Part shown: positions 1 through 64,000 of the stretch, in pieces
Layout: every line of letters starts with the position of its first letter
Numbering within the stretch: position 1 is the stretch's first letter
From: Gammaproteobacteria bacterium
GTDB lineage: Bacteria > Pseudomonadota > Gammaproteobacteria > Pseudomonadales > Halieaceae
Direction: 5' to 3'
Assembly: GCA_024742415.1 (NCBI GenBank)
Contig: JANSYN010000004.1
Location: 186,001 to 250,000 of the forward strand
Length of the DNA: 64,000 bases
Notes under the pieces: generated by a model
What the model was told of the DNA's origin: nothing
Seen by the model: only the letters and a program-made list of their open reading frames with translations
Databases searched by the model: none
Program-made: the position numbers and the translations under genes

Positions 1-408
1 GTTTTCCGGCAGACCTTCCACATCATTCAGGCCTTCGATGACATAGGCCTCCCACAGGGGGCGCTTCATATCCAGGCCGCGCGCCTGCAGTCTGGACAGC
101 AAAATGCAGAATTGGCGCCAGTCACCGGGTTTGGGCAGCGCCAGGTGGCGTACGTGAAATTCAAGGTCGAAGTTAGGATCCTCAACCCAGTACGGCGTAT
201 CCAGACCTAAGGCGCCGCCAGCGAGCTTGCGGCGAAAAATGGCTGACTTGTGCAGGTTGCGTTCGAACACCGTCAGCACTTCCTTGAAACGTACTTTGCC
301 GCCCTGGCGGTGGGATTGGTCGTAAACAATCACCGGGGAAATGTGCATCGGTGTGGCGCCACTTTCCTGTTGCAGGAAGTTGTTGTCCATCTCCGTGAGT
401 TGTTCCAT
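1..408 (-). CDS. Wax ester synthase/diacylglycerol acyltransferase (WS/DGAT), N-terminal part, cut by window edge
   Basis: Read on the minus strand, an open frame starts with ATG at 408 behind an AAGGAG ribosome site about 8 nt upstream and stays open for 136 codons to the window edge. The start MEQLTEMDNNFLQQE, the phrase MHISPVIVYD and the later FDLEFHVRHLALPKPG and MKRPLWEAYVIEGL match the N-terminal condensation-type domain of WS/DGAT enzymes, which esterify acyl-CoA to fatty alcohols or diacylglycerol for storage lipid. The catalytic HHxxxDG motif lies just beyond the last visible residues, so activity cannot be judged. The family assignment is from recognisable sequence; storage-lipid synthesis in this organism is inference. 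Confidence 0.85.
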   Translation of the reverse strand, partial: MEQLTEMDNNFLQQESGATPMHISPVIVYDQSHRQGGKVRFKEVLTVFERNLHKSAIFRRKLAGGALGLDTPYWVEDPNFDLEFHVRHLALPKPGDWRQFCILLSRLQARGLDMKRPLWEAYVIEGLNDVEGLPEN

Positions 409-606
409 TGCGAATCTCCTTCGTTTAACGCCTGAGCAGTTGCACAGCTGCCGTGTCACGTAACCGGCGCCATGGCTCCTGCACAGTCTGCACTAACCAG
501 GTTGGGCTGGAGTGGTCTAGAATGTTTGGGCGTATGATGTCGTGACCCCCGCGGCGTGACCCGCAGTTCCTGATAGAAAAGCCCATGACCTAACCGGCTG
601 CACCGT

Positions 607-1788
607 ATGACCAACGCCAATAGATTAGCACGAATTTATGACGCGCCCGCTATAGGGGTGGTACGGCGGGCGGCAGCTTGGACGCGCAGTCGCGCCAGAA
701 GTTGCGTCAGACCGCCAGGAACACCCGCCGCGCTAAGTCAGTTGATCGGCCCGGTGCGCGCCGCAATGGCAGTGCTGGCCGCCACTGTTCTGGCGGCTTC
801 CACGGTGCTCGTGCAGCCGGCCCGGGCAGACATCTTTCGTTGCAACGTCAATGGTACAACGGTGTTCACGGATCAACCCTGCGACGGTGGTAAAACGGTG
901 CAGCTGGGTAATACCAACACCACAACCAGACCCGATAGCAGTAATTACACAACAGCGCCGCGCCACTATAGCAGTGCGAAGTGGCACGTGGGTGCTGACG
1001 GCTATCACCAGGCAAAGCGCGTTGCCAGTGCCAGTCAGGCCCCAATGATCCTGTACTTTCGTACCGACTGGTGCGGCTTCTGCCGCGATGTCGAGCGCAA
1101 TCTTTTTCCCCAGACCGCGGCGGTGGATGTGATGCGCGGTTTTGTGAAAGTGCGTATCAACCCGGAGCTCGGCGCTGCAGAGCAGGCGTTGTTTGAACAA
1201 TACCGGGGGCGCGGTTTTCCCACCTTTCTCGTAGAGCCTTACACACGCATGCCGCTGCGGGTCAGCGTGACGCGCGCGCCGACCGCGGCGAACCCGGCGC
1301 GCAATGTGTCGGCGCAAACCCTGGTGACACGTTTGGAGCGTTTTCTGCCCGAGCCACAAGAACCGCCCCTGACCAGCGCAGCGGCCTATATTGAGCGCGC
1401 GATGGAGCGCCTCGATCGCGCTGACCCTGCGGCTGCCGCAAGCGATATCAAGCGCGCGATCGCCTTGCAGCCGCGGCGGCCGCAGTACTATCAGTTACTG
1501 TGCGAGGCCGCTGGCCCCAGCGACCAATTCCGCCAGTGTTTACAGTTCTGGAGCCGCTATATTGAGCTGGAGCCCGCTGATCCGGCCGGGTTTGCCGGGC
1601 GCTCGGCGGCGCATAGCCTGGCTGGCAACCTGGTGCAGGCCGGTGAAGATGCGCAGCGTGCCAGGCAATTGGGCGGCGCTGCCCGGGCTGTTGAGCCAGC
1701 GTCGGCACAGGGTGGTGAAGCGGAGACTCCTGAACCGCCCGCGTCCGGGCAACCGCAGCAACCCAACACAGTGCGCACAGCGCCTTGA
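607..1788 (+). CDS. DUF4124 - thioredoxin-like - TPR periplasmic protein
   Basis: The 393-residue frame combines three parts. First is a DUF4124-like segment (IFRCNVNGTTVFTDQPCDGG), common in exported proteobacterial proteins. Second is a thioredoxin-like domain with a CxxC (YFRTDWCGFCRDVE) and a cis-Pro-like PTFLVEP. Third is a TPR-like stretch with several Ala/Leu helices, followed by a Pro/Gln-rich tail. The ATG at 607 has no clear ribosome site. A start at GTG 754 or ATG 766 would place a standard signal peptide (VLAATVLAASTVLVQPARA) at the N terminus and is at least as likely. Inferred role: periplasmic thiol-disulfide or scaffold protein. No operon partner is evident. Confidence 0.75.
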   Translation: MTNANRLARIYDAPAIGVVRRAAAWTRSRARSCVRPPGTPAALSQLIGPVRAAMAVLAATVLAASTVLVQPARADIFRCNVNGTTVFTDQPCDGGKTVQLGNTNTTTRPDSSNYTTAPRHYSSAKWHVGADGYHQAKRVASASQAPMILYFRTDWCGFCRDVERNLFPQTAAVDVMRGFVKVRINPELGAAEQALFEQYRGRGFPTFLVEPYTRMPLRVSVTRAPTAANPARNVSAQTLVTRLERFLPEPQEPPLTSAAAYIERAMERLDRADPAAAASDIKRAIALQPRRPQYYQLLCEAAGPSDQFRQCLQFWSRYIELEPADPAGFAGRSAAHSLAGNLVQAGEDAQRARQLGGAARAVEPASAQGGEAETPEPPASGQPQQPNTVRTAP

Positions 1789-1963
1789 CCGCAGGTAAGG
1801 GCCGCAGCGCCCTGGTTGCCAGTCGACACCCGGATGCCGCAAACCGGCGCACGCAGGCGCACTGGCCACGCCGGCCCTGCGCAGTCTCTTTGGCGGATGT
1901 AGCCTGCGGCGATTTCGCCAGGCTTGCCGGCCATTGCAACACGCCAGCCGTGCGGGCCTGCTC

Positions 1964-3199
1964 ATGAGCATACGGCCGCAACCCCTGGTTGTGTGGGGCG
2001 TGACAGCATCACCGTACATGCTGAAGATGCAGTCGCTGTTGGACTATTGGCGACACGATCAACCGGGGTCCTGGGAGCGTTGGCCCGAACAGGCCAGTAT
2101 GCTCAGTGCGTTATCCACGGCCCGGGCCTTGCAGCGCGCAAAGCGACGCGGTGAGGTGGCACGCTTTCCCGCCCGCAATCCTGAGCTGGACGAGTACCCG
2201 GCCGTGCCTTTCTACACGCTCGACGGTTCACAGTTTTTTTACGATTCCAGTGGCCTAGCGCTGCACCTGGATCAACTCGGTGAAGGGCGCGCGCCAGGGC
2301 TTATTCCCCGGGAGCCGGCGCTGGCTTTCCTGTGCCACCTGATTGATGAGGCATTCGACGAGTTTGGTTTGTATATGGTCCACCACATGCGCTGGGTGGG
2401 CTCTGCACGCACCACGCAAATGGGGCACCGCACCGCACGCCAGCTTCGCGCGCCGCCCGGCCTGCGCGGTTTGCTGGCCCGGCGTTTGTATCACCGGCAA
2501 GTAAGGCGTTGTCCCTACCTGTTCAGTGTGGCGCCCGAGGGCTATGTGGCAGGGGTGGCTGCGCGCCGCACACCGCCCGCGCGGGCCGGCTTTCCCGCGA
2601 CCCACGCGCTGCTGGAATCCGCCTGGCACGAATACCTGGCGGCGATGGAACAGCTGCTGCGGGAGCGGCCTTTCATACTTGGTGATCAGTTTACGTTGGC
2701 CGATGCCAGTGCCTATGGCCAGCTGGGCATGAACCTGGACGATCCAGAGGCCGCCGACCTGTTGCAGGCAACCGCTCCGCGCACTTTCGACTGGTTGCGG
2801 GCGATCGCGGCCGGACGGCATGGCACCAGTGAGGGCGCGCTGTCGGGTTCACCCGCACTGCAGCGGCTGCTCGACGCCATCTGCGCTACCTTCGTGCCAT
2901 TGATGCAACAGAACACCGCTGCCTATGAGCGCGAGCGCAGGGCCGGGCAAACCGTATTCAATGAGGCGGCGTTCGATCGTGGTATCGCGTTGTACGACGG
3001 AGACTTGATGGGACACCCTTTTCGTGCCGTGGTAAAAACGTTCCAGGTGCAGGTCTGGCGCGATCTGCAGGCGCGCTGGTCTGCGCTGTCGCCCGCGCAG
3101 CGCGCGAGCCTGGAGGCCGACTATGGCCTTCCCGCAGCGGCCCTGACCCGGATCAACGAAGACACCCGCACCACACCTGTCGCCATTTCAGGCGGATGA
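1964..3199 (+). CDS. Glutathione S-transferase-like protein
   Basis: The protein of about 411 residues opens with a thioredoxin-fold GST N-domain (QPLVVWGVTASPYMLKMQSL, then AVPFYTLDGSQFFYDSS, in which the Ser would be the glutathione-contact region). It continues with an all-helical C-domain containing the typical ERPFILGDQFTLADASAYGQL. It is longer than canonical GSTs (200-230 aa), with an additional C-terminal domain of about 130 residues that I do not recognise. The frame can be extended to a TTG at 1934; ATG at 1964 is preferred. The substrate is unknown. Confidence 0.75.
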   Translation: MSIRPQPLVVWGVTASPYMLKMQSLLDYWRHDQPGSWERWPEQASMLSALSTARALQRAKRRGEVARFPARNPELDEYPAVPFYTLDGSQFFYDSSGLALHLDQLGEGRAPGLIPREPALAFLCHLIDEAFDEFGLYMVHHMRWVGSARTTQMGHRTARQLRAPPGLRGLLARRLYHRQVRRCPYLFSVAPEGYVAGVAARRTPPARAGFPATHALLESAWHEYLAAMEQLLRERPFILGDQFTLADASAYGQLGMNLDDPEAADLLQATAPRTFDWLRAIAAGRHGTSEGALSGSPALQRLLDAICATFVPLMQQNTAAYERERRAGQTVFNEAAFDRGIALYDGDLMGHPFRAVVKTFQVQVWRDLQARWSALSPAQRASLEADYGLPAAALTRINEDTRTTPVAISGG

Positions 3200-3253
3200 T
3201 TGTTGCTGGCCTGATTTAATGGATTTTGGGGGTTGCAATCCGCTTTCCAAACA

Positions 3254-3269
3254 CTGAGTATATATACAG
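3254..3269. promoter_or_regulatory. LexA (SOS) box of recA
   Basis: CTGAGTATATATACAG is a 16-bp near-palindrome that differs at one position from the enterobacterial LexA consensus CTGTATATATATACAG. It is the only such site seen upstream of recA, where an SOS box is expected. A second CTGTACAG half-palindrome lies at 3278-3285. The distance to the recA ATG is about 350 nt, unusually long, which implies a long leader or an additional downstream promoter. Confidence 0.85.
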
Positions 3270-3345
3270 TAGTTTTGCTGTACAGGATTTGCGATGAAAG
3301 CCGTGTCAGATGGAGGCCGTCGGAAGGAAGCAGAAGGCAGCCGGC

Positions 3346-3501
3346 AAGGCTGACAGATAGGACAAGGCTGACAGATAGGACAAGGCTGACAGATAGGACA
3401 AGGCTGACAGATAGGACAAGGCTGACAGATAGGACAAGGCTGACAGATAGGGCAAGGCTGACAGATAGGGCAAGGCTGACAGATAGGGCAAGGCTGACAG
3501 A
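3346..3501. repeat. 18-bp tandem repeat array in the recA leader
   Basis: Eight head-to-tail copies of AAGGCTGACAGATAGGAC start at 3346, 3364, 3382, 3400, 3418, 3436, 3454 and 3472, with a ninth partial copy at 3490. The first five copies end in GGAC and the next three in GGGC, so the array is made of two homogenised blocks. The period is a multiple of three, which keeps open frames on both strands (repeating LTDRTR on plus, VLSVSL on minus); I do not regard these as genes. The array lies between the LexA box and the recA start codon. Confidence 0.95.
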
Positions 3502-3540
3502 ATGCCGACAGGCAGCCGTGATCAGAAGGACAGTATCAAG

Positions 3541-3596
3541 CCAGGCAAGCAAAGTAAGCCCGGTAAGCCAGGTAAATCAGGTAAGTGGGACAAGTT
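3541..3596. repeat. Degenerate 9-bp repeat just upstream of recA
   Basis: A run of imperfect nonamers (AAGCCCGGT, AAGCCAGGT, AAATCAGGT, AAGTGGGAC) follows the 18-bp array and ends about 25 nt before the recA ATG. It looks like a second, older or more diverged tandem duplication in the same leader. Confidence 0.7.
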
Positions 3597-3620
3597 AGCA
3601 ACCAGCGAGAGGGAAACACC

Positions 3621-4670
3621 ATGGACGCAAACAAAGAAAAAGCACTGGAAGCCGCACTCAGCCAGATCGAGCGCCAGTTCGGCAAGGGTACCGTGATGCG
3701 AATGGGCGACAGGGAGCATGTTGCCATACCTGCAATATCAACCGGTTCTTTGGGCCTGGACGTTGCACTGGGTATAGGCGGCCTTCCGCGCGGGCGTATC
3801 TGTGAGATTTACGGCCCCGAGTCCTCTGGCAAAACCACGTTGACGCTGCAGGTGATCGCCGAAGCGCAGAAGTTGGGCGGTACAGCAGCATTTATTGACG
3901 CCGAGCACGCGCTGGACCCTATCTATGCGGAAAAGCTCGGTGTGCAAATGGATGACCTGTTTATGTCGCAGCCCGACACCGGCGAACAGGCCCTGGAAGT
4001 GGCAGAAATGCTGGTGCGCTCCGGCGCTGTTGATGTGCTGGTTATCGATTCCGTCGCCGCGCTCACACCCAAGGCGGAAATCGAAGGTGATATGGGCGAT
4101 TCCCATGTTGGCTTGCAGGCCAGGCTGCTCAGCCAGGCCATGCGCAAGCTGACTGGCGCAATCAAGCAGACCAACTGCCTGGTGATTTTCATTAACCAGA
4201 TTCGTATGAAAATTGGCGTGATGTTTGGCAGCCCTGAGACCACCACAGGCGGTAACGCCCTGAAGTTTTATTCATCGGTGCGCCTGGATATCCGTCGTAT
4301 CGGCGCCGTGAAAGATGGCGATGAAGTTATCGGTAACGAAACGCGTGTGAAGGTCGTGAAGAATAAAGTCTCGCCCCCGTTCAAGCAGGCTGAGTTCCAG
4401 ATTATGTACGGTAAGGGCATCTATCGTATGGGGGAGGTAATCGATTGGGGCGTCAAACAGAACCTGATCGAAAAATCCGGGGCCTGGTATTCCTACAAAG
4501 GCGACAAAATTGGCCAGGGCAAGGCAAATGCTGCGAAGTTTCTGGGTGAAAACCCTGCAGTTGCCAGTGAGATTGAAGGTTTGATCCGCGCCCAGTTGAT
4601 GGGGGCCGAAACTGCCGGCAAGGAAGCCATTGTCGCCGAAGACGCCGCCGCCACGTTACCCGAAGAATAA
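3621..4670 (+). CDS. recA: Recombinase RecA
   Basis: At 349 residues this is full-length RecA: it binds single-stranded DNA, drives strand exchange and stimulates LexA autocleavage. Visible landmarks are Walker A GPESSGKT at residues 65-72, the Walker-B-like [12 protein letters not shown], the loop [19 protein letters not shown], the [20 protein letters not shown] segment (L2 region), and an acidic C terminus ending LPEE. The start [13 protein letters not shown] is chosen over an upstream in-frame ATG at 3585 because it matches the family N terminus and follows an AGAGGGA ribosome site. A LexA box lies upstream, and recX follows after a terminator. Confidence 0.99.
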
Positions 4671-4683
4671 CGGTTCGTTTTAC

Positions 4684-4734
4684 CAGGTGCCGGGGTCCAC
4701 TGCTCCCACTCTCGCCCCCGGCGCCTGTTTTCTT
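4684..4734 (+). terminator. Rho-independent terminator between recA and recX
   Basis: A 12-bp stem (CAGGTGCCGGGG with CCCCGGCGCCTG, one G-U wobble) encloses a loop of about 20 nt and is followed directly by TTTTCTT. It sits 14 nt after the recA stop. In other proteobacteria recX is expressed by partial read-through of such a terminator, and the same layout is likely here. Confidence 0.8.
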
Positions 4735-4861
4735 GAGCAGGCGTAGTGGTGCCTGGCCGCAAATCACGTTGATTCGATGCCTCGGTTAGCCACCAGTCTG
4801 GTTCTGGGCCTGGTGGTGTCGCAGGTATAATCCACGCTGCTTCTGTTCTGGTGGTGTTCCA

Positions 4862-5341
4862 ATGATGCCCGAGTCCGACGATAAATCCTGTGATGATGTG
4901 AGCCCCGCTCAGGTGCGCATTGCCGCCATGAACCTGCTGGCCCGCCGGGAGCACTCCTGTGAAGAGCTTTCCCGGAAGTTACTGCGCCGCTTCAAGGATG
5001 CCACACTCGTAGCACAAGAGATCGAACGTCTGGCTGCTGAGAACCTGCAAAGCGATGAGCGCTATGCACACAGTTTTGTGCGCCAGCGCATTTCGCGTGG
5101 GCACGGCCCGTTGCGTATAAGCGCAGATGCAAGGCAACGCGGGGTAGCGTCGCCTGACCTTGACGCAGCGCTTGCGGAGAATGCACCCGATTGGCACGAA
5201 CATGCGCGGCAGGTCATGGTAAAAAAGTTTGGCGTCGCCGCCGTCCAGCCCGGCGATGCCCGGGAAATGGCGCGCCGCGTGCGCTTTATGCAGTACCGCG
5301 GTTTCGCAATGGAGCACTTTGCCGCACTACTTGATCTTTAG
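4862..5341 (+). CDS. recX: Regulatory protein RecX
   Basis: The 159-residue protein has the RecX three-helix repeats: RIAAMNLLARREHSCEELSRKL, then LQSDERYAHSFVRQRISRGHGP, and a final RVRFMQYRGFAMEHFAALL. RecX binds RecA filaments and limits recombinase and coprotease activity. Its position directly downstream of recA and its length (usual 150-170 aa) agree. Two adjacent ATGs (4862, 4865) are possible starts. Confidence 0.95.
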   Translation: MMPESDDKSCDDVSPAQVRIAAMNLLARREHSCEELSRKLLRRFKDATLVAQEIERLAAENLQSDERYAHSFVRQRISRGHGPLRISADARQRGVASPDLDAALAENAPDWHEHARQVMVKKFGVAAVQPGDAREMARRVRFMQYRGFAMEHFAALLDL

Positions 5342-5581
5342 TTGCCACCGTTGCACTGTTGATACTCGTCACAAGGGTTCAGGTGGTGTGAGCATGCATG
5401 GGAATGCTGCGCCTGGTGGGTCTGATGGGCTCTCCTTTCTCAAAGATGCAGCGGTTGGCTGGCCTGATGGGCCCGCCTTTCCCGGATTGTCTCGGTTGAG
5501 CTGGCTTGGTGAGTCCTGTTCGCTGGAGGGTTCCTGCTTGACGTGGTCGGGCGCCTGGCACAGCCGCATGGGGGCGCTCCA

Positions 5582-6292
5582 ATGAGGCGTTTACTGGTCG
5601 CACTCTGCCTGGCGCTGATCGCGTTCCCCCTGGCGATGCTCGTTGCGGGGTGGATGGATGTTGCCCAGGGGCAGGGGTTGGCCGGCGGTGCCATTGTTGT
5701 TGGCTATGGGCTGCTCGGTGCGCTGTTTGCGTTTGCCGCGGCCTGGACGGTGCCGCAGCGTTGGCTGCCAAAAACGCTGGTTGTTCTCGCGCTGCCCGCA
5801 GTGCTGGTTTGCGCGCTCATGTTGCTCGGTTACTTGCAGTCGCGTGCCCAGTTGGATACGCACCTGCAGCAAGCCTACGAGCAGCTGCCGCCTTTCGTAG
5901 TCACTATAGAACCCGGGCCGACGCTCGACGGTCTGCCTACCGAGCGCTTTGAGGCAGACTGGCATACTCGACAGGTGAGCCTGTGGACACCGTCTGGCAT
6001 ATGCCGGGCCCCACTTGAGGGCGAGCAGGCTGTATTGTTGCTCACCGCCGTGCGTAATGCCGAGGCCGTTACCTATCAGAATCCCACGCCTTGTGCAGGG
6101 CAGTTGCAGCATCCCGTTGGCAGCCTGTCGTTTTCGATACAGGAAGCGACGGCAGGTGTCAGCAAAGCGCAAACGCAGTTAAGCGAACGTTGCCTGCAAC
6201 GTTTTGCAGCGCTTGCCGCTCCGGGAGAGGCGGCACAGCAGGTAGTGAGCGAACGTAAATTTGCACCGCAATGCACGACAGCAGAGCCCTGA
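5582..6292 (+). CDS. Hypothetical membrane-anchored protein
   Basis: The 236-residue frame begins MRRLLVALCLALIAFPLAML, preceded by GGGGGCG. It has two or three hydrophobic segments in the first 90 residues (one around 5-25, then GAIVVGYGLLGALFAFAAAW and LVVLALPAVLVCALMLLGYL). The remaining 140 residues look extracytoplasmic and contain three cysteines. I do not recognise a family. An ATG at 5543 would add 13 residues but lacks a ribosome site. The 240 bp between recX and this gene hold only a diverged direct repeat (CTGATGGGCYCBCCTTTC, near 5420 and 5464). Confidence 0.6.
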   Translation: MRRLLVALCLALIAFPLAMLVAGWMDVAQGQGLAGGAIVVGYGLLGALFAFAAAWTVPQRWLPKTLVVLALPAVLVCALMLLGYLQSRAQLDTHLQQAYEQLPPFVVTIEPGPTLDGLPTERFEADWHTRQVSLWTPSGICRAPLEGEQAVLLLTAVRNAEAVTYQNPTPCAGQLQHPVGSLSFSIQEATAGVSKAQTQLSERCLQRFAALAAPGEAAQQVVSERKFAPQCTTAEP

Positions 6293-6460
6293 ACTGAGCG
6301 TGCAGCCGCGGCTGTTCGGATGGGCTGCCAGCGCAGACCCTTTGCCGCGCAGATGTCCACGCTGACGCGGGCAGGGTCTGCCCAGCTGTAGTGCACTTTG
6401 CTACAGTAGGGTCGCGGCGCCTTTGAGTCGTTGGGACACCCAACACCCTGACGCCCGGGT

Positions 6461-7402
6461 ATGATGCAAGGGAGAAAGGTTTTGGAGCAGTTTCTGGAGG
6501 GTGATCTCTCCGCGTATGCAGTACCGTTGTATCTCGCGGCAATTCTGGTTGAGGCGGTTTGGGTAAAGCGCCAGGGCCTGGATTGGTATCGCGGCGCCGA
6601 CACGATGGCATCTCTGAGCATGGGCGTGCTAGCGATCATCGTGGAGATTCTTCCACGCCTGGCGGCACTGTACGTTATGGTTTGGCTGCACGGCATCAGC
6701 CCGCTAAGCGATGTTGTGCAGTTTCAGTGGTGGGCGTGGTTGCTGTTATTCCTGCTTGATGATTTTACCTACTACTGGTTTCATCGCTGCAACCACGAGG
6801 TTCGCCTGTTCTGGGCCGGGCACGTCAACCATCACTCGTCGCAGTACCTGAATTTTGCAACGGCATTGCGCCAGGGTGTGGGAGAGCGCATCCACAAGTT
6901 TGCGTTCTGGCTGTGGTTGCCGCTGCTGGGTTTTGACCCTGCCATGATCATCACGGTGATCAGTATCAGCCTGTTTTATCAGTTCTGGATACACACGCGA
7001 GCCGTCGGCAAACTGCACCCGTGGTTTGAGTTCATTTTTAACACACCGTCGCACCATCGCGTGCACCATGCGTCCAACGTGCGCTACCTGGACCGTAACC
7101 ACGGCGGGGTGTTGATAATATGGGACAGGCTGTTCGGCACCTTCAGCGCCGAGCGTGACGATGAGCCGGTGGTTTACGGCCTCACGACCAACCTCAACAG
7201 TGACAATCCGCTGTGGGTAGCAGTGCACGAATACGTCAGTATCTGGCGGGATCTGCGCAGGGCGGGTAACTGGCGCGATCGCTGGCGCTACTTGCTGCTC
7301 GCGCCAGGCTGGAGCCATGATGGCCAGGACAAGCGCGCGAATGTGCTGCGCAAGAACCTGGCAATGCAGGGCGACGCAGCCGGGCCGCAGACAGGCGGTT
7401 AG
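6461..7402 (+). CDS. Sterol desaturase/fatty acid hydroxylase superfamily protein
   Basis: The protein of about 313 residues has the three histidine clusters of the membrane di-iron hydroxylases in order: FHRCNHE, HVNHHSSQ and HHRVHHAS. These lie between several transmembrane helices. Members hydroxylate or desaturate sterols, fatty acids or carotenoids at the membrane face. The substrate is not predictable here. Two ATGs lie at 6461/6464; the purine-rich AGGGAGAAAGG inside codons 3-7 suggests a TTG at 6482 as an alternative start. The 170 bp upstream contain a 9-bp inverted repeat (6333-6341 with 6373-6381). Confidence 0.85.
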   Translation: MMQGRKVLEQFLEGDLSAYAVPLYLAAILVEAVWVKRQGLDWYRGADTMASLSMGVLAIIVEILPRLAALYVMVWLHGISPLSDVVQFQWWAWLLLFLLDDFTYYWFHRCNHEVRLFWAGHVNHHSSQYLNFATALRQGVGERIHKFAFWLWLPLLGFDPAMIITVISISLFYQFWIHTRAVGKLHPWFEFIFNTPSHHRVHHASNVRYLDRNHGGVLIIWDRLFGTFSAERDDEPVVYGLTTNLNSDNPLWVAVHEYVSIWRDLRRAGNWRDRWRYLLLAPGWSHDGQDKRANVLRKNLAMQGDAAGPQTGG

Positions 7403-7592
7403 ACGGCCTGGGAGTAGAAGTCCGTGGACTGGTGACTGTGCGGTTTGGTGTTCGGTTGTGTGCTGGGTTGTGTGCTGCCAGCTGCACTTTTGAGTGTGCA
7501 TTGGGTGTGCTATTAGGTGTGTTGAGTGTATCGGCGGGTGGACTGTCGAGCGTGCTATTGCTGCACTCGCCTCATCACAATCCTGGCAGGCG

Positions 7593-7868
7593 TCAGTGCT
7601 TCGCTGTGTCCTCATCCGGTGCGGCTATGCGATGCCCCGGAATGAACTTGGTCACCAGCACAACGCGTTGCTCCTGACGGTGGCACCAGCGCAGCCCGTC
7701 CCTGATGGTGTCCATGACCCGCTGATCTTCACCGTGGATGATCGTGCAGGTGGCGTGAGTTTCAACGTGCAGTTCGGGAACGTCGTTCAGAAACTCGATA
7801 AACGCTTTGATCTGGGTGATGTAGTGCTCATTGAAAGGGTAGAGGCTCAACTCCGCAGTGATACGCAT
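7593..7868 (-). CDS. YkoF/thiamine-binding-like small protein
   Basis: The 91-residue protein starts MRITAELSLYPFNEHYITQI and has one alpha-beta repeat with HVETHATCTIIHGEDQRVMD, which resembles the ferredoxin-like YkoF/MTH1187 family of small ligand-binding proteins. Some members of that family bind thiamine or hydroxymethylpyrimidine. Ligand and role here are unknown. It lies 64 nt downstream of the amidohydrolase on the same strand, so the two are probably co-transcribed. The 190 bp beyond its stop are strongly G/T-rich on the plus strand (7430-7560) with no gene. Confidence 0.6.
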   Translation of the reverse strand: MRITAELSLYPFNEHYITQIKAFIEFLNDVPELHVETHATCTIIHGEDQRVMDTIRDGLRWCHRQEQRVVLVTKFIPGHRIAAPDEDTAKH

Positions 7869-7932
7869 AGTCAGTGTCCTGGTGCGCGGCCTGTGCAGGG
7901 CCGTTGAGGGCCCCGCGCAGTCCTGCGATTTA

Positions 7933-9669
7933 TCAGGCCGCCCGGGGCGCTGTTTGCGGGCCGCGTATCAAAGCGCCGGGTACGGCGCCGGTAGGAACGC
8001 CATTTTCCATAATCACCTGGCCACTGACGATGGTTGCCACATAGCCCCTGGCACCCTGGAACATGCGCCGCCCGCCAGCGGGTAAGTCGAAGATGATCTC
8101 AGGGCTTTCCAGTTGAAGCTGCTCAAAGTCGATAAGATTGAGGTCCGCTTTCATGCCCAGTTCCAGCGTGCCGCGATCTTCCAGGCCGACGCAGCGCGCG
8201 GTATCCAGCGTCTGCATTTTGACAACGTCCTCCAGCTTCATGCGGTGACCGCGCTCGCGATCGCGCACATAGTAGCTGAGCATCTGCGTGGGCACGCTGG
8301 CATCGCACAGTACGCCGCAATGCGCACCGGTATCTGCCAGCGAAAGCACGGTGCTTTCGTCTTCAATCAGCGCTGCCTGCCGGCTGAGGTCGCCGGCGCT
8401 GTAACCAAAGCAGGGGAAGTAGATAACGCCCTTACCGTTGTTGCTCATCATCAGGTCATAGCAGTATTCGGCGGGGGTGACGCCAGCGGCGGCCGCCTTG
8501 GCGGCAATGCTGTCTTGCGGGCCGGGTTCGTAGTTGGGCGGCGTGCCCAACTCATATAACTTGTCATAACCGCCAATGATGGTGTCCATAAAGTCATCGC
8601 CCATCAGTGGCAGATCCTCGGCCACGATAGCCGCGCGTACCTCGGGCTTGCGCAGTTCGGCCAGGCGCTCTTCGTGAGACATCACCGACAGCGGCCCAAA
8701 GTTCGCGTGGAAACTGAAGGGCTGGATGGTGCCGTCCCAGGATAGCAATATATTGACGGGGCGCGCGCCAACGTGAGGGATGAGGCGGGCGCCTTCTTCG
8801 CGCGCTTTGCGCACGTATTCCAGTTGCTGCTTGACGCGCGGCCAGTCCTCCTCTTCGCGAAAGAAGAGCACAAAGTTAATCTGGCAGTTGTTTTCAATAG
8901 ACAGGCGTTTCATCCAGTCCATTTCTTCTTCCCAGTTGTTCCAGTCGGACACAACGCCATAGATACCACGACCGCCCAACTCGCCGATAGCCTTGCCGAT
9001 GCCAAGCAGCTCGTTCTCATCGGCATAGGTTCCTGGCATCGCTTCGTCGTGACGCGTGGTGTGCAGTTCGGTGCGCGATGTGGTGAATCCCAGTGCGCCG
9101 GCCTTGATGCCTTCCTTGACGATGGCGGCCATTTTTTCGATGTCCTGTTCGGTAGCCTTCTCGTTATGTGTGCCACGGTCGCCCATAACGTAGGTGCGTA
9201 CCGCGCAATGCGGGACCTGCGCGCCAACGTCGATGGCGCGCGGGTACTCTTCGACGGCGTCGAGGTATTCCGGAAAGGATTCCCAGTTCCATTTAACGCC
9301 CTCGTGCAGCGCGGTGCCGGGAATATCCTCAACGTCTTCCATGACCGAAATCAGGCGGTCATGCGCCTCGTCACTGCGTTCACAGGGTGCGAAGCCGACG
9401 CCACAGTTGCCCATGATCAGCGTCGTGATGCCGTGGTTGGCCGCAGGCGAGCACAGTGGATCCCAGGTGGCCTGGCCGTCCATGTGCGAGTGCACGTCCA
9501 CCCAGCCGGGTGTGAGCAGCTTGCCCTGCGCATCGATTTCTCGCGTGGCGCTGCCGTTCACCGTACCCAGCGCTGCGATTTTTCCATTCTTGACTGCAAG
9601 GTCGCCACGATAGGCGGGTTTGCCGGTGCCGTCGACAATGGTGGCGTTTTTGATCAGGAGATCGTACAT
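7933..9669 (-). CDS. N-acyl-D-amino-acid deacylase family amidohydrolase
   Basis: At 578 residues it has the D-aminoacylase architecture: an N-terminal beta-sandwich strand ([20 protein letters not shown]), the metal-binding HSHMDG near residues 60-65, the [11 protein letters not shown] motif with the metal-bridging Cys region, GRGTHNEK-like loops and a C-terminal [11 protein letters not shown]. Such enzymes remove acyl groups from N-acyl-D-amino acids or hydrolyse related cyclic amides. The usual HxHYDGQ is HSHMDGQ here. The cognate substrate is unknown. It is the first gene of a two-gene unit with the YkoF-like gene. Confidence 0.85.
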
Positions 9670-9832
9670 TCTAAAGCCTCGGTGCTGTGATCATCAGAGG
9701 GTGTTTATCCCCTGCGGCGTGCGTGAAGTCAAGGTTACATGGAGTGACGGGACGCGCTGTTCAGTTTTGGTTCGGCATTTTGAATAACGGCCCCGCTATG
9801 GGGTCATCGGCACTCTCAGTTGAGGAAGGTTT

Positions 9833-10939
9833 ATGGCGATCAAGCGTCGGGAATTTACTGCGGCATCCATTGGAACGATAGGCGCACTGGCGGCCCTTGG
9901 CAGCGGCGCGGTTGCCGCGGCGCAAAGCGCGGTCAACCGCAAAATCGTGCTGGCGTCGCGCCCCGTGGGTAAGCCGTCTGTGAACAATTTCCGTCTCGAA
10001 GAAAGTGCCGTCCCCACTATCGGTGAGGGTGAGATTCTTTTGCGCACGCGCTACCTGTCACTGGACCCGTACATGCGCGGTCGCATGAGCGCGGCCGAGA
10101 GTTACGCCGCACCGGTGCCCATCGACGGCGTCATGGTGGGTGGTACGGTCAGTGAGGTTGTGGCCTCCAACAATCCGGCGTTCGCCAAGGGTGAGCTGGT
10201 CAGTGCCTTCAGCGGCTGGCAGGACTATGACGTGTCCAGCGGTGGCGGCTTGATGAAAGTCGATTCGCGCATTCCCAGCCCTTCCTATGCGCTGGGCGTG
10301 TTGGGTATGCCCGGGCTGACCGCCTATGTCGGCCTGCTGGATATCGGCGAACCCAAACCCGGTGAGACGGTCGTGCTGGCGGCATCCACCGGCGCTGTCG
10401 GTTCGGTGGTGGGGCAAATCGCAAAACTCAAGGGTTGCCGCGTCGTCGGTATCGCCGGCGCCAGGGAGAAATGCGAGTACGCGGTGAAAGAGCTGGGATA
10501 CGACGCCTGTATCAGCCATTACGATGACACCATGGCACAACAGTTGAAGGCGGCCTGCCCGGATGGCATCGACGTGTATTTTGAGAACGTGGGTGGCAGT
10601 TCCTGGGAAGCGGTCATGCCATTGCTCAACAACATGGCCCGTGTGCCTGTGTGTGGCCTGATTGCGCATTACAACCAGACCGAGTTGCCCCCTGGCCCGG
10701 ACCGCATGTCGTTGTTGCAGAGTATGATTCTGCGACGCAGCATCCGCATGCAGGGTTTTATTGTGGGCAACTACCTGCACAGGGCACCGGCTTTTATCGA
10801 CGATATGACGCAATGGTTGGCGGCAGGCAAGATCAAGTACAAAGAAGACGTGGTCGAGGGCCTGGAGAACGCTCCGCAAGCCTTCCTGGGCTTATTTTCC
10901 GGTGCCAATTTCGGCAAACTTGTCATCAAGGTGAGCTGA
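9833..10939 (+). CDS. NADP-dependent medium-chain oxidoreductase with an N-terminal Tat-like signal
   Basis: After residue 35 the 368-residue protein is a CurA/leukotriene B4 12-hydroxydehydrogenase-type zinc-independent MDR reductase: RYLSLDPYMRGRMS, then the NADP-binding AASTGAVGSVVGQIAKLKG (about 184-202) and YFENVGGSSWEAVMPLL. Such enzymes reduce alkenal/one double bonds. The first 30 residues (KRREFTAASIGTIGALAAL, then AVAAAQ) look like a twin-arginine signal, which is unusual for a family normally cytoplasmic. Export would let the cofactor be loaded before translocation. Upstream it is divergent from the amidohydrolase gene. Confidence 0.85.
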   Translation: MAIKRREFTAASIGTIGALAALGSGAVAAAQSAVNRKIVLASRPVGKPSVNNFRLEESAVPTIGEGEILLRTRYLSLDPYMRGRMSAAESYAAPVPIDGVMVGGTVSEVVASNNPAFAKGELVSAFSGWQDYDVSSGGGLMKVDSRIPSPSYALGVLGMPGLTAYVGLLDIGEPKPGETVVLAASTGAVGSVVGQIAKLKGCRVVGIAGAREKCEYAVKELGYDACISHYDDTMAQQLKAACPDGIDVYFENVGGSSWEAVMPLLNNMARVPVCGLIAHYNQTELPPGPDRMSLLQSMILRRSIRMQGFIVGNYLHRAPAFIDDMTQWLAAGKIKYKEDVVEGLENAPQAFLGLFSGANFGKLVIKVS

Positions 10940-10954
10940 TACGCCTCACACCCT

Positions 10955-11902
10955 GTGAAAATAGCCACTACGCCCTGGGACTGGACCGGCCTGCATGATG
11001 TGCAGGCGCTGTGCGCGCAGGCGGAGCTGGCCGAGTCGCTGGGCCTGCATTCTTTCTGGCTGCCCGAGAGCCACTTTGCCGGACAGCGATCTATTCCCTC
11101 GCCATTGACCTTGCTCGCTGCAGTTGCCGCACGCACCCGGCGTATCGGCCTTGGTTGTACCTCCTACTTGTTGCCGATCCGACACCCCCTGCAGGCGGCG
11201 GAAGAGGTGGCCGTGCTGGACCAGCTCAGTGGCGGACGACTCATACTGGGGCTGGGTAGAGGCCTGCAAAAAGAGATGTTCAGCGCCTTTGACGTGGCCA
11301 GCAAGGACAAGCGCAGCCTGTTTGCTGCGAATCTGGCGCAGATGCGCCGGGCGTGGCGCGGAGAGTCGGTACTCCATGGTGCGTCCGATGCCACGGATGC
11401 TGGCCATCCCGAGCGCGTTGCCATGCTATCGCCGCTGCCGGTGCAACGCCCTGAACCCGAGCTGTGGGTGGCGGCCTTTGGGCCGCTTGCACTGCAACAG
11501 GTAGCGCAGCTTGGCTTGCCGTATCTAGCCTCACCAATGGAAACAATCACGGCGCTGGAGCGCAATTATGCGCACCATCGAGAGCAGGCAGCGCAGGCCG
11601 GACAGACTCTGCCCCAGGTGGTGCCCATTATGCGCACCGTTTACGTGGCAGATAGCGCAGCGCAGGTCGCCGCCGCCAGACAGTCAGTGCAGGCTGAACT
11701 GCGCGGCCGCGGACTTGACGCCGATGCAGTGGACGACAGCGCGATCATTGGCGAGCCGGACGCCGTGCGGGAGCGTTTGCAGGAGTATGTTGCGCGCCTG
11801 GGCATGACACATCTCATTGTGCGAGCCGGTATCGCAGGGATTGACGCGCAACAACAGGTGAGCAGCTTGCGCGCTGTGGCCCGCATGCGTTGCACTGTTT
11901 AG
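10955..11902 (+). CDS. Luciferase-like (LLM) flavin-dependent monooxygenase
   Basis: The 315-residue TIM-barrel protein starts at GTG 10955, 15 nt after the reductase stop. It has QAELAESLGLHSFWLPESHF, ARTRRIGLGCTSYLLPIRHP and VAVLDQLSGGRLILGLGRG, all typical of bacterial luciferase/F420-type LLM enzymes. It probably uses reduced flavin supplied by a partner to oxidise a small molecule; the preceding oxidoreductase is likely in the same transcript. The stop codon lies immediately before the octanucleotide array. Confidence 0.85.
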   Translation: MKIATTPWDWTGLHDVQALCAQAELAESLGLHSFWLPESHFAGQRSIPSPLTLLAAVAARTRRIGLGCTSYLLPIRHPLQAAEEVAVLDQLSGGRLILGLGRGLQKEMFSAFDVASKDKRSLFAANLAQMRRAWRGESVLHGASDATDAGHPERVAMLSPLPVQRPEPELWVAAFGPLALQQVAQLGLPYLASPMETITALERNYAHHREQAAQAGQTLPQVVPIMRTVYVADSAAQVAAARQSVQAELRGRGLDADAVDDSAIIGEPDAVRERLQEYVARLGMTHLIVRAGIAGIDAQQQVSSLRAVARMRCTV

Positions 11903-11903
11903 C

Positions 11904-12135
11904 GACCGGACGACCGGACGACAGGGCGACAGGGCGACAGGGCGACGGAGCAACGGAGCAACGGAGCAACGGAGCAACGGAGCAACGGAGCAACGGAGCA
12001 GTAGGGCAGCAGAGCAGCAGAGCAGCAGAGCAGCAGAGCAGCAGAGCAGCACAGGCGCAAAGCAGCAGGGGCGCAGGGCAGCAGGGCAGCAGGGCAGCGG
12101 GGCAGCGGGGCAGCGGGGCAGCGGGGCAGCACAGC
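11904..12135. repeat. 29-unit octanucleotide tandem array
   Basis: From one base after the LLM stop, 29 consecutive 8-bp units run without a phase break. Block order: 2x GACCGGAC, 3x GACAGGGC, GACGGAGC, 6x AACGGAGC, AGTAGGGC, 5x AGCAGAGC, then AGCACAGG/CGCAAAGC/AGCAGGGG/CGCAGGGC, 2x AGCAGGGC, 4x AGCGGGGC, AGCACAGC. Each block differs from the next by one or two substitutions, as expected from successive slippage expansions. The strand is purine-rich. Period 8 shifts frame each unit, so any open frame over it repeats every 24 bp; I call none of these a gene. No spacers are present, so it is not CRISPR. Confidence 0.97.
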
Positions 12136-12219
12136 AAGCCACCAATCGCGGTGCTCAGCACTCAGCGCCGGCCAAACCCGCAATGGGGAACGCCGGAAAA
12201 CGCCTTCGGCAGCGTCAGG

Positions 12220-13089
12220 TCAGCGGGTGTCGCCCCGGTACTTTTCCAGTGCCGCCTGGTAAGTGGCGAAATGCTTGTACTGCGCCATTGCCGGTGGTGC
12301 ACTGGCGATGGCGCTGCGCAAACGCGCAAGGCAATGGGGTACCTGTTGCAGGGCTGACAGCGAATGCAGGTACACCCGAATGGTAAACACAATCGCCCCG
12401 GTCTGTGGCAGCCGTCGCAGCGTCTGGCGCTCCGTTCGGTAATACAGCTCGGTAGCGGCGTCTACATAGTCCGGCTGCGGCGCGCGTGCGCACAGCGCAT
12501 CGTCGGCCTGCAGTGACCAGTTGAAGCGCTCCACCGGGTGTGAGGGTTTAAGGTGCGCCATGAAGCGCTCAATTTTGGCACCGATGCGTTCACGCAAGCC
12601 GGGTACCGGTGCGTGGATATCGACCAGGGGCAGCCCCATCTTTTCTTCCAGGCGCCAGTGGCTGGGGCTGCACAGGCTCGCCGCCGTCAGTCGATAGGTG
12701 CCCTCGCTGGCTTGCAGCAGCAACAGGTCATCCGCTATCCACAGTGAACTTTGCCATAGTGGTTCGGCGGCTGCGTCGCACAAGGCCTGTTCGGTGGGCA
12801 GGTAGACGAGCCCATTGGCAGTGCTGCCATACAGGTTGCTATGGTGATGGAGCAAATAGGTTTGCAGCGCTCTCGCCAACTCGGTTTGGGCATCGCGGGA
12901 TTGCGGCAGGGCCTGGTAGACACAGGCATCCAGGCGCTCGCGTGTGCGCAGCTTGTGTTGGCGCATCTGCAGATAGTCGCCATCCGGCTCGATCCAGCGC
13001 GCTGCTCTCAGTGGTGACAGACCCATCTGCAGCAGTGGGGCATCGTGCATGTGGGGCAGGTATAAAGGTCCAGTTGGCGCGGCAGGCAT
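12220..13089 (-). CDS. DUF3445 family protein (heme-dependent oxidative N-demethylase-like)
   Basis: At 289 residues it matches the DUF3445 family: an N-terminal MGLSPLRAARWIEPDGDYLQMRQ region, WIADDLLLLQASEGTYRLTAASLCSPSHW in the middle, EKMGLPLVDIHAPVPGL, and a C-terminal RQTLRRLPQTGAIVFTIRVYLHSL. Characterised relatives are heme-dependent oxidative N-demethylases. It begins 14 nt downstream of the nucleoside transporter on the same strand, so transcription is probably shared. The family call is reasonably firm; substrate and heme binding are not visible from sequence alone. Confidence 0.8.
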   Translation of the reverse strand: MPAAPTGPLYLPHMHDAPLLQMGLSPLRAARWIEPDGDYLQMRQHKLRTRERLDACVYQALPQSRDAQTELARALQTYLLHHHSNLYGSTANGLVYLPTEQALCDAAAEPLWQSSLWIADDLLLLQASEGTYRLTAASLCSPSHWRLEEKMGLPLVDIHAPVPGLRERIGAKIERFMAHLKPSHPVERFNWSLQADDALCARAPQPDYVDAATELYYRTERQTLRRLPQTGAIVFTIRVYLHSLSALQQVPHCLARLRSAIASAPPAMAQYKHFATYQAALEKYRGDTR

Positions 13090-13102
13090 GCTGGCAGTGC
13101 AA

Positions 13103-14338
13103 CTACAGGATCAGCCCGACAACACAGCCGGTCATGCACGTGGCCAGCAGCCCAGACCAGATAGCGCGTGGCGCCAGTCGCAGGATGTCTGCGGAGCGCT
13201 CTGGGCACAGAGCCGTCATGCCGCCAAGCATGATGCCAAGGCTGCCAAAGTTGGCGAATCCGCACAGGGCATAGATCAGAATAAGCCGACTTTGCTGGCC
13301 AAGCACGTCGGTGTCCAGCTCGACAAGCTGCAGATAGGCGACCAGTTCATTGATGAAAACCTTGGTCGCCAGGAGTTCTCCCGCAACCTGCGCCTCGTGC
13401 CAGGGAATGCCCAGCAGCCAGGCCAGCGGCATAAGTATGTGGCCAAACAGCCCCACCAGCGTCAGCGGCTCCCCGCCAGCCGGCAGCAGGCCGAGCATTG
13501 CGTCAACGAGGTAAACCAGCGCAACGAACACAATAATCATGCCAATGATGTTGGCCAGCAGTTGCAGGCCCTGCGTGGTGCCACTGACGATCGCGTCCAT
13601 GCTGCTGCGGTACTCCGAGCGCAGAACCAGCGGCTGCGCTGCCGTTGAGGGTGGCAGTGGCACCATAACTGCCGCCAGCAAAATGGCGGCCGGCGCGCTG
13701 ATCAACGAGGCGATGACCAGGTGGCTGAGTGCGTCCGGTGTGGCCGGCGCAAGAATCGCGGCGTACAGCCCCAGCACCGTGCCCGCCACCGTTGCCATAC
13801 CGCAGCTCATGATCACGAACAAGCCTCCGGCAGGCATGGCGCGCAAGTGCGGCTGGATCAGCAGCGGTGATTCCACCATGCCGATAAACACCGAACTTGC
13901 CGCGCCCATACCTACCGGCCCGCTCAGGCCCATGGACTTGTCCAGCAGCCGCGCAAACACGCCGATGAGGGCTGGTAGAATGCGCCAGTGCCACAGCAGT
14001 GCGCTCAGGGCCGCAAAGACAATCACAATAGGCAACGCCCGGAAGGCCAGGATAAAACTGTGTTGTGCAGCGCTGACTTCAAAGGGTGAGGGGCCGCCGC
14101 CAAGAAACCCGAAAACCATGGCAGTACCCTGGGCAGTGGCGGCTTCCATCACCAGTACCAGGTTATTGATGAGTAGCAGCCCCTCTTGCAGCAGGGGGGC
14201 TTTCAACAGCAGCAGTGCCAGCATAAATTGCGCCAGGACGCCGGCTATCACCAGTCTCAGCGGGAAGCGGGAGCGGTCGGCGCTGCTCAGCCAGGCGAGA
14301 AAAATCAGGCAGGGTAGGCCCAACAGCGCTTGCGACAT
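13103..14338 (-). CDS. NupC-type concentrative nucleoside transporter
   Basis: The 411-residue integral membrane protein has 9-10 hydrophobic segments and CNT landmarks: FGFLGGG, FRALPIVIVFAALSALLWHW, GAASSVFIGMVESPLLIQPH (substrate/Na site), SCGMATVAGTVLGLYAAIL, and FINELVAYLQL with GFANFGSLGIMLGGM near the C terminus. These carriers import nucleosides with H+ or Na+. In CNTs of known structure the first motif usually reads GxSExPLL; here it is VESPLL. It is upstream of the DUF3445 gene. Confidence 0.9.
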   Translation of the reverse strand: MSQALLGLPCLIFLAWLSSADRSRFPLRLVIAGVLAQFMLALLLLKAPLLQEGLLLINNLVLVMEAATAQGTAMVFGFLGGGPSPFEVSAAQHSFILAFRALPIVIVFAALSALLWHWRILPALIGVFARLLDKSMGLSGPVGMGAASSVFIGMVESPLLIQPHLRAMPAGGLFVIMSCGMATVAGTVLGLYAAILAPATPDALSHLVIASLISAPAAILLAAVMVPLPPSTAAQPLVLRSEYRSSMDAIVSGTTQGLQLLANIIGMIIVFVALVYLVDAMLGLLPAGGEPLTLVGLFGHILMPLAWLLGIPWHEAQVAGELLATKVFINELVAYLQLVELDTDVLGQQSRLILIYALCGFANFGSLGIMLGGMTALCPERSADILRLAPRAIWSGLLATCMTGCVVGLIL

Positions 14339-14529
14339 GGTGCATCCATGGTTGACTCAAAAAAACGACCGTAGTTTAGCGACCGCCAAAAGTCTACTGT
14401 GCGGCACACACAGGCAAGTTTGATTTACTGTACGCGGTCGCGGTGAATGCGCGGCCCAGCGGTCAGCTGGCTTGTTGGGTGGCCGTGTGTGGTCCATGCT
14501 AGGGAAAATCCACATTGCGAGGCTTGCAC

Positions 14530-15657
14530 ATGCTATCCAAGTTCGATGACTACCCCATTCACCAGACTGCGGAGCCGGTAGCCCATTCCGCGACCAGTGA
14601 TCGATTCGTGTATGACCGTTACTGGTACAACGGCCACGCCCGCGACGGCAGCTTCTACTTCGGCGTTGCCCTGTGCCGGTACGCCAATCTGGGAATACTG
14701 GATTGCAGTCTGAGTCTGGCGATCGATGGACATCAATACGCGTTTCATGGCTCTCGACGCGCGCCCGACGAGCCCACCGATACCACGGTAGGCCCCTTTG
14801 CCCTGCAGATACTGGAGCCCATGGGAAGGCATCGTGTGGTCATCGAGGCCAACGACACGGGCATTGAGTGTGACCTCGTGTTCACCCCGCGAACGGCCTG
14901 CATCGAAGAGGGCAGGCAGACCCTGCGCAATGAACGGCACCTGGTAATGGATGCCACTCGCCTTGACCAGTTCGGTTTCTGGTCCGGGTGGATTCGTTAT
15001 GACGGCAAGGAGCTCCAGGTAGACGGCAGCCATACCTTTGGATTGAAAGACCGTTCCTGGGGTTTGCGCCCGGTGGGCGATGCCTATACGGGCGGCGCTC
15101 CGCTGGCCGAGTTCCAGGCGATCCATTTTTGCTGGGCCCCTATCCACTGGGAAGACGAGTGCAGCCTGGCTGGCCTGTTTGAAGATGCCACGGGGCATCA
15201 GTGGCATACCGATCAGGCGTTCCTGCCGCACTATCCTGATACTGCAAGTATTCCAGGCACAAATGACCCCGCCGCGCGAATCTGGCAGGGCACCGTTGGC
15301 CACAATATTCAGATGATACCGGGGACGCGTCGCGCCCGGGCAGCCACGTTAGTGATGCGTGACAGAACCGGGCAAGCGCTCGAAGTAACGCTGGAGCCCG
15401 TCATGGTGCACCGCATGAAGGGGCTTGGCTACCAACACCCGCAGTGGGGTCATGGTAAGTGGCAGGGAGAACTGGCGATCGCCGGAGAAAGCTGGAAAGA
15501 CAGTGACCTGGACCCATTGGCACTGGAGAATATCCACATCCAGCAGGTAGTAAAGGCAACCTGCGGCAACAAGGTGGGCCATGGTGTGCTGGAGCAGATG
15601 CATATCGGGCCGTCCTCGTCATTTGGCTTCGAGGATTGGTTCGACGGCGGCAAGTAA
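14530..15657 (+). CDS. CrtC/hydroxyneurosporene-synthase-like lipocalin-fold protein (DUF7064/7065-like)
   Basis: The protein of about 375 residues has two beta-rich halves with GSFYFGVALCRYANLGILD, a central SHTFGLKDRSWGLRPVG and a C-terminal GHGKWQGELAIAGESW. The D-R-S-W-G motif is typical of CrtC-like and related two-domain beta-barrel proteins, some of which hydrate carotenoids while most are uncharacterised. ATG 14530 is preferred over a TTG at 14515 because GCGAGG precedes it at proper spacing. No carotenoid genes are nearby, so a carotenoid role is not supported. Confidence 0.55.
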   Translation: MLSKFDDYPIHQTAEPVAHSATSDRFVYDRYWYNGHARDGSFYFGVALCRYANLGILDCSLSLAIDGHQYAFHGSRRAPDEPTDTTVGPFALQILEPMGRHRVVIEANDTGIECDLVFTPRTACIEEGRQTLRNERHLVMDATRLDQFGFWSGWIRYDGKELQVDGSHTFGLKDRSWGLRPVGDAYTGGAPLAEFQAIHFCWAPIHWEDECSLAGLFEDATGHQWHTDQAFLPHYPDTASIPGTNDPAARIWQGTVGHNIQMIPGTRRARAATLVMRDRTGQALEVTLEPVMVHRMKGLGYQHPQWGHGKWQGELAIAGESWKDSDLDPLALENIHIQQVVKATCGNKVGHGVLEQMHIGPSSSFGFEDWFDGGK

Positions 15658-15951
15658 GGCTTTTGCGCCGCGGTGGCGCGTGCCCGGCTGTGGGCGCAGC
15701 GTGAGCGGCCCGCTGCAGCGGGGCCTGCGCCGCGTGCTGCCGTGGTATGCCAGCGGCCTGGACGGTGCCGGGCATGGCAAAATACCGACCGTACCGATAC
15801 GATGGCGCGAGGAACAGACATGGCCAAGGTGGTGCGGAGCATTGCCAGGGCATTACCCGCCCACCGGGCACATGACAACAATAAGAGCGCAGAGCAGGCC
15901 TGAGCGTCACGCTGCTTCCGAGCGTTCGAAAGTCATCGACGGAGAGCAACA

Positions 15952-16821
15952 ATGGTGCGATTGCTAAAAGGGTTATTGATTCTGGCAGTGCTTCTGGTCG
16001 GCCTCAGCTTACTGGCCATCTGGTATGTGGGCGCATGGAACCTGGTGTTTCCCAATCGCAGTCACGACACCACGCCGCCTGTGCTGCCGACGGAGCTTGC
16101 CTCGCCCAGCCTGTTGGTGTTCAGCAAGACCAACGGGTTTCGCCACGAAGAGGGCATTGAAGGTGGCGCGAAGCTGTTTGAAGCACTGGCCAGCGAAGGC
16201 GGTTGGGGCCTGTTCCACACGGAAAACGGCGCGGTCTTTAACGATGCAGACCTGCAGCGGTTTGACGTGGTGGTGTTCCTCAATGCTTCCGGTGACATGC
16301 TCAACAGCGATCAGGAACAGTCGTTCCAGGCATGGATGGAGCAGGGCGGCGGCTGGCTGGGGATACACGCTGCCGGCGACAGCTCACACCTTGAGTGGCA
16401 GTGGTATCGCGATAACCTCATTGGCGCCGACTTCACCGCGCACATCATGGGTCCACAGTTCCAGTTTGCCGATGTGATTGTTGAGGCACCGGAGCACCCG
16501 GTGATGTCCGGGCTGCCCGGGGTGTTCCAGCATGAGGAGGAATGGTATTCCTGGGCCGAGAGCCCCCGCAACGAGGGCTTCAGGGTGCTGGCAACGATTG
16601 ACGAAAACTCCTATACGCCGGTTGCCAGGTTTCTCGGCGAAGAGAAGGACCTGCGCATGGGCGATCACCCGGTGGTATGGTCAAACTGTATTGCACAGGG
16701 GCGCAGTGTGTACGCCACCATGGGCCATCGTGCCGACGCCTTCGAGCAGCCTCAGGTTCGCCAGATTATCAGTAACGCGCTGCGCTGGCTGACGGGCCCG
16801 CGTGACGCAGCCTGTCCCTGA
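15952..16821 (+). CDS. Membrane-anchored ThuA-like domain protein
   Basis: The 289-residue protein starts with a single N-terminal transmembrane helix (LLILAVLLVGLSLLAIWYV) and continues as a ThuA-like class I amidotransferase fold: LLVFSKTNGFRHEEGIEGG, FDVVVFLNASGDMLNSDQE, GGGWLGIHAAGD and HPVVWSNCIAQGRSVYATMGH. ThuA proteins are linked to disaccharide, often trehalose or 3-keto-glycoside, metabolism. A GGAGAG ribosome site precedes the ATG. The preceding 294 bp (15658-15951) contain no convincing gene. Confidence 0.85.
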   Translation: MVRLLKGLLILAVLLVGLSLLAIWYVGAWNLVFPNRSHDTTPPVLPTELASPSLLVFSKTNGFRHEEGIEGGAKLFEALASEGGWGLFHTENGAVFNDADLQRFDVVVFLNASGDMLNSDQEQSFQAWMEQGGGWLGIHAAGDSSHLEWQWYRDNLIGADFTAHIMGPQFQFADVIVEAPEHPVMSGLPGVFQHEEEWYSWAESPRNEGFRVLATIDENSYTPVARFLGEEKDLRMGDHPVVWSNCIAQGRSVYATMGHRADAFEQPQVRQIISNALRWLTGPRDAACP

Positions 16822-16859
16822 GGTCCTGCTGCGCTGATGCGCAGCGAGTGGCCGGGGTG

Positions 16860-18047
16860 CTAGTCGAGGTCGACGACCAGCGTTTTCAGCGGTGCGATCT
16901 CGCCCTCGGGCAGCTGGAAGCGCCAGAACATCATCCCGTAAGGTCGCCCCTCGGTATCGATCCAGTTGGGATGCCCGGGATCGCGGTGCGCGATGACCAT
17001 TTCAAAGTTGCCCTGGTCATCCTGCTCGGTTTGCGCGCGGTTCAATGAAATCTGTCGTTCTTCATAGTTCAGTGTTTGCAGGAAACGATTGAACAGCACA
17101 ACGTTCGCAAAGCGGCATTTTGGAAACCTGCCACGAATAATCAACGCCTGCTTCGGCCCCAACACAAACGGCGCCATGCTGTAGACGTTGTCCTTGGCCG
17201 CGTAGGTGATCGCCGTGTTGGAATCATCCTGCACGGGTGTGGGCAACTGGTTGGGCACCCTGGAGACCCACGGAATGTCGCCGCCCCCGGTCATCGGTAT
17301 CATATTGCCGCGCACAAACTGTGTGACGCGACGCAGTCCGGCAGCAATGTCGGCATCCGATGGCGCCGGCCTTGGCGGGACCAGGCTCAGGTTTTCGATA
17401 TCGATCGGAATATGGTGCATACGCTCGCGATTGATGCTGACCTTGCGTTCATAGTAGTGCCGCGAGGTGATGCTGCTGGCGCCTTTGGGCAGTGGCAGCC
17501 AGTTGCCTTGCTGACGCTGGGCGCTGACGATGATCTCGTAGTTGCCGTCGGCGTCTGCCTGGAATTCCGAGTCGTTGATGGCCGCGCCGATGCCCTGGCC
17601 ACCTTCGGTAGAGGCGCCCAGTTCGACGGTAAAGCTGGTGTAATCGGCGCCGGCAAGGTTGCCTCGAATGCGGTAGCTGTGCTGGTCATCGATGACTGCC
17701 GAGAAATAGCGCGCATCGGGATTGTCGCCGAGCATCTTTTTGTGTTGATCAATGAACGAGACGAAAAACGGGCGGGCAGGGTCCGCTTCAAGCCAGCATT
17801 GCAGGGCATGCATGAGTATGTGGAGCAGGGCGCGGCTGGCCTCGGCGTGATCCTGCGGCGTTTGCAGGTTCCAGGCCGGTGTTGCAAATGCCGCTTCGAT
17901 GTCGTCAAGCGTGCGTTGCAGCTCGGCCATTGCGGCATTGGATAAACTGGTTTCCTGCGCGTTGACGGCGGCCAGCGCTGACGGTGTGATCAGGCTGCCC
18001 AGCATGCCGCTCAAGGCAGCGCCCTTTATCAGTTCTCTACGTTCCAT
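16860..18047 (-). CDS. DUF1214 domain protein with N-terminal export signal
   Basis: At 395 residues, it starts MERRELIKGAALSGMLGSLI, a Tat-like signal ending near ALAAVNAQ. The C-terminal half (YAAKDNVYSMAPFVLGPKQA, PKCRFANVVLFNRFLQTLNY, FEMVIAHRDPGHPNWIDTEG) has the DUF1214 pattern seen in exported proteins often paired with DUF1254. No enzymatic role is established. The same-strand NTF2-like gene ends 70 bp upstream, so the two may be co-transcribed. Confidence 0.8.
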   Translation of the reverse strand: MERRELIKGAALSGMLGSLITPSALAAVNAQETSLSNAAMAELQRTLDDIEAAFATPAWNLQTPQDHAEASRALLHILMHALQCWLEADPARPFFVSFIDQHKKMLGDNPDARYFSAVIDDQHSYRIRGNLAGADYTSFTVELGASTEGGQGIGAAINDSEFQADADGNYEIIVSAQRQQGNWLPLPKGASSITSRHYYERKVSINRERMHHIPIDIENLSLVPPRPAPSDADIAAGLRRVTQFVRGNMIPMTGGGDIPWVSRVPNQLPTPVQDDSNTAITYAAKDNVYSMAPFVLGPKQALIIRGRFPKCRFANVVLFNRFLQTLNYEERQISLNRAQTEQDDQGNFEMVIAHRDPGHPNWIDTEGRPYGMMFWRFQLPEGEIAPLKTLVVDLD

Positions 18048-18117
18048 AGCGACTTAACTCCGATCTAGTTCATGCCACAGTGATGGGGTGCAGCGCTTGT
18101 TTGCCCGCTGCAGCGTC

Positions 18118-18543
18118 TCAGTTGTTTCGGGAGGGCCTCTGCCCGGCGCACAGTACATCCGTGACGCGTTCGGTATCCATGTACTCCTTCAGACGCAGCA
18201 GGCGGCCATCCTGGAACTCAAACAGGAAATGGTACTGGTTGCTGTAGGTCTGGCCGGAAACATGAACGCCCTCGCTGGTAGCTTCTACCGCCACCTTGTT
18301 GCCTTGCCCAACCATGTCGATGATCTCAAACTGCAACCCCCGCGGGAAAACCTCAAAGATACTGCCGGCGGAGGCCGCGATTTGCGCTTTGCTATAGATG
18401 CCGGAGATCAGGGTCTGGCCCATGGTGTGCAAGGTGCCATCGTCGGCATAGGCGTCGACAATGGCGTCGACGTCGCCGCTGTTCATGGCAGCAAAAAAAT
18501 CGGTAACAAAGGCTTTTTGTTTGGCAACCGGATCTTCGGCCAT
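18118..18543 (-). CDS. NTF2-like/SnoaL ketosteroid-isomerase-fold protein
   Basis: The 141-residue cone-shaped alpha+beta protein has KAFVTDFFAAMNSGDVDAIVDAYADDGTLHTMG at the N terminus and a beta-sheet half with QFEIIDMVGQGNKVAVEATSEG. This fold serves many isomerases, cyclases and binding proteins. No diagnostic catalytic pair is identifiable, so function is unknown. It probably forms a transcription unit with the downstream DUF1214 gene. Confidence 0.8.
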   Translation of the reverse strand: MAEDPVAKQKAFVTDFFAAMNSGDVDAIVDAYADDGTLHTMGQTLISGIYSKAQIAASAGSIFEVFPRGLQFEIIDMVGQGNKVAVEATSEGVHVSGQTYSNQYHFLFEFQDGRLLRLKEYMDTERVTDVLCAGQRPSRNN

Positions 18544-18732
18544 GGTGTTGCGTCCAGCGTATTGTAATGGTTAGCGTTTAATCTTAGCGCCCTGTACGTT
18601 GACTGCCACTGTGGCAGGCGCCAAAACGGGTGCTTTTTGTGTTGTAGCACAGACATAGCAGCCTGCGGTTTAACATGCTGTGTAGCAAACCGCGCCCCGC
18701 GGTGGGTCCTGCGCGCACACGCTGCCCCTCGG

Positions 18733-19161
18733 TTAGACCTCTGGTCGCTTGCGCGTGGATTTCAGCTGCCCGCGCCGGGTTTTGTCGTCTACCCGGCGGC
18801 GCTGGCTGCCGCGTGTGGGCCGGGTGGGTTTGCGCTCGCGTTGCACCTGCGTTGCGCTGACTATGAGCAGGCGCAGTCGTTCAAGCGCATCCAGCCGGTT
18901 TTTCTCCTGGCTGCGGAAACGCTGCGCCTTGATGACCACGACGCCGTCGCTGTTGATCCTGCGATCCGGCAGTTGGCGCAGGCGCTGCTTGTAGCTGTCA
19001 GGCAGGGATGAACGGTCGATGGCAAAGCGCAGGTGGATAGCGCTGGAGACCTTGTTGACGTTCTGGCCGCCGGCACCCTGCGCGCGCACCGCGCTCAGTT
19101 GCACCTCTTCCAGCGGCAGGTAAACGCGCTGGCTGATTTTTAGTGCTGTTGACTCTGTCAT
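18733..19161 (-). CDS. arfB: Alternative ribosome-rescue factor ArfB
   Basis: The 142-residue protein has the class-I release-factor GGQ motif at residues 31-33 (AQGAGGQNVNKVSSAIHLRF) and a long basic C-terminal tail (RKPTRPTRGSQRRRVDDKTRRG) that inserts into the mRNA channel of stalled ribosomes. ArfB hydrolyses peptidyl-tRNA on non-stop complexes. Length and both features match E. coli YaeJ. Confidence 0.95.
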   Translation of the reverse strand: MTESTALKISQRVYLPLEEVQLSAVRAQGAGGQNVNKVSSAIHLRFAIDRSSLPDSYKQRLRQLPDRRINSDGVVVIKAQRFRSQEKNRLDALERLRLLIVSATQVQRERKPTRPTRGSQRRRVDDKTRRGQLKSTRKRPEV

Positions 19162-19233
19162 CGATCAGTACCGGAGTAACGCCGCAACGACAGTGATATG
19201 CCGACGCGACTCGCATCGGCGCTGGTGCACTGC

Positions 19234-20439
19234 CTAGCGGTTGCGGCCGAGCTTCTCATGCGCATCGACCCATTCGTTGGTGCGGGTGACTTTATCCACC
19301 TTGGCGGCCGCGCTCAGTGATAGCTCGCCGGCTACGGTCAACGCCGCAGCGATCTCTACCAGTTTGTAGACTTTGCCCTTGCCGTAACAACCCATGATCT
19401 CCAGGCATTCACGCTGCGTGGGCAAGCTGGTGCCGCCGCCGTAGGTGGCCATAATCAGTGCGGGGAAGGTGATCGAGAAGTAGTAGTCGCCGTCTCGTGT
19501 GACTTTATTGTAGGTCGTGCACTGGTTGGACTCGCCGATATTGGCAATGTCCTGCCCGGTGGCAAGGTACAGTGCTGCAAGCCCGTTGGCAGGATGGGCG
19601 GCGTTGTTGGAAGACTGGCTGATGTAGGCACTGAGGTTGCTGATGCCCTGGCCATAGTGCATTTGCTCGGGCGATATTCGCAGGTTATCAAGCATCACCT
19701 GTCGGGGAATGGTGATCTCTGCGGTCACCCGGCGTCCACGACCTTTGAGCAGGTTCACCGACGAGGTTTTTTTCTCAGTGTCGAAATTGCCCGAGAGCAG
19801 GTAGTGAGAGAGCGGGGCATGTTCCTTGCGAATCCATTCGCAGGCGACGAACGTGGCCCGGCTTGTCATGTTCTGGCCCGCGGCGTCACCGGTGCTGTAA
19901 TCAAAGCGTGTGAACACCATATTATGCGCGTGGTACTGCTCGATCTCGTTCAGTTTGCCTACCGAGGTCGTCGATTCGGCCACCGCTTTGATGGCCTCAT
20001 GATGCTCCTTGAGCCATTGACAGAAGTCGCGCGCCTCGCGCGCGCTGGGAAAGACAAAAACCGGTGCGCGCTGCATGTTGTCGCCTGACACGGTAGTGAT
20101 CACGCCGCCGCTTTCGCGAATCACGCGCATGCCGCGGTTGTAACTGGCCAGCATGGTGCCCTCGATGGTGGCCATGGGTACGTAGAATTCCCCTTGTGCA
20201 TGCTCGCCGTTGACCAGTAGCGGGCCCGCGAGGCCGATGGGCACCTGCGCCACGCCAAACAGGTTCTCGATATTGCCGCTCATATCACCGGGCTCAAACG
20301 AGAACTGGCGGGTGTGGTTGAGCGTTGCACCGGTATGTTCCTCGATGAACGCCTGGCGCTCGGCGACGATTTCCGCGGTGTAGTCGTTGTCTTTTGAACG
20401 GGGAATTTTAGGGGTCACGGGGAGCTCCGACAGTTTCAT
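19234..20439 (-). CDS. Hydroxymethylglutaryl-CoA reductase-like protein (class I type)
   Basis: The 401-residue protein carries class-I HMGR signatures: ENLFGVAQVPIGLAGP, the catalytic Glu in PMATIEGTMLAS (E93), Lys in SGNFDTEKK (about K223/K224), Asp in ATGQDIANIGES (D297), and ATYGGGTSLPTQRECLEIMG. The C-terminal catalytic His of the usual S-H-M motif has no counterpart; the aligned residue after GELSL appears to be Asn in VTRTNEW. HMGR makes mevalonate, yet no other mevalonate gene is in the window, and gammaproteobacteria generally use the MEP route. ATG 20439 is chosen; a TTG at 20478 is an alternative. Confidence 0.8.
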   Translation of the reverse strand: MKLSELPVTPKIPRSKDNDYTAEIVAERQAFIEEHTGATLNHTRQFSFEPGDMSGNIENLFGVAQVPIGLAGPLLVNGEHAQGEFYVPMATIEGTMLASYNRGMRVIRESGGVITTVSGDNMQRAPVFVFPSAREARDFCQWLKEHHEAIKAVAESTTSVGKLNEIEQYHAHNMVFTRFDYSTGDAAGQNMTSRATFVACEWIRKEHAPLSHYLLSGNFDTEKKTSSVNLLKGRGRRVTAEITIPRQVMLDNLRISPEQMHYGQGISNLSAYISQSSNNAAHPANGLAALYLATGQDIANIGESNQCTTYNKVTRDGDYYFSITFPALIMATYGGGTSLPTQRECLEIMGCYGKGKVYKLVEIAAALTVAGELSLSAAAKVDKVTRTNEWVDAHEKLGRNR

Positions 20440-20513
20440 GCGAGCGAGAAAAATACGCAGTAATGGGCAGATGGTCAACGCGCGCGTGCGTTCAGGGGGA
20501 CTTTACGTAAAAT

Positions 20514-20529
20514 TAATACAATCGTATTA
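20514..20529. promoter_or_regulatory. Palindromic operator candidate between HMGR-like and sulfatase genes
   Basis: TAATAC-AATC-GTATTA is a perfect 6-4-6 inverted repeat in the AT-rich divergent intergenic stretch. Size and symmetry suit a dimeric TetR/MarR-type repressor. It could control either gene or both; no regulator gene is adjacent. Confidence 0.5.
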
Positions 20530-20577
20530 GCGGTATGGTCTAGTATAGAACGCTCTTGTTCCCGGCAAACGACGGTA

Positions 20578-22200
20578 ATGACCATGCGCGCAACGAACAC
20601 ATTGCTGGCGTTACTTTTTCTCTCGCTGCCGCTGGGGGCGTTGGCTGAACAGCAGCGTCCCAATGTGATTATTATGCTGGCCGACGATCTCGGTTGGAGC
20701 GATGTGGGTTTCCATGGTGGCGACATCGACACTCCGTCGCTGGACAGGCTCGCCGCAGAGGGGGTGGAACTGTCGCGCTTTTACACCACACCCATCTGCT
20801 CGCCCACGCGAGCGGCGCTGATGACCGGTCGGGATCCGATGCGGCTCGGAGTGTCCTACGGCGTTATCATGCCCTGGATGAATCACGGCATTCATCCTGA
20901 TGAGCACTTCATGCCACAGAGTTTCCTGGCAGCGGGCTACCAGACAGCCATGGTAGGGAAATGGCACCTGGGACATGCACTGCAGGCCTATCATCCCAAC
21001 GAGCGTGGCTTTGAGCACTTTTTCGGACACTTGCACACGGAGGTGGGCTACTTCCCCCCGTTTGGTAACCAGGGCGGAAAGGATTTTCAGCGCAACGGAA
21101 AGTCGATTGAGCGCGATGGCTACGAAACTTTCATCCTGGGCGATGAGGTCTCGCGCTATATTCGTGAGCGCAACAAGCGCAAGCCGTTCTTCCTGTACAT
21201 GCCTTTTATCGCGCCGCACACCCCGTTGGATGCGCCGCAGGACTTGAAGGACAAGTACGCAGCGCTGGAAGACAAGCGCAAGCCCGCGCGCAGTAAAAAT
21301 ACTGACCAGTCGCGCCAGATAGCGCGTCTTACCGGCCAACCGGGTGCGCGCGGGATGTATGCGGCCGTGGTGGACGGTATGGACCAGGCCATCGGCAAGG
21401 TGTTGCAGACGCTGGATAGCGAGGGTATTGCCGACAACACCATCGTACTGTTTTTCAGCGATAACGGCGGCGCGGCCTATGCGACAGGTGGTGCCGACAA
21501 CGTGCCTCTGCGCGGCGGCAAGGGTGAAACCTGGGAGGGCGGTATTCGTGTGGTTTCTGTGATGCGCTGGCCCGAGCGCTTGCCCGCCGGAGGCAATATG
21601 GGGCAGATCATGACCGCGATGGACGTGTTTCCGACGCTGGCCGCAGCCGCCGGAATTGAACCGCGCAACACGCAGTTTGAACTCGACGGCATCAATCTTT
21701 GGCCCGCGATCAGCCAGGGGCGCAAGGTTGCGCGCAGCGAACTGGTGTTTTTTGCCTCCGAAACCCCCATACGCGGCTCATTCATGTTCACCGCCTTCAA
21801 CGAGCACTGGAAACTGGTGCAGGAGGTACAGCAGGGCCTGCTCTCGGCCACGGTGAGTAACTACCTGTTTGATATTGATGCCGATCCGAATGAACGGCAC
21901 AACCTGGCCCCGCAGCACCCCGAAGTGGTCTCTGCAATGGCCGAGGAAATTCACGCATGGCGTATGCTTTATCCTGTCGCCGGTACGCGTAATGAGTTAG
22001 TGCCGCCGCCGGGGTGGCGCGCACCGAAAGACTGGTCGACCTACCCACGCTCCCTGGAGGAAACCCAGGCAACACCCGCACCCGGCATGCCTCCGGCCTT
22101 TGCACTGCCGGCGCTGGACTGGCAGCATGGCGAGGCGGGCAGATTGATCTACAATTGCGAACCCTACCGTGCGCTTGGCGGCGGCCTGTGCAAACGCTAG
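20578..22200 (+). CDS. Secreted type I sulfatase (arylsulfatase family)
   Basis: The 540-residue protein has an N-terminal signal peptide (LLALLFLSLPLGALAEQQ), the metal ligands in MLADDLGWSDVG, and the formylglycine motif CSPTR at residues 74-78 within PICSPTRAALMTGRDPMR. VGKWHLGH and FFSDNGGA add further active-site loops. It hydrolyses sulfate esters in the periplasm after Cys74 is converted by a formylglycine-generating enzyme (not in this window). A second ATG lies at 20584. The downstream pectinacetylesterase-like lipoprotein suggests use of sulfated, esterified polysaccharide, which is inference. Confidence 0.93.
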   Translation: MTMRATNTLLALLFLSLPLGALAEQQRPNVIIMLADDLGWSDVGFHGGDIDTPSLDRLAAEGVELSRFYTTPICSPTRAALMTGRDPMRLGVSYGVIMPWMNHGIHPDEHFMPQSFLAAGYQTAMVGKWHLGHALQAYHPNERGFEHFFGHLHTEVGYFPPFGNQGGKDFQRNGKSIERDGYETFILGDEVSRYIRERNKRKPFFLYMPFIAPHTPLDAPQDLKDKYAALEDKRKPARSKNTDQSRQIARLTGQPGARGMYAAVVDGMDQAIGKVLQTLDSEGIADNTIVLFFSDNGGAAYATGGADNVPLRGGKGETWEGGIRVVSVMRWPERLPAGGNMGQIMTAMDVFPTLAAAAGIEPRNTQFELDGINLWPAISQGRKVARSELVFFASETPIRGSFMFTAFNEHWKLVQEVQQGLLSATVSNYLFDIDADPNERHNLAPQHPEVVSAMAEEIHAWRMLYPVAGTRNELVPPPGWRAPKDWSTYPRSLEETQATPAPGMPPAFALPALDWQHGEAGRLIYNCEPYRALGGGLCKR

Positions 22201-22354
22201 TCACCCCCCTGTCTAGCGAGTGGGATGCCTGCCGGGGTTATTCACTTGATTCGTCGGCGCGCTTCGCGTAAAAAACCAGCGGTGTGCGGATAAGCTGTGC
22301 CGCGCAGTGCCAGGGCACCCTGCGTGCCGTTTAATTCGATAATAAGGATGAATA

Positions 22355-23464
22355 ATGACGATGAAAATTCCTGGCCTGAGCGTTGTCCTGGCCTGCAGTG
22401 TCTTGCTCAGTGCCTGTTCTGATAGCAACAACGGCGGGCCGAATAACGTCGCTGAACCCTTTGCCGAGTTGTTTGCGCAGGGCATTACGCGTTATCTCGG
22501 CCTGTATTCCCCCATGACTTCCACGGTCGATGGCGAGGTCACTGCGCATGCTTTTGGTGCTGGCGAAGGCCCCTTGTGCCTGGATGGCTCGACCTACAAT
22601 ATGGCCACCCGCGACACCGGTTCAGACAGCCTGTTGATTTTCCTTGAAGGTGGCGGTGCTTGCTGGTCCGAATTCTGCCAGGCGACGCCCGCGGCGGGCA
22701 CAGGCATCTCGACGGCGGGCATTCTGGACCAGACCAGGGCGAACAATCCCACGCGAGGCTGGAACCAGGTGTATGTCCCGTATTGTGACGGTTCCCTGCA
22801 TGCGGGTGATCGCGACTCCGACTCTGATGGCGATGGCACGGTAGATCGCTTCCAGCGCGGCCTGCATAACCTGTCTGCCGCGTTGGATGTCTCTGCCAGA
22901 ACCTTCCCCAACCCCAGCCGGATCGTGTTGGCAGGCAATAGCGGCGGCGGCTTCGGTACTATCTTTGCGCTGCCACTGGTGCGTTACCTTTATCCTGATG
23001 CGCGCATCGATATCATTAATGACTCCGGTCTGGGGGTGGGCAGTCCGGGCAATCCCGATTTCCTGCGACTGCTGCTCGATGACTGGAACTTGCAGGCGTT
23101 TATCCCTGCCAGCTGCGATAACTGTATTGGCGAAGACGGCCATCTTACCGATTTCCTGATCTGGCAACTGGAGCAGGATGAGACACTGCGCCTGTCGCTG
23201 CTCAGTTACACCCAGGACACAGTGTTGGCCGATGTTTTTCTGGGTATTGGTGGCCCTGCCTTTGAGGCGGCCCTGCTGCAGGAAATGGCCCAGCAGGAAG
23301 AGGCCCATCCGGACCGCACGCGCTCTTTTATCACCTCTGGCAATAGCCACACCTATCTGCAGATCGAGCCGGACCGCGCAATCGATGGCGTGGGCCTGAT
23401 GGAGTGGCTGGGCTTTATGCTCGACGATTCCGAGCAGTGGCAGAGCCTGCGTGAGGCACCCTGA
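22355..23464 (+). CDS. Pectinacetylesterase-family lipoprotein
   Basis: The 369-residue protein begins with a lipoprotein signal (VVLACSVLLSACSDS; lipidated Cys21). The body has pectinacetylesterase/Notum-like motifs: LLIFLEGGGACWSEFCQ (oxyanion region), VYVPYCDGSLHAGD, and the nucleophile elbow LAGNSGGGFG with Ser196. A short Asp-rich segment (RDSDSDGDGTVDR, about 153-165) resembles a calcium-binding loop. The predicted role is de-esterification of polysaccharide or a lipid ester. It lies 154 bp after the sulfatase. Confidence 0.8.
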   Translation: MTMKIPGLSVVLACSVLLSACSDSNNGGPNNVAEPFAELFAQGITRYLGLYSPMTSTVDGEVTAHAFGAGEGPLCLDGSTYNMATRDTGSDSLLIFLEGGGACWSEFCQATPAAGTGISTAGILDQTRANNPTRGWNQVYVPYCDGSLHAGDRDSDSDGDGTVDRFQRGLHNLSAALDVSARTFPNPSRIVLAGNSGGGFGTIFALPLVRYLYPDARIDIINDSGLGVGSPGNPDFLRLLLDDWNLQAFIPASCDNCIGEDGHLTDFLIWQLEQDETLRLSLLSYTQDTVLADVFLGIGGPAFEAALLQEMAQQEEAHPDRTRSFITSGNSHTYLQIEPDRAIDGVGLMEWLGFMLDDSEQWQSLREAP

Positions 23465-23570
23465 AGCAGCGGCGCAGATTCTTGATGTGCAACACCCGGC
23501 GCACGGTAGGTGGTGGCCCGGGTAGATGCTAGAATGCGCCGCCTATTTTTTATTGAACTGGAATCCCGTT

Positions 23571-23828
23571 ATGGCCAAGACTGATCAGGAGCTACACACA
23601 GAATGCGTCAACCGCTTTATTGCATTGGCCAATGCGATGAAAGACGAGGGTATCGCAATCAATATCGTCTCGGGCGGATTGATGACGGCATCTGGCCTGT
23701 ACGCCACGTACGCGGTCGGCGGCGATGACGGCGGACTGACCGAGTCGGGCGTCGACAAGGTCGCTCTGGCGTATAAAAAAGAACTGGCGCGTATTCAGGA
23801 AATCAAGAAACCAGCGCCCAGACACTAG
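23571..23828 (+). CDS. DUF3144-like small protein
   Basis: The 85-residue cytoplasmic protein starts MAKTDQELHTECVNRFIALANAMKDEG, close in pattern and length to DUF3144 proteins, which have no known function. ATG 23571 is preferred over the upstream in-frame ATG at 23526, whose extra residues do not look like protein. The helix-rich sequence ends in a basic tail. Confidence 0.65.
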   Translation: MAKTDQELHTECVNRFIALANAMKDEGIAINIVSGGLMTASGLYATYAVGGDDGGLTESGVDKVALAYKKELARIQEIKKPAPRH

Positions 23829-23852
23829 CACCCAGATACCCGCACGCAGTCA

Positions 23853-26207
23853 CTAGCGCGCAGGCACCTCCGCAATGCTTGCTGACAGCCCGGGTCGCTT
23901 CATGCTGGCGATTTGCTCCTTGAAGTAACCGGGAGCCAGCATGGGTTTGAGTTCGTCCAGGGGCACCGGCTTGCTGAACATGTACCCCTGGATGACCGTT
24001 GCACCGTGTTGCTGCAGGAACTGGTACTGCTCCTGTGTTTCCACCCCCTCGGCAACGAGATACAGCTGCATGCTGCGCGCCATCGCAATAATAGCGATGA
24101 CCAGGTTGGCGTCGTTCTTGTTGTTTTCCATGCCGACGACGAAACTGCGGTCGATTTTCAGTTCGTCCAGTGGGAAACGCGACAGATAGTTCAGTGATGA
24201 GTAGCCGGTGCCAAAGTCATCAATGGACAGCTTGACCCCCAGCTTCTTGAGTTTCTGTATGGCCTGCAGGGTGGCGTCCGCGCCATCCATCATTATCCCT
24301 TCGGTAAGTTCCAACTCCAGGCGCGCAGGGCGCATGCCTGTCTTGCGCAGCACTTCGGTCACCCGATCGATGAACCCGGGCGTAAATTGCAGGGCCGATA
24401 CGTTGACTGAGACCTTGGGTAAGTTGAGGCTTTGCATCTGCAACTCAACCATCTGCTGGCACGCACGCTCAAGCCCCCATTCGCCCAGCGCGCCGATCAG
24501 CCCCATCTCCTCCGCCAGCGGAATAAACTTGAAGGGCGGTACCAGGCCGCGCTCGGGATGCTGCCAGCGCATCAGCGCTTCGGCGCCCACCACAGAGCCG
24601 GTCAATGTGTCGACCTGTGGCTGATAGTGCAATACCAGTTCATCGCGCTCGATGGCTTTGCGCAGATCGTTCTCCAGGTCCAGGCGTTCCACACCGGAGG
24701 CGTCCATTTCCGTGTTGAATTGCACAAACTTGTTCTTGCCCGCTGCCTTGGCGTGGTACATCGCGGTATCGGCCGCTTTGAGCAGGCCTTCAACGGTATT
24801 GGCGTCATCGGGCGCAATGGCAATACCAATGGTGGGGGTCACCACCATTTCATGCCCTTCAAGCGTGATGGGTTCACGCAGCACTTTCAGTATTCGCTCT
24901 GCCACGATGCCCGCCGCGTTGGCGTCCGTCAGTTGATTCAGGACCACGGTGAACTCATCGCCCCCCAGCCGTGACACCCCGATGGCGGAATTGGACTCCA
25001 CGTTATAGCCCAGCAGATCACTGTCACGGATGCAGCGGGCCAGGCGCTTGGCGACTTCGCGCAGTAGCAGGTCACCGGCGCTGTGCCCCAATGAGTCATT
25101 AATCCGTTTGAAGTTATCCAGATCGAGAAACAACAGGCCGATCGTCTCACCCTTGCGCTTTGCCAGTCGCAACAGGAGATCCAACTGCTCGGTAAACAGC
25201 CGGCGGTTGGGCAGGGCCGTCAGGCTGTCGTAGTAGGCCAGTTTGTGCAGCCTGTTCTTGGTTTCCGTGACTTCCTTGACCGCCTTGTTCAGCTCTTTAT
25301 TGCGACGCGACAGCTGTGAGGTGCGCTCCATGACTTTCATGCTCAGGAGCTGCTGGTCCACTTCCATCTTGGTCGTGCGGTTCTTGAAATCACCGATGAT
25401 GCTGTTCAACAGGGCTACCAGATCCTTGAATTCGGCGTTCTTTTCCAGTCCTTTCGTTCTGACTTCCCTGCCCTGGGCGATGTCCTCTGCCATCCGCACA
25501 ATTGCGGAGAAGGGCGCGGTGATGCGCCGCGTTACCACGAAGCTCAATATCGAGCAGAAAACAATGAAACCGAACATCGCCGCCAGAATCGTCGCAATCT
25601 GCGGCAGCAGGGTCATCCAGACCATGCCGCGACTGATTCCCAGGTGAACATAGCCGAGCACATAGAGGCTGCGGCCTTCCGCAGCGGTAGCCAGGGCGGC
25701 ACCAAAATCAGCGGCGGTTAAATCCTTGCGCTGCGGATTGACCAGCGATAAAACCGGTACCGTGAGATCCCACAACTGATCAGTTTTGATGACCGATGCC
25801 AACCAGCCATAATCGGCCGGGGTTACGTCTGTGGCGCGGCTGACAAGGCTGTTCTGGGTCAACGATGCGTTGTCGCGCAGTTGGTACAGCGATGGCATCG
25901 GGTACGCTTCGGAACCGGGCTGGTGCGATTGGCTGAGCAACGCGCCCGAGGGGTCAAGCACCGCAGCGAAACGAATCGCGCGTGATTGCAGCAGCAGTTC
26001 CTTGAGTACGATGGTTTGCTGGGTGGCGTTGCGATTGAATATTGCAACTGGTAGATGTGGCTTGCTCCTGATCTGGTAGTAGGCGCGCTCGATCAGTTGC
26101 TCTTTGCTGAAAACGTATTCTTTGTAGATCGCAACAGCGCCCAGCCCCACCGCAGCGGCAACTGCAATGATGATGGTGAACGCATTGACTTTGCCTGCAA
26201 CCGTCAT
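23853..26207 (-). CDS. GGDEF-EAL sensor protein for cyclic-di-GMP turnover
   Basis: The 784-residue protein has two transmembrane helices (about 10-28 and 200-228) flanking a periplasmic sensor region, then a HAMP-like segment (RRITAPFSAIVRMAEDIAQG), a coiled-coil linker, a GGDEF domain with intact GGDEF at 415-419, and an EAL domain with EALMRW from residue 543. The EAL part retains NVSALQF, ELTEG and DDFGTGYSSLNYL, so both synthesis and hydrolysis are possible. Cyclic-di-GMP commonly controls exopolysaccharide, consistent with the adjacent EPS region. It stands alone, with the 286-bp stretch 26208-26493 upstream. Confidence 0.93.
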   Translation of the reverse strand: MTVAGKVNAFTIIIAVAAAVGLGAVAIYKEYVFSKEQLIERAYYQIRSKPHLPVAIFNRNATQQTIVLKELLLQSRAIRFAAVLDPSGALLSQSHQPGSEAYPMPSLYQLRDNASLTQNSLVSRATDVTPADYGWLASVIKTDQLWDLTVPVLSLVNPQRKDLTAADFGAALATAAEGRSLYVLGYVHLGISRGMVWMTLLPQIATILAAMFGFIVFCSILSFVVTRRITAPFSAIVRMAEDIAQGREVRTKGLEKNAEFKDLVALLNSIIGDFKNRTTKMEVDQQLLSMKVMERTSQLSRRNKELNKAVKEVTETKNRLHKLAYYDSLTALPNRRLFTEQLDLLLRLAKRKGETIGLLFLDLDNFKRINDSLGHSAGDLLLREVAKRLARCIRDSDLLGYNVESNSAIGVSRLGGDEFTVVLNQLTDANAAGIVAERILKVLREPITLEGHEMVVTPTIGIAIAPDDANTVEGLLKAADTAMYHAKAAGKNKFVQFNTEMDASGVERLDLENDLRKAIERDELVLHYQPQVDTLTGSVVGAEALMRWQHPERGLVPPFKFIPLAEEMGLIGALGEWGLERACQQMVELQMQSLNLPKVSVNVSALQFTPGFIDRVTEVLRKTGMRPARLELELTEGIMMDGADATLQAIQKLKKLGVKLSIDDFGTGYSSLNYLSRFPLDELKIDRSFVVGMENNKNDANLVIAIIAMARSMQLYLVAEGVETQEQYQFLQQHGATVIQGYMFSKPVPLDELKPMLAPGYFKEQIASMKRPGLSASIAEVPAR

Positions 26208-26288
26208 GACCGCCCCATTGATGGGCGATTAACGGCAATAATCACCGCGGTGCTGCGTGCCCCCATCATTGTTGCTTCCCCTTGATCC

Positions 26289-26309
26289 CGGCGCGGTATA
26301 CCAGCGCCG
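26289..26309. promoter_or_regulatory. Near-perfect 21-bp palindrome upstream of the GGDEF-EAL gene
   Basis: CGGCGC-GGTATACCA-GCGCCG has perfect 6-bp arms around a self-complementary GGTATACC core. It lies about 80 bp upstream of the GGDEF-EAL start. It could be an operator or an RNA hairpin; no T-tract follows. The rest of 26208-26493 shows nothing else I can support. Confidence 0.4.
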
Positions 26310-26493
26310 CGACGCAGGATGCTGTCTCGGGATGCATGACCAGCCAGTCATTAACAACGCGCGCCGCGTTCGACCACGGCGGTGCTCACGAACGCAGATC
26401 ATGCCCCCTGATTGTCTTGGAAAACTAGCATGAGAGCTTGAGCCGGCGCAATTGGTCAAAATGCAACAAAAGTGGGCGGTGCTGGAGGGTGGA

Positions 26494-26760
26494 TCAGGCG
26501 GCTCTGCGGTCTGGCAGTACCCGCCGGTCGCGTTCAATGAGGATACCATTGACCATCAGGGGGAAGGTGGCCGGCTGCCCGCTGCGGCGGTCAGAGGCGG
26601 CGCGATCAATATAGTGGTGGGGGCCGCGCCGACCAGACGCTCGCCGCTGGTAGCTCGGCTCATCAGACACATAATTGCGTGCTGCGACCATGAATACCCA
26701 CGCAGAGAACACGATGGCTCCAAGGCCCAATACACCAAGGGTGATAAGAATCACATCCAT
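26494..26760 (-). CDS. Small single-pass membrane protein, unknown
   Basis: The 88-residue protein begins with one transmembrane helix (VILITLGVLGLGAIVFSAWVFMVAA) followed by a basic, Arg-rich cytoplasmic tail (YQRRASGRRGPHHY, then a closing segment with ERDRRVLPDRRAA). No family is recognised. The ribosome site is weak (GGGGCC). It is on the same strand as, and upstream of, the GGDEF-EAL gene. Confidence 0.55.
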   Translation of the reverse strand: MDVILITLGVLGLGAIVFSAWVFMVAARNYVSDEPSYQRRASGRRGPHHYIDRAASDRRSGQPATFPLMVNGILIERDRRVLPDRRAA

Positions 26761-26874
26761 TATGCTGTTGGCCCCATGCCTGTTAACGTTCGGATTATGT
26801 AGTGGTTATGCAAAATCCGCGCCTAATAGGCTAGTTGTGATTATATAAATTTTTCAACATGTTAGCGCCGAAGG

Positions 26875-26887
26875 CGCGGGGCAACAA
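26875..26887 (-). terminator. Hairpin downstream of the sugar transferase
   Basis: GCGCC-TTC-GGCGC (read on minus) is a 5-bp GC stem 34 nt beyond the sugar-transferase stop, in otherwise AT-rich sequence. No immediate T-run follows, so intrinsic termination is only a possibility. Confidence 0.3.
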
Positions 26888-26920
26888 TGGGCAGGTGTAT
26901 AATTTTCTGACAAAAATGGG

Positions 26921-28339
26921 TTATCGGGCACCCTTGCCGAACAGGACAACTTCGACAGTGCTCAGGGTAATCATGAAATCGAGGAACAGGCTGTGGTTCT
27001 TGACGTAGTAGAGGTCGAACTGCAGTTTCTGGCGTGCGTCCTCCTCTGAGGCGCCGTAGGGGTAGCACAGCTGCGCCCAGCCGGTAATGCCGGGCTTTAC
27101 ACAGTGCCTTGAATTGTAAAACGGTATCTTTTCGGCCAACTGCTTGACGAATTCCGGTCGCTCTGGCCGGGGGCCGATAAACGCCATATCGCCGACCATC
27201 ACGTTGAAGATTTGCGGTAGCTCGTCGATGCGGGTGCGACGAATAAACGACCCCACCCGTGTAATGCGGCTGTCGTTCTCGGTTGCCCAGCGGGCCTTGC
27301 CATCGCCTTCGGCGTCCACGCCCATGCTGCGGAACTTCATAACACGAAAAGCCTTGCCGTTAAGCCCAACGCGTTCCTGGCTGAAAAAGATCGGTGCCTT
27401 GAAGCCGTCTTCCAGCCAGATTGCCAGGGCAGTCAACAACATGATTGGCCAGGTACCCAGGAGCAGGATGCAGCTGGCGGCAATATCGAAAGCGCGCTTG
27501 GACAGGCTTTTGGCAGAGCCCGAGCGCATATCTTCAGTCAGTGTCATCCAGCCCGGGCTGGCAAAATCGACCAGGATCTTGCCGGCTTCACGCTCGAAGA
27601 AGTTCACAATATTCAAAACCTTCACGCCCTGCAATCGACACTTGAAGAGCTCGTCGCTGGGTGTCTGGCTGCGTTTTTTGTCCAGTGCAACGACGATCTG
27701 GTCAATTTCGGCTTGTCGCGCGTACTCGGAAAGTGGCTGGCGCAGGTTGATGACCCGTTCGCCGGTGATGCGTGGATCTTCGTCGTCTACCCGCACGAAG
27801 CCGACAATGACAAAGCCCTGTCGATCCGTCTTGCGACGCATGGAACTGGTGATCGTGGATGCTGTAAAGCCAGCGCCATACACCAGGACACGGTGTTTGA
27901 ACTGGTCCAGGTCGGTCAGGTTGATAAAGGCCGTCCGGGTGATCAGGTTGACGGTGAACGCGATGGGTGCGGCATACAGCAGTGCACCACCCCAGCGTTG
28001 AAACTCGGGCAAAAGGTAGAAGGCCAGGCCGAGCACAGCGGTTGCGGCAATAAAGCCACCGGTGGTCCTGATCAGTACGCCGTTAAGGCCCTCGCGCATG
28101 CGCGGCTCGTACAGACCCATCGCCGACAGGCTTGCCAGAACGACAAGGGCGAACACAATGGCACGCATTGGAGTCTGGCCGAGGTAGGCGCTGAAACTAT
28201 CCGGCCCGATGTGCAGCGTAGCGAAGAGGTAGCTGCCAGCGAAGAACGAAACGGTGAACAGGACAATGTCTGCCAGTGCCAGCCAGGTGAAAGTCGTATG
28301 TACGTGGTGGTTGAACACCCTGACCGTAGCCATGGTCAA
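26921..28339 (-). CDS. PEP-CTERM/XrtA-associated polyprenyl-phosphate sugar transferase (TIGR03013 type)
   Basis: The 472-residue protein has four to five N-terminal transmembrane helices, a CoA-binding-like Rossmann middle domain (KHRVLVYGAGFTASTITSSM) and a C-terminal bacterial sugar-transferase domain: SKRAFDIAASCILLLGTWPIMLL, IFFSQERVGLNGKAFRVMKF, RIDELPQIFNVMVGDMAFIG, PGITGWAQL. This priming glycosyltransferase puts the first sugar phosphate on undecaprenyl phosphate. The full-length form is the one found in exosortase-A EPS loci. It marks the start of the exosortase region, read toward the GGDEF-EAL gene. Its upstream region holds the two DnaA boxes. Confidence 0.93.
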   Translation of the reverse strand: MTMATVRVFNHHVHTTFTWLALADIVLFTVSFFAGSYLFATLHIGPDSFSAYLGQTPMRAIVFALVVLASLSAMGLYEPRMREGLNGVLIRTTGGFIAATAVLGLAFYLLPEFQRWGGALLYAAPIAFTVNLITRTAFINLTDLDQFKHRVLVYGAGFTASTITSSMRRKTDRQGFVIVGFVRVDDEDPRITGERVINLRQPLSEYARQAEIDQIVVALDKKRSQTPSDELFKCRLQGVKVLNIVNFFEREAGKILVDFASPGWMTLTEDMRSGSAKSLSKRAFDIAASCILLLGTWPIMLLTALAIWLEDGFKAPIFFSQERVGLNGKAFRVMKFRSMGVDAEGDGKARWATENDSRITRVGSFIRRTRIDELPQIFNVMVGDMAFIGPRPERPEFVKQLAEKIPFYNSRHCVKPGITGWAQLCYPYGASEEDARQKLQFDLYYVKNHSLFLDFMITLSTVEVVLFGKGAR

Positions 28340-28790
28340 ATCCTTTGTAACTCGGTTCCTTCCTCAGTGGGGAAGATCCCCGCGCCGCGTCTATGCGGGC
28401 TTGGTGAACGATGTATTGCCAGTCGTGCTGCTGTCAGTGGCTAGCGTCCGCCTGGTTTGCGGTGTGCCGCGCCCCTGCTTAGTTATCCACAGCTTATGTG
28501 TGGTGTTATCCACAGTCAGGTTCAGCATCTGTACTTAAAGTAGCATGAGTTCCATGGAACTGCCCGAAAACCTGCTCGTTTTGTGATCACCGTCCTAGCT
28601 TCGCTCCGCAGTGTTAAAAAAGCGTGACGCTTGCATGAACTCTCTGTTGGCCTGGCTGCCTTGTGCATAGCGGTGACGCGTCGGGCGCTGCCAGGCCTGT
28701 GGCCAGTGCGTTAATTGCCGGGTTTCAGAAGCCGCCCAAGTATAGGTGAGGCGCTTGCGCGGTCAATGGACATCTGTGGCACTTTTACAA
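28340..28790. other. 451-bp intergenic region rich in palindromes
   Basis: No gene is supported here. It lies between two minus-strand genes and contains two DnaA boxes (28483 and 28506), TACTTAAAGTA at 28532-28542 and the perfect 14-bp palindrome AGTTCCATGGAACT at 28548-28561. It should hold the promoter of the sugar-transferase gene. I see no sigma-54 site in it. Confidence 0.6.
28483..28514 (+). promoter_or_regulatory. Pair of perfect DnaA boxes
   Basis: TTATCCACA occurs at 28483-28491 and again at 28506-28514, same orientation, 23 bp apart (about two helical turns). Both match the consensus DnaA box exactly. They lie about 145-175 bp upstream of the sugar-transferase start. Confidence 0.75.
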
Positions 28791-30038
28791 TCACACCACG
28801 AGCTCGACCGGCGAGGGGTGACTCAGGAACTGGTGGGGGCTGGCTGAGCAGGCGTATGCCCCGGATTGGTAAACGACGATCAGGTCCCCCGGTTCCGCGT
28901 GTGGCAGGGCGACGCGGCTGCCCAGAATGTCCAGCGGCGTGCACAGTGGCCCCACCACGTTGACGATCTCTGTGGCCGGTTCTGCCATGCGGTTGCCAAC
29001 AGCGAGTGGGTAATTTTTACGAATGACCTGCCCAAAATTACCCGAGGCGGCCAGATGATGGTGCAGCCCGCCGTTGGTGACGAGAAAGGTCTCTCCGCGG
29101 GATTCTTTCCGGTCTATGACCTCGCACACGTACAGCCCGGCCTCTGCGGTCAGGTATCGACCCAGTTCCATAACAACCTGCGCACGCGGCAGTTCGGTCG
29201 CGCAGCGTTCAACCAGGTGCGTGAGGTTCCTGGCGATTGGTGCCAGCGGCAGATGTTGCTCACCCGGGAAGTAGGGGACACCCAGCCCGCCACCGATGTT
29301 AAGCCAACGCAGCGGCAGCGGCGTCTGGCCGGCAAGCGCGATGGCCAGGTCCACCGTCTTTACCTGCGCCTCGCAGATGGCATCGGCGTTCAGGTTTTGT
29401 GAGCCGCAGAAAATGTGCAGGCCAACGAAGTCGACGTGTGCATCAGGCAGGGAGTGCAACACAACGGGAACACGCTCGGCATCTATGCCAAACGGTTTCG
29501 CGCCGCTGCCCATTTTCATGCCGGCCGACTTCAGTTCGAAATCGGGATTGACGCGCAGTGCGATCTTTGGGCGCACACCCGTGGCGCGACCGAGGCTGGA
29601 GATTCGCGCAAGCTCTGTTTCGGATTCAACGTTGATGATCACGCCGCTGGCCACGGCCAGTTCCAGGTCCTCGCGCGACTTGCCCGGCCCGGCAAAACTG
29701 ATGGAGGCGGCAGGTGTGCCGGTGGCCAGGGCAATACGCAGTTCCGCGGCAGACGCTACATCCAGGCCATCGGTTGATTGCGCAAGCGTGTTGACCACCT
29801 GTGGATGTGGATTGGCCTTGATCGCAAAGTGAAGATGCAGCGTTGGCGGCAAAGCGGCGCGCAGTGCGCTGGCGCGTTGCTCGATAAGCTGGGTATCGTA
29901 GACAAAGAAGGGCGTCCTGCCGGCACGGGCGGCAAGTTCCTCAAGTGTAGTCCCGCCCACGATCAGGTCCTGCCCCCGCCGCGCAAACTGGTTCATTGCG
30001 GCATGTGCGGGTATGTCCTGGTTGCTGTCAGTCGTCAT
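28791..30038 (-). CDS. PLP-dependent decarboxylase, exosortase-A associated (TIGR03099 type)
   Basis: The 415-residue fold-type III decarboxylase resembles diaminopimelate/ornithine decarboxylases: TPFFVYDTQLIEQRASALRA, LHFAIKANPHPQVVNTLAQ (PLP Lys), LRVNPDFELKSAGMKMGSG, FVGLHIFCGSQN, NIGGGLGVPYF and a C-terminal YQSGAYACSASPHQFL. The subfamily is known from exosortase loci, where it is paired with an acyl-CoA ligase. Its ATG overlaps the ligase stop (ATGA), so translation is coupled. The product is presumably an amine or amino acid for an EPS- or lipid-linked modification. Confidence 0.92.
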   Translation of the reverse strand: MTTDSNQDIPAHAAMNQFARRGQDLIVGGTTLEELAARAGRTPFFVYDTQLIEQRASALRAALPPTLHLHFAIKANPHPQVVNTLAQSTDGLDVASAAELRIALATGTPAASISFAGPGKSREDLELAVASGVIINVESETELARISSLGRATGVRPKIALRVNPDFELKSAGMKMGSGAKPFGIDAERVPVVLHSLPDAHVDFVGLHIFCGSQNLNADAICEAQVKTVDLAIALAGQTPLPLRWLNIGGGLGVPYFPGEQHLPLAPIARNLTHLVERCATELPRAQVVMELGRYLTAEAGLYVCEVIDRKESRGETFLVTNGGLHHHLAASGNFGQVIRKNYPLAVGNRMAEPATEIVNVVGPLCTPLDILGSRVALPHAEPGDLIVVYQSGAYACSASPHQFLSHPSPVELVV

Positions 30039-31639
30039 TCGGGCGGTACCTTAAAAAAATCAGTATAGGTTTCACTGAGCGCGCGGCGATCAACCTTGCC
30101 GTTCTGGTTGCTCGGCAAAGACTCCAGCACCACCACTGCACGTGGCACCATAAAGTTGGGCAACTCACGCTGGCAGTGTTGCGTAATCTGTTGCGACAGT
30201 GTGGTGATGTCATTGACACCAGGCGACGGCGAGGCAACCAGCAAAATCGCCTGACCCAGGCCTGCATGCGGCAGTCCCAGGGCGATACACTGCTGGACAA
30301 GCCCGCTTTCGGTAACGGCGTCTTCCACTTCAGTAGGGCTCACGCGGTACCCCGAGGTTTTTATCATCGCATCGCTGCGGCTGATGAAGTAGAGGTAGCC
30401 GTCGGCGTCGCGCCGGACCTGGTCGCCTGACCATACGGCGATTTCGCGCAGGGGAATGCCTGCGGGTTGTCCCGGCCACGGTTTGAAACGCTCGGCGGTT
30501 TTCTCGGGATCACGCCAATAGCCCATGCTCACCAGGGGGCCGCGATGCACCAGTTCGCCGGGCTCATCGACAGCACACTCCCGGCCACTGGCGTTGATCA
30601 CGTGAATGCGTGCGCTGGGAACTGCCTTGCCGATGGAGTCCGGCCGCGTAGCGGCCAGTTCCGGCGGCAGATAAGTGGAGCGGAACGCCTCCGTCAGGCC
30701 ATACATCAGATAGATACTGGTCGAGGGCAGGGCGGCTTGCAGTTTGCGCGTCGTGGCCGGCGGCAGTGCGCCGCCGGTATTGGTGATATAGCGCAGAGTG
30801 GAGCGTACCTCCGCTGGCCAGTCCAGGTCCTGCATTTGTTGCCACAGTGGCGGTACCGCGGCCATGCCGGTGATGCCGTAGTGGCTGAGCGCGCGCAGCA
30901 CATCCCGGGCAATCAGGTAATCCATCAATGCAACGCAGGCCCCGACGCTGAATGCGGTTGTCAGCTGGCTGAAGCCTGCGTCAAAACTCAGGGGCAGTAC
31001 GGCGAGCAAACGATCGCTTGCGGTGTTGCCGAGATACTCGGCCACGCTGTGTGCGCCAACCCTGAGGTTGCGATGCGACAGTACAACGCCTTTGGCGTTG
31101 CCGGTGCTGCCAGAGGTGTAGAAGATGGCTGCCATGTCGGTATCGATACGTCGGTGGTGTTCGCGCGCAGTGTGACTTGCGCTGAAGCGCGCGTAATCGA
31201 TGAACGTTTTTTGTAGGCCTGTCGTGGCAGACTCATCGGCCGGCCCATCCACCAAGACCACGGTATGCAGTACAGGGCAGTGTTGCAGCACATTGCGCAG
31301 CAGTGGCAGTCGGTGCGTGGATGTCAGTAGAACCCTGGCCTCGCAGTGCGTCAGTATGTGTCGTACCTGTTTGGATTTGAGTACGGGATTTACAGGTACG
31401 AAGGTGGCTCCGGCGGCCGCGGCGCCAAACATGCCATAAACCGCCTCGGGCTGCTTGGGCAGGTATACGGCCACGCGTTCCCCCGGCGCTATGTCGGCTT
31501 CCATAAGGCCGTTGGCAAATCCGGTGATGGCGTGTTTGAGCCGGGCGTAGTCAATGTGCTCGTCCTTGAACAGCAGGGCGGGCGCATCGGGATTGGCGTT
31601 CACCTGATCCTCGATCAATTCGTGCAGCAAGTAGGCCAT
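30035..31639 (-). CDS. AMP-forming acyl-CoA ligase, exosortase-A associated (TIGR03098 type)
   Basis: The 534-residue adenylate-forming enzyme has the P-loop-like IFYTSGSTGNAKGVVLSHRN, the YLMYGLTEAFRSTYL motif, GELVHRGPLVSMGYW, and the C-terminal catalytic Lys region SNQNGKVDRRAL. It activates a carboxylate as an acyl-AMP or CoA thioester. It overlaps the PLP decarboxylase by four bases; this ligase-decarboxylase pair is characteristic of XrtA EPS loci. It is divergent from the protease-like gene. Confidence 0.92.
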   Translation of the reverse strand: MAYLLHELIEDQVNANPDAPALLFKDEHIDYARLKHAITGFANGLMEADIAPGERVAVYLPKQPEAVYGMFGAAAAGATFVPVNPVLKSKQVRHILTHCEARVLLTSTHRLPLLRNVLQHCPVLHTVVLVDGPADESATTGLQKTFIDYARFSASHTAREHHRRIDTDMAAIFYTSGSTGNAKGVVLSHRNLRVGAHSVAEYLGNTASDRLLAVLPLSFDAGFSQLTTAFSVGACVALMDYLIARDVLRALSHYGITGMAAVPPLWQQMQDLDWPAEVRSTLRYITNTGGALPPATTRKLQAALPSTSIYLMYGLTEAFRSTYLPPELAATRPDSIGKAVPSARIHVINASGRECAVDEPGELVHRGPLVSMGYWRDPEKTAERFKPWPGQPAGIPLREIAVWSGDQVRRDADGYLYFISRSDAMIKTSGYRVSPTEVEDAVTESGLVQQCIALGLPHAGLGQAILLVASPSPGVNDITTLSQQITQHCQRELPNFMVPRAVVVLESLPSNQNGKVDRRALSETYTDFFKVPPE

Positions 31640-31709
31640 GGTTGCGTGGTTGCGGTGTTGTCCCGGCAGGAAAAACGCTATTGTATCTCATAAGTTGCGC
31701 AGCAGGATC

Positions 31710-32639
31710 ATGTGCAGGCGCAGAACCCGGTGGCCAGTGTTGGGGGTATTAGTGATTTCCGGAGTGTTTGAGCATGGCGCAGCACCGCGCTCGCAGCGCG
31801 TTGCGGTCCGCAATAATACGCCACAGACAGCAGTTTGTGAGCTTTGGACCGGCCGGGAATTGCGTCTGCGCGTTACAGCCCTGGTGATCCTCGCGCTGGC
31901 ATGCCTGCAAACTTCCAAGGCCAGTGCCGCAGCGACACTGCCGGAAGTGATAGACCGTGTGCGGCCCTCGGTGGTGGCCATTGGTCTGGTCTATCCACCG
32001 CGGCAGCCGAACCGGAAGTCTGACCCGATTGTTTACCTGGGTACCGGCTTTGCGGTTGGAAACGGACGGCAAGTCATTACCAATGCGCACGTCATACCGC
32101 GTGTCATTGATAGCGATGGCCAGCAGAAGCTGGCCGTTTTTTCTGGTCGCGGCAGCGCGGCCAGGGTGCATCTGGCGTCCGTGACCCGCACCAGCGAGGA
32201 ACATGACCTCGCACTGCTTCGCATTGGGGCGCCAGGCTTGCCGGCCCTGCCGCTGGACACAGCTGCTGTGGTGCGCGAAGGGCAGGAAGTGGCTTTTACC
32301 GGCTTTCCCATAGGCAATGTGCTCGGCCTCTATCCCGCGACCCACCGCGGCATTGTGTCGGCAATCACCCCTATGGCACGCAGTGTTGAAAACGCACGCG
32401 ACCTCAACGCCGCGCAGATCAGTCGCCTGCGCAATCCCTATGATGTCTACCAGCTTGATGCGGTAGCGTACCCGGGAAACAGCGGCAGCCCGCTGTTTGA
32501 TCCTGCCAGTGGCAAGGTGATTGGTGTCATCAATGCTGTACTTGTGAAGGAAAGTCGTGAGGCGGCCTTGCAGCGGCCATCAGGTATCAGTTACGCGATT
32601 CCCGTGCGTTTTGTGCAGCAGTTAATGAATGGCCCCTGA
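31710..32639 (+). CDS. Exported trypsin-like serine protease (S1/DegP-type fold)
   Basis: The core has a chymotrypsin-fold triad: His in VITNAHVIP, Asp in EHDLALLRIG and Ser in YPGNSGSPLFD. No PDZ domain follows. A hydrophobic export segment (VTALVILALACLQTSKASA) precedes the mature part. The start is uncertain: the frame is open from 31638, and ATG 31710, GTG 31770 or TTG 31859 are possible; the last gives the tidiest signal peptide but has no ribosome site. The predicted role is periplasmic proteolysis. Confidence 0.8.
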   Translation: MCRRRTRWPVLGVLVISGVFEHGAAPRSQRVAVRNNTPQTAVCELWTGRELRLRVTALVILALACLQTSKASAAATLPEVIDRVRPSVVAIGLVYPPRQPNRKSDPIVYLGTGFAVGNGRQVITNAHVIPRVIDSDGQQKLAVFSGRGSAARVHLASVTRTSEEHDLALLRIGAPGLPALPLDTAAVVREGQEVAFTGFPIGNVLGLYPATHRGIVSAITPMARSVENARDLNAAQISRLRNPYDVYQLDAVAYPGNSGSPLFDPASGKVIGVINAVLVKESREAALQRPSGISYAIPVRFVQQLMNGP

Positions 32640-32864
32640 TGCCGCCGGCCATGGTTGCTGGGTTGGGGCGACTGCGTCGGCACACTATAAAGAATGCACT
32701 CGAGTCGTTGCCCGTTGCAACCCGGTAGCCGATGACAACGCTGCGCGCGAAGCACGCCCTCCAGAAATCCGCATAGCATGCATCGTGCAAGCCGGCTACC
32801 TGGTCAGTTTGTTTGCCGGGCCAGGCTGCCCTTATACTGGCGCTCCCCTGGTGCGGATTGTCCA

Positions 32865-33365
32865 ATGAAGTTTTTTGCCCAACCCTCTCTCGCGGTGCTT
32901 GCAGTGTGTACTGCAAATATCTGTCGCTCACCCATGGTTGAGGGCATCCTGCGCGAAGAACTCAAACTCATCAATGCCCAGCGCAAGGTACGAGTAGACT
33001 CCGCCGGCACGGCTGCCTCACAGGCAGGACATCCCACAGATGGCCGCGCGGTGCAGGCTTGCGCGCGCGAAGGTGTCGATCTGCGCAAGTGCAGGGCGCG
33101 CCAGGTTGTCGATGACGATTTCGTGCAGTTCGATTACCTGCTCGCGGTAGACAACGCCAACAGGGAGTGGCTACTGGCCCATTGTCCGGAGCATCATGCG
33201 CACAAGATTTCGCGACTGGGTGACTGGGCCAGCTCTGGCAGTGTCGGTGATATCCCCGATCCATATTATGGCAGTGTCGCAGGTTTTGAAGAAACACTCG
33301 CATTGCTGCACCAGTCGATAGACGGGTTTGTGCTGCACCTGGCAGCGCAACTCGAGCAAATGTAA
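32865..33365 (+). CDS. Low-molecular-weight protein tyrosine phosphatase
   Basis: The 166-residue protein has the P-loop CTANICR (Cys15 to Arg21, CX5R) and the general-acid loop IPDPYYG. In EPS loci such Wzb-like enzymes dephosphorylate the tyrosine autokinase of the polymer export complex. ATG 32865 is used because the P-loop normally lies 8-15 residues from the N terminus; the frame itself extends to 32778. The kinase partner is not in this window and may lie beyond the right edge. Confidence 0.9.
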   Translation: MKFFAQPSLAVLAVCTANICRSPMVEGILREELKLINAQRKVRVDSAGTAASQAGHPTDGRAVQACAREGVDLRKCRARQVVDDDFVQFDYLLAVDNANREWLLAHCPEHHAHKISRLGDWASSGSVGDIPDPYYGSVAGFEETLALLHQSIDGFVLHLAAQLEQM

Positions 33366-33564
33366 CGGGAAGTTTACAGCCCTGGTCTTGTTACCTGCAG
33401 GGCGTTGTTCGATGCCCTTCCGGGCTCTGCAGTTTGCGGCATTATTACCACCGGCGCATTGCATCAACAGCGACAATTACCGAGCTTTTCTGCAGTAGAA
33501 TCGCTACACTGGAAGCGATACATGGGGATGTATTCATAATAAATATGTGAGTGGGGAATCAACT

Positions 33565-34311
33565 GTGGGAAGCATGCGCTACCCGTTAAGTGAAAATTTT
33601 CTGCGTTACTTCGATGTAGAGTTCGCCGCGTCGGAAGCCGAGTTGGCCGAGGTCTATGGCATTCGCTACCGGGTGTACTGCGAAGAGTTCGGCTATGAGC
33701 CCGTCGACGCCTTTCCCGATCGCATGGAAAAAGACGATTTCGATGAGGCTTCCCTGCATGCCCTTATCGTGCATAAATCGTCGGGCCTGGGCGCGGGCTG
33801 TGTCCGGTTGGTGAGTCCGACCGGTAAAAATGGCGAGCACGCACTACCGTTTGAAAAAAACTGTGCAGACAGCCTCGATACAACGCTCATAGAGTCACTG
33901 GAGCTCGACAGAAACTACATGTGCGAGATTTCACGGCTGGCGGTTGATGGCGCGTTTCGCCGTCGCTCCGGAGAAGAGGTGACGCGCTACGGTGTCATCG
34001 AAGGCCTTGACTGTTCACAGCAGGAACGGCGCACGTTTTCGATGATTGCCGTGACCTGCTTTCTGGCCGCAACCGCGCTGACTTCAATTTCAGGGCGCAC
34101 CAAGGTGTTTGCAATGATGGAACCTTTCCTGCCACGCCTGTTGCAGCGCTCTGGCATCGCTTTTAGGCGGGTGGGTGAAGATATCGACTACCACGGTTTG
34201 CGCGCTCCCTATTTCATCACGACAGAATCTGCGATAGACAACATGCGCCCTGACCTGAAAGAGCTCTATAACGAGGTCTACTTGCGTATCGAGAGCGGTT
34301 ACCGTGAGTAA
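33565..34311 (+). CDS. PEP-CTERM/exosortase-associated acyltransferase (TIGR03694, FeeM-like N-acyl amino acid synthase)
   Basis: The protein of about 248 residues has the GNAT/autoinducer-synthase-like pattern of FeeM relatives: YFDVEFAASEAELAEVYGIRYRVY, then EEFGYEP, LGAGCVRLVSP, the ICEIS-type MCEISRLAVDGAFRRR, and a C-terminal MEPFLPRLLQRSGIAFRRVG. Long-chain N-acyl amino acid synthases of this family are known to be linked to PEP-CTERM/exosortase systems. GTG 33565 is preferred because GGGGAA precedes it by 7 nt; GTG 33547 and ATG 33574 are alternatives. It is followed on the same strand by the E1/nitroreductase gene. Confidence 0.85.
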   Translation: MGSMRYPLSENFLRYFDVEFAASEAELAEVYGIRYRVYCEEFGYEPVDAFPDRMEKDDFDEASLHALIVHKSSGLGAGCVRLVSPTGKNGEHALPFEKNCADSLDTTLIESLELDRNYMCEISRLAVDGAFRRRSGEEVTRYGVIEGLDCSQQERRTFSMIAVTCFLAATALTSISGRTKVFAMMEPFLPRLLQRSGIAFRRVGEDIDYHGLRAPYFITTESAIDNMRPDLKELYNEVYLRIESGYRE

Positions 34312-34441
34312 TCGTTGCACCGTTGGCAAAAAAAACCTGTTCATAGCCGCAGTGCCGGATGAACCCTTTCGCAGCAGTGGCTCGGTGTCGTATTCGCTGA
34401 CGCACCGAGCCTGGATCTAGACGCGCCAGGCAGGCAACAGC

Positions 34442-36403
34442 ATGTTCGATTATCACACAGCCTTCTCACGCAACCTCGGCTGGGTTACTGAAGCAGAACA
34501 GGAAATTCTTCGTACAAAGCGCATCGCCATTGCCGGGCTGGGTGGTGTGGGTGGTAGCCACATTATTACTTTGACGCGTTTGGGCGTCGGCAGTTTCAGT
34601 ATTGCCGACTTCGATCGATTTGAGATTCAGAATTTCAATCGCCAGGCCGGCGCCAATGTCAGCAACCTGGACAAACCCAAAGTTGATGTCATGGCGGCGA
34701 TGGCCCGCGATATAAATCCCGAACTGGACGTGCGCTGCTTTCCCACCGGTGTGGACGACGACAACCTGGACGCGTTCCTCGACGGCGTAGACCTGTATGT
34801 GGACAGCCTCGATTTTTTTGCCCTGGACATTCGCAACAAGGTGTTTAACGCCTGTGCTGCCAAGGGTATTCCAGCTGTGACCGCCGCGCCGCTGGGTATG
34901 GGCGCGGCTTTGCTGGTTTTTATGCCCGGCGCCATGAGCTACGAGGAGTATTTTCGGATGCAGGGGCAGGACCCGGACGAGCAGGCTCTGCGCTTCATGA
35001 TGGGCCTTGCACCGGCGCGCCTGCAGTTGTCCTATCTCGTTGATGATACGCGGGTAGATTTCAACGCAAAGAAGGGTCCGTCCACGCCGATGGCCTGTGA
35101 ACTCTGCGCGGGTTTCGCCGCAACCTATGCCCTGAAAATCCTGCTTGATCGGGGTGATGTGATCGTGGCGCCCCGGGGTATTCATTTTGATGCTTATCGC
35201 AATAAACTGAGCACGACCTGGCGCCCCGGCGGTAACAATAACCCTGTGCAGCGCCTGGGGCTGATGGTCGCGAGAAGAATGGTCATGGCCAAGCGCGATG
35301 CAGGCATAACCGAGCAGGCCAGCCTGGATACTCCGATAGAGCGAGTGCTCGATCTGGCCAGGTGGGCGCCCAGCGGTGACAACGAGCAACCGTGGAAGTT
35401 CGAGCTTGTCGATGCTCACCGCGCTGTCATCTACACGCACGATACGCGCGACTGGTGCGTGTACGACCTGGACGGTACGTCCAGCCAGATCGCGGTGGGA
35501 GCACTGCTGGAAACCATTCGCATCGCGGCCACGGGTGAGGGCATGGTGGCCAACTGCCTGCGGCGCGACACTGAATCTGCCAGCGAACTGGTGTTTGATG
35601 TCACGCTTGCGCCTGAGCCAACCGTGGCGGCTGATCGGCACCTGCATTTTGTGCGCTCGCGTGTGACGCAACGCAAACCGTTGTCGACCAAAGCCCTGGG
35701 CGCCCGGCAGAAGCAGGCGCTGGAGACGGCAGTAGGCGATGGCTACCGCATCCTCTGGTTTGATCAGGCGCCTTTGCGACGGCGCATGGCCAAGGTGCTG
35801 TTTCACAATGCACATATTCGTCTGGCAACACCGGAAGCTTACGAAGTGCATCGCAAGAATATCGATTGGGGCGCCCGTTTCAGCCAAGACAGACTCCCGG
35901 AACATGCGCTGGGCGTGGATCTCCTTACGCGCAAGGTCATGCGCTGGGCGCTCACGAGTTGGCAGCGGGTGACGTTTCTCAACCGGTTCTTTGCCGGCAC
36001 CTGGCTGCCGCGCCTGCAAATGGATCTTGCGACTGGCCTGCGCTGTGCCGCGCATTTCGTGATCGTGTCTGAACAGCCATTGCAGTCGATCGACGATTAC
36101 ATCAACGGTGGCAGGGCCATGCAGCGATTCTGGCTTGAGGCAACGCGGCAGAACCTGCAGTTGCAGCCCGAGATGACGCCCATGATTTTTTCACGCTATG
36201 TCGAGCAGGGAATCGCTTTCACATCCCTGCCGGCCGAACAGCAGTTGGCACAGCGCCTGGCGGGAGAACTCTCCCATTTGCTGGGCGATGGAGAGCGTAC
36301 CGCGCATCGCGTGTATATGGGGCGCGTAGGCTACGGCCCTGCACCGACTTCTCGTTCGATTCGTCCGCCACTGGAAAAGCTCCTGGTGAACACAGCGCAA
36401 TAG
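34442..36403 (+). CDS. E1/ThiF-like adenylyltransferase fused to a nitroreductase-like domain (Rv1355c-type)
   Basis: The 653-residue protein has two halves. Residues about 1-260 are a ThiF/MoeB/UBA1-type adenylation domain with the nucleotide loop AGLGGVGGSH (31-40), RFEIQNFNRQAGA and one CxxC (MACELCAGF, about 225), where E1-like proteins often have two pairs. Residues about 300-640 look like a nitroreductase FMN domain (DLARWAPSGDNEQPWKF). The fusion suggests carboxylate adenylation followed by a flavin-dependent redox step on a peptide or N-acyl amino acid. The next gene starts 4 nt after the stop. The substrate is unknown. Confidence 0.8.
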   Translation: MFDYHTAFSRNLGWVTEAEQEILRTKRIAIAGLGGVGGSHIITLTRLGVGSFSIADFDRFEIQNFNRQAGANVSNLDKPKVDVMAAMARDINPELDVRCFPTGVDDDNLDAFLDGVDLYVDSLDFFALDIRNKVFNACAAKGIPAVTAAPLGMGAALLVFMPGAMSYEEYFRMQGQDPDEQALRFMMGLAPARLQLSYLVDDTRVDFNAKKGPSTPMACELCAGFAATYALKILLDRGDVIVAPRGIHFDAYRNKLSTTWRPGGNNNPVQRLGLMVARRMVMAKRDAGITEQASLDTPIERVLDLARWAPSGDNEQPWKFELVDAHRAVIYTHDTRDWCVYDLDGTSSQIAVGALLETIRIAATGEGMVANCLRRDTESASELVFDVTLAPEPTVAADRHLHFVRSRVTQRKPLSTKALGARQKQALETAVGDGYRILWFDQAPLRRRMAKVLFHNAHIRLATPEAYEVHRKNIDWGARFSQDRLPEHALGVDLLTRKVMRWALTSWQRVTFLNRFFAGTWLPRLQMDLATGLRCAAHFVIVSEQPLQSIDDYINGGRAMQRFWLEATRQNLQLQPEMTPMIFSRYVEQGIAFTSLPAEQQLAQRLAGELSHLLGDGERTAHRVYMGRVGYGPAPTSRSIRPPLEKLLVNTAQ

Positions 36404-36407
36404 CACG

Positions 36408-37670
36408 ATGACCCGGCCAGCACCCCAGCAGACATCAAGCCAACGCAAGATTCGGGTGTTGTTTCTGGCCGAGGCCGTGACGCTGGCGCATGTCGCTCGC
36501 CCGCTAAGCCTGGCCGGCTCGCTGGACGCCTCACGCTACGATATACATTTTGCCCATTGTCCGCGTTACGCCGATCTTGTTGGCGATCAGCATTTTACCG
36601 AGCACGCCATTCATAGCATCGCTCCGGTAGAGTTCGCCGCTGCGCTGGCCGCTGGCCGCCCCCTGTACGACCTCGAGACGCTCAAGGGCTACGTGGAGCA
36701 GGAAAGGACGCTGCTGGACGAGTTGCGCCCCGATGTGATCGTCGCGGATTTTCGCATCACTGCCGCCGTCAGCGCCGAGCTAGCCGGAATACCCAGTGTC
36801 TGTATCGCCAACACCTGCTGGTCACCCTATGTCGATCAACGCTACACCGTGCCCGACCTGCCACTGGTGCGCCGATTCGGCGTGACGGTCGCACAGGGGT
36901 TGTTCTCGATCGGTCGACCCGTCGCGTTCGCCATGCACAGCAGGCCCATGGCGGCGCTGCGCCGGGTGCACGGGTTGCCCCCGCTGGGGGCGGATCTGAA
37001 TCGTGTCTATACACATGCTGACTACACCCTGTATGCCGATATACCCGGGCTGTACAAGACGGCAGAGCTGCCAAGCAACCACCGCGAAATAGGCCCGGTG
37101 CTGTGGTCGCCCGCTGCGCCGTTGCCGTCATGGTGGCACACGGTAGATACCAGCCGGCCACTGGTTTATGTGACGCCGGGCAGTTCCGGGCGTGCGGATC
37201 TTTTACCCGCGATGATCGCAGCGCTGGGGGAACTCGAGGTCACCGCCATGGTCGCCAGCGCGGGAATGGAACTGCAGTCACCGCTACCGGCCAATGTTCA
37301 CGCGGCCGCGTTTTTGCCAGGTGATCTGGCCGCGCGGCGCAGCAGCCTTGTTGTTTGTAACGGCGGCAGTCCAACAACGCACCAGGCATTGTCCGAAGGC
37401 GCCGCGGTGCTGGGGTTGCCCACCAACCTGGATCAGTTTCTCAATCTGGCAACGCTGTGCAATGCCGGCGTGGCCGGCATGATGCGAGCCGACCAGTTTC
37501 AGCGCGGGGCGTTCCAGAGCCAGGTGATGGCCATGCTCGCCGACGACAGTCTGTCTGCAGCGGCCGCTAGCATGGCGCAGCGAATACAGCAGTGCAGCGC
37601 CGCCAACCATTTCCCGCAGTTTATGGATGACCCGCAGTCGCCCTGGTGGCGATCTGCACAATCGGATTAG
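36408..37670 (+). CDS. GT1-family (UGT/MGT-like) glycosyltransferase
   Basis: The 420-residue GT-B protein starts IRVLFLAEAVTLAHVARPLSLA and has the C-terminal nucleotide-sugar motif SLVVCNGGSPTTHQALSEGAAVLGLP followed by DQFLNLATL, the usual UGT/macrolide GT signature with Gly-Gly in place of His-Gly. Enzymes of this type glycosylate lipids or small molecules. It begins 4 nt after the E1/nitroreductase stop and is followed within 10 nt by the hexapeptide protein, so the genes are very probably one operon. Confidence 0.85.
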   Translation: MTRPAPQQTSSQRKIRVLFLAEAVTLAHVARPLSLAGSLDASRYDIHFAHCPRYADLVGDQHFTEHAIHSIAPVEFAAALAAGRPLYDLETLKGYVEQERTLLDELRPDVIVADFRITAAVSAELAGIPSVCIANTCWSPYVDQRYTVPDLPLVRRFGVTVAQGLFSIGRPVAFAMHSRPMAALRRVHGLPPLGADLNRVYTHADYTLYADIPGLYKTAELPSNHREIGPVLWSPAAPLPSWWHTVDTSRPLVYVTPGSSGRADLLPAMIAALGELEVTAMVASAGMELQSPLPANVHAAAFLPGDLAARRSSLVVCNGGSPTTHQALSEGAAVLGLPTNLDQFLNLATLCNAGVAGMMRADQFQRGAFQSQVMAMLADDSLSAAAASMAQRIQQCSAANHFPQFMDDPQSPWWRSAQSD

Positions 37671-37680
37671 GAGACTCAGC

Positions 37681-38337
37681 GTGCGAAAGATATCACCGGC
37701 CCAGATAGCAACCTTCGCCAGCCTGTTCACACTGACCCTGCTGTTGGGGCTTGTCACCACCCTGTGGCTGATCACACCACAGGCCATGGGGCAGTTTTTC
37801 AGCGCAGCGCTGCTGGTTGGCTTCCCCGTCATTTTTTACGCCTGGGCTTTTTTGGTGTACCGGCTCATGCATCGCTTTCTGCCATTGCAGCCTGGGAATC
37901 TGCCCGCCGGCTCCAGGGAAGAATTTGCCTACCAGGTCGACACGCTGTTTCGCCTCGTGTTGTTCTATCCGTTGATCCGCACCTATTTTATTCCCACGCC
38001 ATTGATGCGCTTGGTCTACCTCGCCCTGGGCGCAAAGATGGGCGACAACACCTATAGCGGTGGCGCTATTCTTGATCCGGCCTTAACACAGATGGGCGCC
38101 AATACCATCATTGGCCATGACGCGGTCGTGTTCTCACATGTGATCGAAGGGCACGACATGGCACTGGAGCCTGTCGTTATCGGAGACAACGTGACGGTTG
38201 GGGCCAAGGCAACCATCATGCCAGGCGTGCAGATTGGTGATGGTGCAATCGTCTCCGTGGGTGCGGTCGTTACCAAGGGGACAATCATCGGTGCCGGCGA
38301 GTTCTGGGGTGGTATGCCCGCGAAGCGCCTCAAGTAG
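37681..38337 (+). CDS. Membrane-associated left-handed beta-helix (hexapeptide) acyltransferase
   Basis: The 218-residue protein starts at GTG 37681 with an AGGAG ribosome site 7 nt upstream. Two transmembrane segments (FASLFTLTLLLGLVTTLWLI and LLVGFPVIFYAWAFLVYRLM) precede hexapeptide repeats (IGHDAVVFSHV, VIGDNVTVGAKATIMPGVQIGDGAIVSVGAVV) and the closing FWGGMPAKRLK. Such proteins O- or N-acetylate sugars at the inner membrane. It is the last gene of the acyltransferase-E1-glycosyltransferase run and ends before the heptanucleotide array and terminator. Confidence 0.85.
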   Translation: MRKISPAQIATFASLFTLTLLLGLVTTLWLITPQAMGQFFSAALLVGFPVIFYAWAFLVYRLMHRFLPLQPGNLPAGSREEFAYQVDTLFRLVLFYPLIRTYFIPTPLMRLVYLALGAKMGDNTYSGGAILDPALTQMGANTIIGHDAVVFSHVIEGHDMALEPVVIGDNVTVGAKATIMPGVQIGDGAIVSVGAVVTKGTIIGAGEFWGGMPAKRLK

Positions 38338-38460
38338 GGTGTCATGAGCTGGCCATTGGCCCAGAGGGCGGCGAATGCCGTGAGAGCCATGGGCTCGGAG
38401 TACACTCGGGACAAAGTAGTGAGAAAGACAGAACACAGAAGGGCAGGCAGGTAAGGCAGT

Positions 38461-38509
38461 AGGAAGTAGGAAGTAGGAAGTAGGAAGTAGGAAGTAGGAA
38501 GTAGGAAGT
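38461..38509. repeat. 7-bp tandem array, seven copies
   Basis: AGGAAGT occurs seven times without interruption, followed by AGCCCGGG. It lies between the hexapeptide gene and the bidirectional terminator. Confidence 0.97.
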
Positions 38510-38548
38510 AGCCCGGGCAGCGGCCGATGAGTGCAAAACAGCGGGCAT

Positions 38549-38576
38549 AAAAAAAGGGGCTGAAAGCCCCTTTTTT
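38549..38576. terminator. Bidirectional rho-independent terminator
   Basis: AAAAAAAGGGGCT-gaa-AGCCCCTTTTTT forms a 6-bp GC-rich stem flanked by A- and T-tracts, so it can terminate both the plus-strand operon ending at 38337 and the minus-strand PEP-CTERM gene ending at 38628. Confidence 0.9.
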
Positions 38577-38627
38577 AGTGCTGGCGAGTTTTGCCGGACT
38601 CGCCTGATGTTGTGCCCTGGTGGTGCC

Positions 38628-39710
38628 TTAAGCGACCAGCTCAGGTGCCTGCTTGCGGCGGGCAGAGGCTGCGAGAAGCAGCAGACCCAGTGCGAACAGC
38701 AGGACAGTGCGTGGCTCAGGAACTTCAGTGACGAACGAGTTGTTGGCGTCTGACTGGAAGATGATGTCAGGGCCGGTCAAGCCGTTCACTTCACCCAGGT
38801 TAGGTGCCTGGAAGCTGCCGCCATCCCAATACTGCTGTGAAGGGTTGGTTTCCTGGAAAGGCAGCACGTTGGATGTGTTGAATTCCAGGTCGAACAGCAG
38901 TGAGGTGATGTCTGTCTTGAAGAAGTCAGTGTTCTGGAACGTCAGATCAGCGCTCAGCGAAGTTGTGCCAAGACCGGTAACAGACTGTTGTCCGCCCCAC
39001 TGGTCACCGTCGGCACTGCCGTCAAGCAGCTGATAGCCACCGACAGGATTGCCAGAACCAATGATGATGTCGCCATCACCCGGGTTGTAATCGCCATCGT
39101 CATTCGCGTCGACGAAAGTGAACTCTGTGGTGAAGCTGCCAGCAACCGAAGCCACTTCGCCGGATGCGATCAGGATGCCATCATTGAAGCCGGTGCCGCT
39201 CAGGGCGTCAGCGTTCAGTGTGCTGCCATCATTGCGATCGTCCCAGTAGATTTCGAAGAAGTTGGTTGTGGGAGCGGTCGGATCGCCCAATACCAGAGTC
39301 TGGGTGAAGGTGTAGACGTCATCACCGCCGCCTGCTGCGCCGCCATCGTTCTGCAGGACAAAACCGCCCTGGGAGAAGGAGCTGACGCTTTCCTCAAAGC
39401 CAGCAACGAAAGTGATTTCGAAGTTGGTAGCAGGATTGCCCGAATTCAGGCCCAGCGGGATCAGTGGGTTACCACCAGCGTCTGTCAGACCGACCAGTGT
39501 GGCGTGAGCGTAGGTAGTGAACTGTCCGCCTGTAGGGGGCACAGCACCGATGGCTGTAGCCGTGCCTGGCAGCCAATCGAATGAACCGACCGTAGTGTCG
39601 CCGTTGAAACCGCCAACGCCGTCCGGATCGAAGATGATGGAATTGCCTGCAAAGGCAGGTGCTGTCATAGCCATGGCAAGGCCGATTCCAGCTGCAACTC
39701 GTTTAATCAT
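38628..39710 (-). CDS. PEP-CTERM sorting-domain protein (exosortase substrate)
   Basis: The 360-residue protein has an N-terminal signal peptide (VAAGIGLAMAMTAPAFAG), a Gly/Asp/Thr-rich secreted body, and a C-terminal sorting signal: VPEP motif, then the hydrophobic RTVLLFALGLLLLAASA and basic RRKQ. Exosortase cleaves such tails for surface or EPS attachment. ATG 39710 follows a GGAGAA ribosome site; the open frame extends further but without support. A sigma-54 promoter lies 50-65 bp upstream, as for the flocculation protein PepA controlled by PrsK/PrsR in other bacteria. The short Asp-rich ANDDGDYNPGDGDI may bind calcium. Confidence 0.92.
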   Translation of the reverse strand: MIKRVAAGIGLAMAMTAPAFAGNSIIFDPDGVGGFNGDTTVGSFDWLPGTATAIGAVPPTGGQFTTYAHATLVGLTDAGGNPLIPLGLNSGNPATNFEITFVAGFEESVSSFSQGGFVLQNDGGAAGGGDDVYTFTQTLVLGDPTAPTTNFFEIYWDDRNDGSTLNADALSGTGFNDGILIASGEVASVAGSFTTEFTFVDANDDGDYNPGDGDIIIGSGNPVGGYQLLDGSADGDQWGGQQSVTGLGTTSLSADLTFQNTDFFKTDITSLLFDLEFNTSNVLPFQETNPSQQYWDGGSFQAPNLGEVNGLTGPDIIFQSDANNSFVTEVPEPRTVLLFALGLLLLAASARRKQAPELVA

Positions 39711-39762
39711 GGTGTTCTCCTTTGAACTCTTGCGAGTGATGTATGTTTGCACAAGAGTTAAA

Positions 39763-39776
39763 GCAGAAACCGTGCC
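39763..39776 (-). promoter_or_regulatory. Sigma-54 promoter of the PEP-CTERM gene
   Basis: Read on the minus strand, AGGCACGGTTTCTGCT has GG and GC at exactly the required 10-bp spacing and matches 10 of 12 consensus positions (TGGCACG-N4-TTGCW). The predicted transcription start is near 39751, about 40 nt before the ATG. Confidence 0.8.
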
Positions 39777-39848
39777 TACTTTAATAAATCCTTATATATC
39801 AGTTGGTTAAAAATCAAGGTCGATGAAAAAGCGCGCTTTGGCGATCCT

Positions 39849-39867
39849 TTTGTAAAGATTTCTGACA
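39849..39867 (-). promoter_or_regulatory. Candidate PrsR activator site upstream of the PEP-CTERM gene
   Basis: TTTGTAAAGATTTCTGACA (plus-strand reading) lies 72 bp upstream of the sigma-54 element, in the 114-bp space before the prsT stop. It is 15/19 identical to a site at 62451-62469 placed similarly before another sigma-54 match. An enhancer role is inference. Confidence 0.5.
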
Positions 39868-39890
39868 CGGTAGTCACGCTGGCCCCTGAT

Positions 39891-42695
39891 CTACTCGGCC
39901 AACTGGGCCAGCAGTGCCTGGGCGGCTTCCCTGTCGCTGAATTCCGGGCTGGCATTGAGCAGTGAGGACAGCACCCTTGCAGCCTGTCGATTCTGCCCGG
40001 CCTGGGCCAGTGCAACCGCAAGGTGGTACTGGAAGTCGGTGCGGCCGGGCGCCGCCTCTGTTGCGCGCCGCAGCAGGGCCACGGCCCGCTCTTCCTGCCC
40101 GGGACTTTGCAGCAGGATCATAGCCAGTGTGTCCTGCACCGGGGCTGCATCGGGTGCTTGCCGGTGCGCTTCCTCCGCCAGCGTCAGTGCGCGCCTGGGG
40201 TCGCGCTCACGCAACAGCCACGCGAGGTTGTTGATCGCTGGTGTATCGTTGGGGTGCGTTTCTACCCGCACTTCGAACGCCGCGATGGCCTGCTCTTCGC
40301 GCCCACCCAGTAGATACAGGTTGGCCAGATTGTACTGCACCAGTTGATCATCGGGCCTGGCGGTCATCCAGGTTTCCAGGTGTGCATAGGCGGCGTCGAA
40401 CTCCCTGGCGCGCCACAGTGCCAGGGCGTATTTGATCGCGACGCTGGAGTCTTCAGGTTGCAGTTCCAGCATTTTGCCCAGCGCGGCCACCTCGCGCTCG
40501 GGCTTCTGCTCTAACCGCGCCAGCTTGGCGGCCTGGTCATACACGTCTGCCTGACCGGGGTACTGGTTCTCCAGGCGCGTGACTATTTCGCGCGCTTCAA
40601 CCGTTTTGCCCTGGGCGATCACCAGGCCGGCCATCGCAATCTGGATCGTGTAGTTGTCGGGATGTGCCTCATACGCGGCGGCCAGAGTCTCACTGAATCG
40701 GCGCACATCGCCCGTTTCATAGTAGGCCTTGGCCAGCAGGTAGTGGTTGCGTGCACTCAGGCTACTGAGGCTCTCCAGCTGTTCATACGCACTGATAGCC
40801 TGGTTGTACTTACCGTTTGCCGCGCGTGCGGCGCCCAGCACTGCAAGCACGCCGGGGTTTTCCGGATAGCTTTTGTGCAGCTCCGAGATATCGTCCAGTG
40901 CGCGCTCTGGGTCGCCATTCTCGAGCCGGATCTGTGCCAGCATGGTGCCGCTGTCAATGAATTGCGGATAGGTCTCGCGAGAGTTTTCGAGCACTTGTAT
41001 GGCTTTGTCGATATCGCCCACTTCGTTGTACAGGCGCGCCAGTGATACGGTGGTGCGCGGGTGCCCCTGGTAGAACATCTGGCTCTGCTCGTAGTAGGCG
41101 ATCGCCGCTTTCAGGTCGCCGCCGTACAGCGCAAAAACGGCCAGGTTATGTGAAGCGCTGGGGTTGCCCGGGTCCAGGTCAAGGACGGCACCAAAGGACT
41201 GTCGTGCGGCCTCGGTCTGGTTGCTGTTGAGCTGTGACCAGGCGAGCGCCAGCCTCGCGTTGACGCTTTGCGGCTTGCGCTCAATCCACTGCCGCTCGGC
41301 CTGGATCGCGCGCTCAGGCTCACCGGCCTTGATCTGCGCCTGTACCAGCTTGAGTTCGAGTTTTTCATCCTCCGGCGCCAGTTCGATCGCCTTTTCCATG
41401 GCGGCGGTGCCTTCTTCGATATCACCACTGAGTATCATCGCCACACCCAGCTTGGAGTGCGCACTCGCCGAGGCGGGGTTCTGTGCCAGCAGCTTGCGGT
41501 AGCGCGCCAGGGCATCCTTCTGGTTGCCCTGGATGAGTTCCAGGCCTGCCATGAGGTCCAGCGTTTCCTGCTGGTCGGGATTTTCCTTGAAAATCGGGTC
41601 AAGCAGGGCCTGGGCGGATGCCAGGTCACCCTGGCGGATTTGCAGGCGCGCCAGCAGATTTGACGCGGTGACGGACTCCGGCACCTGGGCGAGAAACTGG
41701 CGCAGGTAGAGTTGTGCCTGTTCGTCGTTGCCCAGCAGCGTGTGGGTCAGGCCCAGATAGTACTGGGCGGGCGGGTAGTCTTCGTACTTGGTCAGTGCCG
41801 CTTCAAACGACCCCTGGGCGCGCAGTAATTCACGTTGCTGCAGTTCGATCAGGCCGGTTGCATAATACTTGCCGGGCAGTTGCGCGGGCAATCGGCGTAT
41901 GTCCTGGCGGGCTTCGGGGTACTTGCGCAGATCGATCCTGAGCAATGCGCGCTGCAGCAGGTATTTTGCTGGAGTGCGCGAGAAGTTGATGGCCTGACCG
42001 TAGGCATTCTCGGCACCTTCACGGTCGCCCTCGAGGGCGAGTAAATCACCGCGCAGGCTCCATGCCTCGGGTTGCCGCGCATCGATCGCCATGGCCTTTT
42101 CCAGCCACTGCGCGGCCTCCTCGGCATTGCCAAGGTTGCGCTGCACGAACGCCTGTCCGAGGGTGGCGGTGGCCTCGCCGGGGTTGAGCTCCAGAGCGGT
42201 GCTGAAGTACGTCTGGGCACTGGCCAGGTCGGCCAGGCGCAGGCTTGCCATGCCGCGCAATCCCATGAGTGACGCCTGGTCCTCTTTGGACATGCTCTGA
42301 TCGACCTGGAACTCCTCGAGCAGCCCGGTGTAGTTGCCCGCCAGCAGCACGGCACCGGCCAGCGGCAACAGGACATCGCTTTCCGGTATGCCCATCTCCA
42401 GGGCGCGGCGCATTTCCTTTTCACTGGAATCCCCATCACCCAGGGCGAAATAGGTCTGCCCCAGCAGGAAGCGGGCATTCGGGTTCATCGGGTTGATTCT
42501 CAGTGCATTTTTGAGTTCGATGGCCGTTGTATTGAGGTCGCCCGCCTGCAGTGAGGTTTGCGCGCGCGCCACGTAATCCGCATCGGTGAGGTCCTCGCTG
42601 CAGCCTGCGCTAACAATGAGGGCGGCGATCGCCAGTGCCCCGGCCAGTGAGCGCGTGCGTCGGGGTATACTGCGGGTCGGTTTGAACGTGTTCAT
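39891..42695 (-). CDS. prsT: PrsT-type TPR lipoprotein (first copy)
   Basis: The 934-residue protein has a lipobox (ALIVSAGCSED, Cys32) and more than twenty TPR-like helical pairs to the end (for example LKNALRINPMNPNARFLLGQ and YALALWRAREFDAAYAHLE). PrsT proteins are PEP-CTERM-system TPR lipoproteins thought to scaffold EPS assembly or export across the periplasm. A second, similar-length copy lies at 50098-52917. No convincing sigma-54 site is seen in the 211 bp upstream of this copy. It is downstream of the AMIN/barrel gene on the same strand. Confidence 0.93.
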   Translation of the reverse strand: MNTFKPTRSIPRRTRSLAGALAIAALIVSAGCSEDLTDADYVARAQTSLQAGDLNTTAIELKNALRINPMNPNARFLLGQTYFALGDGDSSEKEMRRALEMGIPESDVLLPLAGAVLLAGNYTGLLEEFQVDQSMSKEDQASLMGLRGMASLRLADLASAQTYFSTALELNPGEATATLGQAFVQRNLGNAEEAAQWLEKAMAIDARQPEAWSLRGDLLALEGDREGAENAYGQAINFSRTPAKYLLQRALLRIDLRKYPEARQDIRRLPAQLPGKYYATGLIELQQRELLRAQGSFEAALTKYEDYPPAQYYLGLTHTLLGNDEQAQLYLRQFLAQVPESVTASNLLARLQIRQGDLASAQALLDPIFKENPDQQETLDLMAGLELIQGNQKDALARYRKLLAQNPASASAHSKLGVAMILSGDIEEGTAAMEKAIELAPEDEKLELKLVQAQIKAGEPERAIQAERQWIERKPQSVNARLALAWSQLNSNQTEAARQSFGAVLDLDPGNPSASHNLAVFALYGGDLKAAIAYYEQSQMFYQGHPRTTVSLARLYNEVGDIDKAIQVLENSRETYPQFIDSGTMLAQIRLENGDPERALDDISELHKSYPENPGVLAVLGAARAANGKYNQAISAYEQLESLSSLSARNHYLLAKAYYETGDVRRFSETLAAAYEAHPDNYTIQIAMAGLVIAQGKTVEAREIVTRLENQYPGQADVYDQAAKLARLEQKPEREVAALGKMLELQPEDSSVAIKYALALWRAREFDAAYAHLETWMTARPDDQLVQYNLANLYLLGGREEQAIAAFEVRVETHPNDTPAINNLAWLLRERDPRRALTLAEEAHRQAPDAAPVQDTLAMILLQSPGQEERAVALLRRATEAAPGRTDFQYHLAVALAQAGQNRQAARVLSSLLNASPEFSDREAAQALLAQLAE

Positions 42696-42906
42696 GCCAG
42701 TGGTTTCCTGTCGCGATTGGACGTCTAGAATGACCTGAAATTGCCGTCTCCCATTGTGGTATGAATTGCGGCGCGTGTCTGTAGTAAGTTCGGATCACGG
42801 GGGCTGTTGCCTGGCCGCGTCAGACGTTTTGTGGCCGCTGTCACAGTATTGGCGCGCTGCAGGCTGGCTCCAGCTGGCAACTGGACGATCCGGGCCGCGC
42901 GGTGTG

Positions 42907-44601
42907 CTAGAAGAAACGGTCCAACTGAAACTCGATGTAGTCATCCTGCTCGAAGAACAGCGTCGGGTCTTCGTCGTCGATATTGAAAAAGGTGCGCGCT
43001 TCAACCGTCAGCGTCCAGGCTTCACCCAGCCGCCTGACTGCCTCAATATTGCCAAAGCTGGAGCCGTTGTCGAGGTCGACGATAACGCCCGCCAACAGGC
43101 GACTGCCGGCGATGTCGTTGCCGGTCAGGCGCAGCCCGGTGAAAAGATCGTTCTGGAAAGTGCTTTGCAGGTTGATGTCGCGCTCGTCGTAGTGGTACTC
43201 CACCAGCCAGCCCAGGTCGGCAGCGCTGCCGCCAATGCCATACTGCGTAAATTCCAGGCCACCGACCGACGCGAAGAAGTCTTCCAGTGTGTTGCGGTTG
43301 TAGATCGCCTCGAGCTTCCATAGCCAGGCGCCTTTGGTGGCCTGCACATCAAGGCTGGTCTGGTCGATCTGCTGGTACAGCGGACGCAGGCTGGAGGGGG
43401 GGGAAGCCCCTGGTGTCAGCGTCGTCCCGAAACCCGTATATGAGGGCACCAGCAGCGGCGCTCGTGAGGTGCCGGTAAAGTGCGCAAGGCCAATGTCCCA
43501 ATCGCCGATGTAATGGCTCCAGCGCAGGGCGAAGTCGATATGTTCCTGTTCATCGCCGGATTCCCACAGTGGGTCGCCGGTATCTACCGCCGGATTGGTC
43601 CGCAGCCTGCCGTCTTCACCGGGAAAGGTGCGTTCGCGGAAGTAGGGCAGAACGTAGAGTTGCCATGTGCCCCAATCACTGAAGTAGTCGAGGTTGAACA
43701 TGGGTTGCCCCAGTTTGTCCTCGGTATCGATGTTCTCCACCAGGTCGGTCTGGTTGATGATGTCTACAAGGTGCTGCGATTCGGTCACGCCCCAGAAAAC
43801 CACGTCTATGCCAGCCTTGATGACCCAGGGGCCAGATTCCAGCCGCCAGTACAGTTCCCTGATATCAGCATGCGTGCGCTCATCATCGACAGCGTCGTAG
43901 CGCATGAAAGGCCGGAAGGCAAAGCGCTGGCGGCCATTGGCCCAATCGATGTAGTACTGCGGCTCAAAGGCCACGCTGATGTCATTGCGGTTTTGTGGGC
44001 GATATGCCGGATCCTGGAAAAACACGCGTGACTGCACACCCAGTGAGCCTGACCATTCACCCGAGGCAGTTGCAACCGGACTGGGCAGGGCGGTGGCGTC
44101 CTGCGGCGTGATCGAGGCGGGGCGCCGCATCTGAGCCGTTGCAGTGGTTGGGGTGCTGGCCTCCACGGTCGGTTGGTCGGCTGTTGCCGGGTTGGACAGG
44201 TCAATCACCAGGCGATTGCCGCGCCCCTGATCCGGCTTCAGCGTGAAACTCCTGGCCGGCGTGGCGCTGCGTAAATCAAAGACAAATCGCAGGCTGTTGT
44301 CGGGTTGTACGCCGGATCGTATGCGCGCAATCGGCGTACCCTGCACTGAAACAGCGTTGTGGGCACGAGCGCCCGTAGTGCCCGGAGGAAAGTCGATGAC
44401 CAGTCGTTCAGGGGAAGACAGTGTAGACAGCTTGTAGGACCCGGGTTGGGCCAGGTCAAACACAACGCGCGTGTGGTCGGGCGTAATGCCAAGGCGCAGG
44501 GTCTTTATCTGCTGTGCTGTCGCAGCCCCGGGCTGGCCCGAAACGCTGTTGCCCAGCAATGCCAGCAGCAGTGGAACGACGATGGCGAATGCCTTTTTCA
44601 C
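42907..44601 (-). CDS. AMIN domain fused to an outer-membrane beta-barrel
   Basis: Of about 564 residues, the signal peptide (FAIVVPLLLALLGNSVSG) is followed by an AMIN-like domain (TLRLGITPDHTRVVFDLAQP, then PERLVIDFPPGTTG and SGVQPDNSLRFVFDL), a Pro/Thr-rich linker, and a region of about 370 residues of alternating strands (SLGVQSRVFFQDPAYR, RFAFRPFMRYDAVDDE, FALRWSHYIGDWDIGLAHF) ending in QLDRFF, the terminal Phe typical of barrels. AMIN usually directs septal or secretin proteins to peptidoglycan. GTG 44601 follows GGGAG; a TTG at 44628 is weaker. It is downstream of the LolA-like and MMPL genes. Confidence 0.75.
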   Translation of the reverse strand: MKKAFAIVVPLLLALLGNSVSGQPGAATAQQIKTLRLGITPDHTRVVFDLAQPGSYKLSTLSSPERLVIDFPPGTTGARAHNAVSVQGTPIARIRSGVQPDNSLRFVFDLRSATPARSFTLKPDQGRGNRLVIDLSNPATADQPTVEASTPTTATAQMRRPASITPQDATALPSPVATASGEWSGSLGVQSRVFFQDPAYRPQNRNDISVAFEPQYYIDWANGRQRFAFRPFMRYDAVDDERTHADIRELYWRLESGPWVIKAGIDVVFWGVTESQHLVDIINQTDLVENIDTEDKLGQPMFNLDYFSDWGTWQLYVLPYFRERTFPGEDGRLRTNPAVDTGDPLWESGDEQEHIDFALRWSHYIGDWDIGLAHFTGTSRAPLLVPSYTGFGTTLTPGASPPSSLRPLYQQIDQTSLDVQATKGAWLWKLEAIYNRNTLEDFFASVGGLEFTQYGIGGSAADLGWLVEYHYDERDINLQSTFQNDLFTGLRLTGNDIAGSRLLAGVIVDLDNGSSFGNIEAVRRLGEAWTLTVEARTFFNIDDEDPTLFFEQDDYIEFQLDRFF

Positions 44602-44661
44602 ACAACTCCCTGCGAATGATGCACGCAACGTGGGCGTGGCTTGTCGTGGCGGCAGGGCATG

Positions 44662-45492
44662 CTAGCGCATCCGCGACAGCGCACCGCGCGTGAAATCCGA
44701 ATCTTGCAGCCCTACCTGGAACTGGTAGTTGTCGAAGCGCAACAGCGTGCTCTTGCCGCTTTGGTGGTTGACCATGAGCATTTCATCTGCGCGCCAGTGG
44801 CGTTGCAAGTACTGTCTGTACCCGTCAAGGGTCATGGTCTTGAGTAAATCGCCCTTGCGATCGTAATAATCCACGCGCTGCAGGCGATACTCCTGCTGGT
44901 CGATCCAGGTGACCTGCCGCGAGTAGCCGGATTTGGGATCGACCGGAATGCGCTCTACGACATAGCAGGGCATTGCGCCGCACTCTTCTTCACGCAGGTA
45001 GGTGTAGCGGTACTTCTCGACCTCTTGTGAGGCAAGATCTTCGAAGGCGAACTCACTGCCCATAAATGGCCCGGACTTATCTGCCGACGAGATGCGCTTG
45101 ACGCGCTTGAGCGCGGGCAGGTAGAGCCATTGGTCGTCGTTGCCAACGCGGTGGGTAAAAGTGAGAATTGCCGTGCCCTTGAGATCGCGTGGCCGATCGA
45201 AAACCATGATGCTTTTGTCGCCGTCATCTGCGACTTCCAGCACCATCTGGCGCATCGATCGCGCCACCTGTTCAGTGGGTGAGAGCGTCAATACCATGGT
45301 CAGGTCGGCCGTGGTGTCGCTGAATCCCACGTCGCGCTGATCTGCCTCGCGGGCGATGTCCAGCCCGCGGAGTTGTTCTGCGCTGAGCGCTTCCTCGGCA
45401 AATGCGCCCGGCGCAGCCAGTGCAAACGCCAGCGCGATCAGTACCCCGAATAACACCGACAGTCGGGTTTGGGCGCCTGGCGAGCGCGCCAA
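44662..45492 (-). CDS. Outer-membrane lipoprotein-sorting (LolA-like) protein
   Basis: The mature region of about 250 residues has a LolA-like incomplete beta-barrel pattern: TTADLTMVLTLSPTEQVARS, DKSIMVFDRPRDLKGTAILTF, DDQWLYLPALKRVKRISSAD, GSEFAFEDL and VTWIDQQEYRLQRVDYYD. This is the PF17131-type periplasmic protein found beside MMPL transporters. A signal peptide (VLFGVLIALAFALAAPGAFA) precedes it. The start is uncertain: the frame is open into the MMPL gene; TTG 45492 is my choice. Confidence 0.75.
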   Translation of the reverse strand: MARSPGAQTRLSVLFGVLIALAFALAAPGAFAEEALSAEQLRGLDIAREADQRDVGFSDTTADLTMVLTLSPTEQVARSMRQMVLEVADDGDKSIMVFDRPRDLKGTAILTFTHRVGNDDQWLYLPALKRVKRISSADKSGPFMGSEFAFEDLASQEVEKYRYTYLREEECGAMPCYVVERIPVDPKSGYSRQVTWIDQQEYRLQRVDYYDRKGDLLKTMTLDGYRQYLQRHWRADEMLMVNHQSGKSTLLRFDNYQFQVGLQDSDFTRGALSRMR

Positions 45493-45577
45493 CGGCAGCA
45501 GGGTGTCCGGCGCAGGGCTGCCAGGGCCAGGCCCATGGCGCAGGTGTGGAGCGCCACGCAGGGAGTGGCGGTTGCAA

Positions 45578-47902
45578 TTACGGGTGATCGGGGTGGGCAC
45601 TCGTCGCCTCCTTGGATGACAGCAGCAGTTTGTCTGCGCGCAGCAATAGGGCGGGCAGGAACAGTAGATCCAGCACAATCGCAATGAGAATGGTCATCGC
45701 AACCAGTAGGCCAGAGGTTGCATTAACAGCGAAATCTGATTGTACAAGGGCCAGAAACCCGGTGGCCAGCACGATTGAAGTGGACACCAGTGCGCGGCCC
45801 ACAGACTCAAAGGTCTCTTTAATCGCCTGCTCCGCGCTCAGCCCCAGTTGCCGGCGCCCGTGCAGGTACTTCACCAGAAAGTGCGTGGTGTCATCAACGA
45901 TGATTCCCAGCGTCAGACTGAAGACTACCGAAGCAGCAATATTCACTTCGCCCACGACAGCGCCCCAGATGCCCAGAGTCACCAGGGCGGGAAACAGGTT
46001 GGGTATGAAACTGACCAGGCCGAAGCGCACGGAACGAAAGGCCAGGATCAGGCAGCTGGAGATCAGCAGCACTGCAACCAGTGAGCCCAGCAGCATGCTC
46101 TTGATATTGCGCAGGCCAACATTGGCGAAGCTGATGGACTGGCCTGCCGCGGCGGTCTGGATGGCTGGCGTATGCGCCTCCATCCAGCGCCAGGAGCGTG
46201 CCTCGAATGCCAGCAGCCCCTGTGATTTCTGGTTCTTTAGCGTGGCGCTGATGCGCAGCGATGATTTGTCGGCACTGACCCTGTGTGTTGCATCCTGCCC
46301 ATAGGGGACTGAGATCTCGTACAGCAGTGTGTACTGCGCAGCCATCTCGCGGCTGTCGGGAAGCCGGTGCCAGGCAGGGTCGTCGTCATGCATGACCTGA
46401 TTGAGTCGCTTCAGTGTGTCTGTGAATGACTCGACGTTGACCACTTCCGGCTGAGCGCGCAGCCACTGCACGAAGCGATCGGTGTCAGCCAGAAAAGCCG
46501 GCTCTGTGATTGCGTCAGCGGAGCCGGCCTGCAGTGAGTAATGCAGCGTTTGCGTGCCGGATAACCGGTTCTCAACCACCTCCAGCGCGCGTGTCAGTGG
46601 TACCGCTTCGGAGAAATACCCTGCGGGGTCGTCGTTCAATTCGATGCGGCCGATGCCGGCAATCGAAAGTATGATCACACCCAGAAAACCCCAAAACAGT
46701 GGAGTTTGGTAACGCACGACGAATCCCGCCAGTGCTGTCATGGGCAGGCCGGTATAGCCTGGCCTGGCAGAAAAAGGCAATAACAGTATGAGCGCGGGAA
46801 GTATCGTCACCGTGACCCACAGGGCCGCCATGACCCCGACGGCGGCGATGACGCCGAGTTCGCGAAAGGGCGGCGACTCGCTCAGCGTCAAGGTAAGGAA
46901 GCCCAGGGCAGTGGTCACGCTGGTCAGCACGACCGGATAGAGTGTGGTGCGCAGGCTGTGCTCCAATGCGGCGCGCTTGCGCGCTCCGGTGCGCAGTCTG
47001 GCAAGAAATGCGCTAAGGACATGAATGCAGTCTGCCACGGCGAGTGTGAGGATGATCGTCGGTGCCGAGACATTGACGCTATTGAGGCTGATGCCCACCC
47101 ACCCCGCAAACCCCATACCCGCACCGACGCTTAGCGCAATAACAATGACCGTGCATAACGCTGCGCTTATCGAGCGCAGCAGAATGGCCAGAACCACCAG
47201 CACCAGGGCGAATAACACAGGCATCAGGCGGGTGCCATCCCGGGCGGTGATGTCCGCCAGGGTTTGTTCTGTCACAGCCCAGCCGGTGAGGTGGACCCGC
47301 GTGTCAGGCAGTGTCAGTTCGAATTGTTCAGCGAGCGCCCGTGCAGCGGTAACGGCCTCATTTATTGCGACGGACTGCTGCTCAGCTGGCAGCAGCAGGT
47401 TGATGTTCACGGCCGCCACACGTGAATCCTCGCTCAGCAGGCGACCGACAAGGCCGGGTTCGTTCTCCGCAATGGTTTTGACGGTAGCGATATCTGCCGC
47501 ATTCAGTTGGTCGGCGTTTTCAACCAGGGGCGCTATCGTAATGTCGTCGCCATCGACGGCCGGGTGCAGAAAGTTGGCCAGCGAATCGACGCGCCTGGCA
47601 TAGGGGATGAGCCAGGCGCTGTTGGTGAGTTGTTCCAGCGCGATCAGGTGCTCGCGGGTGAATACACCGCTACTGGAAGCATCGATAACAATGAGAACAT
47701 TGTCTTCGCGGCCGTAGGTGTCTTTCAGGCGTTGCTCAGCCAGCAGGTGGGGGTCGTCGGGGGCAAAGAAAATATCGATACCGGAGGCAACATCGAGCCG
47801 CGTCCCACCGCTGCAGACGGCGGCCAGCAGCGCCACGCTGGTGAGCATGACGAGAAAGGGGTGACGCAGTATGCGGCCTACCAGATCCATAGTTGATGCC
47901 AT
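45578..47902 (-). CDS. MMPL/RND-family transporter
   Basis: The 774-residue protein has 12 predicted transmembrane helices arranged as two RND halves: an N-terminal helix, a periplasmic domain (TYGREDNVLIVIDASSSGVF), a helix group with APTIILTLAVADCIHVLSAF, then a second loop and a final group with VVFSLTLGIIVDDTTHFLVK. The short loops and lack of a large docking domain put it in the MMPL group, which moves lipids or hydrophobic molecules. With the LolA-like and AMIN/barrel genes it forms a plausible inner-membrane-to-outer-membrane path. It could be reading lipid or N-acyl amino acid cargo, which is inference. Confidence 0.88.
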   Translation of the reverse strand: MASTMDLVGRILRHPFLVMLTSVALLAAVCSGGTRLDVASGIDIFFAPDDPHLLAEQRLKDTYGREDNVLIVIDASSSGVFTREHLIALEQLTNSAWLIPYARRVDSLANFLHPAVDGDDITIAPLVENADQLNAADIATVKTIAENEPGLVGRLLSEDSRVAAVNINLLLPAEQQSVAINEAVTAARALAEQFELTLPDTRVHLTGWAVTEQTLADITARDGTRLMPVLFALVLVVLAILLRSISAALCTVIVIALSVGAGMGFAGWVGISLNSVNVSAPTIILTLAVADCIHVLSAFLARLRTGARKRAALEHSLRTTLYPVVLTSVTTALGFLTLTLSESPPFRELGVIAAVGVMAALWVTVTILPALILLLPFSARPGYTGLPMTALAGFVVRYQTPLFWGFLGVIILSIAGIGRIELNDDPAGYFSEAVPLTRALEVVENRLSGTQTLHYSLQAGSADAITEPAFLADTDRFVQWLRAQPEVVNVESFTDTLKRLNQVMHDDDPAWHRLPDSREMAAQYTLLYEISVPYGQDATHRVSADKSSLRISATLKNQKSQGLLAFEARSWRWMEAHTPAIQTAAAGQSISFANVGLRNIKSMLLGSLVAVLLISSCLILAFRSVRFGLVSFIPNLFPALVTLGIWGAVVGEVNIAASVVFSLTLGIIVDDTTHFLVKYLHGRRQLGLSAEQAIKETFESVGRALVSTSIVLATGFLALVQSDFAVNATSGLLVAMTILIAIVLDLLFLPALLLRADKLLLSSKEATSAHPDHP

Positions 47903-48077
47903 TGCTATGCCGCGTAGAAATACCGTTAGGGCGTGGGTATCAACGCTTGTTATATGTCCAATGTCGGGAATTAGCAGATCGTTGTCAAACCCGACTGTAC
48001 TTTTATGCGCTAGCTATGCGCCAACTCGCGATGGCGCGCGCACGGCGCCTGCGGTCAGCGTGTCCTGTGCACCAAAT

Positions 48078-48095
48078 TGTCGCAAATTTGCGACA
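48078..48095. promoter_or_regulatory. Perfect 18-bp palindrome upstream of the acyltransferase
   Basis: TGTCGCAAATTTGCGACA is perfectly self-complementary, in a plain AT-rich intergenic stretch about 165 bp upstream of the sigma-54 element. GTCGCAAATT recurs at 48144-48153. A dimeric activator site is the simplest reading. Confidence 0.6.
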
Positions 48096-48142
48096 CCACA
48101 AGTAATTGTTTTGTAACGAAAATAGCGTATCACTGGAGAATC

Positions 48143-48162
48143 CGTCGCAAATTAACTACAAA
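48143..48162 (+). promoter_or_regulatory. Candidate PrsR site upstream of the acyltransferase
   Basis: CGTCGCAAATTAACTACAAA shares GTC-N2-AAAT-N4-TACAAA with the inverse of the 39849-39867 element (GTC-N2-AAAT-N3-TACAAA; one base longer spacer). It ends 94 bp upstream of the sigma-54 element, a distance similar to the other two sites. Confidence 0.4.
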
Positions 48163-48256
48163 TTGTGGCCAGGCTGACGCAGTTTTGGCGCTAAAACGCC
48201 AATGGTTCGCTGGCCTTATCACTAACCCCATGAAAAACATCATATTTGGTAATTTT

Positions 48257-48270
48257 GGTGTGCAATTTGC
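48257..48270 (+). promoter_or_regulatory. Sigma-54 promoter of the acyltransferase
   Basis: TTGGTGTGCAATTTGCA has GG-N10-GC spacing and a perfect TTGCA -12 element (9 of 12 consensus positions). The predicted transcription start is near 48282, 27 nt before the ATG at 48309. Confidence 0.7.
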
Positions 48271-48308
48271 AGTCAAAGTACCAAAAGGCTCCCCACGCAG
48301 GGGGTCTG

Positions 48309-48878
48309 ATGGCATCAAGGGGTGTTAAAGGGGTAAGTACTTTGTCTATAGAGTTCACGGTAAGTCGCGAACAGGTACATCTGGAACAATACTATGCGCT
48401 TCGGGAGCGCTGCTTCAGGCGGGAACTGGGCCTGGAGGAGTTTGATGGGTCCGAGGAGGAGCGGGATCGCCAGGGTGACATCCTGGTAGCCCTTTGGGAG
48501 GGCCGCTGCGTGGGGGGAGCGCGCGTGTCCTCCCGCATTTCCCACCCCCGCCAGCTGGAACTGCTGGGCCTGGACAGCGAGTTAGCGTGCATGTGGGAGC
48601 GCTTCGCCATCGAGCCGGGCGTGCGCAGCCTGCAGCTGGTGCATAGATTTTGTGCGAGCCTGGTCCAGTTTTCACGTGACAGCGGGTTCGAGCATGCCAT
48701 GATCCTCAGCTCATTGCGCAATGCGCGCTTTTACCGGCGCTGTCATTCTGCGCTGGGCGTGGATTTTCAGATCCACCGACCGGTACCCCACTGTGCAAGC
48801 GGCGCATTTGCCGGCCTGGAGCACTACCTTTCGGTTGCCAGTTTGCAGGAAGTCCCAGCGCTGCAACTAGCCGTGTAA
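48309..48878 (+). CDS. FeeM-like/GNAT acyltransferase (second copy)
   Basis: The protein of about 189 residues has a GNAT/N-acyl-amino-acid-synthase pattern: VHLEQYYALRERCFRRELG, GDILVALWEGRCVGGARVS, CMWERFAIEPGVRSLQLVHRFC and a C-terminal ARFYRRCHSALGVDFQIHRP. It is shorter than the copy at 33565 and only distantly alike, so it may act on another acyl donor or amine. ATG 48309 has AGGGGG 8 nt upstream and lies just after the sigma-54 start; the frame is open to a GTG at 48246, which would overlap the promoter. Confidence 0.7.
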   Translation: MASRGVKGVSTLSIEFTVSREQVHLEQYYALRERCFRRELGLEEFDGSEEERDRQGDILVALWEGRCVGGARVSSRISHPRQLELLGLDSELACMWERFAIEPGVRSLQLVHRFCASLVQFSRDSGFEHAMILSSLRNARFYRRCHSALGVDFQIHRPVPHCASGAFAGLEHYLSVASLQEVPALQLAV

Positions 48879-48993
48879 TCCGGTGCCAGCAGCAGGCGCG
48901 GTATTATTTGGGTCGTTCCTGTGGCGATTTCAGCAGGCGGCTCAACGTTGAAGGACTTATAATCAGCCGGGTCTGGGTAAACTTGGACTGCTG

Positions 48994-49872
48994 ATGAATA
49001 CAGCCGCCAACACACTTTCCTTTGATCAGCTACATATCGATATCGGGCGCAATGCCAGCGATGATTTCAATCCTTTCCACGATCCGCAGCGCTGGCGTAA
49101 CGTGCGCCGTAATCCTTTCTCAGGCCCTATTGTGCTGGGCTTTCAGTTGGAATGCCTCATTGCGGCTTGCGTGGAACGCTATCGCGACAGCAACGCCGAG
49201 ACTGCGCTCATCGCAGAGCTGGGATTGCGCTACAGCTGCTACGAGTTTCGCTTTGTCAGTGCGGTCCTGCCCGGACAGCGCCTGCGTATCGAGGTGCAGC
49301 CCGGGCAAGTGAAGGAGGGCGCAAGCGGGCAGCTTTCAAACCGCGTGCGGCTGTTTTGCAACGATCAGCTGGCCGTCACCGGCTATAAGCGTGAATCCCG
49401 GGCGCCGCTCTACTTGCAGGAGTTGCATAACACTGCGCCAGCTAACCTGGCGATCGCGCAGGATCGAGACTACCTGCCTGGCAGCGCCTGGTTTTTGAAG
49501 CGCAAATACCTGACGACCAGCAACGCCAAGAACTTCCTTTGCGCTTCGCTGGTAGAGCAGACCCGCTACATTGATGAAATCGCCGAGAAGGTCGATTTCC
49601 CAGAGATGTTCCCCTGCGCGCTGATCTCCAATGCCCTGCTGGAGCGGGCATGGCGTGATGGCCACGACTTTGAGGCGCAACCCATGATCTATCTTGCGCA
49701 CAGGTTGTGCTGCGACCGGGTGGCCGTTGCCGGCATGCGCAGCAATACGGCGCTACACATACTCACGCGTCCCTCGTCGGACGCTGCTGGCTTGACACAG
49801 TTTGATGCATTGGGTGTGCTGGGCGCTGACCAGACCCTGTTTCAGGGCCGAATCGATCTGCAGGCCCTGTAA
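48994..49872 (+). CDS. Hotdog-fold (MaoC/FabZ-like) protein
   Basis: At 292 residues, the first half shows a MaoC-dehydratase-like pattern with NASDDFNPFHDPQRW and NPFSGPIVLGFQLECLIAA (the D-x-N-P-x-H and G-x-x-V-x-G elements). The second half could be a further hotdog domain with YRESRAPLYL-like strands. MaoC-type proteins hydrate enoyl-CoA or act as thioesterases. It lies 115 bp after the acyltransferase on the same strand and may supply or trim its acyl substrate, which is inference. Confidence 0.6.
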   Translation: MNTAANTLSFDQLHIDIGRNASDDFNPFHDPQRWRNVRRNPFSGPIVLGFQLECLIAACVERYRDSNAETALIAELGLRYSCYEFRFVSAVLPGQRLRIEVQPGQVKEGASGQLSNRVRLFCNDQLAVTGYKRESRAPLYLQELHNTAPANLAIAQDRDYLPGSAWFLKRKYLTTSNAKNFLCASLVEQTRYIDEIAEKVDFPEMFPCALISNALLERAWRDGHDFEAQPMIYLAHRLCCDRVAVAGMRSNTALHILTRPSSDAAGLTQFDALGVLGADQTLFQGRIDLQAL

Positions 49873-49950
49873 GCCTGGCACAGGCTAGCGTTGCGGCGTC
49901 CCCTGGCTTTTTGCTGGTCCTGCACAGGGTTGCCGCCGCCTGGCGTGCAC

Positions 49951-49968
49951 TGTCCGTAAATTGTCTGA
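49951..49968 (+). promoter_or_regulatory. Weak activator-site candidate upstream of the second prsT
   Basis: TGTCCGTAAATTGTCTGA retains TGTC and the AAAT core but is closer to its sigma-54 element (29 bp) than the others and only partly alike. I list it as weak. Confidence 0.25.
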
Positions 49969-49997
49969 AAGCGTGCGCTGGCCTTGGTTTTGGGCCT

Positions 49998-50011
49998 GGC
50001 GTGTTTGCTGC
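49998..50011 (+). promoter_or_regulatory. Sigma-54 promoter of the second prsT
   Basis: TGGCGTGTTTGCTGCA has GG-N10-GC spacing and 9 of 12 consensus positions. The predicted transcription start is near 50023, 75 nt before the GTG start. Confidence 0.6.
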
Positions 50012-50097
50012 AACCGGTCAAGTAACGCTAGTATGACGCTGATAATGAATAAATATCGACGCCTGCGGTCGAACCCGGGTGAACGATTGTAAACGGT

Positions 50098-52917
50098 GTG
50101 CAAGTGCTGCAAGTACAGCGACAAATTCAAACAAAACCTTTCGTCAGGCCCGTCCTCGCGTTGCTGGCGGTCATGGCGGCCCTGTGCCTGCAGGCGTGTG
50201 GTGAACAGACCAGTCAAGAGCACGTCAAAACCGCTCGCCAGCTGATCGAACAGAAGAACAATGCCGAGGCTGTCGTTGAGCTCAAGGCTGCCCTGGGTAA
50301 AGATATTCGCAACGTCACCGCCAGGGCACTGCTGGGCAAGGTCTATTTTTCCAGTGGTGATTACGAGGGTGCCGAGAAGGAACTGTCCAGGGCCCTCGAA
50401 CTGGACGACAGCGTTGAACGGTCGATGGTAGTCCCGCTGCTGTCACGGACGCTGCTGCATATTGGCGATTTTATCCGGCTGGATAGCATGCCGGTGCATG
50501 ACCTGAATGATCAGGGCCGTTCGATAGTATTGTCAGCCAAGGCCCTGGCGCGGCTGTACCAGGGTGATCCGGTTGTTGCACAGCAGATCATCGAAACCGC
50601 GCTCGCGGTAGAGCCTGTGCCTTCCTTTACGCTGCTGGCGTCCGCCCGGATGGCGCTGGCGCGCGGCGATCACGCCGGCGCCGATCGCGAACTGGATGCT
50701 TTGCTTGAGCGCACGCCTGGTTATCATCCCGCCTGGAATTTGCGCGGGGACATCTACGCTTCACAGCGCGCCGCCAAACTCGCTGAAGCGGCCTACAGCA
50801 AAGCCCTGAAAATTGCCCCGCGTATATTTGATGCCCGCCTGAACCGGGCCATGATGCGCATTTACCAGAGTGATTTCAAAGGCGCGCGCGAAGACGTGCA
50901 GATGCTAAAGCGTATGCACCATCTCGCTGCGCAGAATCATCCGGGCGTGAGTTTCGCCGACGGCTTGTTGATGATGCGGGCGGGCAACTACGATCCCGCG
51001 CGTAAAGCCTTTGAGAAAACCGCGGATTTTTCCTATGCCTATCCATTGGCCTACTACTACATGGCGGTGATTGATTTGCAGCAGGGCAGCCTGCAGCGTG
51101 CGCTGGGTGAAATCTACCGGTTCCTTGCGCTGGCGCCAGAGAGCGTTGTAGGCCCAAAACTGGCAGCGCTGTTAGAACTGGAACACGGTGGTTTTCACGA
51201 AGCGGAGCAGCTGTTGCAGCCGATCGTCGCCACCTATCCCAAGGACATTGAGGCACTGAACCTGCTGGCCAGCGCCAAGCTTGGGTTGGGCAAGGGCGGG
51301 CAGGGCGTGCAGCTACTGGCTCGCGTAGCGCAACTGGAGCCGCGCTCTGCCAGTGCCAAGACTCGCCTGGGAGCGGGGTACCTTGCTACCGGCGATACCG
51401 ATCGCGCAATCTCAATACTCAAACGCTCGGCGACGATTGACCCGAAGTTTGAGCAGGCCGACATCCTTCTGATACTGAACTACCTGCGCGATAACAAAGT
51501 TGACGAGGCCATCACAGCCGCCGTTGAGTTCAAGAATCGTAATCCCGGCAGCACCAGTTCTTTCAATTTGTTGGGTCGCGCCTATTTTGCCAAGGAGGAT
51601 TACGAGAAGGCTGGCTGGGCTTACAACAAATCACTTGAGCTGGATGTGACGGATTCTGCTGCCAGGCATGGCCTTGCCGAGATCGCTATCGCGCGCGGCG
51701 AATTTGGCCGCGCCAGAAATTTGTATCAACGTATCCTGAAGTACGATGAAGACGATCTGCACACGCAGCTGAAGCTGGCTTCCTCTTACGCACTGCAAGG
51801 CAGTGAGCAGAACATGATCGACATCCTCGAGATAGCGATGGATGATCACCCTGAGTCGACCGAGCCCCTGTTGATGTTGATCCGTTACTACATGGCTTCA
51901 GGACAGATGGATAACGCTCGCCGCATGGTCGAAAAGCTGCATACCGTACACCGTAACCAGCCTGATGCGCTGGCGACCATTGCGGGCTTTCAGGTTGCCA
52001 GTGGCAGTTACAACCAGGCGTTACTGACTTTGCAGCAATTGATATCGCTGCGTCCTTCCGTCGCGCACTACCACTTTATGCGCGCCAGGGCGTACGCTGG
52101 CTTGAACGATACGGAAAGCGCCCTTGCTGAGCTTGCGCAAACCGCGGAGTTGGACCCGCGCCATTTTTACGCCAAGGTGTCTTTGGCCAGGTTGGCCCAG
52201 ATGAACAACCAGCATGAACGCTTCACGGCTTTGCTGGCCAATCTGAAGTGGCTCGCGCCGCAAAACCTGGATGTGTTACGCATGGAACTGCTGCAGGCAC
52301 AAAAGGCCGGCGACAATACCGCGGTGGCGGCCTTGCTACAGCAGATCTACCAGCAGTCGCCAACGACGAGTGACCTGATCGCGCTCGCTGCCGACCGCTT
52401 CGATGCCGGTGATAGAAATGGCGCCGTGCAGTTAATGAAAGACTGGATCGAAAAAAATGACAAAGATATTGTTGCGCGCCTGAAGTTGGCAGACTTTTTC
52501 CTGGCGCTGAAGCAGCAGAGCGCGGCGATTGATCAGTATCGCCAGATCGTGCGCATTGATTTCGATAACGTCATTGCGCTGAATAATCTTGCCTGGGAAC
52601 TGCTCGACAGTAACCCCAAGGAAGCGCTGCGCTACGCGCGTAAAGCCTTCGACTTGTCGGCAGATACGCCGGCCGTTCTGGATACGCTGGCGATGGCCCA
52701 GTTGAACAACGGTCAGCTTGCGGCAGCCGGCAGATCGATCGATCGGGCGTTGGAGCTCGACCCAAAGAACGCAGAATATCGCTATCACAAGGCGCAGATA
52801 CTCTATGCAAAGGGTGAGAAAAACAGTGCGCGAGCTGCACTGCAAACTGCGCTGGCAGAGGATTCCGCGTTCGCCCAGCGCAGGCAGGCCGAGGCGCTTC
52901 TGGGAAGACTGCAATGA
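50098..52917 (+). CDS. prsT: PrsT-type TPR lipoprotein (second copy)
   Basis: The 939-residue protein starts at GTG 50098, has a lipobox (AVMAALCLQACGEQ, Cys34) and about twenty TPR units (AVVELKAALGKDIRNVTARAL, YSKALKIAPRIFDARLNRA, AALLGRLQ at the end). It is the same length class as the copy at 39891-42695, and its sequence differs throughout, so the two are paralogues, not a recent duplication. It is convergent with prsR. A sigma-54 element lies 87-100 bp upstream. Confidence 0.93.
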   Translation: MQVLQVQRQIQTKPFVRPVLALLAVMAALCLQACGEQTSQEHVKTARQLIEQKNNAEAVVELKAALGKDIRNVTARALLGKVYFSSGDYEGAEKELSRALELDDSVERSMVVPLLSRTLLHIGDFIRLDSMPVHDLNDQGRSIVLSAKALARLYQGDPVVAQQIIETALAVEPVPSFTLLASARMALARGDHAGADRELDALLERTPGYHPAWNLRGDIYASQRAAKLAEAAYSKALKIAPRIFDARLNRAMMRIYQSDFKGAREDVQMLKRMHHLAAQNHPGVSFADGLLMMRAGNYDPARKAFEKTADFSYAYPLAYYYMAVIDLQQGSLQRALGEIYRFLALAPESVVGPKLAALLELEHGGFHEAEQLLQPIVATYPKDIEALNLLASAKLGLGKGGQGVQLLARVAQLEPRSASAKTRLGAGYLATGDTDRAISILKRSATIDPKFEQADILLILNYLRDNKVDEAITAAVEFKNRNPGSTSSFNLLGRAYFAKEDYEKAGWAYNKSLELDVTDSAARHGLAEIAIARGEFGRARNLYQRILKYDEDDLHTQLKLASSYALQGSEQNMIDILEIAMDDHPESTEPLLMLIRYYMASGQMDNARRMVEKLHTVHRNQPDALATIAGFQVASGSYNQALLTLQQLISLRPSVAHYHFMRARAYAGLNDTESALAELAQTAELDPRHFYAKVSLARLAQMNNQHERFTALLANLKWLAPQNLDVLRMELLQAQKAGDNTAVAALLQQIYQQSPTTSDLIALAADRFDAGDRNGAVQLMKDWIEKNDKDIVARLKLADFFLALKQQSAAIDQYRQIVRIDFDNVIALNNLAWELLDSNPKEALRYARKAFDLSADTPAVLDTLAMAQLNNGQLAAAGRSIDRALELDPKNAEYRYHKAQILYAKGEKNSARAALQTALAEDSAFAQRRQAEALLGRLQ

Positions 52918-52945
52918 CCCGCCTGCCGCACAGCAGGCCCCCCGG

Positions 52946-54301
52946 CTAGTTTTTCAGTCCCAGCTTCTCAAGCAGGTTATACAGCGTTGGACGCGTAACG
53001 CCTAGCACATTGGCCGCATCGGTGATGCTCTGGTTGCAGTGGTTCATCGCCCGCATGATTGCCTTGCGCTCTGCCTCTTCCCTGACCGCCTTGAGGTTCA
53101 GTGGTAGCGGCTCTTCTGTTGCTTCTTCAAGCTCAAGATCCTGCGGGGTAATCTGGCTCCCGTCCGCCATGATAACGGAGCGCTTGATCTTGCTCTCCAG
53201 TTCACGCACGTTGCCCGGCCAGGTGTAGGCTTCGAGCGCCGCGATCGCCTCCGCTGAGAAGCCCTTTGCAGAACTGTTGTATTCCTTGGCCAGCTTGTTC
53301 AGAAAGGATTTTGCCAACACCAGTACATCGCCCTCGCGCTCGTGCAAAGGTGGAATTTCAATCACGATTTCACTGATACGGTAATACAGGTCTTCGCGGA
53401 ATCTGCCCTGTTCTATCAGCTTGCGCAGGTCCTGGTGTGTCGCGCACAGGATCCGAACATCGACAGGAATCTCCTTGCGACCGCCGATACGTTCTACCAC
53501 GCGCTCTTGCAAAAAGCGCAACAACTTGGCCTGCAGTTCCATGGGCAGGTCGCCAATCTCATCCAGGAACAATGTACCCCCGTCGGCGTACTCGATCTTG
53601 CCGGGCGTTTGTTTTGCCGCGCCGGTGAACGCGCCTTTCTCATAGCCAAACAGTTCGCTTTCGAGCAGGTTTTCTGGAATAGCGGCGCAGTTGATCGCCA
53701 CAAGTGGGCCCTTGGCCCGGGTGCTGAGTTCGTGCAGCGCCTGGGCGCAGCGCTCCTTGCCTGTCCCGCTGGCGCCCAGGAGTAGGGTGGTGATGTCAGA
53801 CGGCGCGATTTTCTCTATCGTACGACAGATCTTCAGCATCTGGGGGCTTGCCGTAATAATGCCGCGCAAGGGCATGTTTTCATCTGCCTGTTGCAGCCGC
53901 TTGTTTTCCCGTTCAAGTTCATAGACATGCTGGGCGCGTTTGACCAGCATTGCGAGCAGTTCCGGGTCGGCCGGCTTCTGGTGAAAATCATAGGCGCCCA
54001 TCGCAATCGCTTTCACCGCGTTTGCGCGGTCGTTGTCGCCAGTCACGATAATGACCTTGGTTTCAGAGGCCAGTGCCAGGATCTCGCTCAGGGTTGCCAG
54101 GCCCTCTGTGACGCCTCCCGGGTCGGGCGGTAAACCAAGATCCAGGAGCACAACGCCTGGCTGTATTCTGCGAAAGGCGCTGATTGCCTCTGCCCGGTCA
54201 CCGCTGATCTCAACCTCGAAGTCATCGAATGCCCAGCGCAGTTGGCTCTGCAATCCCTTGTCATCCTCGACGACCAGGAGGTGCTGCTTGTCATTTTTCA
54301 C
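52946..54301 (-). CDS. prsR: PEP-CTERM-box response regulator PrsR (sigma-54 activator)
   Basis: The 451-residue NtrC-type protein has a receiver domain with phospho-acceptor Asp54 (VVLLDLGLP), an AAA+ domain with Walker A LGASGTGKERC, the sigma-54-contacting GAFTGA loop, and the Walker-B-like GGTLFLDEIGDL, and a Fis-type HTH at the C terminus (SITDAANVLGVTRPTLYNLL). It activates sigma-54 promoters when phosphorylated by PrsK, whose gene overlaps it by four bases. The sigma-54 matches reported here are its likely targets. Confidence 0.97.
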   Translation of the reverse strand: MKNDKQHLLVVEDDKGLQSQLRWAFDDFEVEISGDRAEAISAFRRIQPGVVLLDLGLPPDPGGVTEGLATLSEILALASETKVIIVTGDNDRANAVKAIAMGAYDFHQKPADPELLAMLVKRAQHVYELERENKRLQQADENMPLRGIITASPQMLKICRTIEKIAPSDITTLLLGASGTGKERCAQALHELSTRAKGPLVAINCAAIPENLLESELFGYEKGAFTGAAKQTPGKIEYADGGTLFLDEIGDLPMELQAKLLRFLQERVVERIGGRKEIPVDVRILCATHQDLRKLIEQGRFREDLYYRISEIVIEIPPLHEREGDVLVLAKSFLNKLAKEYNSSAKGFSAEAIAALEAYTWPGNVRELESKIKRSVIMADGSQITPQDLELEEATEEPLPLNLKAVREEAERKAIMRAMNHCNQSITDAANVLGVTRPTLYNLLEKLGLKN

Positions 54302-56484
54302 TGATCAAATCCTTCTTCTGCGTACTGGGTGCTGACCGTTTCAGCAGCTTGCGCGGGAATTTGTACCCTGAACAGGGAGCCCTTGCCGGGGGTACTGGTC
54401 ACGCTGATATCCCCGCCAAGGCTGCGGATGAAGTCGCGGCTTTCAAATGCACCGATACCCATACCCGTTAGGCCCTTGGTAGAGTCAAAGGGTTTGAACA
54501 GGCGGTTCTTGATGAAATACTCGTCCATGCCTTCGCCAGAGTCCTCGATACTTACGATCACCGATTCGTGATCATAGTCCAGGCTCACCTTCACAAACCC
54601 GTCCTTGCCAGTCGCATCCTGTGCATTGTGCACAAGATGCCCAAACACCGCGTGTAATCTTTCTTTCTCACAGATGACTGTCCAGCATTCGTCGGGCACT
54701 GCAAAGGTCGGTGCGGGTTCACGCAAGCAGCTTCTTTGCACTACGTCCTGCAGCAGCTCGCAGATATTGACGGCCCGTTGATCGGTGGCGCCGGTGTCGC
54801 TGCGCAACTGCGCCATCAGTTTGGTCATGCGTTCCACAGAGTTGTTGACGGTGTCGACCATGTCGTCGACGAACGCCGGGTTATTCTTGTGTTTCTCGGC
54901 GTTCGATACCATCAACGATTGCTGTGCCAGTATGTTTTTAAGGTCGTGGATCACATAGGCAGACAGACGATTGAACGCCTCAAACTGTCGCGACTCCACC
55001 AGTTCCTGGTCAGCCTGGTACTGCGCCAGATGCGTTGCTGCCTGACGGCCCGCCACTTTGAGCAGGTCACGGTCTTCCCAATTCAGTTCACGCAGGTGTT
55101 CCGATTCTTTCAGGAGCAATATCCCCTGCAGTCGCTCCCCAAAAAACAGCGGAATGATCAGCCATGCTCGGGGTGTTTCTGCGATATCCCTGGGAAGCTC
55201 AAGATGGTCATACATGTCCGGTGAGCGGCGCCATTCGTGCAGATCAATAATCCACTGTTTGCGCTGCAGCCACTTTGCCAGTGAGTCCATAGGCGTCGCG
55301 CCATCGAGCTCTGGCATTTCCCAGTGCGCAAGAATCGTAAGCTTGCCATTGGGTCCGCGTGCCCACAGTGCGCCCGCCGGGCTCTGGGCAAGATCCGCGA
55401 TGCCCTGGATAACGCTCATCGGAAGATTCTGGTCTCCGCTGGCCAGCTTGGCGGTAAACTCCAGCCACTCCAGGCGATAGTCGTATTTGTAACTGAAGAA
55501 GTTTTTGGACAGCCATACGCGGGTGCGTGAGCGAATCCGCCCAGAGAAGAGCAGCACCACCAGGACCAGTCCTGCGGCTACCAGGAACGTGATCTGCAGT
55601 ACGCTCCCCCAACTCCCACCAAGATAGCGCAGGAAGTAGGCGGCCAGGGCCATGCTGATCAGGTAGAGCCCCGATGCCAGGAGTGTCAGCGAATGGAAAG
55701 CAACATGACGCGACAGGTACAGACTGCGCGGTTGCACGGCGTCGGCGGTGCGCCCAGTGCGGTGCATACTTATTGCAGCCAGCAGAGCCGCCATGGTGAT
55801 GACCACACCTCGAGCCTGCCAGAAATTTCTGTCCAGGTGTTGGAATAGCAGGGCCTCGGCATACATGAAAAAATCATAGGCGAAGATAATGCCAAGCGCG
55901 ATGCACAGGTGCTTGGTGGGCCACAGTTCATTTTCGTTGCCATTGCGAAAGTGCTGTTCAATGAGAAACAGCGCCAGTACTGCCATTGCCAACCAGACGC
56001 TAAAGGCAATGTTCGCCGAGGTGGCAGCCGTGAAGCGCAAGGCTTCGGCGTAGGGCCCGGCCATCAACACCAGTGTAAACGCGATGGCATAGCCGATCGC
56101 ACTGAGTCTGATCCAGCGCTGGCCGAGTTCGGGGTGATCGCTGCTCATGAGTCGAATATTGAGCAAGCGCAGCAGAACAAAAGTCCATGCGGCGTTGCGA
56201 ATCACCTCGGTGATCTGGATCAGTAACAGCTGTGGCTCCACGGCGAGTGTTGATAACGCGACGCTGCCTGCCCATACCGCGGTGAGGGCGCTGGCTGCCA
56301 GGAGTGAATTACCCAGTGGATTGTCGCGACGGGTGTAGATCGCCAGTAGTGTGAGCAGCACAAACGCAACGAACGCCATACCATAACTGTACAGTCCGAT
56401 GTTGCCGAGAAAACTGGTTGGTGCCTCCACTTCTAAACTTCCCAAAGCGTGTGCCATTTCACGTTCCGCCGTAGCGCGGTCCAC
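54298..56484 (-). CDS. prsK: PEP-CTERM system histidine kinase PrsK
   Basis: The 728-residue protein has 8 or more transmembrane helices in the first 300 residues, a GAF-like domain (about 330-480, with REWRRSPDMYDHLELP in the middle), an H-box with YVIHDLKNILAQQSLM (His phospho-acceptor), and a C-terminal HATPase with VSIEDSGEGMDEYFIKNRLF and KGLTGMGIGAFESRDFIRSL. It phosphorylates PrsR; the signal sensed is unknown. The stop overlaps the prsR start by four bases (ATGA). Confidence 0.97.
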   Translation of the reverse strand: MDRATAEREMAHALGSLEVEAPTSFLGNIGLYSYGMAFVAFVLLTLLAIYTRRDNPLGNSLLAASALTAVWAGSVALSTLAVEPQLLLIQITEVIRNAAWTFVLLRLLNIRLMSSDHPELGQRWIRLSAIGYAIAFTLVLMAGPYAEALRFTAATSANIAFSVWLAMAVLALFLIEQHFRNGNENELWPTKHLCIALGIIFAYDFFMYAEALLFQHLDRNFWQARGVVITMAALLAAISMHRTGRTADAVQPRSLYLSRHVAFHSLTLLASGLYLISMALAAYFLRYLGGSWGSVLQITFLVAAGLVLVVLLFSGRIRSRTRVWLSKNFFSYKYDYRLEWLEFTAKLASGDQNLPMSVIQGIADLAQSPAGALWARGPNGKLTILAHWEMPELDGATPMDSLAKWLQRKQWIIDLHEWRRSPDMYDHLELPRDIAETPRAWLIIPLFFGERLQGILLLKESEHLRELNWEDRDLLKVAGRQAATHLAQYQADQELVESRQFEAFNRLSAYVIHDLKNILAQQSLMVSNAEKHKNNPAFVDDMVDTVNNSVERMTKLMAQLRSDTGATDQRAVNICELLQDVVQRSCLREPAPTFAVPDECWTVICEKERLHAVFGHLVHNAQDATGKDGFVKVSLDYDHESVIVSIEDSGEGMDEYFIKNRLFKPFDSTKGLTGMGIGAFESRDFIRSLGGDISVTSTPGKGSLFRVQIPAQAAETVSTQYAEEGFDQ

Positions 56485-56601
56485 AGAGAAACACTATACT
56501 CTGCCCCCATTGGTGTAAATGCCAGCGGGCGTTATCTGGGATGCGCCGCACAAAATAACACGCGCTCTAAGCCGGGACTTTCAAGGGAATTTTAGTATCT
56601 T

Positions 56602-57648
56602 ATGTCTGCCTACGATGCTCTCAAGGATCGGCTCGCGCAGCATCAGTCTGTCTGGTTGGTAACTGGCGCAGCCGGTTTTATCGGCTCGCATCTTGTTGAA
56701 ACACTTCTTGGCTTGCAGCAGAAGGTCGTTGGCCTGGACAACTTCTCCACGGGGAGCGCCGCCAACCTGGAAAGCGTCCGACAGGCTGTTAACGCCGAGG
56801 CCTGGTCCCGTTTCCGTTTCGTCGAAGGTGACATTCGCGACCCCGCGGCGTGTCAGGAGGTCGCTCGCGGCGTTGATTACGTGCTGCACCAGGCGGCGCT
56901 GGGCAGCGTGCCACGCTCTATTGCCGACCCGGTCCTGACCAACCAGTGCAACATCGACGGCTTTCTCAATGTGCTTGTGGCCGCGCGTGATGCAGGCGTC
57001 AAGCGCTTTGTGTATGCGGCCTCGTCGTCCACGTATGGTGACCACCCGGATCTGCCCAAGGTCGAGGAGAAAATTGGCAAGCCACTCTCGCCCTATGCGG
57101 TTACCAAGTATGTGAACGAGCTGTATGCCGATGTCTTTGCACGAAGTTATGGCATGGCCTGTATAGGCTTACGTTACTTCAACGTGTTTGGCCCGCGACA
57201 GGATCCGGAGGGTGCCTACGCGGCAGTGATTCCGCGCTGGTTTGGCAGCCTTGTTAGAGGCCAGGCGCCGCAAATCAATGGCGACGGTGAGACCTCGCGC
57301 GATTTTTGCTTCATCGACAACACCGTTCAGGCAAACCTGCTGGCGGCGACGACAGACAACCCCGATGCACTCAATGAGGTGTATAACGTTGCGGTTGGCG
57401 ACAGAACGACGCTGAACGCACTGTTTCTGGAAATTCGCTCCCTGCTCAGTGGCTATCGGGCAGAGGTTGCTCATATTGAGCCCGCTTATCAGGATTTCCG
57501 GGCCGGCGATGTGCGTCATTCGCAGGCTGATATCAGCAAGGCACGGACGCTGTTGGGGTATGAGCCACAACAAAACGTGATGGAAGGTCTGGCATTGACC
57601 AGCCAATGGTTTATCGCTGCAGAACAAAAGAGCGCGTCCAATGGATAA
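56602..57648 (+). CDS. wbpP: UDP-N-acetylglucosamine 4-epimerase (WbpP/TviC type)
   Basis: The 348-residue extended SDR protein has the NAD motif [15 protein letters not shown], the catalytic Ser/Tyr-Lys in [10 protein letters not shown] and [11 protein letters not shown], and [21 protein letters not shown] typical of WbpP/TviC. It interconverts UDP-GlcNAc(A) and UDP-GalNAc(A) for the EPS. The following dehydrogenase starts 8 bases before its stop. It is divergent from prsK with about 117 bp between. Confidence 0.93.
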
Positions 57649-58954
57649 CAATGACACACTTGCGATTGTAGGATTGGGTTATGTGGGCTTGCCGCTGGCT
57701 GTGGCCTTCGGGCGTCGCAGGCGCACCATAGGGCTTGACCTGAACGAAGAAAAACTCGCGCACTATCGCCAGGCGCACGATCCCTCGGGCGAGGTCGAGA
57801 GCGAGTCCCTGCGCGCCGCCACGCTGCTTGAATTTTCCAGCGATGCCTCGGCCCTTGCCGAGGCGGGCATTATCATCGTTGTAGTACCCACACCCATAGA
57901 TGAGGCTCGACGGCCGGACCTCAGCCCGTTGGAAGGCGCCTGCCGTGCAGTGGGAGCGCACATGCGCCCCGGGGCGATCGTGATTTTTGAATCGACAGTG
58001 TATCCCGGCTGCACCGAGGAAGTGTGCGTGCCCATCCTTGAGGCGGTGTCAGGCCTGACGTGGTCCGGTCGCGGCAATGTGCCAGCAGAGCGTGGCTTTC
58101 ATGTTGGCTATTCACCCGAACGCATCAATCCGGGAGACAAAGAGCATCGGCTGGAGACAATCATCAAGGTAGTCTCCGGTGACACACAGCAAACACTGGA
58201 AACGATCGCACAGTTGTACAGTGAAGTCGTCACAGCCGGCGTGCACCGCGCGGCCAGCATTAAAGTCGCCGAGGCAGCAAAGGTGATTGAAAACACCCAG
58301 CGCGATCTGAACATTGCCCTCATGAACGAGCTTGCGTTAATTTTCGACCGGCTGGGAATTGACACCCTTGATGTGCTGGAGGCGGCAGGTACCAAGTGGA
58401 ACTTCCTGCCTTTTCGGCCTGGCCTGGTTGGCGGCCACTGTATCGGGGTTGATCCTTATTACCTCACTTTCAAGGCGGAAGCCGTGGGGCATCATCCGCA
58501 GGTCATACTGGCGGGGCGCAAGACCAACGACAACATGGGTAAGTTTGTTGCAGAACAAACGGTCAAGCACCTGGCGCGCAGTGACCATCGTGTCAGCGGT
58601 GCGCGCATCGCGATACTGGGTTTAACTTTCAAGGAGAACTGCCCCGATCTACGCAACTCGCGCGTGATCGATATCATCGACGAACTGCGGCAGTACTGTT
58701 GTGAAGTATTGGTACACGATCCATTGGCGGACCCGGCGGAGGCATTGCACGAGTACGGCATCGCGCTTTGTAATGAGAGCGACCTACGCAACTGCCAGGC
58801 GGTGATTCTTGCAGTACCTCATGCCCAATATTTGCAGCGCGATCTCGATTTCTTTGCGGCGATGATGGACGAGGCTGCAACGCTGGTAGATATCAAATCG
58901 GTCATGGATCGTGCGGCACTGGATGCCAGGGGGATTCAATACTGGCGCGTCTAG
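57641..58954 (+). CDS. tviB: UDP-N-acetyl-sugar 6-dehydrogenase (TviB/WbpO type)
   Basis: The 437-residue protein has NAD-binding [58 protein letters not shown], the catalytic-Cys region [19 protein letters not shown] and the C-terminal [15 protein letters not shown]. This is the Vi-polysaccharide TviB group that oxidises UDP-GlcNAc to UDP-GlcNAcA. With the epimerase it gives UDP-GalNAcA, so the EPS probably contains a uronic amino sugar (inference). Confidence 0.93.
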
Positions 58955-58977
58955 CGCGTATAGATACGGTGTTTGCG

Positions 58978-60075
58978 CTATTTGTTCTCCAGCGCAGTGG
59001 CAGAGTCGTCTTTTCTGCGCATCCATGCCTTTCGCACCAGGTGTGGCAGCAGTAGGTGCAGCGGCATACGCAGGTAGTGAGAGCGGATATACAACGCGTT
59101 TAGTGCCAGGCCTGTCAGCGGCAATCTGCACCCGGGGTGGCTGGGTCGGAAGGCGCGAATAAACAGAAAGTCCATGAGCGGTTGGCGCAGGCGTGCTGCC
59201 CAACCCGTTGCTTCCTCAACGACCCTGGCCGGTACCGGCGTTTCGAAAACCAGCCGCGTATAGCGCAGCGCGTGACACAGCGGGGCGTCGAGTTCCAACT
59301 GCCTGGCGCGTGCTACCAGCCCGTCCCAGAAACTGGCATCCAGTTGCGGAAACTCCTGCAGCATCTGGTGCAGATCCCACAGGTCGCGCAGGCCGTGATA
59401 AAACTCTCCTTCGTGGAAGAGGTGTGTTGCGCTATGGATAACCATGTCCTGCAACGACAGCGTAAAAGTTGCCGGTTTGACTTCTTTTACGCTGTCAAAG
59501 AGCAGGTCAGCGTCAATTGTGGGGCCCGCCGTTGGCGGCAGTATATTGTGATGCAAATCCAGTGTGGTGCCGCGTCTGGGATTTACCAGTGCTGGCGTTT
59601 CGTGACTCCATCTTCGGTAGTAGCTCTCGTTGTATGAGTCCAGTTGGCTCGACTCCCAGCCGTATGCATTGAGTGCAGATTCGGCGTCCTCGATATGTTC
59701 CCTGGGCACGATGATGTCGATATCGGTGATCAGGCGCCCCTGGCTAACTGCCAGGTTGGTGTGCAGGTAGGCGCCTCCCTTGAGCAGCACCAGGCGCAAG
59801 TCCACCGACGCCAGCGCCGCCCGGATAGACTCGCAGTCATGGAGTAAATCGCGCCGCTGCTTGTGGTGCACGAGCAGGGCAGACCTGAAGTGTCGACGTG
59901 CACTCTCGGGCAGCAGCGCCAGGGCACCCGAGGCCTCAAGGCGCGCGGCAAGCGACGCCAGCAGGCGCGACGTGCGGGCCTGGCTGATGACCATACTGAT
60001 GTCTGCGGCGCTCATTCGGGGCAGGGCGCCGGGTCGCAGCAGTGCGTCGCGCAGCAAGAAATCGGGCGTGTTCAT
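58978..60075 (-). CDS. Nucleotidyltransferase-family protein (PF14907 type) of the HprK-related cassette
   Basis: The 365-residue protein has the nucleotidyltransferase segment LVLLKGGAYLHTN, then LITDIDIIVPREHIEDAESALN (metal-binding DID), and the downstream DLHHNILPP and MVIHSATHLFHEGEFYHGLRDL. The family (PF14907, Uncharacterised nucleotidyltransferase) is known from exosortase EPS loci beside HprK-related kinase. The start overlaps the kinase stop by four bases. Substrate unknown. Confidence 0.85.
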   Translation of the reverse strand: MNTPDFLLRDALLRPGALPRMSAADISMVISQARTSRLLASLAARLEASGALALLPESARRHFRSALLVHHKQRRDLLHDCESIRAALASVDLRLVLLKGGAYLHTNLAVSQGRLITDIDIIVPREHIEDAESALNAYGWESSQLDSYNESYYRRWSHETPALVNPRRGTTLDLHHNILPPTAGPTIDADLLFDSVKEVKPATFTLSLQDMVIHSATHLFHEGEFYHGLRDLWDLHQMLQEFPQLDASFWDGLVARARQLELDAPLCHALRYTRLVFETPVPARVVEEATGWAARLRQPLMDFLFIRAFRPSHPGCRLPLTGLALNALYIRSHYLRMPLHLLLPHLVRKAWMRRKDDSATALENK

Positions 60076-60977
60076 CCGACAAGCTCTTCCATTTTAGCCA
60101 CCGCCCAGTCCAGGTCGTGATACACCAGGTCAAAGCACTCAACCTGGCTGACGAGGTGCTGCATGGCATCAAAGCCATCTTCGCCAAGTACGCTGTAGTT
60201 AAAGGAATGGTAGGCCGCGAGCACAAAACTGGCGCTGCGATAGCGATGGTACAGTTCCTGTGGCTCATCGCGGCTGTAACGCGGGAACACCATCAGGGCC
60301 GCAGGGACAGTGTTGATGTCATGGCTGTGCGGTGCCATATCGGCTTTCATGTGTGCCACTGTTCCCTTGTGCGTGTTGCGGCTTTCGGGCCCAAGAATGA
60401 CGCCGCTATCAAATGCCTGGATCGCCTGTATGCTTTCGTTCTTCAGGCTGACAGGTCGGCTGAGCGGCGTCAGATCAATAGTGCCGGGTGTAATCAGCGC
60501 GTGCTCGTCAGACAGCACGCGCCAACCGCTCAGCCCCAATGCGGCGCACAGGGTGCTTTTGCCGGCGCCCGGTATGCCCGGCATGATGATGCCGGCTCCC
60601 TTGCGGGCCACCACCGCAGCATGCAGCTTGAGGTACTCGTTTACGTGCAGCGAGACGCACCAGTTCATACCCCATTCCAGGAAGGCATAGGCCTGCTGTA
60701 CGGGTACGGTGTCGAAAGGGCTTTGTTGATCAAACAGGAACTGGGCCTGGCCGCGCAGTTTCTGCGCAATGGTGTCTTGGCGCAGCCCTACATCGAAATC
60801 GACGAAACTCCCGTTCGGGGCCAGGGTGAAGTCCGCGTAAAGGCGTGCAAGCCCCTGGCCAATCGCGGCGACATTGCTTCTTATGCGGTAGACGTACGGC
60901 CCAATGAGCAGGTCAACGCCGCCAGAGGCCAGGCGCTCGGTGAGCGCGCTCATGGGGAGTTCCCGAAGCAGCGACAT
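60072..60977 (-). CDS. HprK-related kinase A (TIGR04352 type)
   Basis: The 301-residue protein has an HprK-like P-loop IMPGIPGAGKSTLCAALG (Gly-rich loop 134-141) and a downstream WRVLSDEHALITPG region. It lacks the full N-terminal domain of true HPr kinase/phosphorylase. The subfamily occurs with a PqqD-like protein and a nucleotidyltransferase, as here. Its target is not known; a phosphotransfer to a small-protein partner is the usual assumption. It overlaps the nucleotidyltransferase by four bases. Confidence 0.88.
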   Translation of the reverse strand: MSLLRELPMSALTERLASGGVDLLIGPYVYRIRSNVAAIGQGLARLYADFTLAPNGSFVDFDVGLRQDTIAQKLRGQAQFLFDQQSPFDTVPVQQAYAFLEWGMNWCVSLHVNEYLKLHAAVVARKGAGIIMPGIPGAGKSTLCAALGLSGWRVLSDEHALITPGTIDLTPLSRPVSLKNESIQAIQAFDSGVILGPESRNTHKGTVAHMKADMAPHSHDINTVPAALMVFPRYSRDEPQELYHRYRSASFVLAAYHSFNYSVLGEDGFDAMQHLVSQVECFDLVYHDLDWAVAKMEELVG

Positions 60978-61031
60978 CAGGGTGCGCCGCCTGCCGCCAG
61001 AAATCGCAATCTTCGCTGTACGGTGGCCTGT

Positions 61032-61337
61032 TTACGCAGGCGCACTGTCAACCACCTGGCCATCATGCACTGCCAGGTGTACAACACCCAGTTCGACAAG
61101 CTCGCCAATAACGGTGGCAATGGCTTCACGCAGTTGTGCCTGGTCGGCAGTGTCGGTCATGTCAGCAAGTGAGTCTTCCAGCTCGCGGGAAGTCTTCGCC
61201 GCGCCAGATAGCTCGCGTACGATTTGGGCGGCAAAATCCGTGAGCAGGTGGGTATCGCCGCTGGCGGGGTCGAAGTACACCACTGAGCCTTCGTTTTCAT
61301 CGTAAAACTTGCCGGCAGTAGACACGCGCCATCGCAT
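61032..61337 (-). CDS. PqqD-family peptide chaperone of the HprK-related system (TIGR04353 type)
   Basis: The 101-residue protein has the PqqD winged-helix pattern: YDENEGSVVYFDPASGDTHLL, DFAAQIVRELSGAAKTSREL and ATVIGELVELGVVHLAV. PqqD-like proteins bind leader peptides of modified peptides. It is 54 bp from the kinase, same strand. A substrate peptide has not been defined; the small protein at 61537-61947 is a candidate. Confidence 0.88.
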   Translation of the reverse strand: MRWRVSTAGKFYDENEGSVVYFDPASGDTHLLTDFAAQIVRELSGAAKTSRELEDSLADMTDTADQAQLREAIATVIGELVELGVVHLAVHDGQVVDSAPA

Positions 61338-61536
61338 TCGACTCAGTTCCTGTTATTGCAAAAGCGCATTATTTCAAATGGTATGAAGCGTGGCCAGCAT
61401 TGCCCGTGGAATATGGCCAGCACGAGCGCCCGCGTGTCGGCTCGGGTACGCTAACGTGCCTGATGAAGGAAAGCTGTGCTGCGGGTGTGAGCATAGAGCG
61501 GGCCGTTCGAACGTTAATCGAGCGGCCCCGATGGGT

Positions 61537-61947
61537 CTAATCCGGGCACTTGCCTCGTACCAGACAAATGTAATTGGCTTTTGAGGGATCTTCGCAAGTG
61601 CGCCATCTGCCCGATTTGCCCAGGAAATCCGGCGCGCCGCCAATGCGGTGGATGTCGCGGGCGAGTTCGAGGTTGTGTTCGGGTCGGCCAGCGGGAGAAG
61701 AGGTGAACATGCCTGTTTCAGGGTGGAAGGAGTTCAGGGTCATCACGGACATGCAGCCCGCCACTTGTCCACCACCGCCCCACGCGGCGCGGTTACCCAG
61801 CGAAAGCAGCACCGCTCCGCCAGCCAGGGCCGCCTTGGAGAAGTGACGCCGATTGTGGTTTACCGTAGAGTCAGCGTCTGACACAGGCTGATCATCCTGA
61901 CCGCCACTGCCGATGTTGTCGTTCGAACTATCCAATGTGTTCCTCAC
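61537..61947 (-). CDS. Small Tat-signalled protein, possible target of the PqqD/HprK cassette
   Basis: The 136-residue protein has a hydrophilic lead of about 30 residues (Asp/Ser-rich), then a twin-arginine-like signal (NHNRRHFSKAALAGGAVLLS), and a short mature part with three cysteines (AGCMSVM, RWRTCEDPSK, YICLVRGKCPD includes two). It starts at GTG 61947, with a TTG 12 nt later as alternative. It is the first gene of the cassette, 200 bp upstream of the PqqD-like gene on the same strand. No family is recognised. The tail with C-x(n)-C and RGKCPD looks like a short mature peptide. Confidence 0.6.
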   Translation of the reverse strand: MRNTLDSSNDNIGSGGQDDQPVSDADSTVNHNRRHFSKAALAGGAVLLSLGNRAAWGGGGQVAGCMSVMTLNSFHPETGMFTSSPAGRPEHNLELARDIHRIGGAPDFLGKSGRWRTCEDPSKANYICLVRGKCPD

Positions 61948-62351
61948 CTCGACCTGGCCCGTCTAGCCAAGTCGTTGAACCTAAGTCAATAAGCCTCCCC
62001 GTAAAGGTCGGGCCGTTTAAACTGCGCTGCTGCTGGTCACTACTGTTAACAGCTCTGACCTCGACAGCGTTCGCAGTTTATTGCTATCAAGCCGCCGCCC
62101 TGATCATCCGTGCGCTGGCGACTGCGCGCTCCTGCCCTCTTGATGGAAGCAGTTTGACTTGTCCACCCGGCCTAAAGTTCCAACGCCCTTGTGTGCGTTA
62201 CAGCAGGCACGTTACTTCAGGCAAACCGGCCAGCGCGACGATCTTTACTGTATCACCGCCACCGCTACGCAGATACAGGGATTAGCAGTTGCTGTGACAC
62301 AATTCACACAAGCCAGTTTCGTAGTGTGCAATACGGCTCGGGTCAGTTAAT

Positions 62352-62365
62352 GCAAATATTGTGCC
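62352..62365 (-). promoter_or_regulatory. Sigma-54 promoter candidate for the small-Tat/PqqD/HprK cassette
   Basis: Read on the minus strand, AGGCACAATATTTGCA has GG-N10-GC spacing, GGCAC and a perfect TTGCA (10 of 12 consensus positions). Downstream on that strand the first gene is 61947. Confidence 0.7.
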
Positions 62366-62450
62366 TCAAACCTAAAAAGACTAACTAAAACAACAGGATG
62401 TGATTCGCTCGAGTGCGGCCCCCGTTTCACTCCCCTAATGCCCGACCGGG

Positions 62451-62469
62451 TTTGTAAATAATCCTGACG
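62451..62469 (-). promoter_or_regulatory. Candidate PrsR activator site upstream of the cassette promoter
   Basis: TTTGTAAATAATCCTGACG (plus-strand reading) matches the site before the PEP-CTERM gene at 15 of 19 positions, with the same orientation relative to the promoter and a similar distance (85 versus 72 bp). Confidence 0.55.
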
Positions 62470-62504
62470 TGCACTTTGGCAGCTCGGTAGGCGCACCGCC
62501 GGTC

Positions 62505-62714
62505 CTACACTTTCGAGCGCCCCTGGGCCGCCAACTCTTCCAGTTTGATCAAGCAGCCGAAAACCATGAGTCCAACGCCGACATTAAACAACGTCGTCGA
62601 TTGGAAACCGAGTACATAGAACAGGCCGGCGACCCGTGCCAGTCCGGCCACTGCACAGACGGCCATGCCAATAAATCCCGAGATTGAGCCTGCGAGGACG
62701 ATATTTTTATTCAC
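62505..62714 (-). CDS. Small two-helix membrane protein, unknown
   Basis: The 69-residue protein has two hydrophobic segments (ISGFIGMAVCAVAGLARVAG and LGFQSTTLFNVGVGLMVFGC) and a short charged C terminus. GTG 62714 is preferred because AGGAG lies 8 nt upstream; a GTG at 62723 is too close to it. No family is recognised. It lies between the cassette promoter and the XrtA-associated ATPase, on the opposite strand to the latter. Confidence 0.5.
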   Translation of the reverse strand: MNKNIVLAGSISGFIGMAVCAVAGLARVAGLFYVLGFQSTTLFNVGVGLMVFGCLIKLEELAAQGRSKV

Positions 62715-62898
62715 TGGTGTCACTCCTGATAAGCGTTTGGAAGTACACGCTGGTAGGCGCGATTGCGATGCCAGTCGTGCGCAGTTCGCAGTTTAGACAA
62801 AAAAGGCAACAGGGGTAACCGCAATGTCTCTTGCAAAGCCATCATAACTCTGTAAAGCTCTGATTTATCTCCATTTTGCACAGAGTGGCCAGCCTGGG

Positions 62899-64000
62899 AT
62901 GTACGAGCTCTTTTACAACTTGAAGGCAGAGCCGTTTCGTCTGAGCCCCGACCACAAGTTCTGTTACGAGCATACCGGCTACGCCAAGGCACGTGCCTAT
63001 ATGGCCTACGCGTTTCTACGCGCTGAGGGCTTTGTGATGATTACGGGGCGACCGGGCACCGGCAAGACCACCCTGGTGGGCGAACTGGTCGAGAACCTCG
63101 CCAGGGATAACGTCTCAACTGCGAACCTCGTCTGTACCCAGCTGGGTGCCGATGATCTCCTCAAGACCGTCGCCTATAACTTTGGCATTCAGGCCGACAG
63201 CGTCGACAAAGCCGAGCTGTTGCAGCATTTATCGACATTGTTCCACCGTTGGCACCGGGATGGGCGCCGCGCCCTGCTCGTTGTGGACGAAGCGCAGGAT
63301 TTGTCGCTGCCGGCAATGGAAGAGCTGCGCCTGCTGACGAATATCCAGAAAGATGGCCAGCCACTACTGCAGATCTTTCTGTTGGGTCAACCGGAATTGC
63401 GCGAACTCATCCTGTCTCCCGAGATGGAGCAAGTGCACCAGCGTATTGTGGCGGCCAGCCATCTCGAGGGGCTGGCAGCGGATGAAGTCGAAAACTACGT
63501 AATGCACCGATTGCTCAAGGTCGGTTGGGCCGGCGACCCGGCGATCAGTCGTGCTATTTTTCCACTCATACACCAGTTCAGCGAGGGCGTTCCAAGGCGC
63601 ATTAATCTGATTTGTAGTCGGCTCTTTCTGCATGGCGGCGTAGAGCAACGCCATGAGATCAGTGTCGCGGATCTAAGGGTGGTTATTGGCGAGCTGCAAT
63701 CCGAGCATCTTGCAGCGGGCACCAGAATCCTCCCCGAGGATTTCGAACTGGCCGGCCAGCAGGAGTGGGTACAGGTGCCAGAGAGCGCGATGGTCGAGAA
63801 GCGCCAGTCCGAGTTGCATTTGCGGGCGGTCAGTAACTCGGCACCCGCCCGGCCCGCCCCTACATCTACTGGCGAAACGACGCCCGGTTTGGCTGGTGCG
63901 GCGGCAAAAAAAAAAGGGGTAGCCGATCGCCTGCCACGGGAAAAAACAACTCCGCTGGATGAGCAATGGCCGCGCACCGGCGCAGCCCCACAAACCCAGG
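62899..64000 (+). CDS. XrtA-associated AAA ATPase (TIGR03015, ExeA-like), cut by window edge
   Basis: The frame starts at ATG 62899 (MYELFYNLKAEPFRLSPDHK) and is open for 367 codons to the window edge. It has Walker A GRPGTGKTT (about 50-58), Walker B LLVVDEAQDL, and a sensor region GVPRRINLICSRLFLHG. This ExeA-like ATPase is found in exosortase-A EPS loci beside chain-length and exosortase genes, which therefore should lie to the right. A poly-A run gives a Lys-rich stretch (AAAKKKGV) in the variable C-terminal region near 63907-63917. Confidence 0.93.
   Translation, partial: MYELFYNLKAEPFRLSPDHKFCYEHTGYAKARAYMAYAFLRAEGFVMITGRPGTGKTTLVGELVENLARDNVSTANLVCTQLGADDLLKTVAYNFGIQADSVDKAELLQHLSTLFHRWHRDGRRALLVVDEAQDLSLPAMEELRLLTNIQKDGQPLLQIFLLGQPELRELILSPEMEQVHQRIVAASHLEGLAADEVENYVMHRLLKVGWAGDPAISRAIFPLIHQFSEGVPRRINLICSRLFLHGGVEQRHEISVADLRVVIGELQSEHLAAGTRILPEDFELAGQQEWVQVPESAMVEKRQSELHLRAVSNSAPARPAPTSTGETTPGLAGAAAKKKGVADRLPREKTTPLDEQWPRTGAAPQTQ

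Follow-up and report, generated by a model that had tools for sequence, protein, structure and literature searches.

Results

A shared element upstream of two sigma-54 promoters

Two intergenic regions in a 64,000-nt stretch of DNA from a member of the Halieaceae (the whole stretch analysed, hereafter the window) carry a similar short element upstream of a sigma-54 match, which raises the question of whether this element is an operator of the response regulator PrsR and which genes it serves. An earlier note had described it as two 19-mers at 39849-39867 and 62451-62469; both were found at these positions and agree at 15/19 letters. They lie on the minus strand in the same orientation toward their sigma-54 matches, reading TGTCAG-N5-TTTACA at site A and CGTCAG-N5-TTTACA at site B (Table 1). 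The distances of 73 and 86 nt from the TTTACA end to the 16-mer are those reported before as 72 and 85. The conserved unit is an imperfect dyad of 17 bp, TGTCRG-N5-TTTACA. Its flanking positions hold at most 0.24 bits in 140 pooled sites, so two of the 19 letters fall outside the element. The search pattern suggested earlier, GTCAG-N6-7-TTTACAAA, failed, with no match in the window and one in the genome, which has no sigma-54 element within 150 nt; both sites read N5, and the gap was replaced by N5.

Since the motif was derived by eye, a chance likeness of two AT-rich intergenic stretches had to be considered. Loose matches are at chance level, with 10 found in the window versus 8.44 expected when three mismatches are allowed, and letters beyond the 17-mer are nearly uninformative. 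Against this, the window holds two copies of the exact GTCAGN5TTTACAAA and 100 dinucleotide shuffles never produced one (mean 0.00, maximum 0), and a site was found upstream of the same PqqD/HprK cassette in 8/8 of the first named loci (L336-L343), with spacings of 84-86 nt in six of them (72 in L341, 62 in L342). Chance is scarcely credible as the general explanation and is refuted for sites A and B. For the third, gapped site, which the note had placed upstream of another sigma-54 match, chance is accepted: a 450-nt stretch preceding the acetyltransferase gene holds no motif-1 match at up to 3 mismatches with N4-N6 allowed, and none of six orthologues has the motif plus a sigma-54 element in the sense direction. 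Two of the three noted places are thus confirmed to hold a real element. Of the regulatory link drawn between three loci, the PEP-CTERM gene and the cassette remain, and the acyltransferase drops out together with its site.

Table 1. Features of the window relevant to the shared element (positions are those of the window).
Feature	Position	Strand	Description
Site A, PrsR enhancer (motif 1) of PEP-CTERM gene	39851..39867	-	TGTCAGAAATCTTTACA; 0 mismatches to TGTCAG-N5-TTTACA; predicted
Sigma-54 -24/-12 element of PEP-CTERM gene	39762..39777	-	AGGCACGGTTTCTGCT; 10/12 consensus positions
IHF-consensus site	39797..39809	-	TAACCAACTGATA, reverse orientation of WATCARNNNNTTR; centre ~ -52; 0 mismatches at d=26
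PEP-CTERM protein related to flocculation protein PepA	38628..39752	-	TIGR02595, 21.1 bits, cut-off 16
PrsT TPR protein	39891..42695	-	TIGR02917
Reader's third, gapped site	48143..48162	+	Rejected as PrsR site
Second PrsT-family TPR protein	50098..52917	+	TIGR02917, 592 bits
PrsR, NtrC-type response regulator	52946..54301	-	TIGR02915, 702 bits, cut-off 502.6; GAFTGA
PrsK histidine kinase	54298..56484	-	757 bits, cut-off 300
Nucleotidyltransferase-like protein	58978..60075	-	PF14907 NTP_transf_5, 164.7 bits
HprK-related kinase A	60072..60977	-	TIGR04352, 331.7 bits, cut-off 200
PqqD-family peptide chaperone, HPr-rel-A system	61032..61337	-	TIGR04353, 51.9 bits, cut-off 35
RR-leader (Tat-like) small exported protein, proposed cassette substrate	61537..61947	-	No Pfam/NCBIfam match
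Sigma-54 -24/-12 element of RR-leader cassette	62351..62366	-	AGGCACAATATTTGCA; 10/12 consensus positions
Site B, PrsR enhancer (motif 1) of RR-leader/PqqD/HprK cassette	62453..62469	-	CGTCAGGATTATTTACA; one mismatch; predicted

The element matches a PrsR site predicted in 2006

The element was called unexplained in the earlier note; this was wrong, because the PrsR site prediction had been published by Haft et al. in 2006 (PMC1569441). Their motif 1, a predicted PrsR site of 17 nt ending in TTTACA, is followed after 32-92 nt (mean 62.8, SD 10.6) by the sigma-54 motif 2 in promoters of PEP-CTERM genes. PrsR, PrsK and PrsT were the proteins fitting the profile of the motif across genomes, and a few extra sites precede other genes. 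Both sites of the window are likewise 17 nt long and end in TTTACA, the part of the motif-1 logo to which the letter comparison is limited, and their spacers lie within the published range. PrsR, PrsK and PrsT occur in the same genome there, as they do here in the window, all over cut-off. Site A precedes a gene of the PEP-CTERM class, whereas site B precedes the RR-leader gene. The start of the PEP-CTERM gene is more likely the ATG at 39710 than 39752, and its product scores 72.4 bits with NF033554, below the cut-off of 80.

The prsR gene lies between the two loci, as had been claimed, and its product contains the GAFTGA loop that contacts sigma-54. As predicted PrsR operators, sites A and B are well supported by the match to motif 1, by the presence of PrsR and PrsK genes and by the way the motif tracks PrsR. 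The site that NtrC occupies, TGCACC-N5-GGTGCA, is a 17-bp dyad centred on N5 to which a Fis-type HTH dimer binds. The predicted PrsR site shares this length and centre and differs in being asymmetric, with a fixed orientation.

A close parallel to site A is pepA of Aquincola tertiaricarbonis (PMC9850573), a PEP-CTERM gene beside prsT. Its -24/-12 promoter (TGGCAC/CTGCTT) has been mapped, its transcription depends on rpoN1, and the authors predict an enhancer upstream; that paper tests RpoN rather than the PrsR site.

Sigma-54 elements and helical phasing

The motif and the sigma-54 element are meaningful only in combination. Sigma-54 matches alone are at chance level in the window (20 found vs 19.7 expected at up to 2 mismatches) and were therefore not used as evidence by themselves. 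Across the genome of the window, GTCAGN5TTTACA has 12 matches versus 1 for the reversed control, and a sigma-54 element of at least 10/12 stands 41-86 nt behind eight of the 12. Copies of GTCAGAGCCCTTTACA (C10, C12 and C25) were rejected as PrsR sites; they have no sigma-54 element, share GTCAGAGCCC, which is also present in further near-copies, and were taken as an interspersed repeat, and they are still counted as misses in the sigma-54 test. This test took in 142 distinct exact sites out of 414 matches counted, eight of them from loci fetched as cassettes. A sigma-54 score of at least 9 at 30-95 nt downstream was obtained for 29/75 sites in PrsR-positive versus 5/67 in PrsR-negative genomes, and control windows of the same size around the 75 sites gave 2 on the mirror side and 0 at 130-195 nt. 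Among the same 75, GG-N10-GC is missing at 30-95 nt from 36 and a further 10 score below 9; two sites in PrsR-negative genomes (L084, L171) score 9.

The spacing between enhancer and promoter is helically phased, and the phasing recurs on held-out sites. Spacings fall into classes of 41, 50-54, 60-65, 71-77, 83-87 and 92-97 nt with few exceptions, one of which is the off-phase spacing of 81 in the G284 cassette. At a period of 10.5 bp the resultant is 0.76 for 29 sites and 0.72 for 33 held-out sites (p<=5e-5 each), compared with 0.18 for 60 control matches carrying 4 mismatches. The cassettes and the first set were where phasing was first seen, and the held-out sites (70 distinct ones out of 107 matches) were retrieved after that. 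Of 98 spacings, 3 fall into the valleys between classes, a descriptive figure and no clean test, since the valleys were fitted to the first set after the pooled histogram was known.

An IHF consensus at a fixed place

An IHF consensus recurs at a fixed place between enhancer and promoter. It is exact in 35/140 promoters (0.11 in shuffles) and has at most one mismatch in 74/140 (1.75 expected); the places were picked after the positions were known, and the shuffles preserve base composition only. The consensus appears there in all three subsets of the 140 promoters, and 40 of the pooled sites have none at this place even at 2 mismatches. A profile over all positions displays only two position-and-orientation peaks, beyond which forward d=9 and reverse d=37 reach three sites each at up to one mismatch.

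PMC7962754 gives a general description of sigma-54 promoters in which IHF is placed between them and their activator, and the order of enhancer, IHF site and promoter is the same here. Unlike that general case, the consensus here takes one of two orientation-and-position combinations in promoters from many different genera, and enhancer positions differ by full turns of the helix. As a separate observation, an RNA-seq table of the same IHF study lists a Geobacter 'PEP motif-containing protein exosortase substrate'.

The PqqD/HprK cassette as a probable recurrent target

The link to the PqqD/HprK cassette proposed in the earlier note holds, as the site recurs widely before it: the cassette is a recurrent target of the element, via the gene of an undescribed RR-leader exported protein. 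Within the order, the site is present at 18/18 cassettes. Among cassettes of named genomes (80 of 505 relatives kept), it was found upstream in the sense direction in 41/73 and in antisense in 0/73, the other 32 having no upstream site at the threshold used. Five of the eight loci L336-L343 come from Halioglobus, Halieaceae or Sediminihaliea. When the RR-leader gene follows the kinase gene of the cassette, the site has the same downstream location (L362, L363, L369, L378, L382, L397, L399).

Scans of ten RR-leader proteins gave no match above cut-off in either NCBIfam or Pfam. Searching for the leader by regular expression proved too noisy, and an HMM built from 10 proteins was used instead. 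In the order set it matched at 17/18 loci, the exception being L078, in which part of the sequence of that gene was masked. In PrsR-negative genomes the matches are weaker, 5/17 having E values of 0.004-0.009 (L291, L295, L300, L301, L318), so the class may be smaller there. The HPr-rel-A families TIGR04352 and TIGR04353 are both over cut-off in the window; what distinguishes the cassette here from that system as named is its RR-leader proteins without a family model and its PrsR-type promoter. Our literature search found no paper under the HPr-rel-A names and none on PqqD with HprK and PEP-CTERM.

It could be argued that only the PEP-CTERM site is regulated by PrsR and that site B belongs to another activator or has decayed. 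Its promoter lacks the IHF consensus at the fixed place (the best has 2 mismatches and is off place), the motif carries one mismatch, and about 400 nt separate the site from the annotated RR-leader start. The sigma-54 element is also farther from the ORF than its counterparts in relatives, such as L336 with 175 nt. However, in the relatives L336-L339 the orientation and the spacing of 86 are conserved, the motif has 1-2 mismatches and the sigma-54 element scores 9-10. The deviating C at position 1 is shared by 19% of the 140 pooled sites. We consider a separate fate of site B unlikely and PrsR control of both sites the better reading.

Distribution of the element with PrsR

The element is enriched in PrsR-bearing genomes. 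There were 236 matches (control 57) in 67 PrsR-positive and 178 (control 110) in 127 PrsR-negative genomes (Mann-Whitney p=6e-8), counts that are not independent events because the genomes are related and the cassette promoters orthologous. With cassette-bearing genomes set aside, the enrichment is weaker, at 130 versus a control of 42 in 51 genomes (p=5e-4). The earlier note had named a similar frequency in random intergenic DNA and lack of conservation in relatives as outcomes that would speak against the element; we found an excess over shuffles and controls, and the element is kept in relatives.

Another sigma-54 activator distributed like PrsR might bind the motif. PrsR-like NtrC-family proteins were matched in 194/194 genomes searched (E<=0.001), PrsR binding is itself a prediction, and the draft genomes G082 and G114 (87% and 83% complete) carry a cassette site without a PrsR over cut-off. 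On the other hand, outside the order, where 40 of 50 over-cut-off cassettes were covered, the site occurs at 6/9 cassettes in PrsR-positive genomes, leaving three without it, versus 0/31 in PrsR-negative ones (Fisher p=2e-5). The position of prsR in the window and the proteins that matched the motif profile in Haft et al. 2006 (PMC1569441) likewise favour PrsR, and a different activator appears improbable.

Discussion

The motif, its orientation, spacing and phasing, the IHF consensus, the distribution and the gene context, all observed directly, point to a mechanism in which the genes of PEP-CTERM and RR-leader proteins are very probably switched on by PrsR, acting on sigma-54 polymerase from a phased enhancer and helped at many promoters by IHF-induced bending. 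PrsK would phosphorylate PrsR, and the phased spacing suggests that PrsR would sit on the enhancer at one fixed helix face. At many promoters, including the PEP-CTERM promoter of the window, IHF would bend the DNA at a fixed place between enhancer and promoter, and the fixed consensus suggests that the bend would let the AAA+ ring of PrsR reach the polymerase at -24/-12. The output would be the expression of PEP-CTERM proteins and of a second class, the RR-leader proteins, whose genes accompany the PqqD/HprK-related/nucleotidyltransferase cassette.

A broader proposal, which we hold to be evenly balanced, is that PrsR runs two surface-protein systems, PEP-CTERM/exosortase and a so far undescribed one, in which an RR-leader protein would be recognised by the PqqD-type chaperone, modified by the HprK-related kinase and nucleotidyltransferase of its cassette, and exported. 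The phased PrsR-IHF-sigma-54 promoter code would then evolve by whole helical turns.

The element itself has been known since 2006 (PMC1569441). What look new are the regular spacing, the adjoining DNA-bending site and the second kind of exported protein behind the element. A word search of that paper gave no occurrence of IHF, integration host, bending, periodic, phase or PqqD, and a single one of 'helical', in the title of a reference. No test of the predicted site is announced in the titles and opening abstract lines of the surveyed literature.

The 17-mer with its fixed orientation, 10-11-bp phasing and fixed IHF place forms a searchable code from which a PrsR regulon can be listed from sequence, and this code already points to a second exported-protein class for which neither Pfam nor NCBIfam has a model. 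With one PrsR switch for both, the two classes would be made together, and the second would be expressed along with the PEP-CTERM proteins used by floc formers.

Predicted PrsR sites in the window and its genome

Two of the three PrsR sites that the earlier note had proposed in this window were confirmed as predicted sites from their sequence: site A, preceding a PEP-CTERM gene, and site B, preceding the cassette of genes for an RR-leader (Tat-like) protein, a PqqD-family chaperone, an HprK-related kinase and a nucleotidyltransferase-like protein. Both of the 19-mers it described are present. The window has two exact matches to GTCAGN5TTTACAAA, and 100 shuffles gave none. The whole genome (4.14 Mb) holds five such matches and one with N6, with none for the reversed control; the shorter GTCAGN5TTTACA gives 12 matches versus one. 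Eight of these 12 are followed at 41-86 nt by a sigma-54 element scoring at least 10 of 12 consensus positions. The remaining four have no GG-N10-GC at 30-95 nt, and three of them contain GTCAGAGCCC and resemble copies of a repeat. An interspersed string, GTCAGAGCCCTTT, resembling half of the PrsR motif, was also found (contig positions C10:79014, C12:37566, C25:162054 and C11:119184) and looks like a repeat family.

The third proposed site, a gapped element at 48143-48162, was rejected as a PrsR operator. The GNAT gene at 48342, which has no NCBIfam match, is preceded by the sigma-54-like TGGTGTGCAATTTGCA (9/12), and no motif at up to three mismatches with N4-N6 was found upstream of it; the motif and sigma-54 pair was present in sense in none of six orthologues.

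The PrsR of the window carries GAFTGA. The window also encodes two TPR proteins of the PrsT family, with similar scores. The other six strong promoters of the genome are located on contigs C27, C4, C11, C25 (two) and C18. Three of the products are thrombospondin type 3 repeat proteins (C4:117103, C11:138316 and C25:20732; loci L114, L113 and L112), with more copies at L328 and L329. The C-terminus GLPPGC is identical in all five, three of which lie behind predicted PrsR sites, and is possibly a further sorting or anchoring signal.

Features of the window and genes behind the other strong promoters of the genome
Feature	Position	Strand	Evidence or sequence
PrsR	window		702 bits (cut-off 502.6)
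PrsK	window		757 bits (cut-off 300)
PEP-CTERM/exosortase-associated acyltransferase	33547-34311		TIGR03694, 225.9 bits
PrsT-family TPR protein	39891-42695		598 bits
PrsT-family TPR protein	50098-52917		592 bits
Site A element	39867-39851	minus	TGTCAGAAATCTTTACA
Sigma-54-type element of site A	73 nt after motif	minus	AGGCACGGTTTCTGCT
IHF site of site A	39797-39809		exact
PEP-CTERM protein related to PepA	behind site A		NF033554, 72.4 bits (below cut-off 80); TIGR02595 over cut-off
Site B element	62469-62453	minus	CGTCAGGATTATTTACA
Sigma-54-type element of site B	86 nt after motif	minus	AGGCACAATATTTGCA
Four-gene unit	behind site B		small RR-leader protein; PqqD-family chaperone (TIGR04353); HprK-related kinase A (TIGR04352); nucleotidyltransferase-like protein (PF14907)
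PEP-CTERM protein	C27		
Proteins ending in thrombospondin type 3 repeats, then GLPPGC	C4, C11, C25		
Putative lipoprotein with beta-propeller repeats	C25		
Unmatched ORF	C18		

Identity with a published motif

Haft et al. 2006 (PMC1569441) described a motif 1 of 17 nt whose last six letters are TTTACA, separated from a sigma-54 motif 2 by a spacer of 62.8 nt on average (SD 10.6, range 32-92). The pair preceded 99 of the 167 PEP-CTERM genes of proteobacteria, and motif 1 was proposed as the PrsR site. Both sites of the window fit this description. A motif known since 2006 has therefore been rediscovered here, together with one target class absent from the text of that paper examined here.

The motif follows PrsR across genomes

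Among 194 genomes of the order, PrsR scored over the cut-off in 67. These genomes contain 236 motif matches (reversed control 57), and the 127 PrsR-negative genomes contain 178 (reversed control 110); the enrichment is significant (Mann-Whitney p=6e-8), also without the cassette-bearing genomes (p=5e-4). From 142 distinct exact sites, a sigma-54 score of at least 9 at 30-95 nt downstream was obtained for 29 of 75 sites in PrsR-positive genomes versus 5 of 67 in PrsR-negative ones (Fisher p=1e-5), three of the five coming from two cassette-bearing draft genomes, G082 and G114. The same test gave 2/75 and 2/67 on the mirror side, and 0/75 and 1/67 at 130-195 nt. Against a reading as PrsR sites, 36 of the 75 lack GG-N10-GC at 30-95 nt, exact 11-letter matches also taking in chance occurrences. 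In larger loci with a sigma-54 score of at least 8 and a complete first ORF (n=13), tails judged by eye were PEP-CTERM-like in ten; one ORF encodes an RR-leader protein and two neither (L093, L212). At L227, in the PrsR-positive genome G086, a gene that is protein-kinase-like by eye starts about 160 nt after the motif, behind a PrsR-type promoter.

Helical phasing and a fixed position of the IHF consensus

The first 29 spacings between motif and sigma-54 element fall at 41, 50-54, 61-65, 73-75 and 84-87 nt, with a resultant of 0.76 at 10.5 bp. In a held-out set of 17 PrsR-positive genomes, 33 of 70 sites have the sigma-54 element (mirror side 1, 130-195 nt 2), at spacings of 41, 52-53, 60-65, 73-74, 83 and 89 nt (resultant 0.72; p<=5e-5 in a comparison with spacings blurred over half a turn, p=0.0014 when only the 10 sites away from the main cluster are taken). 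As a function of period, the resultant has a broad maximum near 11 bp. Upstream promoters of the named cassettes scoring at least 9 (42 sites) cluster at 61-64, 71-77, 83-87 and 93-95 nt (resultant 0.66). Only 3 of 140 pooled sites fall in the gaps between clusters, which were drawn after the data were seen, versus 20 of 60 control matches with four mismatches (control resultant 0.18). Between orthologous cassette promoters, then, the spacing changes mostly in whole turns; genome G284 (spacing 81) is one exception.

In the same 140 sites (motif with at most two mismatches, sigma-54 score at least 9), the IHF consensus WATCARNNNNTTR takes one of two positions with respect to the sigma-54 element: reversed and centred at about -52, or forward and centred at about -39. 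At these positions it is exact in 35 sites (0.11 in shuffled spacers), has at most one mismatch in 74 (1.75) and at most two in 100 (13.9); exact matches occur in each of three subsets (13/42, 12/35 and 10/63). The stricter WATCAA, counted anywhere in the spacer, was found in 30 (shuffles 0.92), and in 0 upstream and 2 downstream flanks of equal length. Site B has no IHF site at the fixed place. In reversed sites the AT-rich arm faces the promoter; in forward ones it faces the enhancer, though less clearly so. Given the structure of IHF complexes, this would place the bend near -45 in both orientations.

PrsR, presumably phosphorylated by PrsK, would bind the imperfect dyad of motif 1, its predicted site, always from the same side of the helix; at promoters with an IHF site, IHF would fold the DNA, and the PrsR ring would remodel the sigma-54 polymerase. 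IHF is linked to RpoN promoters in general in PMC7962754, and RpoN dependence is reported for a PEP-CTERM gene in PMC9850573.

The PqqD/HprK cassette as a recurrent predicted target

The link of the element to this cassette, also drawn in the earlier note, holds well beyond the window. HprK-related kinase A was over the cut-off in 18 of 194 genomes of the order, 16 of them with PrsR over the cut-off, and the motif (at most two mismatches) with a sigma-54 element (at least 8) lies upstream of the cassette in all 18. The gene behind the site has an RR leader in 18 by eye and in 17 by HMM, the gene of the single other locus being incomplete in the sequence examined. Outside the order, 40 of 50 cassettes were examined; 6 of the 9 from PrsR-positive genomes had the site, versus 0 of the 31 from PrsR-negative ones.

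Among 80 named cassette loci, 73 have at least 1.5 kb upstream, with a site in 41 in sense and none in antisense. A site within 3 kb downstream was found in 12 of the 73. In seven it lies before an RR-leader gene that is itself encoded downstream of the kinase (L362, L363, L369, L378, L382, L397, L399), in three before a PEP-CTERM gene (L349, L391, L409), and in two before some other gene (L374, L393). The leader HMM detected an RR-leader gene in 68 of the 80, with a site within 450 nt in 46 (53 at three mismatches), a limit outside which site B of the window falls. In 17 loci of PrsR-negative genomes with leader-HMM matches, some of them weak, no site was found at up to two mismatches and one at three.

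No NCBIfam model matched any of ten RR-leader proteins, and the single Pfam match was to laminin-EGF, below cut-off (E=0.097). What the ten share is an N-terminal RR and, after it, a hydrophobic segment, with an S(R/K)P-type end in most. In loci L062-L079 and L336-L415, the family adjoins the PqqD, HprK-related and NTP_transf_5 genes, and many members have SPGYW or TPGYW after the leader.

The motif thus recurs at the PqqD/HprK cassette, and gene order, together with the role of PqqD-type proteins, suggests that the RR-leader proteins may be the substrates of the cassette. As far as our literature searches go, the helical phasing, the fixed place of the IHF consensus and the RR-leader/PqqD/HprK target are additions to the motif.
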